From: a virus
Direction: 5' to 3' (one strand)
IMG/VR virus record: IMGVR_UViG_3300013131_000122
Coordinates: 1 to 34,989 of that record
DNA length: 34,989 bases
Shown: one piece after another, positions 1-34,989 of the stretch
Numbering within the stretch: the stretch's first letter is position 1
How the letters are laid out: every line of letters starts with the position of its first letter
Translations under genes and position numbers: made by a program
The notes under the pieces: model-generated
The model's database searches: none
What the model was told of the DNA's origin: nothing
Seen by the model: the letters and a program-made list of their open reading frames with translations, nothing else

Positions 1-3000
1 GGAGCAGGAGGCCGTCCGTCTCCGCCGGCCCCGCGGACTGCTTCTCCTGGACGGGGTTCGCCGCGTGGTGGTGGCCCGGCGGCGCCTCGCAGGTGCAGAT
101 GGGCCCTCTGCACCGGCCAGCCGCCGCCGGGACAGGACGACCCGTTGATGACGCCGCTGGAGCCGTAGGCGTCGTTGCGGAAGCCGCTGATCGCCTCCGT
201 GGCCTGCTCGAAGATGCGGCTGTCGGTCGCTCGCATCAGGACGTAGTCCTTGCCGGGCAGCGCGATCCATTCCTCCACGACGGAGTCCGGGTTGTTCCAC
301 GTCCCCATCTTGATGTGCATGAGGTAGCGGGCCTTCTGGTTCGCCATGTCCCGCGACCACTTGAACCCGCCGCTGATCTCCGAGGGCTGGAAGTCCCGCA
401 CGCCGCCGTAGCGCCAGTCGTCGTACTCCTGCGTGCCCTGCTGCGGCGGGGTCGCCCCGGTCGGGTGGCGGGTGGGGTCTGTCGCGTGGTCCACGCCGGG
501 CTGGTAGACCTCGCGGGACTGGCCGGAGATCGTGATGTTGCGACGCCACAGGTACTCGTCGGGATCCTGGTACGGCCAGCCGCCATCCGCCGCGCCCTGC
601 ACGAAGTCGCGGTAGTAGGCGTTATTGATGTACATCTGCCCTTCGTGTTCGGTGTTGTGGGCACCGATGCGGTTGAAGATGTGCAGCTTCGGGCCGCCAC
701 CGCCGCCGTACTCCAGGCACCACTCGGGCGTGATCTCCACGTCGTAGGCCCACCACGCCTCGGTCTCGACGTTGCCCTCGCCGAGTCCCTTGGTGAACGC
801 AGCCCCGTCGCCGTCGGTGAACGCCCACGAGTCGTCCAGCATCCGCGCCCACGCCCAGGACGAGCCGCCCACGCTGCAGGGGATGTAGAACTTCATACAG
901 CCCGTGTGCCCGCTCTTGCGCCGGGCCGCGTCCGCGTGGCTCGGGCCGACCCACTGCAGGTAGGCTGGGTCCGCATTCAGGAAGCGGTTCGGGTCGTTGC
1001 GGTAGAGGGAGCCGAAGCCGTAGTTGTGGACGGACTCGCTGGTATCGAACCGCTCGGCAATGCGCATACCCGGCAGGCTGGCGAGGTAGTCGTGGTCGCT
1101 GGTCGTCGTGCTGGCGGCGGTCACCGTCAGGGTGAACGAGACGTAGCTGGCGACGTTGGCCGCATCGTCCGTGCAGCGCACACTGATGCTGGTCGCCGTC
1201 AGCGCGGAGGTGCGGGCGACGTTGATCCGGCCCCGGCCATCCGCCAAGGTTTCGATGGTGACCTCGGAGGGCAGCGCGGACTGCGTCTCCCAGTTGGAGT
1301 AGGGTTCCGTCCCGCCGGAGGCGTCGAGGATGATGGCGAACGCCGACCCCACCACGCCGCTCGCGTTGGTGATCGGGTCCACTACCGGGCCCGACGCGGC
1401 GGCCAGCACCCGCACCGGGGCGGACGCCTGCAGCACCCGGCCGTCAGCGTCCTCGACCTGGCAGGTCAGGGTCGCCGTGCCCACGTTGGCCGTGAGCGGG
1501 CTGCCCGTCACCACGCCGGTCGAGCCGTCGATGGCGCCCCAGTGGGTGCCCACCTCCGTGTAGGTGTAGGGCGGCTCGCCGCCGGAAGCGGAGAACCCCA
1601 CGCCCGGCGCGTAGGCCGAACCGGCCGTCGCGTCGGGCAGTTCCGGGGCGGTCAGGGTCAGGGCCGAGTCCACGTCCATGTAGATCGTGCGGCGCCCCAC
1701 GCGGCCCTGCGAGTCGGTCAGCGTGACGACCGCGGCCGGGGACTCCAGCACGTTGGACGTGCCGGTGACCAGACCGGCGGTGCTGATGGTGCCGGCGCCC
1801 GCGAAGGAGCCAGACTCCCGGCCCCAGGTCAGCGTCCCGTAGCCGCCTGAGCCCGACAACTGGTGGCTGTACGCCACGCCCGCCGTGGCCGACAGGACGC
1901 CCGGATCCGCGATCACCGGCAGCGTGGCGCTGCGCAGGGTCACGGTGTAGTCGTTGAACAGGGTCGGGTCGTCCTCGTCGTACACCCGCACCCGGGCGGT
2001 GAACTCCCCCGACAGCGCGGTGTTGCCGATCACCCGGCGGTTGGGCACGTCGATGGCAAGTCCAGCCGGGAAGCCGGTGACGCCCGGATAGGCGATGGCG
2101 TTGGCGTAGGCCGCGCCCGTCCCCGGCGTGATGTCCAGGAGGTAGACGTAGTCCTCCCCCACGGTCACCGGGTCGAGGGTCAGGGTGTTCAGGGTGGGGG
2201 CGGTGCCGGCGGCCTCTACGGTCAGGGTCAGATCCTTGGTCGCCGTGTAGCCCGTCGTGCCGTCGCTCAGGGTCAGCCGGACGGCCACATCCCCGGCCGT
2301 GCTGGTGACCGTGCCACCGAAGTCACCCGTGGTCGGATCGACGGCGACCCCCGAGGTGGTGACGATCCCCCAGGTGGGGGTGCCCACGAGGCCCGAAGCG
2401 GTCGCCGTCCCGCTGGCCGTGGCGCCGGCCTTGAACGGGCCGATGCTGGCCGTGGTGATCGCCAGGTTGGCGTTGATGGTGGCCGAGACGCTGTAGGGGG
2501 CCGTCTGGCGCCCATCCTGGTCGCGGCAGAACGCCGTGGCGGTGATACCCCCTGCCGTGGGGTTGGTCACGGTCAGCGTGCCCGTGGCGGCGCTCCAGGA
2601 GCCTCCGGTGGGCAATGGGCTGGTCAGGGTGAAGGTCTTGCCCGGCCCGCCGCCGTTGGCCTCGAACTGGTAGGTCCAGGTCACCCCGGCCCGGCCGTCG
2701 CTGGCGGGCTTGGCGACCATCTGCAGGGGGTCGGAGACGGTGAATGTGTAGTCGACCGGGGCCGACCGGACGCCGGTGTCCACGTCCACCACGACGCCCG
2801 AGAAGGCGGCGATGCCCGCGACGGAGGGAGGACCGGACAGCAGGCCGGCGGCATCCGCCCCCACGCCTCGCGGATCCCCGGTGAACTCCCACCGGACAGC
2901 CCCGCCCGAACCGCCCCGGTATCGGAGTTGGTAGGGGCCGTAGGCGATGCCCACCGTGCCCACCGGCAGGGTCGCCGGTATGGCCTCGATGGGCTGGTCG

Positions 3001-3062
3001 GGGGTGGTGTAGCCGGGCTCGCGCCGGAACAGGGCGGTGAACAGTCTGCCGACAGATGCCAT
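1..3062 (-). CDS. Giant tail adhesin with Ig-like repeats (partial at left edge)
   Basis: About 1020 codons are visible and the 3' end lies outside the window. The ATG at 3062 sits one base after the stop of the upstream spike gene and has GGAGG about 9 bases before it. From about residue 60 to 650 the protein is a run of threonine/glycine-rich beta domains. At least three look like putative-Ig (He_PIG) modules: GVAYSHQLSGSGGYGTLTW near residue 395, GSAYAPGVGFSASGGEPPY near 480 and VGSAFAIILDASGGTEPY near 570. From about residue 650 the style changes to an aromatic-rich domain (RIAERFDTSESVHNYGFG, KLHIFNRIGAHNTEHEG) that could be a lectin-like or glycan-binding jelly roll; that is inference. 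The role is probably host surface binding, as the third large adhesin in a row. The coding signal moves to another frame at about positions 105-130, so the visible end may be frameshifted. Confidence 0.75.
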   Translation of the reverse strand, partial: MASVGRLFTALFRREPGYTTPDQPIEAIPATLPVGTVGIAYGPYQLRYRGGSGGAVRWEFTGDPRGVGADAAGLLSGPPSVAGIAAFSGVVVDVDTGVRSAPVDYTFTVSDPLQMVAKPASDGRAGVTWTYQFEANGGGPGKTFTLTSPLPTGGSWSAATGTLTVTNPTAGGITATAFCRDQDGRQTAPYSVSATINANLAITTASIGPFKAGATASGTATASGLVGTPTWGIVTTSGVAVDPTTGDFGGTVTSTAGDVAVRLTLSDGTTGYTATKDLTLTVEAAGTAPTLNTLTLDPVTVGEDYVYLLDITPGTGAAYANAIAYPGVTGFPAGLAIDVPNRRVIGNTALSGEFTARVRVYDEDDPTLFNDYTVTLRSATLPVIADPGVLSATAGVAYSHQLSGSGGYGTLTWGRESGSFAGAGTISTAGLVTGTSNVLESPAAVVTLTDSQGRVGRRTIYMDVDSALTLTAPELPDATAGSAYAPGVGFSASGGEPPYTYTEVGTHWGAIDGSTGVVTGSPLTANVGTATLTCQVEDADGRVLQASAPVRVLAAASGPVVDPITNASGVVGSAFAIILDASGGTEPYSNWETQSALPSEVTIETLADGRGRINVARTSALTATSISVRCTDDAANVASYVSFTLTVTAASTTTSDHDYLASLPGMRIAERFDTSESVHNYGFGSLYRNDPNRFLNADPAYLQWVGPSHADAARRKSGHTGCMKFYIPCSVGGSSWAWARMLDDSWAFTDGDGAAFTKGLGEGNVETEAWWAYDVEITPEWCLEYGGGGGPKLHIFNRIGAHNTEHEGQMYINNAYYRDFVQGAADGGWPYQDPDEYLWRRNITISGQSREVYQPGVDHATDPTRHPTGATPPQQGTQEYDDWRYGGVRDFQPSEISGGFKWSRDMANQKARYLMHIKMGTWNNPDSVVEEWIALPGKDYVLMRATDSRIFEQATEAISGFRNDAYGSSGVINGSSCPGGGWPVQRAHLHLRGAAGPPPRGEPRPGEAVRGAGGDGRPPA

Positions 3063-3063
3063 G

Positions 3064-5409
3064 TTACACAGCCTCCGCGTACCAGCGCGCCGCGTAGCTC
3101 GCGGCATCCGCGCTGCCCGTGCCAGCGCCGCGTGCGTCTCCGTAGGTCAGCCGGTAGTAGCTGTCGGCCGCTGCGCTGATGTCGGCGCCCGTCGAGGTCA
3201 GGATGCGGTTGGCCGCGGTGCCGCCGCCGGCCGCCGCGTCCTGAATGGTCGTCGCCTGACGGAAATGAACGTAGACCACGTCCCCAACAGCAGGTGCGTC
3301 CACCGTCCGCAGCACCGGCGTCGAGGACGCGGTGACATGGAGGATTCCCGCCCGGCCCTTGGCGACGCCGCTGCGGGTGAACGTACGGACCACGTCGGTG
3401 GTGCCGGTGACGGCCACGCCCTTCACAGCGCGGTTTGCCGCGCACAGCCAGTCGTAGTAGGACGTGAACACCGGGCGCTTCACATCCACGCGGGTGTCGA
3501 GGCTGTAGTCGCCGGAGATTTCGTAGCGGCGGACTGCCGTTGCAGAGAACGGGATGTAGATGCCGTTGATGTCGTCGCGCACCAGGTACGCGCCGTTCGT
3601 TCCGGTGTTGTTGCCGATGCCCGTGAAGATGTGCCCCCACGAGTGGCCGACGCCGCCGAAAGTGGTGTTCTTGATCCACAGCGTCGCGGCGACCGGCGGG
3701 TACCCGGCCGGGTTGTAGGCGTCGATCTTGTGGGTCTCGGTGGTGAACTCCCAGAACGAGGAATCGCCAACCACCATGCCGAAGGCGCAGTATTCGACGT
3801 GAACGTCCTTGGCAAGCCACTGCGCGCCGGCAGCCGCAACGCCGATGCCGACCCACTTCACGCGCCCGCCGGACGTGTAGCTGCCGCCCCAAGTCGAGTG
3901 GTCGAGGTCGAACGTCGTGGAGTTGATGACCGTGCAGATCCACAGCGCGTCGCCGTGGCCGCTCGTGCCCGCGTGCGCGTTCGTCGTGAGCGTGGCATCA
4001 GCGGTCATGCCGCCGCAATGGACTTGGTCGCCGGTGGTGAACCCGTGCGCCGACGATGTCACGACGCGGATCGCGCCGCTGCCGTTGTCCGCCATAGACG
4101 TGATCGTGCGCCAGCCGCCGTTCATGACAGCCGTGACGTTGTCGAGCGACTGGTTGCCGCCCGCCTCGAACTTGAATCCATAGCGGCGCATCGCCCAGGC
4201 GTCGGTGTCGCGGATCTTGTAGTTGGCCGGGTTGATGCCGCGGCCAGCCGTCGCCTTGAACCCCACGTCGGCGTTCATGAGGATGACGTGGTCGAGGCCG
4301 CTGCGCTCCTGCAGGCAGGAGGACTCTACGCACACCGTCAGGTTGTTGGTCTCGTTGTCCGCGCCCGCGCCGTTGATGGCGAGCCACTTCAACTCAGTGC
4401 CATCGGACGCCTCGTCTGCCGTGCCGACGTAGCCGCCGCTGGTGTACGCCCCGGCCCACGTCGAGCTTTGCAGGTCGATGGTGTTGGCGTCGATGGACGT
4501 GACCAGCCAGCCGGTCGTGCCGTTGTCGGCGTTCGACACGCCGCCCACGTTCCGGGCGTACACGCGGGTGCCGGTCGAGTAGCCGTGCCCCACAACGGTC
4601 AGGCGGATCAGGCCAGGCGTTGCGGGGGACTCGATGGCCCCGGTAACCGCCTTGCCCCACAGGTTGTCACCGATGCGCCGGCCGAGCCGCACGATGGGCG
4701 TGCCGTCGTTCGGGAACGCCGACGTGCTGCGGATCATGCCGCTGACGTAGTCGGCGTTGTTCAGGTTGCTCGTCTTGCCTTCGACGCGGGCGCCGCCAGG
4801 CATCGTGTGCGTCACGTTGGTCAGGATGCGGCCGGCGAGGTCGAGGATGCCGCCCGGCATATTCTGTTGAGACGCCAGCGTGCCAAGGGACGCCCACGGG
4901 TCGGCGGTGCAAAGGAACCCCGGAAAGCCGCCGCCGATGGTTTCGGGGATGACACCCGTGCTTCCCCGGTTGTCGAAGCGCGCCATCATTCGCTGAATGG
5001 CGGTTGTCGAGGGGAACACGCCATCGCCGTAGCCCCCGTCCGTGCGCAGATCGAAAGGGGACAGGATGTTGGTGCGCCCCATCGGCACTTGGATGTCGTT
5101 GCCAACGCACTGGAAAACGTGCAACTCGCCAGACCACACGGTCAGCGGGTTGGTCGATCCGTTGATGGTCAGGCCGCCACCTGGGACGATGGTGATGGGG
5201 TACGTCTCGTCCTGCAGGACGACAAAACCCTGGCCGTCAGCCATGCCCCACGTCGTCAACGAAATGGGGCCAGTGGCAGCGGTGTTGGTGAGCGTGCCGC
5301 CATCGACGGCGCTCGTCAGGGTCGCGTCGGCCGTGTAGACGAACGTGTCGCCGTAGCCGGGGCCGGGGTTCAGCCGGGCGAGGATGCCGAGATTGACGGA
5401 CAGGGACAT
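3064..5409 (-). CDS. Tail spike protein, probable beta-helix type
   Basis: This 781-aa protein starts at ATG 5409, sharing one base with the upstream fibre stop (TAATG). It is rich in G, T, N, S and short beta-type segments (ASLGTLASQQNMPGGILDLAGRI and onward), as in right-handed beta-helix spikes with pectate-lyase-like folds. Two copies of a small module ending in YTSGG are embedded: residues about 266-328 (LTVVGHGYSTGTRVYARN ... ANTIDLQSSTW) and 441-520 (VVTSSAHGFTTGDQVHCGG ... TTFDLDHSTWGG). Similar modules in phage tail proteins are annotated as E1 FCCH-like domains, and the gp12-like protein at 15728 has another. No catalytic residues can be assigned. Probable function: receptor binding or surface glycan cleavage at the tail tip. 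Confidence 0.7.
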   Translation of the reverse strand: MSLSVNLGILARLNPGPGYGDTFVYTADATLTSAVDGGTLTNTAATGPISLTTWGMADGQGFVVLQDETYPITIVPGGGLTINGSTNPLTVWSGELHVFQCVGNDIQVPMGRTNILSPFDLRTDGGYGDGVFPSTTAIQRMMARFDNRGSTGVIPETIGGGFPGFLCTADPWASLGTLASQQNMPGGILDLAGRILTNVTHTMPGGARVEGKTSNLNNADYVSGMIRSTSAFPNDGTPIVRLGRRIGDNLWGKAVTGAIESPATPGLIRLTVVGHGYSTGTRVYARNVGGVSNADNGTTGWLVTSIDANTIDLQSSTWAGAYTSGGYVGTADEASDGTELKWLAINGAGADNETNNLTVCVESSCLQERSGLDHVILMNADVGFKATAGRGINPANYKIRDTDAWAMRRYGFKFEAGGNQSLDNVTAVMNGGWRTITSMADNGSGAIRVVTSSAHGFTTGDQVHCGGMTADATLTTNAHAGTSGHGDALWICTVINSTTFDLDHSTWGGSYTSGGRVKWVGIGVAAAGAQWLAKDVHVEYCAFGMVVGDSSFWEFTTETHKIDAYNPAGYPPVAATLWIKNTTFGGVGHSWGHIFTGIGNNTGTNGAYLVRDDINGIYIPFSATAVRRYEISGDYSLDTRVDVKRPVFTSYYDWLCAANRAVKGVAVTGTTDVVRTFTRSGVAKGRAGILHVTASSTPVLRTVDAPAVGDVVYVHFRQATTIQDAAAGGGTAANRILTSTGADISAAADSYYRLTYGDARGAGTGSADAASYAARWYAEAV

Positions 5410-7913
5410 TATGCGAACCTCGCGAGCTTGCGGACGGTCATGCGGGCGACCGCTGCAGCGTTGTTGTAGCCGGCTCCCGCGATCTCCACGTTCACGTTCT
5501 CGCCAGACGCGGTCATGGTCACCGTAGCGTCGGTGGTGCGGAAGTAGTTGTACTGGCTCGTGTACGCCGTCAGCGTCACGCCGCCACCCGAAGCGTTGTA
5601 GCCGTGCAGGATGTAGGACTTGATGGCGTGGGCGGCCGTGGCCGAGGTGCTGTCCGCGTGGGCGTACAGGTCAACTTGCAGCGCGAAGGGCAGGCCGTCG
5701 TAGCGGGCCAGTGGGATCACGAACATGTTCCCGCTGGTCAGGTCGCCGGTCTTGACCCGGATCTCGGCATCGCCCTGCAGGATCACGAAGCCGGGGATCT
5801 CCGGGTCGGTCACGTCCATGCCCGTGTTGCAGGACGGGTCGAGGATCAGCCGACCCTCGACGTTCTGCGTGGTGGGCACGGAGATCGCCGCCGTCTGGCT
5901 GGACACGTCGCCGTGCAGGCGGATGTTGTCGAAGCGGTTGTCGGTGGTCGCCCGCACGCTGGAGCCTGCGTCCAGCGCCCGCATCCGCAGGACCGGCGCG
6001 CTGGTCGGGAAGCCCGTGGAGTGGAACTCCAGGTCCAAGTCGGTGATCGTCTCGTCCTGCGTGGTGTTCTGGAAGCCCAGCGCGAACGGGACCGGGGTCG
6101 CCGCAGGCGTGTCGAGGAACAGTCGCACCCGGCCCTTGCCGGCGCTGCGGTCGTAGGCGTAGATGCCGACGTGGTCCTCGCTGCCAACCGCCGCACGGCT
6201 GTACACGTCCAGGTTGAAGTCGACCACGCCCGTGAAGGCGGTCGCGCGCCGCACCCCGTCGCACTCCAGCCGGCCGGTGACGAAGTCGCCGTGGTTCTGC
6301 GCCTGCACGCCGTAGCCGCAGTCCTCGGCCTTGCAGCCGGGGCCGAAGTGGACGCCGCGGATGCGGTTGGACTGGTTCGTGGAGCCCGTGCCGACCGCGT
6401 TTCCACGGATGCGGGTGTGGCTGTTGCACGCCTCGGCCACCACGCCATTCAACGTGATGTTGCCGATCTCCGCATCCGACGCCGCAGTGGCGACGATGTC
6501 CACCAGCACCGCACCCTGGCTCGTTCCACTGGTGTACGCCGTGTCGGTGCCGGTCAGGTTGTTGACCGCAACATCGGCGCAGTCCTGCAGCCTCAGGATC
6601 GTCGTGATGCTGGTATCGCCGGTCGCGGCCACCAGATTCGCCCCGCTGGCCTCGATGACGCCCCGCGTCTTGGCGTTGACCAGCAGGGCATACCCCTGCC
6701 CGGTCAGGCTGCCGAGGTTGTAGGTGCGAGCCCGCCAGCGCGGCGTCGCGCCGCCCGCGACCCACTGGTCGAGGGTCGCCTGCAGGGCCGCGCGGTCGTT
6801 GACGGTGCCGGTGCCCGCCGCGCCGTACCGCTGGTCCCAGCCGTAGGGGTAGTGGTAGGCGAGGATCGTCACGCCGGCCGTGATCTCGGCCGGAGAGGGC
6901 GGGTACAGGATCTCCCCGAGATCCGCCTGCGTGATGTCGAGGCTGGCCGGGTCGAAGCCTTGGCCGTAGATCACGTCGAACTCGTCGCCGTCGGCCGCGG
7001 TGAAGGCCAGCGTGATGACGGTGGAACTGGTTTCCTCGAAGTCCACCCCGGTGCGCAACTTGGCGCCGTTCAGGAAGGCCGTCAGTTCGTTGTTGCCCGG
7101 CGTGTAGGAGAGCGTGCTGGTGACGGTCGTCTGGCCGGAGGTCAGGGTGTAGGTGCGCTCGCGCTTGACGGGGGCCAGCAGCGTGACGGAATGAACCTCA
7201 CCCGTGCGGAACACCAGCACATCACCCGCGCCAGCAGCCGACAGCAGGGTCACGGTGTCGGAGTCCGTCTCCGTGTAGTGCACGTCCTTGACCAGTCGCA
7301 GCAAGCCGCTGGACACGCTGGCCGACGCTGCCCGGTAGACGGAAAGCTGGTCGGCGCCGGGCGTGTAGGAGAACGCCAGGTTGAACTCGGCCTGCCCGGC
7401 CGTCGCCGTGATGACCTGCTCGTCGGTGGACTGCGGATCGGTCGGGGTGCCGGCGACGAAGTCGAGGCCCGTACCCCCGGAGTTGACCTTGAGGAACTTT
7501 CCCGACTGCGCCGACAGGCTCACCGCCGCCAGCGCATCGTCCGTGTCGCTCACCCGCAGGGTGCGCAGGAGCGAGTGCTTGAGCTGCTGGGCGATGTGGG
7601 TCAGCCGGTCCAGCGCCCGCTCCAGCGAGTTGGCGGGGAAGGCGTCGTTGGTCGTCAGGTCCAGCGGCTGGGTTGCGGCCACCTCCCGGCGGATCACCAC
7701 GGCGGTCCCATCCAGCGGGGCGGTGGTGAACACCACGGAACCCGTGGCGCCGTCACCACCCGTGACCGAGTAGTTCGACCCCAGCGTCTGGGCGGCGCCG
7801 TCCACCGTGACCACGAGGTCAGCGGCGTCGAGGAACGGGAACGAGGTGGGGAAGGTGGTGGAAGTCCCGTCGCCCTCGAACTCGTCCAGAATGGTCTGCG
7901 TGGATGTGGTCAT
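5409..7913 (-). CDS. T7 gp17-like tail fibre/spike protein
   Basis: The 834-aa product starts at ATG 7913, with AAAGG upstream. The N-terminus (residues about 1-130) fits the T7 tail-fibre attachment domain: FEGDGTSTTFPTSFPFLDAA, then VVTVDG, FTTAPLDGTAVVIRRE and a helical NSLERALDRLTHIAQQLKHS. Two further repeats of the same beta layout follow near residues 143-210 (FNLAFSYTPGADQLSVYR) and 230-290 (STLSYTPGNNELTAFLNGAKL). The rest begins NDRAALQATLDQWVAGG and looks like a pectate-lyase-type beta-helix, ending in a compact C-terminal domain (MTVRKLARFA). It is first in the adhesin group and directly preceded by a copy of the three-copy promoter-like element, so this group may have its own promoter. 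Role: attaches to the tail and carries a receptor-binding or depolymerase region. Confidence 0.8.
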   Translation of the reverse strand: MTTSTQTILDEFEGDGTSTTFPTSFPFLDAADLVVTVDGAAQTLGSNYSVTGGDGATGSVVFTTAPLDGTAVVIRREVAATQPLDLTTNDAFPANSLERALDRLTHIAQQLKHSLLRTLRVSDTDDALAAVSLSAQSGKFLKVNSGGTGLDFVAGTPTDPQSTDEQVITATAGQAEFNLAFSYTPGADQLSVYRAASASVSSGLLRLVKDVHYTETDSDTVTLLSAAGAGDVLVFRTGEVHSVTLLAPVKRERTYTLTSGQTTVTSTLSYTPGNNELTAFLNGAKLRTGVDFEETSSTVITLAFTAADGDEFDVIYGQGFDPASLDITQADLGEILYPPSPAEITAGVTILAYHYPYGWDQRYGAAGTGTVNDRAALQATLDQWVAGGATPRWRARTYNLGSLTGQGYALLVNAKTRGVIEASGANLVAATGDTSITTILRLQDCADVAVNNLTGTDTAYTSGTSQGAVLVDIVATAASDAEIGNITLNGVVAEACNSHTRIRGNAVGTGSTNQSNRIRGVHFGPGCKAEDCGYGVQAQNHGDFVTGRLECDGVRRATAFTGVVDFNLDVYSRAAVGSEDHVGIYAYDRSAGKGRVRLFLDTPAATPVPFALGFQNTTQDETITDLDLEFHSTGFPTSAPVLRMRALDAGSSVRATTDNRFDNIRLHGDVSSQTAAISVPTTQNVEGRLILDPSCNTGMDVTDPEIPGFVILQGDAEIRVKTGDLTSGNMFVIPLARYDGLPFALQVDLYAHADSTSATAAHAIKSYILHGYNASGGGVTLTAYTSQYNYFRTTDATVTMTASGENVNVEIAGAGYNNAAAVARMTVRKLARFA

Positions 7914-7924
7914 GGCGTGCCTTT

Positions 7925-7955
7925 GAGGGTCTGGGGCTGGGGGTGGATATGCAAG
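7925..7955 (-). promoter_or_regulatory. Late promoter-like element, copy 1 (before tail fibre)
   Basis: On the minus strand: TTGCAT (7954-7949), 17 bp, then GACCCT (7931-7926), inside CCAGACCCTC. It fills the 44-bp gap between the 1060-aa ejection protein stop and the tail fibre ATG. The same architecture recurs at 20803-20831 and 24054-24082. GACCCT keeps the A2 and T6 of a sigma-70 -10 box but is otherwise weak, so a phage-modified or activator-dependent promoter is possible. Confidence 0.5.
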
Positions 7956-7957
7956 CC

Positions 7958-10900
7958 CTACCGGGCCGCCTCACTGGGTCGGAGCAGGTATTCCTGGCCG
8001 GTCTCTTTTTCGGCGCGCCGCTCCATGCGCCGCAGGTAGCCGGGGTTCAGCGCCTCCTGGATCTGCCAGAACACGAAGTAGTCCAGCGCGAGCCGGGTGT
8101 AGAACAGGTTCACGAACGGGGTGTTCTGCACGAGCAGGCGAAATGCCTTGGCGGAAGGGTCTTTCCCCGCCTTGGCGTCCTGCAGGAGATTCCACAGATC
8201 CTCGAACTTGCCCACCGTGGGGCCTGAAATTGTGGCGACCGGGCCGTTGCCGAACCGGCTGGCCTCCCCGAACAGGAAGTCGCCGTAGATCCCGAACCCG
8301 CCGCCCTGCTGCATGGCTGCGACCCACGTTTTCCAGTCCGTTGGATCGCGCGGCTGCTTGCCCTTCGCCAGATCCTTGGCGGCGCCGGCGAGATAGCCGA
8401 ACGCGGTGCTGGACACGATCAGCGCGGCCATGCCGCGGATCTCCTGCGAGCGCATATCGCGCAGCCGACGGGCGCCGTAGCCGTAAAGCTCCCGCCCCAT
8501 CTGCCGCTGCATGAAGCCGATGCCGAAGGACTTGAACTGCATCGCCGCCCGAGCCAGTTCGCCGGGGACGGTGCCGCGGCGGGTGCCGTGCCAGGTCGCC
8601 ACGGTGCGGGCGCGCGCATCGGGCGAGATGACCGCGTAGTTCATGCGGTCGATCAGGAGGGTCTGCAGGCGCACGGCGACGCCCTCGCGAACGTCCTGCA
8701 AGGCGCGGTCGATGGCCGGCTCCAGCCCGGCGAAATCGGCGGCGCTCTGCTTGGCCCGGTCCTGGATGCGCCGCTGGACGCCATCGGCGAAGTCGGCCAA
8801 CTCCTCCTCCCACTTCTGGCCGAGATCGCGCAGATCCTCCTGCAGCCGCTTGCGCAGCCGGCCGATCTCACCCGCAGCCGCCCGCTCGGCGGCGTCGGCG
8901 GTCGCCTCCACTTCGGCGGGCAGTTCGCGGTGTAGGCGCTGCAGGCCGCGCTCGATGTCGCCGGCCGCCTTCTTCAGGCTCGCCATGCGCTCCAGCGCCC
9001 GGCCCTTGTCGATGGTGGTGACCGATAGGGCAGCCTTGCCGATGTCGCGGATCTCGTCGCTCGGGCGCACACCGTAGCGCCAGAAGGCATTGGCGGCGTC
9101 GATGTCGAGTTGGGCGCGGGTCATCTCCTCCTGGATCTCGACCAGCCGGTCGTAGGCGCGCTGCGTGTCCTTGGCCAGCCGGTCCTCGGCGGCCGTCATC
9201 TGGCGGCCCTTGCGTGCCGTGATGGCCGCCTCACGGGCCTCGGCGAGGGCCTTCAGCCGATCCGCTATGCGCTGCTTGGCGCCGGCCAGCCGGGTCTCCA
9301 GCTTGGCGGTGCGCTTCTCCACCCACTCCAGCTCCTGCGCATCGCGCGCGGCGCGCTTGGTCACGCGCTCGGCCAGCCCGGCCTTCAGGGCGTTGATCCG
9401 GTCGGCAGCCAGTCCCGAGAACCGGCGGCGATCCATGCCGCGCACCGCTTCAGGGGTCAGCAGGGTCCGGCCGCCCATCTCGGCGACCGCACCCCGCACG
9501 ACCTCCCACTCGGCCGCGCCGATGTCGTATTGGGCGAGCAGCCGGACGGCGGCCTCGGGCAATTCCTCAAAGGCGCTGCCGGACAGATGCCCAAGATGCC
9601 CAGCGGTCGCGAGCAGGGAGGACTCGCGCATGATGTCGGTCCACTTCGTCAGGCCCGACAGCCGGAAAAACTGCCGCTGCGCCCGGCTCATCGCCCCCAC
9701 GGTGCCGTCCACCGCCGAGAAGCGGGCCGACAGCAGGCCCGTCATGCCCTCGGCGGCGTAGCCCAGCTCCGCGAGGATCGCCCGGCGCTCGGCCTTCGAC
9801 CCCGCCCCCTCGAGCAGCCGCTGGAAGGGCGCGAGCAACTGCCGCCCGATGGAGCCGAGGAAGTTCTGCCCCTGGTAGCGCAGCTCCATCGCGGTGGCGG
9901 GGATGTCCGTCACCGAGGACAGCACCGCCCCGCCGAGGGAGGCCATGTTGTTGATGCCGCGGGTCACGGTGCCGGAGATGCCCAGCAGGCGGTTGACCGA
10001 TGCCCCGGTGCGTCCGGCGACCTCCTGGTACAGCCCATGCGCCCAGCCCTGATCGGGGTTCCCGCGCGCCTCCATCGTGCGCAGGGCCTCGACGTTGCCC
10101 GCCGCCCGCAGGCGGTCGCGCACCTGCTGGTAGATGCTGCGCAGGTTGCCCTCGGGGTTGGTGCCCAGCACCCGCATCAGGCCCGTGGCGTCGGCTGAAC
10201 TCTCCAGCCCCCGCAGCACGGACTCACGCAGGTTGCCGCGGCCGAACTCGCGGTTGTAGGCCGACCAGTCATCGGCGGACTTGAAGTGCAGCACCCGCCC
10301 CTGTGACAGCTTCTTGGCGAGGTTGCCCGGCCCCTTGAACGCGGGCGCCTTGTCGCCGGGGACCGATTCGTGGATGCCGGTGACCAGCCCGCGGTAGGCC
10401 TCGTCCAGCCAGCGGTTCATGTCCTCCGGCGGGCCTTCGGGGAACATCCGCTCGAGGTCCAGGCGCGGCAGGATCGCGTCGCGCCACGCCTCGAAGCCCT
10501 GCTGCAGCATCCGGTCGGCGTCGTGGCTCTGGCGCACGATGTAGCCGTCCACCTTGCCGATCCACGCGCCCGCCCGGTTCGCGTCCACGCGGGCCTTGTC
10601 CTGCCAGCGCCGCACGATCAGGGCCAGCGCCTGCGCCTCCTTGGGCAGCTTGGCGAAGGCCTCCGGGGTATCCAGCGCCCACAGCCCGCGGGCCACCTCG
10701 TCATCCATCGCCCCGGACTTGAACAGGTCGAACAGCCCGGCGCGCTCCAGGTCGCCGATCAGCCCGCCGAGGTACTGCCCCCGCAGGGCCTGCTGGACGG
10801 CGTCGGCCGACATTCGGGTGCCCAGCCCCGTGCGGTTGGAACCGGCCAGCAGCGCGGTGATCCCCTCCCACGGCCGGTCGGGGAACTGCGTGGCGATGAA

Positions 10901-11140
10901 GTCCACCGCCTCCAACCGGATGCGGCGGTTGATCGCGGCGTTGCGCTTCTCGATGGCCGCCGCCCGCTTCAGGTCGTTCTCGATGCCCTGCGCAGCCTTC
11001 TGTGCAGCGTTCTGGCTCGGCATCCCGCCGGCCATGTAGTTGCGCTGCCGGCGCTTCAACTCGTCCAGCAGGTCATCCAGCTCGTCGTCCGTGAGGTCGG
11101 CGATCTCCCGGCGCAGGAGGATGGAACAGGATTCGGTCAT
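7958..11140 (-). CDS. Large internal virion (DNA ejection) protein
   Basis: This 1060-aa protein starts at ATG 11140, overlapping the previous stop by one base (TGATG). It begins with an acidic/basic helix (LTDDELDDLLDELKRRQR). Residues about 570-790 are long, highly charged, coiled-coil-like helices. The C-terminal 200 residues contain a hydrophobic stretch (GMAALIVSSTAFGYLAGAAK) and the pattern GKQPRDPTDW ... GGGFGIYGDFLFGE ... ISGPTVGKFEDLWNLL, which is characteristic of podoviral internal virion proteins. Size and place (last of the ejection proteins, before the tail fibre) match T7 gp16. I saw no lytic transglycosylase motif. Inferred role: packed in the capsid and injected to build the trans-envelope conduit. 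Confidence 0.75.
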   Translation of the reverse strand: MTESCSILLRREIADLTDDELDDLLDELKRRQRNYMAGGMPSQNAAQKAAQGIENDLKRAAAIEKRNAAINRRIRLEAVDFIATQFPDRPWEGITALLAGSNRTGLGTRMSADAVQQALRGQYLGGLIGDLERAGLFDLFKSGAMDDEVARGLWALDTPEAFAKLPKEAQALALIVRRWQDKARVDANRAGAWIGKVDGYIVRQSHDADRMLQQGFEAWRDAILPRLDLERMFPEGPPEDMNRWLDEAYRGLVTGIHESVPGDKAPAFKGPGNLAKKLSQGRVLHFKSADDWSAYNREFGRGNLRESVLRGLESSADATGLMRVLGTNPEGNLRSIYQQVRDRLRAAGNVEALRTMEARGNPDQGWAHGLYQEVAGRTGASVNRLLGISGTVTRGINNMASLGGAVLSSVTDIPATAMELRYQGQNFLGSIGRQLLAPFQRLLEGAGSKAERRAILAELGYAAEGMTGLLSARFSAVDGTVGAMSRAQRQFFRLSGLTKWTDIMRESSLLATAGHLGHLSGSAFEELPEAAVRLLAQYDIGAAEWEVVRGAVAEMGGRTLLTPEAVRGMDRRRFSGLAADRINALKAGLAERVTKRAARDAQELEWVEKRTAKLETRLAGAKQRIADRLKALAEAREAAITARKGRQMTAAEDRLAKDTQRAYDRLVEIQEEMTRAQLDIDAANAFWRYGVRPSDEIRDIGKAALSVTTIDKGRALERMASLKKAAGDIERGLQRLHRELPAEVEATADAAERAAAGEIGRLRKRLQEDLRDLGQKWEEELADFADGVQRRIQDRAKQSAADFAGLEPAIDRALQDVREGVAVRLQTLLIDRMNYAVISPDARARTVATWHGTRRGTVPGELARAAMQFKSFGIGFMQRQMGRELYGYGARRLRDMRSQEIRGMAALIVSSTAFGYLAGAAKDLAKGKQPRDPTDWKTWVAAMQQGGGFGIYGDFLFGEASRFGNGPVATISGPTVGKFEDLWNLLQDAKAGKDPSAKAFRLLVQNTPFVNLFYTRLALDYFVFWQIQEALNPGYLRRMERRAEKETGQEYLLRPSEAAR

Positions 11141-12789
11141 CAGCCGTCCCTCATCAGGCAGGTGACGGCCGCCTTGGCGATCTTCCCCCAGCGGTCGGTC
11201 TGCTTGGCGAAGTCCGCCGCGGCGCGGATGGTCTCGTCCTCGGCCTCCACGCCGAAGCGGGTGGCCACGGCGGCCAGTTCCTGCTCGGCGGCGGCCAGTT
11301 CCTCGGCTATCTCGGCATCGGCACGCTCGGCCGGCGCATCGGGGTCGGGAGCGTCACGGATCTCGGCGTCGATCTCGGCGGCGGTGCGCTCAGAGGTCAT
11401 CGCGGTATCAGGCGCGCGCACCTGTGGCGTCGGGGCCGCATCAGCAGCGCGCCCTGTCACGCGAAACACCGACTGCCCTTCCGGCACGTACTTCCCGGCG
11501 ATGCCCCCATCCAGAGCCTTCGCTGCCGGGTTCTCCTCCACCGAGTACCCGCGTTTGCGCAGGGCTTCGTAGACCCTCACGGCCGGAGCCTCCACGACAG
11601 AGTCGCTGACGAGTGGCACGCCGCGCTCAGCGGCCAAATCCGCGAGCCGGCTGTACAGGGCCACCCCGCGCCCCTGCCCCCGCATGGATGCATCAGGGAT
11701 CTCTGCCTTGACCACTCGAAGGCCGCCGTCACGGGCAACCGCAACGGCCTCGCCTGCGTCAGACGCGGCGGTCACGACGGTTTCACCGGCATCGTTCTGC
11801 CGCTCGGAAATGCGGACTCTCGGGTCAACGGGAGCAGCGAACGCATCCTCCACGTCCACCGCCCGCCCTTCGGCCACCTGCCCGACGGCGGCCCGCAAGG
11901 CCGGCTCGCGGACTTCTGGCGGGGCCGCCGCAACCCGCTCGGCCGCACCCGACGGCCGCTCGGCGCCGATCTCCAGGGCGGTGTCCATGCGGGCGGCCAG
12001 CTCCGGGTCGTTGCGCTCGATGGCCGCCTGCGTGATCTCGCGGCCACGAACATCGGCCAGCACCCGGCCGGCATCCGACAGGGGGCGCTCCCACGGCTGT
12101 TCCAGCCCGCGCGCGGCGCGCAGGGCCTCGGCCGAAGTTCCACCCACAACGTGCAGCCCACCGCCGAAGATCGTCCCGAAAGCGATGTTGGCGAGGCTGT
12201 CGGCCATGTCGTAATCGGCCTGCTCGGCCTGCTTCGCGGAGTAGATCAGCGGCTCGATCAGGGCCGCACCCGCAGCGCCCTCCACCGCACCAACCCCGGC
12301 GCGGATGCCCACCCGGCCCGCCGCGGTGGCGTTCTTCAGGAGCCGCAGGTAGCGCGCCTCGCCGAACACCGGGACGAAGGCCGAGGCGATGTTGATGGGG
12401 TCGGTCAGGCTCACGCCCAGCGCCAGCCCGAGCCGCGCGGAACTCTCGGCGAAGCCGCCGCGGGCGCGAGCCAGCGTCGTGTTGCGGCTGATCTCGTCCT
12501 TCTTGCGCTCGATCAGCAGGTCCAGCGCGCCCTCCGTGATGCCCTCATCCCCGACGGTCAGCGCACCCGTCAGCCCGGCGGCGTCGATCCGGGACACCGC
12601 CTCGTCACGCGCCATGCGCGGGCCGGTCGCCCTGGCGCTCGTGATCTCGGCGAACCGCTTGGCGGCCACGGTCGGCAGCTCCGTGACGGTGGAGGCGAAC
12701 TGCGCCTCCATCACGTCGCCGAAACTCGCCGGGATTTCCTCCAGCGGGACGAAGCTGCGGCGGGCGGTGTCCTCCACGTAGAGCGGCAT
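11140..12789 (-). CDS. Internal virion protein with embedded GNAT-like domain
   Basis: This 549-aa product starts at ATG 12789 with a one-base TGATG overlap. The N-terminal half is helical with an amphipathic, alanine/glycine-rich segment (GLALGVSLTDPINIASAFVP, then FGTIFGGGLHVVGG near residue 205), as in podoviral ejection proteins. Residues about 335-425 differ: a beta strand (VKAEIPDAS) is followed by MRGQGRGVALYSRLADLAAE, which fits the acetyl-CoA pyrophosphate loop (Q/R-x-x-G-x-G/A) of GNAT acetyltransferases, and then by AVRVYEALRKRGYSV, the usual GNAT closing segment. Activity is unproven. The C-terminus is acidic and helical. It lies between the 691-aa and 1060-aa ejection proteins. 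Confidence 0.65.
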   Translation of the reverse strand: MPLYVEDTARRSFVPLEEIPASFGDVMEAQFASTVTELPTVAAKRFAEITSARATGPRMARDEAVSRIDAAGLTGALTVGDEGITEGALDLLIERKKDEISRNTTLARARGGFAESSARLGLALGVSLTDPINIASAFVPVFGEARYLRLLKNATAAGRVGIRAGVGAVEGAAGAALIEPLIYSAKQAEQADYDMADSLANIAFGTIFGGGLHVVGGTSAEALRAARGLEQPWERPLSDAGRVLADVRGREITQAAIERNDPELAARMDTALEIGAERPSGAAERVAAAPPEVREPALRAAVGQVAEGRAVDVEDAFAAPVDPRVRISERQNDAGETVVTAASDAGEAVAVARDGGLRVVKAEIPDASMRGQGRGVALYSRLADLAAERGVPLVSDSVVEAPAVRVYEALRKRGYSVEENPAAKALDGGIAGKYVPEGQSVFRVTGRAADAAPTPQVRAPDTAMTSERTAAEIDAEIRDAPDPDAPAERADAEIAEELAAAEQELAAVATRFGVEAEDETIRAAADFAKQTDRWGKIAKAAVTCLMRDG

Positions 12790-14864
12790 CAGCGGCGCTC
12801 CATCTGCCCGCGCGGCGCCGGGCCACCCGCTGGCGGAGTCGGCAACTCGACGCCCAGCCCCAGCAATTCGTCCCAGGTGAACTGCACCGGGTCGCCGCGG
12901 TTGTTGCGCGGGACCATCTGGCCGTTCACGTACAGCCGCAGCCCGGACTCATCCGGGGCGGTCATCCAGTAGCCGTTGCGCCGGACCTCGTCCTGCAACT
13001 GGCTCAGGATCACCTCCTCGGCGGTCCCCGGCACCTGCTGCACCGTCCCCGAGGCGGCGCGGAACTCGCGCAGCGCGCGGGTCGCCCCGTCATCCACCAG
13101 CCCGGCGTCGAACTGCACCGGCACCCGGTAATCCCGCCCCCGGAAACTGGCGAAGGTGTACCGCTCGTTGGCCACGTCGGTGGCCGCCTTGGCCACGGCA
13201 TCCCCGAAGGAATCCCCGCGGCTCATGTAGGCCAGCGCCACCTGCTGCACGCTGTTCTTCACCGCGGTCAGCACCGGGGCGCCTTCCGGGCCGAACGTGG
13301 CAGACAGATCCTCCAACTCCGACTCGACCTCGTCGGACAGGTCGCGGCGGGTCTTGCCGGCCGGCAACAGCGCGTCCTGCTGATCCTTCGGCAGCATGGA
13401 CACCTGCGCCAGCGCGTCGGCGGCGCGCTTGGGGATTCCCGAGCCGATCACCAGTGCGGCGTCGGGCAGGTGCTTGGACACCTGCTTGTAGACCTCCGGC
13501 CACGCCGGCCCCCAGCGGTCGGACTCCGACGCCATGAGGGCAGCCACCGACTCCTGGCCGGGGGTGGCCATGCGGTCGGCGAGCGCGGACACGTAGCCCT
13601 CCGGGAGCGTCTGGCTGCCGGGGATGCCCAGCCGCTCGCGCTCGGCGCGGACGGCCGACAGGTACTCGGTGGGCGAGCCGCCCTTCTGCAAGGCCTCCCA
13701 CTTCTGCGCCACCAGCGGGCTGTACTGGATCAAGTAGCCGGCAGGATCCTTCTCCCGCGCCGCGATGATGCGCTGGGCGGGGCCGGCGGCGGCGCCGTAC
13801 AGGGCCGCCTGGTTGGCCGCGCCCTCCACCTGCGTGGGGGCGTAGGACTCCACCTTGGCCGCCAACTCGGTGTTGGACAGCAGGTGCATCCCGGCGATGT
13901 CCCTGGACAGCCCGACCATCTGCTGGGCCTGCGCGTACCGCTGGGCGCCGTCCTGCTCGCCGAAGGCGGCCACCAGCTCCGCGCGCGACGGCGTGGCCGA
14001 CACCGGCAGCCCAAGGCTGGCCGCGGTGGCGATGTCGCGCAGCCGGTCGCCCAGCACCTGCCGGTTCTCCACGGCGCGGGCCTTGGCTTCCGCTTCCCGG
14101 CGGCGGATCTCGGTCTCCGCCAGGTTGATGGCGCGCTCGCGGGACTCCACCGACAGCCCCTCCACGGCGCTGCGGCCGGACTTGCCGGGTTCCGCGCGCA
14201 GCGCCTTCAGGGCTGCCGTGGGGTCGCGCTCCACCAGTGTCTCGACGGCCGATGCCGACAGGGCTTGGCGCGCCCGCAGCTTGCGGGCCTCGGTCTCCGC
14301 CGCTCCCAGCCCCGCGATGTCGATGGTCTCCAACTGATCGGCCAGCACAGAATCGAACTGCTCGGGCTTGGCCCGCAGCAGCGTCCGGGCCGTGCCCTCG
14401 GCCTCATCCAACTGGTTCCCGCGCAACGTGCGCCGGCTGTCGGACTCGAACTTGAGCGCGTCCTGCGACAGCGAGTTGCCGAAGTCCCCGAGTCGGGCTT
14501 CCAGCCACTCGCGGGCATCCCGCGTGGGGGCGTTCTTCAGCCGCTCGGCGGCGAACTCGTCGTAGTCCTTTAGCAGCGTGGTGGTGAAGTCAGGAGCCCC
14601 AAGGGGCGCCTTCTCGCTGCGCTCGGTCAGTTGCTTCTGCCATTCCGCCTGCGTGGTGAGGTAGGCCTTGTTGGCCCACACCCGGCCCTCCCGCAGGCGC
14701 ATCTCGGCGTCCGCGTTGTTCACGTCGTCCTGCGCCCGGGCGACCTGCCCCAGGGCCTGCCCGACGACCGCAGTGGAGCGGCCCACATCGGCAGGGGCCA
14801 CGGGCTGGATGCCCATCGTCCCCTGCGGGGTGGCGCGGCGCTGGTAGGTCGGAATTTGCGGCAT
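12789..14864 (-). CDS. Internal virion protein, 691 aa
   Basis: I chose ATG 14864 because it forms the TGATG overlap seen at neighbouring junctions; a TTG one codon earlier is also in frame. The protein is predominantly helical, with long charged stretches at residues about 50-120 and 170-260 (rich in E, R, A) and few cysteines or aromatics. A central segment (SVAALMASESDRWGPAWPEV) resembles the middle of T7 gp15-like proteins, but I see no clear SLT catalytic signature. Position between the 156-aa and 549-aa internal proteins supports a gp15-like role in the ejection complex. Family assignment rests mostly on context. Confidence 0.65.
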   Translation of the reverse strand: MPQIPTYQRRATPQGTMGIQPVAPADVGRSTAVVGQALGQVARAQDDVNNADAEMRLREGRVWANKAYLTTQAEWQKQLTERSEKAPLGAPDFTTTLLKDYDEFAAERLKNAPTRDAREWLEARLGDFGNSLSQDALKFESDSRRTLRGNQLDEAEGTARTLLRAKPEQFDSVLADQLETIDIAGLGAAETEARKLRARQALSASAVETLVERDPTAALKALRAEPGKSGRSAVEGLSVESRERAINLAETEIRRREAEAKARAVENRQVLGDRLRDIATAASLGLPVSATPSRAELVAAFGEQDGAQRYAQAQQMVGLSRDIAGMHLLSNTELAAKVESYAPTQVEGAANQAALYGAAAGPAQRIIAAREKDPAGYLIQYSPLVAQKWEALQKGGSPTEYLSAVRAERERLGIPGSQTLPEGYVSALADRMATPGQESVAALMASESDRWGPAWPEVYKQVSKHLPDAALVIGSGIPKRAADALAQVSMLPKDQQDALLPAGKTRRDLSDEVESELEDLSATFGPEGAPVLTAVKNSVQQVALAYMSRGDSFGDAVAKAATDVANERYTFASFRGRDYRVPVQFDAGLVDDGATRALREFRAASGTVQQVPGTAEEVILSQLQDEVRRNGYWMTAPDESGLRLYVNGQMVPRNNRGDPVQFTWDELLGLGVELPTPPAGGPAPRGQMERR

Positions 14865-15334
14865 CAAATCAACTCCAGCGCCCGGCGCCGCTGGCCGTAG
14901 TAGCGGGCGTCCGCCATCCCGGCGAGCAGCGAGGCCCCCGATCCGGCGATCCCCGAGAGCATGGCGTTACGCCCCGAGGCCTTCGCCGCGGCCGACTGGT
15001 AGCGCAGGCCCCGGCTGCGAAGCTGTCCCGCATATCGGGTGGTCAGGGCCTCCAGCTCGAGGTTCGTGCCCGTGTCCTCCATCGTCTTGCGAGCGGTGTC
15101 CGTGAACCCGCCGCCGGACTCCGCGATGGCCGCGGCCTGTTCGGACAGGAACTGCCGCGCCGCCTTGCGCTGGGCGGACTCGGCCTCCCGCGCCTGCGCC
15201 CCGGCGATCTTCGCCTCCTGGTCGAGAACGGCCGCCTGCTCGGCAGCGGTGTCGCGGGCCTGCATCCCGCCGAACAACTGGCCCATGACCTGCGTGGCGG
15301 TGGCAGCACGGGAAAGGGCTACGGGGTCAGCCAC
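14864..15334 (-). CDS. Small internal virion protein
   Basis: This 156-aa protein begins at GTG 15334 with GGAG about 10 bases upstream, and overlaps the GNAT-like gene end by 8 bp. It is alanine/glutamine/arginine-rich and helical (QAREAESAQRKAARQFLSEQ), with a glycine-rich hydrophobic C-terminal segment (LSGIAGSGASLLAGMADARYY). Small, helical, Ala-rich proteins in this position, just before the two large internal proteins, correspond to T7 gp14-like internal virion proteins. Membrane interaction of the C-terminal segment during ejection is inferred. Confidence 0.6.
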   Translation of the reverse strand: MADPVALSRAATATQVMGQLFGGMQARDTAAEQAAVLDQEAKIAGAQAREAESAQRKAARQFLSEQAAAIAESGGGFTDTARKTMEDTGTNLELEALTTRYAGQLRSRGLRYQSAAAKASGRNAMLSGIAGSGASLLAGMADARYYGQRRRALELI

Positions 15335-15728
15335 GGCAGTAAATCTCCATGTCCTCGCCAGCCGGCGTGAATCGCTTCAGGAGGCCTTCACGCTGGAACC
15401 CCAGCATGGACACCCAGCGCCGGGCGACCGCCCAGCGCGGGTCCACGTAGGCCTCCAGGCGGCGGTAATTGGCCGCGTCCATCCGCGCCTTCGCCGCCCG
15501 GTGGATCGCGGCCATGTGCCGGCCGGCGTCGAAGGCGAGCAGCGCCCAAGCCATCGCCCGGCCCTCCCACAGCGGGAGGAACCCGGCGCAGACCACCGGC
15601 CGGTCGTCCACGATCCCGGTCCACGCCGGCCCCTGGATCTGGTCGGCGGCACTCAGGTCCACGCCGAACTGCATGGCCTGCAGCCGCAATCCGGCAACGT
15701 GTTCGGGCTTGAAGGGCAGGATGTTCAT
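15327..15728 (-). CDS. GNAT-like protein in the T7 gp13 position
   Basis: The 133-aa protein starts at ATG 15728 (MNILPFKPEHV), overlapping the upstream stop by one base (TGATG). An upstream in-frame extension to 15971 lies wholly inside the tail tube gene and is rejected. The layout is that of a short GNAT acetyltransferase: N-terminal strand, TGIVDDRPVVCAGFLPLW (beta hairpin), AMAWALLAFDAG, a helix AAIHRAAKARMD, then RRLEAYVDPRWAVARRWVSM and LGFQREGLLKRF. The usual Q/R-x-x-G-x-G/A loop is not evident, so it may be structural. It sits between the tail tube and internal protein genes, where T7 has gp13. Confidence 0.6.
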   Translation of the reverse strand: MNILPFKPEHVAGLRLQAMQFGVDLSAADQIQGPAWTGIVDDRPVVCAGFLPLWEGRAMAWALLAFDAGRHMAAIHRAAKARMDAANYRRLEAYVDPRWAVARRWVSMLGFQREGLLKRFTPAGEDMEIYCRG

Positions 15729-18148
15729 CAGTTGTTGGTCGTCACACGGGGGTACAGCGCCACCACCGTCATGGGCAGCGGCTGGTGCTGTTCCACGCAG
15801 ATGTAGCCGTCCGTCTCGTAGCCTGAATTGAGGGTCACCGACTTGTCCCCGGTGTACAACGGGGGCGGGGAATCCATCGGCATGGACGGCGTGCGGTACT
15901 GGATTTCCTCCAGATCGTTCCACGTGGAACCCATCCGCCCGCCCAGCGAGCGGTACAGGCGCACCGAACACTTCCCCAGCCGCTTGGTCTTGGTCTGCGC
16001 AGTGCCATCGGCCGAACCTGCGTCCAGCCGCATGGGGCGAATCCGCCCGACGTATCCCAGCCCGACGTGCACCACCTCGGCCGGAGCAGCAAGCGTGATC
16101 GCCCCGCCGCTCACCGTCCGGTCGGGATGCGTCGCGCCATCGGCCAGCACCTTGACGGTCTCGCCCTCCAGGTGATCCAGCCCGCTGATCGTCGTGGCCG
16201 CGGCGCCGTCGTAGGTCAGGCCGCAGTCCACATGGAAGGCGTCCTCTTGGTCCCCATCGGCCGGCAGCAGGGCCTCCAGGAACTCGAGGTAGCGGGCCGA
16301 TCCCCGGCGCACGCAGAAGAACACGTCATCCTTGGAGCCATCGGGGGAGGGGATGACGGTGGCGGACTCCACGACCCCGGACTGCGGGTGGCGGTGCCAG
16401 CCGAACACCTGCTGGTCGGGTTCGTGGGTGTAGCCGATCAATCCGCCATCGGTAAGCCCTGCCCATACCACGCTCCACGGGTGCCGCTGGTGAACCATCC
16501 ACGTCACCCCCGGACTGGTGATGTGCTCGGCCAGCAGGGTGCGGTCGGAGGCGGAATACGCGGTGGCCTCGTCGAACACGATCTCGCGCACCCGGCGCTG
16601 GTTCTTCTCCACGAAGAACACGCTCTTGCCGACCTTCAAGGCCCGCACGCCGCTGCCGCCGTAGGCACTGCGGGCATCCACCGTGCTGTTGGTGGGGCCG
16701 TAGGGGTTGGAGGTCGAGGCCGGCGCGATGACGAACTCCGCATCTGCCGTGCCCACGAACAGCGCCACCCCGGCCTCCATCCAGCGGATGGCGTTGTTGT
16801 CGCGCGACTGCAGGCGGATGTTCACCGCGCTCTCGGCGACCTGCTCGTTGAACTCGTCGGGGGCGAACTTCTCGTACTCGGCGGACTTCGACAGCCACAC
16901 GTCACGAAGCCCGGCAAAGACCAGCCGCTCCTTCCACAGGGACACGAACCGCGGGTACTCGTTGTGATCGCCCCACGCGCCGAACTTCCAGCGCCACGTT
17001 CCGTCGTTCTCCACGCCGAAGGGCAGCGGCGTCAGCACCTCGGCGTCCACCTCGGTGGGCGAGGTGTAGGCGGTGATCCGCGCCACCCCGTAGCCGGAGT
17101 TCTGGTACTCCCAGTAGATGCCCACGTTGGACCCGAACCCGGCGTCGGGGTAGATGCCCCGCGTGTGGGTGGGCCGCACCGAGCCGGTCGTGGACGGATA
17201 GGTGCCGTCCACCGCCCCGGTGGACAGGTACTCGTTGCCGTCCGAGATGCGCCACACGTCATTGCTGCTCACCGTCTGGTCGGGTTCCCACACCCTCATC
17301 CCATCGGCGTCGTAGCGTTCCAGGCGGATAAGTGCCCCGACATGGGCCGCGGTGAACACGTCGGCGGAGGCCGTCAGCGTCACCGTCCCGGTCACGTCGT
17401 CGGCCTGGATCGTGAGGGTCTCGTCCTCGTTCATGTCCATGAACGGGCCGTCGTCGGGGATCAGCTCGGCAATCGTCCAGCTCGTGGCCGAGAGCCGGGA
17501 GAGCTTCTGCGGCGGCTGCCCGCCCCCGGCGATGTACACCACGTCCCCGGACTGCAGGAACGACAGCGAACACGTCCCGTCGGGGTTCTCGAGATCTGCC
17601 GCGGCATAGGGGGTCTGCACCACCAGCGGGGCCACCATCTCACCGCCCGAGGTGTACGTCCCGCCGAAAGTCGAGGACACGAGATCAATCGTCCCGGAGG
17701 ACGGGCACTCGATCCGCCACGTCCCGGTGGCGTTCGGGATCCCGCCCACGTCGGCCACCGTCACCTCGAGCCCCGCCACCAGCCCGTGGCCAGCGATGGT
17801 CAGCCGGATCCGGCCCGTCCCGTCATTGGCAGCCCCCGTGATCGCGAGGGTCTGCACCACCCGGCCACGGTCGGAGATGAAGCCCAGCGCCCCGTCGTTG
17901 AACTCCAGGACGGAGGCCTGCTCGTAGTTGAACTCGAAGCGGGTCAGCCACGAGCGGGTCGCCTGCAGCAGGCACTCCCCCACGAACCGGGTGCCGGGCC
18001 GAAAGTGCGCCGGCCCCTGTACCGTGGGGATGAAGTTCTCCAGCGTGTCGCAGGCGGAGGGGTACTTCTCCAGCGAAGTCCGCCCGGCCAGCAGGGGCGA
18101 GAACTCACCCCCGTTGAATGACTCGATGGCCGGCGCGGCCCGCGGCAT
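15728..18148 (-). CDS. Tail tubular protein B / stabilization protein (gp12-like)
   Basis: The 806-aa protein starts at ATG 18148, overlapping the gp11-like stop (TGATG); a longer reading to 18604 would lie over that gene in another frame and is rejected. The start MPRAAPAIESFNGGEFSPLL followed by TLENFIPTVQGPAHFRPGTRF is the typical N-terminus of podoviral stabilization or nozzle proteins. Later segments YPRFVSLWKERLVFAGLRDV and TWMVHQRHPWSVVWAGLTDG also fit the family. Residues about 109-169 hold an inserted FCCH-like module (IRLTIAGHGLVAGLEVTV ... STFGGTYTSGG), absent from T7 gp12 itself as far as I know, and like those in the spike at 3064. Role: lower part of the short tail tube, holding fibres. 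Confidence 0.85.
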   Translation of the reverse strand: MPRAAPAIESFNGGEFSPLLAGRTSLEKYPSACDTLENFIPTVQGPAHFRPGTRFVGECLLQATRSWLTRFEFNYEQASVLEFNDGALGFISDRGRVVQTLAITGAANDGTGRIRLTIAGHGLVAGLEVTVADVGGIPNATGTWRIECPSSGTIDLVSSTFGGTYTSGGEMVAPLVVQTPYAAADLENPDGTCSLSFLQSGDVVYIAGGGQPPQKLSRLSATSWTIAELIPDDGPFMDMNEDETLTIQADDVTGTVTLTASADVFTAAHVGALIRLERYDADGMRVWEPDQTVSSNDVWRISDGNEYLSTGAVDGTYPSTTGSVRPTHTRGIYPDAGFGSNVGIYWEYQNSGYGVARITAYTSPTEVDAEVLTPLPFGVENDGTWRWKFGAWGDHNEYPRFVSLWKERLVFAGLRDVWLSKSAEYEKFAPDEFNEQVAESAVNIRLQSRDNNAIRWMEAGVALFVGTADAEFVIAPASTSNPYGPTNSTVDARSAYGGSGVRALKVGKSVFFVEKNQRRVREIVFDEATAYSASDRTLLAEHITSPGVTWMVHQRHPWSVVWAGLTDGGLIGYTHEPDQQVFGWHRHPQSGVVESATVIPSPDGSKDDVFFCVRRGSARYLEFLEALLPADGDQEDAFHVDCGLTYDGAAATTISGLDHLEGETVKVLADGATHPDRTVSGGAITLAAPAEVVHVGLGYVGRIRPMRLDAGSADGTAQTKTKRLGKCSVRLYRSLGGRMGSTWNDLEEIQYRTPSMPMDSPPPLYTGDKSVTLNSGYETDGYICVEQHQPLPMTVVALYPRVTTNN

Positions 18149-18753
18149 CAGAGCCTCCCACGCAGCCAGGTGTCGTCGTCTACCGCCTTGGCGGGGATCT
18201 CGATGGCGTTCGCCCGGGCCGCCTCCCGCAGGGCCTGCTTGTAGTCCGCCCAGGCCTCCTCCTTGCGCGGGCCACTGTCGGCCAGGGGGATGGCCAACTC
18301 GTAGGCCAGCCGTGCGCTCAGGGCCTCCACGAACGCCGGGTCGAACTGCGTGGGGTCGGTGACCTGCCGGATGTAGCGGATCTTCAGCGGGGAGTCGTAG
18401 TCGGTGAGGATCCGCCGGCCCTCGATGGTGTAGTCCTCCCGGTCGATGCTGTCCCGGTACTCGTCCAGGTTCAGCCCCGGCGAGAACTCGCCCGCGGACA
18501 GCAGCCGCAGGAAGTCGGCGGGCAGGTTGTACTGGTAGCTGAAGCCGAAGGCCGGCGCCTCGGCCAGCTTGGCGAGGCTGTCGCGGGCCTTGGCGAAGGA
18601 CCACACATGACGCCGCAGCTCGGCGTCGCGGATGGTGTCGAAGCGGCGGGTCAGTTCCCGAGCGGCGGCCGTCTCGTCGTCGAAGCTGACGATCTGCCCG
18701 GCGCCGATCTTCGACAGCGCCCCGTTCGCGATGCTGACGTTGGAGACCGCCAC
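18148..18753 (-). CDS. Tail tubular protein A (gp11-like adaptor)
   Basis: This 201-aa protein uses GTG 18753, four bases after the stop of the small spike-base-like gene. The N-terminus (VSIANGALSKIGAGQIVSF) followed by RRFDTIRDAELRRHVWSFAK and YQYNLPADFLRLLSAGE is the hallmark of T7 gp11-type tail tubular A proteins, and the length is normal for the family. It forms the ring below the portal to which the gp12-like nozzle attaches. It is translationally coupled to that partner gene by a TGATG overlap. Confidence 0.9.
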   Translation of the reverse strand: MAVSNVSIANGALSKIGAGQIVSFDDETAAARELTRRFDTIRDAELRRHVWSFAKARDSLAKLAEAPAFGFSYQYNLPADFLRLLSAGEFSPGLNLDEYRDSIDREDYTIEGRRILTDYDSPLKIRYIRQVTDPTQFDPAFVEALSARLAYELAIPLADSGPRKEEAWADYKQALREAARANAIEIPAKAVDDDTWLRGRL

Positions 18754-18757
18754 ACGG

Positions 18758-19003
18758 TTACACGAAGGCCGTGATGCCGGTGGCCGCGGTGCCCGTCGAG
18801 TAGACGCGCTTCACGCGGCCGGGAAAGATGCCCGCAGGGACCGTTGTCGAGACCTCCGTCCCGTCGGGCCGCTGGACGTGCAGCGTGCCACCCACCGCGA
18901 TCAGCAGGCAGCGCGCCTCCACGGCGATGTCCGCCCCGTCTGCCGGGGTGACGGCGAAGTAGTCCTCGGCGGTTTCCAGGCCCCGCCGGCCTGCGGTTGC
19001 CAC
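18758..19003 (-). CDS. Small spike-base-like protein (RCAP_rcc01079-type)
   Basis: This 81-aa protein starts at GTG 19003, one base after the previous stop. It has the pattern of small phage spike-base proteins: FAVTPADGADIAVEARCLLI, then GTLHVQRPDG, then VPAGIFPGRVKRVYSTGTAA, a compact beta fold ending in a conserved arginine and STGT. I recognise the family by pattern only. Placement right before the gp11/gp12-like genes and in a genome with three spikes makes a role in spike attachment or head decoration plausible. Confidence 0.55.
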   Translation of the reverse strand: MATAGRRGLETAEDYFAVTPADGADIAVEARCLLIAVGGTLHVQRPDGTEVSTTVPAGIFPGRVKRVYSTGTAATGITAFV

Positions 19004-19004
19004 G

Positions 19005-19205
19005 TTACGTGTTCGCCGGGGGCCAGACCGGCGACTCCGACAGCTTGGCGAGGATGCCCTGCACCGCCTGGATCGTCTCCAGCCGGGTCGTGGACGCGTC
19101 CACCAGGACGCGCAGCTCCACTGCCTTGCTCGTCGTGGACGACGCCACGGTCAGTTCGACCGGGATGCTGTCGCCCACGTCGGCGCCGATGAAGGTGTCT
19201 GCCAT
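19005..19205 (-). CDS. Unknown 66-aa virion-module protein
   Basis: The ATG at 19205 has CGGAG eight bases upstream. The protein starts MADTFIGADVGDSIPVELTV and has a helical second half (TRLETIQAVQGILAKLSESP). No family is recognised. It lies between the hairpin at 19224-19254 and the spike-base-like gene, so it opens the short tail-assembly group. The two halves suggest a small beta strand pair followed by an amphipathic helix. Confidence 0.55.
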   Translation of the reverse strand: MADTFIGADVGDSIPVELTVASSTTSKAVELRVLVDASTTRLETIQAVQGILAKLSESPVWPPANT

Positions 19206-19223
19206 GTGAGACTCCGAAAGAGC

Positions 19224-19254
19224 GGGGCCGAGGGGATCACCTCCCCCCGGCCCC
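19224..19254 (-). terminator. Strong GC hairpin after capsid gene pair
   Basis: The minus-strand RNA can form a 13-bp stem, GGGGCCGGGGGGA pairing with TCCCCTCGGCCCC, around a 5-base loop GGTGA. The single imperfect pair is G-U only on the minus strand, which fits a leftward transcript. It follows the 168-aa gene stop by 6 bp. The downstream T-tract is poor (CTCTTTC), so partial termination or mRNA 3'-end protection of capsid transcripts is as likely as full termination. Confidence 0.6.
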
Positions 19255-19259
19255 TGCGG

Positions 19260-19766
19260 TTACACGACGTACAGGACCTCGACCTTCTGGGCCGAGTTCG
19301 CGTCGGCCATGATCTCGGTCACGGTCGCAGCCACGTCGTAGTCGATGCCCGGATCGCTCGTGAGACCCAGCGCCGACCACAGCGGCTCGTCGGACTCGTC
19401 CAGGCTGTACTGCCCGGACTCGTGCGTGACGTTCGTCGGGGCGATGGCGCCGCCGCCCGGATCCAGCGCCGAGGCGAAGAAGTCGGCATCCACCACCGCA
19501 CCGCCGTTCTCGGCGGTCTGGTAGAGACCGATGTCCACCTGGCCCGTGGCGCCGGAGGCCTCGGCCGCGTAGATCACGGCCGACACCCGCGCGTTGGAGG
19601 GGACGCGGCAGAAGCGGTAGGTGGAACCCACCGAGTCCGACGCGCTGTTGTTGACCACGCCCATCGCCGACTTCAGCACCCCGCCGGAGACGTTCGCGTT
19701 GTTCACGACACGCGGCGTCGCCGTCAGGTTGGTAATGGCCGGGGACTTGAGGTGCACGACTGCCAT
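19260..19766 (-). CDS. Capsid-adjacent structural protein, 168 aa
   Basis: The gene follows the capsid gene directly; its SD GGGAG overlaps the capsid stop and the ATG is at 19766. The predicted protein is mostly beta (MAVVHLKSPAITNL, STYRFCRVPSNARVSAVIYA, TGQVDIGLYQTAENGG), with a C-terminal KVEVLYVV. Proteins of this type regularly follow the capsid gene in BPP-1-like and related podoviruses and are probably head decoration or stabilisation proteins. This is context-based; no enzyme motif is visible. Confidence 0.6.
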   Translation of the reverse strand: MAVVHLKSPAITNLTATPRVVNNANVSGGVLKSAMGVVNNSASDSVGSTYRFCRVPSNARVSAVIYAAEASGATGQVDIGLYQTAENGGAVVDADFFASALDPGGGAIAPTNVTHESGQYSLDESDEPLWSALGLTSDPGIDYDVAATVTEIMADANSAQKVEVLYVV

Positions 19767-19770
19767 GTGA

Positions 19771-20667
19771 TTACTCCCTCACCCAGATGCGGGTGATCTT
19801 CTTCTCTTCGAGGCGCGTCGCACCGAGGGACTGGAAGGCGTAGACCTCCCAGGGGTTGCCCTTGTACTCCTTGGCCTCGCGGACCTCCATCTTCTGGTTC
19901 TGCCACATGCCGAGGTGCATCCCCGACTTGGCCCACAGCGGGATGGAGCGCGACGTGCCGGCCGCATCGTCCGTGCCGGTCACGAGGAGCTGGCTGTGGA
20001 TGAACTCCACGCCCAGCAGCCGCTTCAGCCGGCCGTTGACGATCACCGGGTCCATCGCCGCGCGGTACTCGGCGCCGATGACCTGGATCTCGTTGAGCAG
20101 GTCGGCGTTGGCACCGGCGTTGATCGCGCAGTAGATCTGGTCGTCCTCGTCCACCTCGTGGCCCTGGAGCAGTTCCAGCGCGGCCTTGATCTTGGCCACG
20201 TTCATGCCCGAGGTCGTGCCGCCCACGCTCACGCTCACCGTGTTGCCGGCGAGGATGGACGTGGCCGTGGTGCCGGTCTTGCCGGTCTGCGCGTCCGCGG
20301 TGAAGGCCGCGATGATCGTGCGATCCTTGCGGCGGTTGATGGAGTTGACGGTGTTCTGCACGTACGCCGACTTGTGGTCGGCCACCATCTTCAGCTTGTC
20401 GAACGTGTCGATGAGCTGCTGGATGTCCCAGTCGGACGGCGACACCCACCGACGATCCACGGGGGCGTCGGTGCGGGTCTTGGGCTCGAACCGGGAATTG
20501 ACCTGCGACATCTCCACCACGCCGACCTGATCGACGGGGGAAGCCTGCTCGCCGGTGTAACTGCCGGTGGTGACGGCGGCAGCGAACTTGGACTGCTTCT
20601 GCTGCAGCAGGAGCGCGACGTTGCTCGCGTACTGCTGGCTGTAGTGACTGAGCAAGTTGATGCTCAT
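19771..20667 (-). CDS. Major capsid protein
   Basis: The 298-aa product starts at ATG 20667 behind an excellent SD (GGAGGTCA). It matches the podoviral HK97-fold capsid family seen in BPP-1-like phages: N-terminal SHYSQQYASNVALLLQQKQS, conserved PVDRRWVSPSDWDIQQLIDT, the helical GMNVAKIKAALELLQGHEVD and QIYCAINAGANADLLNEI, and the C-terminal SIPLWAKSGMHLGMWQNQKM with YEV-type ending KKITRIWVRE. It has its own long leader (about 134 nt) after the terminator and a copy of the three-copy promoter-like element, consistent with high, separate expression. It follows the scaffold gene, the usual order. Confidence 0.9.
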   Translation of the reverse strand: MSINLLSHYSQQYASNVALLLQQKQSKFAAAVTTGSYTGEQASPVDQVGVVEMSQVNSRFEPKTRTDAPVDRRWVSPSDWDIQQLIDTFDKLKMVADHKSAYVQNTVNSINRRKDRTIIAAFTADAQTGKTGTTATSILAGNTVSVSVGGTTSGMNVAKIKAALELLQGHEVDEDDQIYCAINAGANADLLNEIQVIGAEYRAAMDPVIVNGRLKRLLGVEFIHSQLLVTGTDDAAGTSRSIPLWAKSGMHLGMWQNQKMEVREAKEYKGNPWEVYAFQSLGATRLEEKKITRIWVRE

Positions 20668-20801
20668 GGACTTGACCTCCGAAAGTTGGAACGCTTCCGG
20701 TCAGCCTTGTCCTCGCGGGGGCTTACCTTGCCGGTATGCGCGCCGGCCGCGCGACTGTCTTTCCAGTGCCAGCGGGGTCCGTAGACTTGTCCGCTTGAAT
20801 T

Positions 20802-20831
20802 GAGGGTCTGGTGCTGATTCGCAGATGTCAA
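20802..20831 (-). promoter_or_regulatory. Late promoter-like element, copy 2 (before capsid)
   Basis: On the minus strand: a perfect TTGACA (20831-20826), 17 bp, then GACCCT (20808-20803) within CCAGACCCTC. The spacer core TCTGCGAATC is shared with copy 3. In this copy GGTGCT and AGCACC can pair across the element. It starts only five bases after the T-tract of the scaffold terminator. Confidence 0.55.
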
Positions 20832-20835
20832 GCAC

Positions 20836-20861
20836 CAAAAGAAAGGCCCCCGAAGGGGCCT
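20836..20861 (-). terminator. Rho-independent terminator after scaffold gene
   Basis: On the minus strand the stem AGGCCCC/GGGGCCT (7 bp) is closed by a TTCG tetraloop and followed by TTTCTTTT. It lies 20 bp after the scaffold stop codon. It would separate the portal-scaffold transcript from the capsid transcript, which has its own promoter-like element immediately downstream. Confidence 0.85.
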
Positions 20862-20880
20862 AGGTGGTGGTGGCGGAAAT

Positions 20881-21693
20881 CTACGCGGCCTGCGAGATGA
20901 GCAGGTCCAGCCGGTCCTTCTCGGCCTTCGCCGCGGCGTCGCCCTCGGCCCACTTCGCGAGCCAGGCGCCGTCCTGCATGAGCTGGTCGAGCCGGGCCTG
21001 CGCGGCCTGCTTGGACACCGGGGCCGCAGCGCCCTGCCCGCCCTCGGCGAACCGGCCCTCGCCCAGCATCTTCCCGGCGGCGGCCATGAACTTCATCATC
21101 GGCGCCGAACCCCAGGCGGATTCCAGCATCTCCAGGTTCTTCGCCGTGGCCTCGGCATCCCAGCCCAACTCCAGGGACAGGGACTGCACGAACCGCTGGC
21201 CCAGCGCGGCGTTGGTGGCGAACTGCCCACCCCACTCCTGCTGCAGGGCCGTCATCTGCTCGGCCACCTTCGCCTCGGCGGCAGCCTGTGCCGCTGCCTG
21301 TTGCTGGCCGGCGTACTCGTTCAGCGCCCCCACCAGCCCCTCGGCGGCCTTCGCCGGGATGCCCAGCTTGTGCAGGATCGGCGCCATGTGCTTGGCGAAG
21401 CCGTCGGACTGCCCCTCGGGGACGGCGAGCTTGTAGCCCTCCGGGTTCTCCGGCACGCCGAGCTTCGCGTGCAGGGCCTTCCAGCCCTCCGCGTCGTTCT
21501 CGTCCTTGGGCATCAGGAACGTCCGGCCCGCCTTCTCGGCGCCCACCAGCGTCTCCAGGTTGCGGTAGGACGCGATGGCCTTGTCGGGGCTGTCCCAGCC
21601 CTTGTTCTCGATGTAGCCCTTCACGTCGTCGGCTACGGTGCCGTACCACGGGGCGGCGGCCCCACCCTCTGCGCCAGTTGCTTCATCCATCAT
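20881..21693 (-). CDS. Capsid scaffolding / assembly protein
   Basis: This 270-aa protein starts at ATG 21693 (a second ATG follows directly) with GAGGT eight bases upstream, overlapping the Bbp19-like gene by 11 bp. It has the standard podoviral scaffold layout: acidic N-terminus with YIENKGWDSPDKAIASYRNL, then FLMPKDENDAEGWKALHAKL and PEGYKLAVPEGQ, a central Ala/Gln/Glu coiled coil (QQQAAAQAAAEAKVAEQMTA), and a charged C-terminus for capsid binding. It directly precedes the capsid gene, as is usual. It is expected to be absent from or processed in mature virions. Confidence 0.85.
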   Translation of the reverse strand: MMDEATGAEGGAAAPWYGTVADDVKGYIENKGWDSPDKAIASYRNLETLVGAEKAGRTFLMPKDENDAEGWKALHAKLGVPENPEGYKLAVPEGQSDGFAKHMAPILHKLGIPAKAAEGLVGALNEYAGQQQAAAQAAAEAKVAEQMTALQQEWGGQFATNAALGQRFVQSLSLELGWDAEATAKNLEMLESAWGSAPMMKFMAAAGKMLGEGRFAEGGQGAAAPVSKQAAQARLDQLMQDGAWLAKWAEGDAAAKAEKDRLDLLISQAA

Positions 21694-21979
21694 TGTCTGC
21701 GACCTCGCGAATGTTGATGACGAAGCGGTCGCTCAAGTGCAAATGCTCGAGGATCCGCAGCCACACCTCGCGCCGCCCTTCGGCCTGCGCGGAAGCGATG
21801 GGGTCGATGACTCCCGCCGTGCTGGAGTACACGCTGGTGGACTTGTGGGCGCGGCAGAAGCGCGCCAGGTCGTTCAGCACGATGGCCGGTTCCGGGCGGG
21901 GTTCGCCGGTCTCGCCGAGGAACGTCCGGCGGTAGGCGTCCCGGCGCTGCTTGACCGTCTCGGCGCGACTACGCGGCAT
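21683..21979 (-). CDS. Bbp19-family phage protein
   Basis: The 98-aa protein starts at ATG 21979, overlapping the portal gene end by 11 bp. The sequence YRRTFLGETGEPRPEPAIVL followed by NDLARFCRAHKSTSVYS and EGRREVWLRILEHLHLSD fits the Bbp19-type family named after Bordetella phage BPP-1. It lies between portal and scaffold, the same neighbourhood as in BPP-1-like phages. Its molecular role is not known to me; context suggests head assembly. Confidence 0.75.
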   Translation of the reverse strand: MPRSRAETVKQRRDAYRRTFLGETGEPRPEPAIVLNDLARFCRAHKSTSVYSSTAGVIDPIASAQAEGRREVWLRILEHLHLSDRFVINIREVADNDG

Positions 21980-23570
21980 TCGTCAGGCCGGCATCCTTCG
22001 CCGCCTTGGCGATCCCCGGCGCCTGCTCGGCCGCCTGCTGGGCCATGAGCGTCTGTTCGCGCTTGGCACGCAGTTCGGCCACCGCCTTGGGATCACGCAG
22101 TTGCTTCACCGGCATTCCGTTGATCTGCGCCACGTCGCGGGCGATCTGGTCGGTGTCGTAGTTGTCCAGCAGGCTCGGATCCACCGCGGCCAGCGGGCCG
22201 ACGGTTTCCAGCGTGCGGGCCACCGCCAGGGATTCGCCCGACCGCTGGATGCGGGTGAGCGGGCCGTCGTACTCGATCTTGTACTCGCCGCCGGCCTCCA
22301 GCAGCACCTCAGGCATCGGGGGGAGTTCGCCGGAGCGGGCCAGCAGGTCGATCTCGCGCTCCACGAGCTGGCCCAGGAACTCCTGCTGCCGGCCGATCAC
22401 CGGACCCAGCAGCATTCCCTGCTCCTGCGCCCGCTGCAGGGACTCGGTGGCGGTCATCTGGGGATGGTCCACCACGACCTGCAGCAGGGTCACGTAGAAG
22501 CTGTCGTTGATGATCCGCTGCTCGATCTCCATCAACTCCACGCCGATGTCCACCCGGGCGCCGGGGTTGAAGGGCTTCACCAGCTCCTCGCCGGAATCGT
22601 TCAGCGCACCGCCATTCAGGGCGCCGGGCCGCAGGTTGAAGCCCTGCAAGGCGCCGTCCTCGGTCAGCATCAGCGGCGGGTCCACGGCCTTCTGGCCGGC
22701 GCGCACGATGGTGCGCTTCATCTCGTTCAGGGTCTTGAGGGTGGGCAGCACCCACACCGCAGGGCCACGGGCGTACACCTCGCCAGCCAGCGTCACGTCG
22801 CGCATCGTGGGGTAGGGCCACGAGAAGTAGTGCGACTCCTCGAGGACCGACTTGAAGTCCTGGCAGATCCACGTCGAGGCGAACTTCGCCCCGGCGGGAT
22901 ACCGCCTGCGCTGGGCCTCATCCACCGGGAGCGTGGCGTGGATGAACCAGAACATCTGGTCGGGGTTCTTCTCCAGCGCGGTGTTGATCTGCGGGGGCAG
23001 GCTCTTGGGCCACTGACTGGCGGCCTGCCGGGCGCTGTACTGGAACCGGCGGTAGAGCGTGTCCACGATGCCGACGTGGTTCTCCGCGTAGTAGGACTCC
23101 GACAGCGGGATGGCCCGGTAGCGGATGCCCCTGCCGGGCACTTCGTCCACGAACAGCGAGGCATTGCCGAGGCTGCCGTGGCAGTAGTGGGCCGTTCCCA
23201 GCGCCCCGGTGAAGCCCGCATGGGGGGCGTACCGGCGGCGGAAGATCAGCTTGTTCAGCTCCTCGAAAAAGCCCTTGACCTCGTAGTCCTCCTCCAGCGA
23301 CTCGTCGGCGGGCTTCAGGGTGTGGTACACCGCGGTGCGCGGCATCCCGAGGGATTCCAGGATGGCTGCGTACTTGCGCAGGGCCAGCGCCCCGGTGGCG
23401 TCGTAGAGCTTGTCCTGCCGGTCCTCGCCGGGCGTGCGGGGGCCGAGGAACTGCGCCTCGCCGGGCAGCACCCGCTCGGCGACCTGCTGGAAAAGCACGT
23501 CGAAGTTGGAGCGGTTGGAGGCCAGTTGCTCCAGCCGCTTGATGTGCCGGTCGGCGACGGTCTCGCTCAC
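21969..23570 (-). CDS. Head-tail connector (portal) protein
   Basis: The 533-aa product starts at GTG 23570 with a GTGA overlap to the previous stop. It matches the T7 gp8-type head-tail connector family: HIKRLEQLASNRSNFDVLFQ, QVAERVLPGEAQFLG, the crown and wing segments GTAHYCHGSLGNASLFVDEV and RAIPLSESYYAENHVG, then a C-terminal helical part with VVDHPQMTATESLQRAQEQG and LLGPVIGRQQEFLGQLVERE. Length is normal for the family. It forms the dodecameric ring through which terminase packages DNA and to which the gp11-like adaptor binds. Confidence 0.92.
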   Translation of the reverse strand: MSETVADRHIKRLEQLASNRSNFDVLFQQVAERVLPGEAQFLGPRTPGEDRQDKLYDATGALALRKYAAILESLGMPRTAVYHTLKPADESLEEDYEVKGFFEELNKLIFRRRYAPHAGFTGALGTAHYCHGSLGNASLFVDEVPGRGIRYRAIPLSESYYAENHVGIVDTLYRRFQYSARQAASQWPKSLPPQINTALEKNPDQMFWFIHATLPVDEAQRRRYPAGAKFASTWICQDFKSVLEESHYFSWPYPTMRDVTLAGEVYARGPAVWVLPTLKTLNEMKRTIVRAGQKAVDPPLMLTEDGALQGFNLRPGALNGGALNDSGEELVKPFNPGARVDIGVELMEIEQRIINDSFYVTLLQVVVDHPQMTATESLQRAQEQGMLLGPVIGRQQEFLGQLVEREIDLLARSGELPPMPEVLLEAGGEYKIEYDGPLTRIQRSGESLAVARTLETVGPLAAVDPSLLDNYDTDQIARDVAQINGMPVKQLRDPKAVAELRAKREQTLMAQQAAEQAPGIAKAAKDAGLTNAA

Positions 23571-24046
23571 TGGCCCAGCAGCGCCTTCGTCGCCGTGTTG
23601 GGCTTGCCCGAGACCCCCAGCGGGCTGGTCAGGATGTTGGCCGCCCCGCCGCGCTTCTTCGCCAGACGGTCCTGCAGCTCCTGCGACTGCCGGGCCGCAT
23701 CACTGGTGGGCACCTTCGGGGCCGCAGGGATCTTCGGCGTCTTGGACAGCAACGGGGTGAAGCCGGACAGGACGCCCGCCCCGGTCAGCGCCTTGGAGGC
23801 GAGACTGGTCCCGGCCACCTCCCCCACCGTGGGGGCGGCGGTAGTGGCGGCGAGGTTGGTCAGGGCGGCGGTGGCCGACTGCACGCCTTGGGTCGCAAGG
23901 GCCGCTTCGGCCGCCGACATGGCGCCCGTGGCTGCCGCCGCACCCGTGGACGCCGCAGCGCCTGTGGCAGCACCGCCGGCCGCAGCCGCCGTCGTGCCGG
24001 TGACGGCGCTCTGGAGCGCCGCGAACATCGCAGGAACGAATGCCAT
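23567..24046 (-). CDS. Structural protein with conserved TiLTsp...LLGQ tail
   Basis: I chose ATG 24046 (MAFVPAMFAAL), giving 159 aa. Residues about 10-100 are extremely Ala/Gly/Thr-rich and hydrophobic, possibly membrane-active. The C-terminus, QELQDRLAKKRGGAANILTS plus a final KALLGQ, matches a tail motif recurring in podoviral proteins encoded next to the portal. The promoter-like element ends 7 bases before the ATG, so a transcript starting at the usual distance would be nearly leaderless; no SD is visible. Role is probably a minor head or internal protein. Confidence 0.65.
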   Translation of the reverse strand: MAFVPAMFAALQSAVTGTTAAAAGGAATGAAASTGAAAATGAMSAAEAALATQGVQSATAALTNLAATTAAPTVGEVAGTSLASKALTGAGVLSGFTPLLSKTPKIPAAPKVPTSDAARQSQELQDRLAKKRGGAANILTSPLGVSGKPNTATKALLGQ

Positions 24047-24052
24047 GCACCC

Positions 24053-24083
24053 GAGGGTCTGGCACCGATTCGCAGATTGCAAG
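24053..24083 (-). promoter_or_regulatory. Late promoter-like element, copy 3 (before 159-aa gene)
   Basis: On the minus strand: TTGCAA (24082-24077), 17 bp, GACCCT (24059-24054) within CCAGACCCTC. The spacer shares TCTGCGAATC with copy 2. It fills the 39-bp gap between the terminase stop and the next ATG and would drive portal and scaffold genes. Confidence 0.55.
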
Positions 24084-24085
24084 GG

Positions 24086-25585
24086 CTACATGGTGGCGTA
24101 GCCCCGCCGTCCGCCACGGTTGGCGGCCACGGTCTTGGGCTTGATCTTCACCCCGAATGTCAGGGCCAGCGAATCCGCCCGGTCGGGGCTGAACCCCAGC
24201 TCGTCCTTCATCACATCCTTGGGCACCATCAGCAGCCGGTCGGACTTGTCGTGCTTGTACTCCAGCGCGGTCAACTCGCGCTCCAGGACGGGGTCCGCTG
24301 GCAGCGCCAGCCCGGAGCGCAGGGCCTCCCGCAGCCGCCAGTACATGGTCATCCGCATATTGGCGTGCTGCGCGTCGGTGGACTTGGCGGCGAAGTTCAC
24401 CCCGTAGACCGCCGCTCGATCGCCGAGCATCTGCCGCAAGCGGTCTTTGATCGGGCCGCCGACTCCGGTCTCGTCCACGACGATGGCGTCGGGGGCCAGG
24501 TGCGGCCGGCTGTCCGTCGCCAGGTCAACGATCCGGGTCACCACCGCCATTGAGTCGCGGGTTTCCGATCCGGGGATGACGATCCAGGGCACGGTGCGAG
24601 CGTCCATGCCGCGGCGGTAGGAGATGACGAACTCGTCCGCCCCGCCGCGGGCCACGTCGATGCCCATGATGAGCGGATCGTCGCGGAAGCTGGTCGGCGG
24701 CCGGCGCATGGCCTCGCCGGTCTCCTTGGTCGAGACGAACCCCATCTCTGAGGCGGACGGCGCCAGCCCCCGGACGCGCACCCGGAAGAAGTCCGAGTCC
24801 TCGCCGTAGTCGCGCTCCCATTCGGCGATCTGCTCCAGGTTGGTGCCCGGCACGGTGCGCGAGTCGATGTTGCGGGTCGCCCACCGCGCCCGGAAGCGCC
24901 CCCAGCAGTCGTTGAACCGCCCCACGTTGCGCGTCGGATTGCCCAGCGCCACCCACAGGATCTCGGTGTCCTTGTCCGTCAGGGCGCCCTCCGTGACCTC
25001 CCAGACGGAGTCGGATATGGCGCTGGCCTCGTCGTACAGCACCAGCAGCCGGCGGCGGGCGTTGTGCAGGCCGGCGAAGGCCTCCGTGTTGGTCTCGCTC
25101 CACGGCACCGCATCCATGCGCCAGGTCTTTTCGCAGTTGGCCTGCGTGGAGATCAGCGCGGTGGCCGTAACCGTGAACATCGCCCGCACCTCGGGCATCA
25201 GCAGCGAGTGCCACTTGGTGACCTCCGGCCAGGTCTTGGTGCGGAGCTGGGTGTCCGTGTTGGCCGTGACGACCCCGCGGGCCTCGGGGAATGTCGCCGC
25301 CGCCCAGATGACCAGCCACGAGGCGAAGGCGCTCTTGCCCACGCCGTGCCCGGATGCCACTGCCCGCCGGATCACCCGCAGGCCCTGCTCGCGGCCCTCG
25401 CGCAGCGCGGCACCGATGGCCGACAGCTCCTCGCGCTGCCACTGGTACGGGCCGTCCTTGTCGCTCAGGATCGAGCCGGGCCGGCGCCACGGGAACGCCT
25501 CCAGGACGAAGCGCAGCGGATCCTCCGACCAGTCGCGCAGCATCGCGATCCGGGCGGCGCGGTCGTCAGTTCTGGGTGCCGCCAA
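24086..25585 (-). CDS. terL: Terminase large subunit
   Basis: The longest reading starts at TTG 25585 (499 aa), overlapping terS by 20 bp; ATG 25543 is an alternative 14 codons in, and neither has a clear SD. Residue numbers follow the TTG start. Walker A is ASGHGVGKS (77-85) and Walker B is LLVLYDEAS (180-188, with DE at 185-186). The RNase H-like nuclease carries GIDVARGG (D310), VVDETGVGG (D371) and SPDRADSLAL (D468/D471). All three acidic clusters are present, so the motor and headful or cutting nuclease appear intact. It pairs with the gene just upstream and packages DNA through the portal. Confidence 0.93.
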   Translation of the reverse strand: MAAPRTDDRAARIAMLRDWSEDPLRFVLEAFPWRRPGSILSDKDGPYQWQREELSAIGAALREGREQGLRVIRRAVASGHGVGKSAFASWLVIWAAATFPEARGVVTANTDTQLRTKTWPEVTKWHSLLMPEVRAMFTVTATALISTQANCEKTWRMDAVPWSETNTEAFAGLHNARRRLLVLYDEASAISDSVWEVTEGALTDKDTEILWVALGNPTRNVGRFNDCWGRFRARWATRNIDSRTVPGTNLEQIAEWERDYGEDSDFFRVRVRGLAPSASEMGFVSTKETGEAMRRPPTSFRDDPLIMGIDVARGGADEFVISYRRGMDARTVPWIVIPGSETRDSMAVVTRIVDLATDSRPHLAPDAIVVDETGVGGPIKDRLRQMLGDRAAVYGVNFAAKSTDAQHANMRMTMYWRLREALRSGLALPADPVLERELTALEYKHDKSDRLLMVPKDVMKDELGFSPDRADSLALTFGVKIKPKTVAANRGGRRGYATM

Positions 25586-26012
25586 GGCGGGGCGCCAGGG
25601 CTTCGCGCAGCAGGGCGGACAGGCCCTCGTCGGCCGTGTGTTCGTGCCGGTCGCGCCAGTCGGCCTTGCGGCGGTTCTTGAGCCAGAAGATGCACGCCGT
25701 CACGTCGGGCGGGACGTGGGCGTCGTACTCCTCCACCACCGGCACGCCCTCGTGCTGCATGATCTTCACCGCCCGGTGGGTGTAGCCGGTGGCGCGGCGG
25801 TACAGCGAGTCCTCCACGCGGGTGTCGGCGACCTCCTTCCCGATCTTTAGGGCGTCGCGAAATTCGTCGTGCTTCAGCTTCCAGCGGTGGACGGTTGCGA
25901 CATCGACCTCGAAGAAGTCGGCCACCTCCAAGTCCGTGGCGCCAAGTTCGGCCAGCTTGCGCGCCTGCGCGGCGAACTCCGGCTCGTACAGGCTAGGGCG
26001 TCCTGCGGGCAT
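25566..26012 (-). CDS. terS: Terminase small subunit
   Basis: The start ATG 26012 (MPAGRPSLYEPEFAAQARKL) forms a TGATG overlap with the gene before it; an extension to 26048 is possible but unlikely. The 148-aa protein has an N-terminal HTH (DLEVADFFEVDVATVHRWKL, residues about 27-46), then helices for oligomerisation and the widespread C-terminal pattern PPDVTACIFWLKNRRKADWR. This is a common small terminase type recognising the packaging site and delivering it to TerL. Confidence 0.88.
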   Translation of the reverse strand: MPAGRPSLYEPEFAAQARKLAELGATDLEVADFFEVDVATVHRWKLKHDEFRDALKIGKEVADTRVEDSLYRRATGYTHRAVKIMQHEGVPVVEEYDAHVPPDVTACIFWLKNRRKADWRDRHEHTADEGLSALLREALAPRLGGTQN

Positions 26013-26254
26013 CAGACTGCCGCCTTGCGCCGCTTGCGCCCAGCCCACGCATGGGCTTCCTTCTCGGGCTTGCCGCAGTGCGCTTCGAGGTGTGACTGAA
26101 TGGCGTTGTAGATCAGCGACGCGCAGACCTGCGCCCGTGGGCCGGTGAGGGCGTCGATGATCGCCGTGTCGTTGTAGCAGCGCGCCCGCATCGACCCGAT
26201 GGCTTGGGCGGCGGTGGAGCGCATGGCGGTTTCCAGCAGGTCGGGTTTCATCAT
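26012..26254 (-). CDS. Unknown 80-aa basic-tailed protein
   Basis: Two adjacent ATGs (26254, 26251) overlap the preceding stop; either gives almost the same protein. It is helical (LLETAMRSTAAQAIGSMRAR), with ALTGPRAQVCASLIYNAIQS in the middle and a highly basic C-terminus (AWAGRKRRKAAV). No family is recognised. It sits directly before terS in a chain of overlapping genes, so a DNA-binding role in packaging or late control is possible but unproven. Confidence 0.55.
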   Translation of the reverse strand: MMKPDLLETAMRSTAAQAIGSMRARCYNDTAIIDALTGPRAQVCASLIYNAIQSHLEAHCGKPEKEAHAWAGRKRRKAAV

Positions 26255-26412
26255 GGGCAGGCCTCGCGAATTATTGTAGACGGATCACGGGAAAAGGCTT
26301 CGTCAATCTTCGCTTTCGCCATCCGCAGATCCAATTCGCGGCGGCGGTCATCGTCGCGGAGCTGTCGATCTTCCTTGGCGGTCTTGCGCTTCGGGACGGG
26401 CTTGCGCTTCAT
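26251..26412 (-). CDS. Unknown 53-aa highly charged protein
   Basis: ATG 26412 has a strong SD (GGAGG, 7 bases before). The product begins MKRKPVPKRKTAKEDRQL and is over 40% charged, with the centre RDDDRRRELDLRMAKAKIDE. The longer in-frame reading to 26505 runs into the GC repeat tract and lacks support. It opens the terminase gene group. No family recognised; nucleic-acid binding is a guess from charge. Confidence 0.55.
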   Translation of the reverse strand: MKRKPVPKRKTAKEDRQLRDDDRRRELDLRMAKAKIDEAFSRDPSTIIREACP

Positions 26413-26436
26413 CTCGTTGCCTCCGAGGCGTGAAAG

Positions 26437-26532
26437 CCTCGCCATGCCACGCCCAGCCGCGCCCGACCTGGCCCTGCCGCGCCATGCCACGCCCTGCCAC
26501 GCCACGCCGCGCCCTGCCGCGCCCAGCCCTGC
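26437..26532. repeat. GC-rich degenerate tandem repeat between genes
   Basis: This tract is built from 5- and 10-base variants of GCCACGCC, GCCGCGCC and GCCCTGCC, seen many times in a row on the plus strand. It fills most of the 127-bp gap between the conserved protein at 26540 and the 53-aa gene. No stable terminator with a T-tract is apparent in it. Confidence 0.75.
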
Positions 26533-26539
26533 CAGCGCC

Positions 26540-27142
26540 TCAATCGAACCGAACGACCGAGAACCGCCCGAACGTCGGCCGGAAGTCGCCGACGCCGATC
26601 AGTCTACCGGCGGTTGCGATCACATCCTGCAAGTCCTGCCGCGAAATGTACTCGGGCGTCAGAACCATCAACTGGAACTCGGCGCGCCAGCCGACACGAA
26701 AGGCAGGACGCACGCGGTTGACGCCGGACCGCTGCACCAGCACGCGGCGCTTGTCTTCGTAGTCCCATACGGTCTTGCCGAGGGATGCGATGTTCGTCAG
26801 CGAGACGAGCCCGGCCTTGTACAGGTCCATCGCGGACTTCCGCGGGCTGCGCGGATCCTGCCGGAACTTGGCGGCATGAACGCACGCCATCCGCAGATAC
26901 TCGCCGGGTAGGCCGATCTGGCCGGCGTCGTTGCGGTAGACGTAGCTCTCAACGTTATCGGACTTCTTCGCCTTGCTGTTCTTCGCGGCCTTGCTCTTGG
27001 CCTCCACGGCCTCGTTGTTCCAGCGATGCAGCAGCAGGTCGCTGGATCCTTCGATGGTCACGGCCACAGAGTACGGCGCGGATGCCGCGATGTCGTCTTC
27101 GGCTGCGTTCGTCGGCTCTGCCAGTCTCACAACAGCATTCAT
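26540..27142 (-). CDS. Conserved phage protein with C-terminal GVGDFRPTFGRF
   Basis: I chose ATG 27142 because it has GGAG seven bases upstream; ATG 27154 in frame has none. The 200-aa protein has the layout of a widespread phage family of unknown function: an N-terminal strand with DLLLHRW, a central IGLPGEYLRMACVHAAKF, then a beta-rich part, AEFQLMVLTPEYISRQDLQD and the C-terminal glycine-rich GRLIGVGDFRPTFGRFSVV. The glycine-rich loop and two-part layout recall RAMP/Cas7-type RNA-recognition folds; that resemblance is inference only. It sits between small membrane proteins and the terminase group. Confidence 0.65.
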   Translation of the reverse strand: MNAVVRLAEPTNAAEDDIAASAPYSVAVTIEGSSDLLLHRWNNEAVEAKSKAAKNSKAKKSDNVESYVYRNDAGQIGLPGEYLRMACVHAAKFRQDPRSPRKSAMDLYKAGLVSLTNIASLGKTVWDYEDKRRVLVQRSGVNRVRPAFRVGWRAEFQLMVLTPEYISRQDLQDVIATAGRLIGVGDFRPTFGRFSVVRFD

Positions 27143-27155
27143 GTCGTTCTCCATG

Positions 27156-27362
27156 TTACGGATTGCACGCCGCGTGAATTTCCGCAGCGCGAGCGGTGAC
27201 GGTGACCTCCGTGGCGTTATCGGGCAGGACGACGGACCACGACAGGCCGGAGCCGGTGGCGTCCAGCGTGTCGGCCCGGACGGCCACGGCGATGATCGTC
27301 AGCAGGAGAATCGAGAGCAGGGCGGACCACAGGATGCCGCCGATGATGCTGTCGTGTTTCAT
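27156..27362 (-). CDS. Small single-span membrane protein, 68 aa
   Basis: The protein starts at ATG 27362 (MKHDSIIGG) with GGAG about 8-10 bases upstream. Residues about 8-30 form one strong membrane segment (ILWSALLSILLLTIIAVAV) that could also be a signal anchor, followed by a short polar domain (SWSVVLPDNATEVTVTARAA) predicted to lie outside the cytoplasm. Candidate roles are holin, spanin part or superinfection factor; none is proven. The gene lies in tandem with another membrane protein. Confidence 0.6.
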   Translation of the reverse strand: MKHDSIIGGILWSALLSILLLTIIAVAVRADTLDATGSGLSWSVVLPDNATEVTVTARAAEIHAACNP

Positions 27363-27363
27363 G

Positions 27364-27765
27364 TCACTTACTCCACAGGTCGGTTGATCCCCACAAACGA
27401 GGGCCGGCCAGCGCGCCGTGCTGGGTGTCGAACACGCGGTCAAGCTGGCGGGTCATGAAGCGGGAGAAGGGGTGGGTCGGCACAAAGAACCACTGGTCAA
27501 ACTCTTGTCCCCGCACCGAACGGACAAACTCGCTCCGATCCGCCCACCAGCGGCTCAGGCTCACGACCCCGCAGCCGAACAGTGTGCCGGCCAGGTAGGT
27601 TGTCAGGTAGATGGGCAGGAACTTCCACGGGCCGAAATTGGGCTTATACAAAATCGTCGCCCCGGCAATCTGTGACCGTAGCGGGTCTGTAGGATCGATC
27701 CGCTGCGTCCACAGCCAGCGGAGGCCGCGCAGGTACAGGCCCCAGTTGCGCAGATATTCGATCAT
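27364..27765 (-). CDS. Unknown membrane protein, 133 aa
   Basis: ATG 27765 overlaps the stop of a 35-aa reading frame by ATGA and has GAGG upstream. The protein is aromatic-rich at the N-terminus (MIEYLRNWGLYLRGLRWLW) and has one probable membrane segment near residues 50-70 (FLPIYLTTYLAGTLFGCGVV). The C-terminal half is soluble with many F, R and W (FDQWFFVPTHPFSRFMTRQL). No family is recognised. Together with the next gene it forms a two-gene membrane pair in the early/late border zone. Confidence 0.6.
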   Translation of the reverse strand: MIEYLRNWGLYLRGLRWLWTQRIDPTDPLRSQIAGATILYKPNFGPWKFLPIYLTTYLAGTLFGCGVVSLSRWWADRSEFVRSVRGQEFDQWFFVPTHPFSRFMTRQLDRVFDTQHGALAGPRLWGSTDLWSK

Positions 27766-27869
27766 CCCATCACCTCGCCACGATCTATCAACGATTTATC
27801 AATTTGTGACGAATTGATAATCGCATTGGAGGCCGCCGCCGACCCGTTCCGCTTGCCGCAGTCGGTCAT
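27762..27869 (-). CDS. Candidate 35-aa coupled small gene
   Basis: This short frame (MTDCGKRNGSAAASNAIINS and 15 more residues) fills the gap between two genes exactly: its ATG overlaps the upstream stop (ATGA) and its stop overlaps the downstream ATG (ATGA). The perfect fit argues for translation. Against it, the sequence holds an AT-rich repeat cluster with codon use unlike the neighbours, so the frame may mainly bridge a regulatory site. Confidence 0.4.
   Translation of the reverse strand: MTDCGKRNGSAAASNAIINSSQIDKSLIDRGEVMG
27784..27823. repeat. AT-rich TTGATA iteron-like cluster and 9-bp inverted repeat
   Basis: A perfect inverted repeat TTATCAATT (27796-27804) / AATTGATAA (27812-27820) is separated by 7 bp. 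On the minus strand two direct copies, TTGATAAATCG and TTGATAGATCG, follow, and CGATTATCAA is an inverted third. The tract is AT-rich in a very GC-rich genome. It could be an operator, an integration-host-type site or an origin element. Confidence 0.6.
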
Positions 27870-28069
27870 GCCTTCACCTCGATTTTCGCAGCTTCCAGCT
27901 TCTGGCGGATCAGCCGCAGGTCGTAGCGCGTCGTGGGCAGGGCGGCGAACGCCATCGAGCGCATGGCGATCTCCAGGCAGTCGAGCAGCACCTGCTCGCG
28001 ACGGAACTCGGCGCGCTGCTTCGGGGTCAGCAGCGACAGGGCGTGCGCGTCCACGAGGCCCGGAATCAC
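27866..28069 (-). CDS. Unknown 67-aa protein
   Basis: The start is GTG 28069, chosen because it has GGAGG about 8 bases upstream and a GTGA overlap with the HTH gene stop; a GTG at 28102 lacks these. The protein is helical and basic/acidic mixed (LTPKQRAEFRREQVLLDCLE, then RYDLRLIRQKLEAAKIEVKA). No family is recognised. It is one of the run of small coupled genes after rusA. Confidence 0.5.
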   Translation of the reverse strand: MIPGLVDAHALSLLTPKQRAEFRREQVLLDCLEIAMRSMAFAALPTTRYDLRLIRQKLEAAKIEVKA

Positions 28070-28251
28070 CGCGTGCCCTCCCCGCCGTAGCACTTGGGCC
28101 ACTGGTTGCGGGCGATGCGCGCGATGGTGTTCTCCGACATGCCGTAGTCGGCGGCTACCGCGGCGCGCTTCTCCCCGGCCAGCAGGCGGCTGAAGGCCTC
28201 GCGGATCACGCTCTCGGCGAACTTCGGTGGGCGGCCTTGTGGGCGTTTCAC
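28066..28251 (-). CDS. Small HTH protein (resolvase/Hin-type helix-turn-helix)
   Basis: A 61-aa protein from GTG 28251, in GTGA overlap with the upstream frame. After a basic arm (KRPQGRPPKF) comes EAFSRLLAGEKRAAVAADYG and MSENTIARIARNQWPKC, which fits the Hin-recombinase-like or transposase HTH pattern. It has no catalytic domain, so it is probably a DNA-binding regulator. The same frame stays open upstream into the CxxC gene at 28422, so a fused 118-aa reading is formally possible. Confidence 0.6.
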   Translation of the reverse strand: MKRPQGRPPKFAESVIREAFSRLLAGEKRAAVAADYGMSENTIARIARNQWPKCYGGEGTR

Positions 28252-28422
28252 AGTTTCACCACTCCCTCGACCGCGTACTGCTCGATCTGCCGGCCCATTG
28301 CGGTCAGCATGGCCCGGTGATCCCCACGGCCCTCGCCGTGCACGTAGCCGCAGCACGGTAGTCCCGTCGTTCGCCCCGCACATCACGCAGGGCTTGTCGC
28401 GGGCCGCGTCACGCAGGTTCAT
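28248..28422 (-). pseudogene. CxxC small protein with apparent +1 frameshift
   Basis: From ATG 28422 (ATGA overlap with rusA) the first 23 codons read MNLRDAARDKPCVMCGANDG with the genome's usual G/C third positions. Near 28360 the coding signal moves by one base: the frame reading CGYVHGEGRGDHRAML and ending QYAVEGVVKL at 28248 then has the typical codon use and a GTGA junction with the HTH gene. Removing one base would give one about 57-aa protein with a possible zinc knuckle (C12, C15 and C at the join). Sequencing error, decay or two separate genes are alternatives; GTG 28343 could start the second part. Confidence 0.5.
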
Positions 28423-28796
28423 GCGACCAGCTCCGCCACGCTCACGCCCACGCTGCCGCCCTCGGTCGGCGCCCGGCGCTCGATCACGAGGTAGTCGATC
28501 TGGCTGTCGTCCAGGTACACCTGCGCGTAGCGCAGCGCGTCCAGGATGCCCTTGGGCAGGTTGTCCAGGTCGCGGCGGCGACGATCCGGCGGGGATACCG
28601 TCAGCGTCACCGACAGCCGACCGGCGAAGCGGCGGCGCACGCTGTGGGGCGTGGCCGTCACCACCGACTTGCGGTACTCCCGGCCCTCCTGGGAGAGCAG
28701 CACCCGAGACTGCCCGCGGACCACCACCGAGCGCCAGTAGGTGTTCAGGCTCGGGGGCCACGGCAGGGTGAAGGCGACGGCTACGTGGGCGGTCAT
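28419..28796 (-). CDS. rusA: RusA-like Holliday junction resolvase
   Basis: The 125-aa protein starts at ATG 28796 (ATGA overlap with the methyltransferase stop). It shows the RusA pattern: N-terminal TLPWPPSLNTYWRS, then RRRRDLDNLPKGILDAL (D76, D78, K82, D86) and VYLDDSQIDYL (D97), supplying the acidic residues that bind metal. RusA cleaves four-way junctions during recombination and packaging. The length is normal. It is part of the leftward replication operon. Confidence 0.88.
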   Translation of the reverse strand: MTAHVAVAFTLPWPPSLNTYWRSVVVRGQSRVLLSQEGREYRKSVVTATPHSVRRRFAGRLSVTLTVSPPDRRRRDLDNLPKGILDALRYAQVYLDDSQIDYLVIERRAPTEGGSVGVSVAELVA

Positions 28797-29449
28797 GCGA
28801 ACAGCCGCCCCTGAGCATAAGCGGCGCTGATCCGCTCGCAGGCGATGTCGAAATACTTGCGTTCTCGCTCGACACCCATGAACGGCTTTCCGGCCCGCGC
28901 ACATGCCACGCCAACCGATCCGCTGCCCATGTAGGTGTCCATAACGCTGCCCTTGAATGGAAGGTAATTCAGGCACCAGGAATACAACTCGACGGGACGC
29001 TCGCAGGGATGGTCTGTTTCGGCCTTGTTGGCGACGGTGAAGTTAGTCCAGCGAATCTCGACAAGTTCTGTTTTGCGGTAGTGGGTGCAGGAGGCAATAT
29101 CAGCCTTGCTGAAGTTCGGCATCCGCTGGCCCTTGAGCCACACGATTGCACCGCCATTTGGCTCGAAGCAGTTAAAGAAATTGGCGCCCCAAATGATTCG
29201 CTGGTCGGCAATCCGCCTTACGATCTCAAACCACTCTGCCGGCGGGCCTGATTCGTTCCACTCCACGGGCTGGCCGGCATTCTGTCCGCGCCCCGATTTG
29301 CGGCCGGATGTCTGCACGAAATTCCCGATGCCAAACGGCGGATCGGTCAGCAGCAGCCCGACTCGAAAGCACTCGGGGAGAGACCGCAGAACGTCCATGC
29401 AGTCGCCGTGGTAAAGGGGGGCGTCGCCTATGTGGACAACTTCGGTCAC
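28793..29449 (-). CDS. DNA methyltransferase (N6-adenine/N4-cytosine, beta-type order)
   Basis: The 218-aa protein begins at GTG 29449 in GTGA overlap. It has motif IV DPPFG at residues 36-40, a HPCERPVEL segment (147-155, the HPTQKP-type motif) and motif I DTYMGSGSVG (171-180), giving the order IV then I typical of this class. DPPF favours N6-adenine but base choice is not certain. No restriction enzyme is nearby, so it is an orphan phage enzyme that may protect DNA from host restriction or mark it for regulation. Confidence 0.85.
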   Translation of the reverse strand: MTEVVHIGDAPLYHGDCMDVLRSLPECFRVGLLLTDPPFGIGNFVQTSGRKSGRGQNAGQPVEWNESGPPAEWFEIVRRIADQRIIWGANFFNCFEPNGGAIVWLKGQRMPNFSKADIASCTHYRKTELVEIRWTNFTVANKAETDHPCERPVELYSWCLNYLPFKGSVMDTYMGSGSVGVACARAGKPFMGVERERKYFDIACERISAAYAQGRLFA

Positions 29450-29979
29450 GCCGGCTCCCCTTCCGGGGCTTCCAGAACACCGCCGACCGGCGACCGGAAC
29501 GTGCCGGCGATCCGCTGGCGACGCGGCCCTTCAAGCATCGGCAGGGCCTCGCGGTCCTCTTCGACCTCCGCCAGCTCCCGGTACAGCTCCAGGAACTTGT
29601 TGCGCGTGAAGTGCTGCGTGTCCAGCGGCTCCATCGCCAGCCGCTCGTAGCCGCCGACCATGCGGACCACGCGGTCAGTGAGCGGGTCCACCGTGGCGCA
29701 ACCGCTGCGCCAGTTGCAGCACGTCCGAATGGCCGCCTCCCACGCTTCGCCGGCCGTCTGCGTCGTGGCGGACTTGCGCAGCGCGGTGAACGCGGCCGGG
29801 CGCGGCATGAACTCCTCCGTCGCCATCAGGCGCGCCGCGGCGGCCTCGAACTCGGCCAGCGGCCAGTCGCGCAGCGCCAGCCAGTAGGCGTCCAGCAGCG
29901 TGTTCGACAGCTCCCGCTGGTACAGCTCGGCCATGCCGGCCATCACCGCCTGGAATCGCTGGAAGTCAGCCGACCGCAT
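29446..29979 (-). CDS. Putative helicase loader (lambda P position)
   Basis: The 177-aa protein starts at ATG 29979 with GGAGG 6 bases upstream and overlaps the initiator gene by 14 bp. The segment MAGMAELYQRELSNTLLDAY followed by LRDWPLAEFEAAAARLMATE and FMPRPAAFTALRK is common in phage proteins encoded right after an O-like initiator and linked to helicase loading (G40P-loader-type). A cysteine/tryptophan stretch (RTCCNWRSGC) is near the middle. Function is inferred from pattern and position. Confidence 0.6.
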   Translation of the reverse strand: MRSADFQRFQAVMAGMAELYQRELSNTLLDAYWLALRDWPLAEFEAAAARLMATEEFMPRPAAFTALRKSATTQTAGEAWEAAIRTCCNWRSGCATVDPLTDRVVRMVGGYERLAMEPLDTQHFTRNKFLELYRELAEVEEDREALPMLEGPRRQRIAGTFRSPVGGVLEAPEGEPA

Positions 29980-30817
29980 TGCGCACCTCCGGGGGTCGCC
30001 AGTCGGACACCGCGGCGACGTTCTTGCGGGTGAGGTTCGACAGGTCCGTGCGCGGCGGCTGCTCGGCGAACCGCAGGCCGGCGTCGATGTGGGCGGCGTC
30101 GCGCAGGAACAGCCCGAGGTCGTCGTACACCGTGGCCCGGTCGTTCTCGCCGCGGTGGTGCGGGCTGTTGCGGTAGCCGCTGATGGCGCGGCAGAGGTCG
30201 GCCACGGAGTACCCGGCCAAGGCTGCGCGGATGACCTTGCGGCGCTTCGGGTCGAGGTGAGCGCGCTCGTGTCCCCAGGTCTGGCGCCAGTGGTCGAACA
30301 CCTCCGCCACGCCGCCCTGCTCGACCTCGTCTCCCCCCTTGGGGGGTAGGGGGGGTATATCTGCGTCTGTGTTTGTGTTTGTGTTTGTGTTTGAGAGGCG
30401 GTCGGCGGCGGTGAGCGGCGGTGAGCGGCGGTGAGCGGCGGTGGATGCCTGCCGCTCGCGGTTCTGGCCGCTGGCCACCTCGCGGGCGTTCTTCGCCATG
30501 AGGCGCGCTTTTTCCCGGTAACTCATGAAGTTAACCATCTGCCAACCCCACGGCTGCTCGGGGTCCAACAGCACCAGCCGGCGGCCCTCGGCCTCCTTCG
30601 ACCGGCTCTCGGGGTCCGGCGCCATGAGCTGCTCGATGCCCTGAAGCAGGAGGTTGAGCGGCCACCCGGTCATCGCCGCGATGGCGCGCGGGTGGATGTC
30701 GATCCGGCCGGACGCATCGCACAGGGGCAGAAGACTCGCCATGACGGCCGCGGCCGGCCACTGGCCATGCAGGGAGCCGGAGTAGATCGATCTGAAAACG
30801 GGGGTGTAGCCGCTCAT
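29966..30817 (-). CDS. O-like replication initiator
   Basis: I chose ATG 30817 (MSGYTPVFRSIYSGS, 283 aa) because it overlaps the upstream stop (ATGA). Residues about 1-110 look like a winged-helix DNA-binding domain (AIAAMTGWPLNLLLQGIEQL, RRLVLLDPEQPWGWQMVNFM). A low-complexity linker with NTNTNTNT and IPPLPPKGG follows, then a C-terminal helical domain (FDHWRQTWGHERAHLDPKRR, VIRAALAGYSVADLCRAISG) that would contact the loader or helicase. The linker DNA holds 10-bp direct repeats and a T-rich hexamer array, as in the lambda O gene, which carries the origin. Confidence 0.75.
   Translation of the reverse strand: MSGYTPVFRSIYSGSLHGQWPAAAVMASLLPLCDASGRIDIHPRAIAAMTGWPLNLLLQGIEQLMAPDPESRSKEAEGRRLVLLDPEQPWGWQMVNFMSYREKARLMAKNAREVASGQNRERQASTAAHRRSPPLTAADRLSNTNTNTNTDADIPPLPPKGGDEVEQGGVAEVFDHWRQTWGHERAHLDPKRRKVIRAALAGYSVADLCRAISGYRNSPHHRGENDRATVYDDLGLFLRDAAHIDAGLRFAEQPPRTDLSNLTRKNVAAVSDWRPPEVRNAVG
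30368..30440. other. Candidate replication origin inside the initiator gene
   Basis: Plus-strand 30411-30440 is three perfect copies of the 10-mer GTGAGCGGCG, preceded by a degenerate copy (GTCGGCGGCG, 30401-30410). Next to them, 30368-30391 is four perfect copies of TGTGTT. Repeats of 10 bp shift frame each time, so they are not explained by a repeated peptide. The layout of iterons plus a T-rich strand within an O-like gene is that of a lambdoid origin. Confidence 0.6.
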
Positions 30818-31071
30818 GCCCGCCCCCACAGCACCTTCAGGAACTCAGAAAACCTCGGCCCCGAGGGCGGATGGGGATGGGTGGGGAGGCCCGCCCCCGG
30901 GGCTTCGGTTGCACCCTTCTCGGTGGTGCGCGCACACGGACTCGCGACCGTGTTTAGGGCGACGCCGGGGGCGGGTCTGACGACCCCGGCGCGCTCGATG
31001 AGTTTCGGGCCGGACTCGGGCCGCGGGATCAACCGCAGGGCCAGCCGGGCGTTCTTGATGCGTTTCCCCAT
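30814..31071 (-). CDS. Unknown 85-aa protein in the cII position
   Basis: ATG 31071 has AGGGGA five bases upstream and follows the Cro-like stop by 14 bp. The protein starts MGKRIKNARLALRLIPRPES and is basic in its first third, then Pro/Gly/Thr-rich (GAGLPTHPHPPSGPRFSEF). No HTH or known family is visible. In lambdoid phages this slot, between cro and O, holds cII or similar regulators, but the sequence does not show that. Confidence 0.5.
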   Translation of the reverse strand: MGKRIKNARLALRLIPRPESGPKLIERAGVVRPAPGVALNTVASPCARTTEKGATEAPGAGLPTHPHPPSGPRFSEFLKVLWGRA

Positions 31072-31085
31072 TTTCGTCCCCTGCG

Positions 31086-31286
31086 CTACTGAGTATCGTC
31101 GGCCGGGTAGATGTCGGGCCGGATAACCGCCCTGGGAACGCCTGTAGCGGCCTCCACGGCGAGAACGCGGGTCGGGGGTATGACCCCCCTGCGCTTCCAC
31201 GCGGATGCCACCTGACGGCTTACGTTGACCCTGCGGGCCAACTCGCTGACCCCCACCCTGCTGAAGATTTGCTGAATTGCGTTCAT
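31086..31286 (-). CDS. Cro/YdaS-like repressor
   Basis: ATG 31286 gives 66 aa (MNAIQQIFSRVGVSELARRV); an upstream GTG at 31304 lies between the promoter boxes and is unlikely. Residues about 14-34 form the HTH: ELARRVNVSRQVASAWKRRG, followed by VIPPTRVLAVEAATGVPRAV, the typical layout of YdaS-type Cro proteins that pair with a CI repressor. It opens the leftward operon and probably binds operators in the divergent control region. No SD precedes the ATG, and the -10 box is 7 bases away, so the mRNA is likely leaderless. Confidence 0.8.
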   Translation of the reverse strand: MNAIQQIFSRVGVSELARRVNVSRQVASAWKRRGVIPPTRVLAVEAATGVPRAVIRPDIYPADDTQ

Positions 31287-31293
31287 GGCCGGA

Positions 31294-31323
31294 ATAGTAG
31301 GCACGAAGCCGCCCGCGTGTCAA
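31294..31323 (-). promoter_or_regulatory. Leftward early promoter (cro operon)
   Basis: On the minus strand TTGACA (31323-31318), 18 bp, then TACTAT (31299-31294). Only 7 bases (TCCGGCC) separate the -10 box from the Cro ATG, placing the expected start of transcription at the initiation codon. Confidence 0.7.
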
Positions 31324-31347
31324 CAGCGCGAATCTTGCAAAAAAGTC

Positions 31348-31377
31348 TTGACAGGCAGGAAACGCCGGGTTTACAGT
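31348..31377 (+). promoter_or_regulatory. Rightward early promoter
   Basis: TTGACA at 31348-31353 is followed after 18 bp by TACAGT (31372-31377). It diverges from the cro promoter; the two -35 boxes are 24 bp apart. It would drive the recombination operon beginning at 31429. Confidence 0.65.
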
Positions 31378-31381
31378 TCGC

Positions 31382-31400
31382 ACATCGGGCAAGCCGATGT
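31382..31400. promoter_or_regulatory. Palindromic operator candidate
   Basis: ACATCGG and CCGATGT are perfect 7-bp arms around GCAAG. The site overlaps the expected start point of the rightward promoter, so a bound dimeric repressor could block it; as RNA it could instead form a leader hairpin. It lies 28 bases before the first ATG. Confidence 0.5.
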
Positions 31401-31428
31401 TAACCGACAACCGACAGGAGCATTAGCC

Positions 31429-31656
31429 ATGATCTACACCGTCTCATACGAACGTGACTCGGCAGGCATCATCACCCGCCAGCCGCTTGGGACGCCTGCG
31501 GCGGCTTGGGGCCGCTACGGAAACACGGCGGAGCTGCTGGCCGAGCACCCGCACGCCGAAAGGCTGCTTGGATGGCCGGAGGGCGTCGTTTATTGGAGTG
31601 CCGCGACTGGCCCGGCGCACGGCGTGGCTATTGTCGCCACGTCCGAAGGCAACTAA
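31429..31656 (+). CDS. Unknown 75-aa first early protein
   Basis: ATG 31429 has AGGAG 9 bases upstream. The protein starts MIYTVSYERDSAGIITRQPL and is a small mixed alpha/beta protein (AAAWGRYGNTAELLAEHPHA, VVYWSAATGPAHGVAIVATS). No family is recognised. As the first gene after the rightward promoter it is a candidate host-takeover or anti-defence factor; this is inference from position alone. Confidence 0.6.
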   Translation: MIYTVSYERDSAGIITRQPLGTPAAAWGRYGNTAELLAEHPHAERLLGWPEGVVYWSAATGPAHGVAIVATSEGN

Positions 31657-31728
31657 TCCTCCACCGACCCACCACGGAGTACGCGGCGGCTGGCCCGGCC
31701 GATGGTGGGAGGGCTTAGGGAGAGAGCA
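31657..31728 (+). other. 72-bp gap with long inverted repeat
   Basis: Between the first two rightward genes the arms CCCACCA and TGGTGGG flank about 30 bp that include a smaller GC stem. There is no T-tract, so a structured leader or processing site is more likely than a terminator. The SD of the next gene (GGGAG) follows. Confidence 0.4.
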
Positions 31729-32148
31729 ATGACCAAGATGCCTGACCACATCACCGACGAGAAGGGACCCCACATCGTGAACCCCTACGAGTCCGACGCG
31801 CCCGACTGGCTCATCGAGCAGGAGCGCGAGCAGGAGCGGGAACGCAAGCTGGCGCGGATCTTCGCGGAATCCTCGATGGAGGATTTCCTGGAGTACGTCT
31901 CCGAAGGCGTGGCCGACCAGTGCCTCCCATACGAACACAAGCCCCTCATGCTCAACGGTGAGGCCGTGCGGCTGGACGTTGACATGGCCCTTTGGGAGCA
32001 GGAGCGCAAGCACGCCTGTCTGCGTCGCGCCCTCTGGGGCCGTGAGTTCCGCAAGGCCGTGTACTTCGGTGACGAGGCCGAAGTCGGGCGGATGCTCTGC
32101 CGTGCCGTTCGGGCGTACATGGAGAAGTGCGTGGAGGTGCGGTCGTGA
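31729..32148 (+). CDS. Unknown acidic 139-aa protein
   Basis: ATG 31729 (MTKMPDHITDEKGPHI) has GGGAGAG just upstream. The protein is strongly charged: APDWLIEQEREQERERKLAR, then EDFLEYVSEGVADQCLPYEH and RKHACLRRALWGREFRKAVY. It is probably helical. No family is recognised. It is coupled to the next small membrane gene by a GTGA overlap. Confidence 0.6.
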   Translation: MTKMPDHITDEKGPHIVNPYESDAPDWLIEQEREQERERKLARIFAESSMEDFLEYVSEGVADQCLPYEHKPLMLNGEAVRLDVDMALWEQERKHACLRRALWGREFRKAVYFGDEAEVGRMLCRAVRAYMEKCVEVRS

Positions 32149-32309
32149 GTGCCATGCGTGACTTCCACCGCGCCGCCGCCGAGCGCGAGGAGCTGGAGCA
32201 GTGGACCGTCCCCAGCCCGTTCTGGCAGGGGGTCGTGATCTGCATCGTCATCGAGGCCATCTGCGGCGTGGTGCTGTGGTGGCTCGTGTCTTTCGCCGAC
32301 AGCCTCTAG
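32145..32309 (+). CDS. Small membrane protein, 54 aa
   Basis: GTG 32145 overlaps the previous stop (GTGA). After a charged N-terminus (MRDFHRAAAEREELEQWTVP) there is one membrane segment, FWQGVVICIVIEAICGVVLWWLV, close to the C-terminus. Small single-span early proteins may act in superinfection exclusion or membrane anchoring; no specific role is visible. Confidence 0.6.
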   Translation: MSAMRDFHRAAAEREELEQWTVPSPFWQGVVICIVIEAICGVVLWWLVSFADSL

Positions 32310-32318
32310 GAGCAGAAC

Positions 32319-33041
32319 ATGGAAACCGCAGTCATCCGCCGGGAAGAACCGGCACAAGAGTCCGCCGCGCTGATCCAGGTGATCGAGCGGGCGGCGTCCA
32401 ATCCGCAGGTGGATCTGGACAAGATGGAGCGCCTGCTGGCGATGCAGGAGCGAATTCTGGAGCGCAACGCCCGCGCGGCCTACGCCGATGCGATGGCGGC
32501 CATGCAGGCGGAACTGCCGATCATCGCCGAGCGCGGCGGGATCAAGGACCGGGGCGGCAACGTGCAGAGCCGCTATGCCCTGTGGGAGGACGTGGTGGGC
32601 GTCATCACGCCGATCCTGTCCCGCCACGGGTTCTCGCTGTCGTTCCGCACCGGCAACGACGCGGCGGGCGTGACGGTGACGGGCGTCCTGACGCACCGCG
32701 AGGGCCACAGCGAGCAGACTTCCATGACGCTGCCCATCGACACCAGCGGCAGCAAGAACGCCGTGCAGTCGGTCGGCTCCAGCACCAGCTACGGCAAGCG
32801 GTACACCGCCGCCGCGCTGCTGAACCTGCGCACGGGCGAGGCCGACGACGACGGCCAGACCGGCCCCGGCGGGTTCATCACGGAGGAGCAGGCCGCCGAC
32901 CTGGAGGCGCTGATGGAGGAGGTCGGCGCAGATCGGCCGAAGTTCCTCAAGTACATGCGGTGCGCCAGCGTGGCCGACATTCCGGCCGCCGCTTACGCCA
33001 ACGCGGTCAAGGCGCTGGAAGCCAAGAGGGCCAAGTCATGA
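32319..33041 (+). CDS. erf: ERF-family single-strand annealing protein
   Basis: The 240-aa protein starts at ATG 32319 with AGGAG upstream. The ERF core is clear: NARAAYADAMAAMQAELPII, the RYALWEDVVGVITPILSRHG block, then VTGVLTHREGHSEQTSMTLP and the hallmark SGSKNAVQSVGSSTSYGKRY. A short acidic linker (EADDDGQTG) leads to a C-terminal helical domain (EEQAADLEALMEEVGADRPK, SVADIPAAAYANAVKALEAK), as in phages where it contacts the partner nuclease or SSB. It anneals single strands for recombination or genome circularisation and is coupled to the exonuclease. Confidence 0.92.
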   Translation: METAVIRREEPAQESAALIQVIERAASNPQVDLDKMERLLAMQERILERNARAAYADAMAAMQAELPIIAERGGIKDRGGNVQSRYALWEDVVGVITPILSRHGFSLSFRTGNDAAGVTVTGVLTHREGHSEQTSMTLPIDTSGSKNAVQSVGSSTSYGKRYTAAALLNLRTGEADDDGQTGPGGFITEEQAADLEALMEEVGADRPKFLKYMRCASVADIPAAAYANAVKALEAKRAKS

Positions 33042-33661
33042 TCCAGGGCAGCGCAGAGTGGTACGCCGCCCGGTGCGGCAAGGTCACGGCCTCGCGGATC
33101 GCTGACCTGATGGCCCGCACCAAGACGGGTTACGGCGCCTCGCGGGCGAACTACATGGCCGAACTGATCGCCGAACGCCTGACCGGCACCCCGGCGCAGG
33201 GGTACGTCAACGCAGCCATGCAGCACGGGATCGACACCGAGCCGCAGGCCCGCGACGCCTACGAGTTCTTCACCGACAGCGACGTGGAGCAGGTCGGGCT
33301 GATCGACCACCCCACGATTCCGATGGCCGGGGCGTCCCCGGACGGTCTGGTGGGCGCGGACGGGATGGTGGAAATCAAGTGCCCCAACACGGCCACGCAC
33401 ATCGAGACGCTGCTGGGCGGGTCGGTGCCGGCGAAGTACGTTGACCAGATGCAGTGGCAGATGGCCTGCACGGGCCGCAAGTGGTGCGACTTCGTGAGCT
33501 TCGACCCCAGGATGCCGGAGCATCTTCGGCTGTTCGTCCGCCGGGTGCCGCGCGACGTGCGCCGCATCGAGGAAATCACCGAGGGCGTTCTGGTGTTCCT
33601 GGCCGAACTGAGGGACAAGACCGCCCGGCTGGAATCGCTGGGCGCGAAGGCCGCCGCATGA
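33038..33661 (+). CDS. YqaJ/lambda-exo-type recombination exonuclease
   Basis: ATG 33038 overlaps the ERF stop (ATGA), giving 207 aa. Conserved elements of the YqaJ-type nuclease are present: GSAEWYAARCGKVTASRIAD at the start, HGIDTEPQARDAYE (E68), GASPDGLVG (D102) and the EIK motif VEIKCPN (E112, K114), then YVDQMQWQMACTG. All catalytic residues appear intact. It degrades one strand from DNA ends so that the ERF protein can anneal the tails; the pair forms a two-component recombinase. Confidence 0.92.
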   Translation: MIQGSAEWYAARCGKVTASRIADLMARTKTGYGASRANYMAELIAERLTGTPAQGYVNAAMQHGIDTEPQARDAYEFFTDSDVEQVGLIDHPTIPMAGASPDGLVGADGMVEIKCPNTATHIETLLGGSVPAKYVDQMQWQMACTGRKWCDFVSFDPRMPEHLRLFVRRVPRDVRRIEEITEGVLVFLAELRDKTARLESLGAKAAA

Positions 33662-33840
33662 CCGCGTGGGCCGAACGCGACGACCGCTTCCGCCGGCAGT
33701 ACGGGATCAGCCGGAGCAGCTACTACACCCGGCGTCGTGAGGGGCTGTCCCACGACGAGGCGGTGCGCGAGGCGCAGTCGGTGGCCCGGCTTCGCCCGCA
33801 CCGCAGCGTGGTGCCGATCCGCGGCTGGGGCGGGCGATGA
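33658..33840 (+). CDS. Small basic 60-aa protein, HTH-like
   Basis: ATG 33658 overlaps the exonuclease stop (ATGA). The sequence DDRFRRQYGISRSSYYTRRR followed by EGLSHDEAVREAQSV looks like a short helix-turn-helix of the type found in small phage regulators; the C-terminus is basic (RLRPHRSVVPIRGWGGR). No family is firmly recognised. It is translationally coupled on both sides. Confidence 0.55.
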   Translation: MTAWAERDDRFRRQYGISRSSYYTRRREGLSHDEAVREAQSVARLRPHRSVVPIRGWGGR

Positions 33841-34280
33841 CCGCCGTCCTGATGCGCCGGACGATCAGCGGGCTGGCGGCCGATGACGAGGCGGCCACCG
33901 ATGTTTTGCGTCGCATTCCGGTTGGCAATGTCGTTCGCGTTGATGTGCGCCGGCCCCGCAACCTGTCGGCGCACAGGAGATACTGGGCGCTCGTGAATCT
34001 CGTGTACTCCAACAGCGACGTTTACGCCTCCACCGATGCCGCCCACGGGCACATCAAGCTCCTGGCCGGCGAGGCGGACACGGTGATGAACCGAGACACG
34101 GGCGAAACGTTCCTGATCCCGAAGTCCATCAGCTTTTCCGCGATGGACGAGGACGCCTTTCAAGACTTCTGGAAACGAGCGGTCAAGGCAGTTGTGGAGC
34201 ACATCCTGCCCGGCGTGACCGCCCCGGAGGTGGAGATGGAAGTGCTGCAACTGATCGGACACGCGGGAGGGATGCGGTGA
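33837..34280 (+). CDS. DUF1367-like phage protein
   Basis: The 147-aa protein starts at ATG 33837 (ATGA overlap). It has the pattern IPVGNVVRVDVRRPRNLSAH followed by RRYWALVNLVYSN, then GETFLIPKSISFSAMDEDAF and FWKRAVKAVVEHIL, which resembles the DUF1367 family found next to recombination and Nin-region genes in lambdoid phages. Function is unknown; location suggests a role in DNA recombination or replication. Confidence 0.65.
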   Translation: MTAVLMRRTISGLAADDEAATDVLRRIPVGNVVRVDVRRPRNLSAHRRYWALVNLVYSNSDVYASTDAAHGHIKLLAGEADTVMNRDTGETFLIPKSISFSAMDEDAFQDFWKRAVKAVVEHILPGVTAPEVEMEVLQLIGHAGGMR

Positions 34281-34468
34281 GCGATGGCGACGACACGACA
34301 ACAGGAGATGTTCGCATGACGACCCCCAGGAAACCGAAGCGGGTGGCGGCATGGGAGGATTTGCACGGGCGGAAATTCTGGGACGCCTCCAAATGGGACC
34401 GCGTCGAAGGCGATAAGCCCGTCTGGCTGACCATCACCCCTCGCCGGGTGCGGAGGAAGAAGCCGTGA
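34277..34468 (+). CDS. Unknown 63-aa basic protein
   Basis: GTG 34277 overlaps the previous stop (GTGA); ATG 34316 inside the frame is an alternative. The protein reads MTTPRKPKRVAAWEDLHGRK, then FWDASKWDRVEGDKPVWLTI and ends TPRRVRRKKP. No family recognised. It is coupled to the next gene by GTGA. Confidence 0.5.
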   Translation: MSDGDDTTTGDVRMTTPRKPKRVAAWEDLHGRKFWDASKWDRVEGDKPVWLTITPRRVRRKKP

Positions 34469-34989
34469 TTACCGTGACCCTGAACCAGATCCGCAGGCAT
34501 AGCCCCTGCGAGGACGGCTGGCGCAAGCTGCTGGTGTCCAAGGGTAAGACCCAAGCGGACGACGAACCGTTTCCGCTGGAAGACGTGCTGGACTCCAACG
34601 GGCTGTATGACTGCATGTGGTGCCTGCGGGCACTTGGCCCGGAGCATCACGGCTGGATGCGTCACTTTGCCGTGGACTGCGCGGAGGACGTGCGCCACCT
34701 GTTGATAGATGAACGGTCATTGGAGGCGTTGGCCGTGGCGCGGCGGTTTGCTGACGGCAAGGCGACAGACGATGAGTTGGCTGCCGCGTGGGCTGCCGCG
34801 AGGGCTGCCTCGAGTGCTGCCGCGTGGGCTGCCGAGAGCGCTGCCGCGTGGGCTGCCGTGAGGGCTGCCGAGAGCGCTGCCGCGTGGGCTGCCGTGAGGG
34901 CTGCCGCGAGGGCTGCCTCGAACGCTGCCGCGTGGGCTGCCTCGAACGCTGCCGCGAGGGCTGCCCAGTCACCCCGCCTGCGGGAATAC
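34465..34989 (+). CDS. Alanine-rich tetrapeptide-repeat phage protein (partial at right edge)
   Basis: GTG 34465 overlaps the previous stop; 175 codons are visible and the end is outside the window. Residues about 1-100 form a domain (TLNQIRRHSPCEDGWRKLLV, VLDSNGLYDCMWCLRALGPE, HFAVDCAEDVRHLLIDERSL, ALAVARRFADGKATDDELAA) that often heads phage and bacterial proteins with such repeats. From residue 102 the chain is built of 4-residue units AAxx (AAAW, AAAR, AAES, AAVR, AASN), probably one long amphipathic helix or coiled coil. Function unknown; a likeness to some putative immunity-type proteins is weak inference. Confidence 0.7.
   Translation, partial: MITVTLNQIRRHSPCEDGWRKLLVSKGKTQADDEPFPLEDVLDSNGLYDCMWCLRALGPEHHGWMRHFAVDCAEDVRHLLIDERSLEALAVARRFADGKATDDELAAAWAAARAASSAAAWAAESAAAWAAVRAAESAAAWAAVRAAARAASNAAAWAASNAAARAAQSPRLREY
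34768..34970 (+). repeat. 12-bp tandem repeats coding AAxx units
   Basis: About 17 units of GCTGCCNNNNNN occur in tandem, most often GCTGCCGCGTGG and GCTGCCGCGAGG; the variable half changes between W, R, S, N and V codons. The repeat keeps the reading frame of the gene at 34465 and is a likely site of length variation. Confidence 0.85.

Follow-up and report, generated by a model that had tools for sequence, protein, structure and literature searches.

A repeated late promoter-like element with a sigma70-like -35 box and a lineage-specific -10 block in an HTVC010P/BPP-1-like podophage

Gene content of the window and location of the element

The stretch of DNA analyzed here, hereafter the window, is a linear virus record of 34,989 bases with T7-like structural genes. 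These comprise the terminases, p171 (phrog_831), the portal, a scaffold-type gene, the capsid, the tail and internal virion proteins and the tail fibers. Erf, NinB/Orf, a replication-initiation-like gene, a DNA methyltransferase and a Cro/YdaS-like regulator are also present (Table 1). The window belongs to a podophage of temperate type whose structural genes are of the HTVC010P/BPP-1 kind, and its kin are HTVC010P-type pelagiphages and BcepC6B/BPP-1-like and Stenotrophomonas podophages. The nearest contig found, G004 (41,843 bp), encodes a major capsid protein (MCP) 62% identical to that of the window, as well as an integrase, an excisionase and a CI-like repressor. Two sets of tandem repeats were observed in the window. 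About ten imperfect 10-bp repeats of the GCC-GCGCC type, at 26436-26535, sit in and beside the gap that separates the 26251-26505 frame from the 26540-27154 gene, and a 12-bp repeat of the GCTGCCGCGTGG type occupies 34732-34980, the right contig end, where it may be the cause of the assembly stopping.

Table 1. Positions of the genes and putative regulatory features in the window.
Feature	Position	Strand	Remarks
Tail fiber gene	5409-7913	-	First gene past copy 1
Late promoter copy 1 (putative), CTTGCAT-N17-GACCCT-C	7925-7956	-	Ahead of tail fiber gene; G004 counterpart at 8167
Major capsid protein (phrog_3437)	19771-20667	-	First gene past copy 2
Structured MCP leader RNA	20665-20805	-	Downstream of copy 2; covariance model match 33.5 bits, E 4.6e-6 (window alone)
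Late promoter copy 2 (putative), CTTGACA-N17-GACCCT-C	20802-20833	-	Ahead of MCP leader and MCP; G004 counterpart at 28715
Intrinsic terminator, AGGCCCCTTCGGGGGCCT-TTCTTTT	20844-20861	-	After scaffold-type gene, just upstream of copy 2
Portal (phrog_332)	21969-23570	-	Next after p171
p171-like gene (phrog_831)	23567-24046	-	159 aa from ATG 24046; first gene past copy 3
Late promoter copy 3 (putative), CTTGCAA-N17-GACCCT-C	24053-24084	-	Between terL and p171; G004 counterpart at 31999
Cro/YdaS-like regulator	31086-31304
Canonical early promoter, TTGACA-N18-TACTAT	31294-31323	-	Sigma70 consensus scan
Canonical early promoter, TTGACA-N18-TACAGT	31348-31377	+	Sigma70 consensus scan
Erf	32319-33041
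NinB/Orf	33837-34280

Genes cover 98.6% of the late region (3-26048, minus strand), which leaves 359 gap bases (1.4%). Only four gaps in this region are longer than 30 bp, and three of them hold a copy of the element TTGNNN-N17-GACCCT, with its second hexamer within CCAGACCCTC. An earlier note made from the sequence alone had described these three minus-strand sites in gaps before late gene groups (p171/portal, MCP and tail fibers). Their positions and strand were correct, and the N17 spacing and the surrounding CCAGACCCTC are exact. The sequence that it reported as common to the spacers of copies 2 and 3 is TCTGCGAATC, and the terminator that it placed ahead of one copy was found upstream of copy 2. 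Inspection by eye revealed no hairpin common to the three copies. The fourth late gap (19206-19259), which follows the MCP and gp11-like genes, has no copy of the element and contains a GC-rich hairpin that is possibly a terminator.

The arrangement TTGNNN-N17-GACCCT occurs four times in the window, compared with 0.16 expected from shuffled sequences. Occurrence inside genes, an outcome that the earlier note had set against its own proposal, was limited to one of the four matches, located within a gp12-like tail gene (15831-15859) and lacking the CCA. The complete CCAGACCCTC is found exactly three times, each time in this arrangement. Scored with a matrix derived from these sites, they reach 38-48 bits, with the next-best site in the window at 15. 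Under random placement, the probability that all three copies fall in gaps is about 1.7e-6. The de novo test was weaker: of 60 third-order Markov simulations, one produced some TTG-anchored 10-mer in three copies with a common offset, so the weight of the repeat rests on its position and on the relative G004. This modest significance is what favors chance likeness or a repeat unrelated to transcription, for example a recombination seam joining modules. Such an explanation is hardly credible, since all three sites lie in gaps and, in G004, the same three borders carry that phage's own repeated element with the same geometry. A scan of IMG/VR for TCTGCGAATC-N4-CCAGACCCTC produced no exact match. 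The eight matches to TTGACA-N14-CCAGACCCTC were all within open frames and were taken as chance; CCAGACCCTC also falls within a gene in the relative L019/G006 and is matched at G008:22790.

The gap that holds copy 2 also contains a conserved, strongly covarying structured leader RNA upstream of the MCP gene, and the same leader precedes this gene in L067, L090, L016, L110 and about 40 other loci. The model has 19 base pairs; across 44 loci (42 distinct), 90.7% of the cells are paired and 17 of the 19 pairs show changes on both sides. The covariation score was 0.511, compared with 0.155 after shuffling and no more than 0.07 when the controls were slid, in an alignment that was fitted to the model and thus favors it. 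No Rfam match was found at gathering level in the window and relatives, or with permissive settings in three relatives. In many relatives, AAGCCCTTC could pair, as judged by eye, with the GGAGGG Shine-Dalgarno region, which suggests translational control. In L005 the capsid leader gap contains a tRNA gene (7293-7364; anticodon GTT, Asn, by eye).

Early promoters and counterparts in relatives

The three boxes of the window (TTGACA, TTGCAA and TTGCAT) resemble the sigma70 -35 TTGACA, and their distance to the second hexamer, 17 bp in all three copies, falls within the 16-18 bp typical of sigma70 promoters. At that spacing, where TANNNT would be anticipated, there is GACCCT in the window and GAGCTT in G004. 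The contrast between a normal -35 and an odd -10, to which the earlier note drew attention, is real, as this phage's early promoters carry canonical -10 hexamers. When the window was scanned for the sigma70 consensus, the only two matches were the divergent early promoters, and the G004 early region contains TTGACA-18-TAATCT (by eye). A matrix scan detected no copy of the late element in the early control region of the window. Thus, one canonical element is kept and the other is swapped for a common block in all late copies (3/3 in the window, 4/4 in G004), while the early promoters are canonical, and the odd -10 appears to be tied to the late set rather than to the sigma70 of the host.

The G004 element consists of TTGAC or TTGCA followed, after 15-16 nt, by CAGAGCTTC. 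It occurs in four copies, three at borders homologous to those of the window (fiber, capsid and p171) and the fourth ahead of another late gene. CAGAGCTTC is carried in a 16-bp block, CGCACAGAGCTTCCGG, which is the same in all four, the -35-like boxes are TTGACA, TTGACT or TTGCAT, and the spacing to the second hexamer is 17-18. Of the 9 block positions, 7 are the same in the two genomes (CAGA-S-C-Y-TC) and the offset is nearly equal, with a chance of about 0.003 at fixed offset; the spacers are otherwise unrelated in sequence. Counted from the TTG hexamer, CAGA lies at an offset of 15 in six of the seven copies of the two genomes and of 16 in the other, which corresponds to the geometry of sigma70 -35 and -10 elements. 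This constant distance argues that one protein complex contacts both. As read from the sequences, the -35-like box and the sigma70-like spacing are conserved and the -10 block is lineage-specific.

The survey was extended to other loci that encode a related capsid protein, about 80 of them from IMG/VR and four on contigs of bacterial genomes. One relative, L032, is a prophage-like element in Nitrosovibrio sp. Nv4. The capsid gap in these loci often contains a sigma70-like promoter, many with TTGACA-N17, and a second one is present in the terL/p171 gap in many of the loci checked. Together with the repeated G004 element at the same three borders, these promoters give strong comparative support to the promoter function proposed in the earlier note. 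The two gaps are more alike within a genome than between genomes (32 genomes, p = 1.2e-5, the genomes being related and not fully independent), and the window ranked at the top of this test with 27/36. Such likeness is expected if a phage-specific factor, or copying, maintains it.

Copying is part of another explanation, in which a GC-rich host reads the elements as ordinary sigma70 promoters whose -10 is weak, the repeat reflects recent promoter copying and no phage factor is needed. The hexamer GANNNT retains the A at position 2 and the T at position 6, and A at position 2 of the -10 is enriched among the relatives anchored by TTGACA (18 of 31). A -10 that starts with G is present in the window, G004 and some others, with GAGCAT (L040) or GAGGAT (L053) at N17 in several relatives, and TANNNT is frequent among the less GC-rich ones. 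We consider this explanation somewhat unlikely because a block equal over 10 bp in three of three copies, and over 16 bp in four of four in G004, between spacers that differ, goes beyond what sigma70 needs, and the early promoters of both phages have a canonical -10 and no block.

In several GC-rich relatives (L041 2791-2830, L043, L094, L097, L100 and L059) and in the G004 copy at 28715, a palindrome spans the -10 of the capsid promoter, as in GGGCGCAGC-N10-GCTGCGCCC, possibly an operator or a hairpin. In L044 and L090/L031, the -35 TTG is within a short palindrome (GTTGTC-GACAAC or GTTGCC-GGCAAC) repeated in the terL/p171 and capsid gaps.

Instead of standing in for the -10, the block could overlap the promoter as an operator at which a phage repressor or activator binds. 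Both types of palindrome agree with this possibility, as does the Cro/YdaS-like regulator encoded in the window. We regard it as quite unlikely: the window blocks and the block common to the G004 copies are asymmetric, the constant 15-16 distance from the block to the TTG would be needless for a free operator, and the early control region has no copy.

Proposed mode of late transcription

The interpretation that we favor, to which we assign a probability of about 0.6, is that the three elements are late promoters used by the host RNA polymerase, with a normal -35, a phage-specific -10 region and, probably, the need for a late factor. It starts from what was established above, namely the repetition, the gap positions, the layout and spacing kept in G004 and the canonical early promoters. 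The host RNA polymerase holoenzyme would touch the TTGNNN box as a normal -35, and the block located where a -10 is usually found (CAGACCCTC in the window, CAGAGCTTC in G004) would act as the -10 region. Since sigma70 alone would recognize this block poorly, its opening is probably aided by a phage late factor. Transcription would then start downstream of each block and generate the p171-portal-scaffold, capsid-tail-ejection and tail-fiber units. Against this interpretation stands the position of copies 1 and 3, where transcripts initiated at the standard distance from the -10 would begin only 0-6 nt from the ATG, and the window mRNAs would be leaderless or nearly so. The block of copy 1 is about 11 nt from the fiber gene ATG, and the AAAGG ahead of that gene would fall outside such a transcript. 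A Shine-Dalgarno sequence is not obvious at the p171 ATG. The G004 copies, by contrast, have space for a leader. Also against the interpretation, blocks repeated exactly in several copies are evident only in the window and G004, and the late-gap promoters of many relatives have an ordinary TANNNT -10.

The requirement for an activator or an altered polymerase, also suggested in the earlier note, is at present a deduction from the poor -10. No gene emerged that could be named as an activator, and neither sigma70 region 4 nor the antiterminator Q (searched as PF06530) was found in the window, an incomplete record, or in the longer G004 record. The family scans made identified no AsiA-, MotA-, gp55-, C- or Ogr-like factor. 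Several unannotated small genes are present at 26012-31410, none of them recognizable as a late activator. No early protein common to the window and G004 was detected, which also speaks against the favored interpretation, and no common early gene emerged as a late-factor candidate. A more specific version of the late-factor interpretation, which we regard as unlikely, is that a small phage factor binds RNA polymerase, leaves sigma70 region 4 on the -35 and overrides or replaces -10 recognition with a preference of its own that co-evolves with the block between phages.

Promoters for a single-subunit T7-type RNA polymerase encoded off-contig were also considered. The exact repetition and the placement before the scaffold/portal, capsid and fiber genes would suit them, and yet PF00940 was absent from the window (an incomplete record), the 41.8-kb G004 record and seven other relatives, in a search that detected the T7 positive control. 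A TTG box at 17 bp is also alien to that type of promoter, and sigma70-like promoters occupy the same places in many relatives. This candidate was rejected as very improbable. The sigma54 and sigma32 consensus sequences did not fit, as judged by eye.

Comparison with known promoter systems

HTVC010P/BPP-1-like podophages are abundant, and their late transcription is apparently unmapped; no relevant paper on it or on the promoters of HTVC010P or BPP-1 was found in the open-access literature. The same switch before three blocks of virion genes, together with its partly rewritten analogue in G004, suggests virus-specific activation of late genes through the host RNA polymerase. The elements share with standard sigma70 promoters (TTGACA-N17-TATAAT) the TTGNNN box, the 17-18 bp spacing, the location in gaps before operons and, in the second hexamer, the A at position 2 and the T at position 6. 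They differ in that TANNNT is missing and a block of 10-16 bp is constant within a phage and different between related phages. T7 class III promoters precede the scaffold/portal, capsid and fiber genes, the same gene positions as in the window, but here no single-subunit RNA polymerase was found and the -35 and spacing are sigma70-like. The temperate gene content and the spacer sequence common to copies 2 and 3 are reminiscent of a lambda-type late promoter with Q, from which the window differs by having several late promoters instead of one and no match to PF06530.

T4 middle and late promoters and those of the Mu/P2 type are activator-dependent, and the -35 is usually the missing part. The elements described here resemble them in that one consensus element is kept and the other is phage-specific, and in the presence of several late promoters per genome. 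They differ in which part is kept, as here the -35 stays and the -10 is replaced. A factor that overrode -10 recognition would mirror the T4 pair MotA/AsiA, in whose case the -35 contact is the one replaced. Known phage examples mostly retain the -10 and replace the -35; relatives that keep the -35 but rewrite the -10, if that is what they do, would implicate a phage factor in retargeting the host RNA polymerase, and the conserved promoter layout would supply a motif for finding it.
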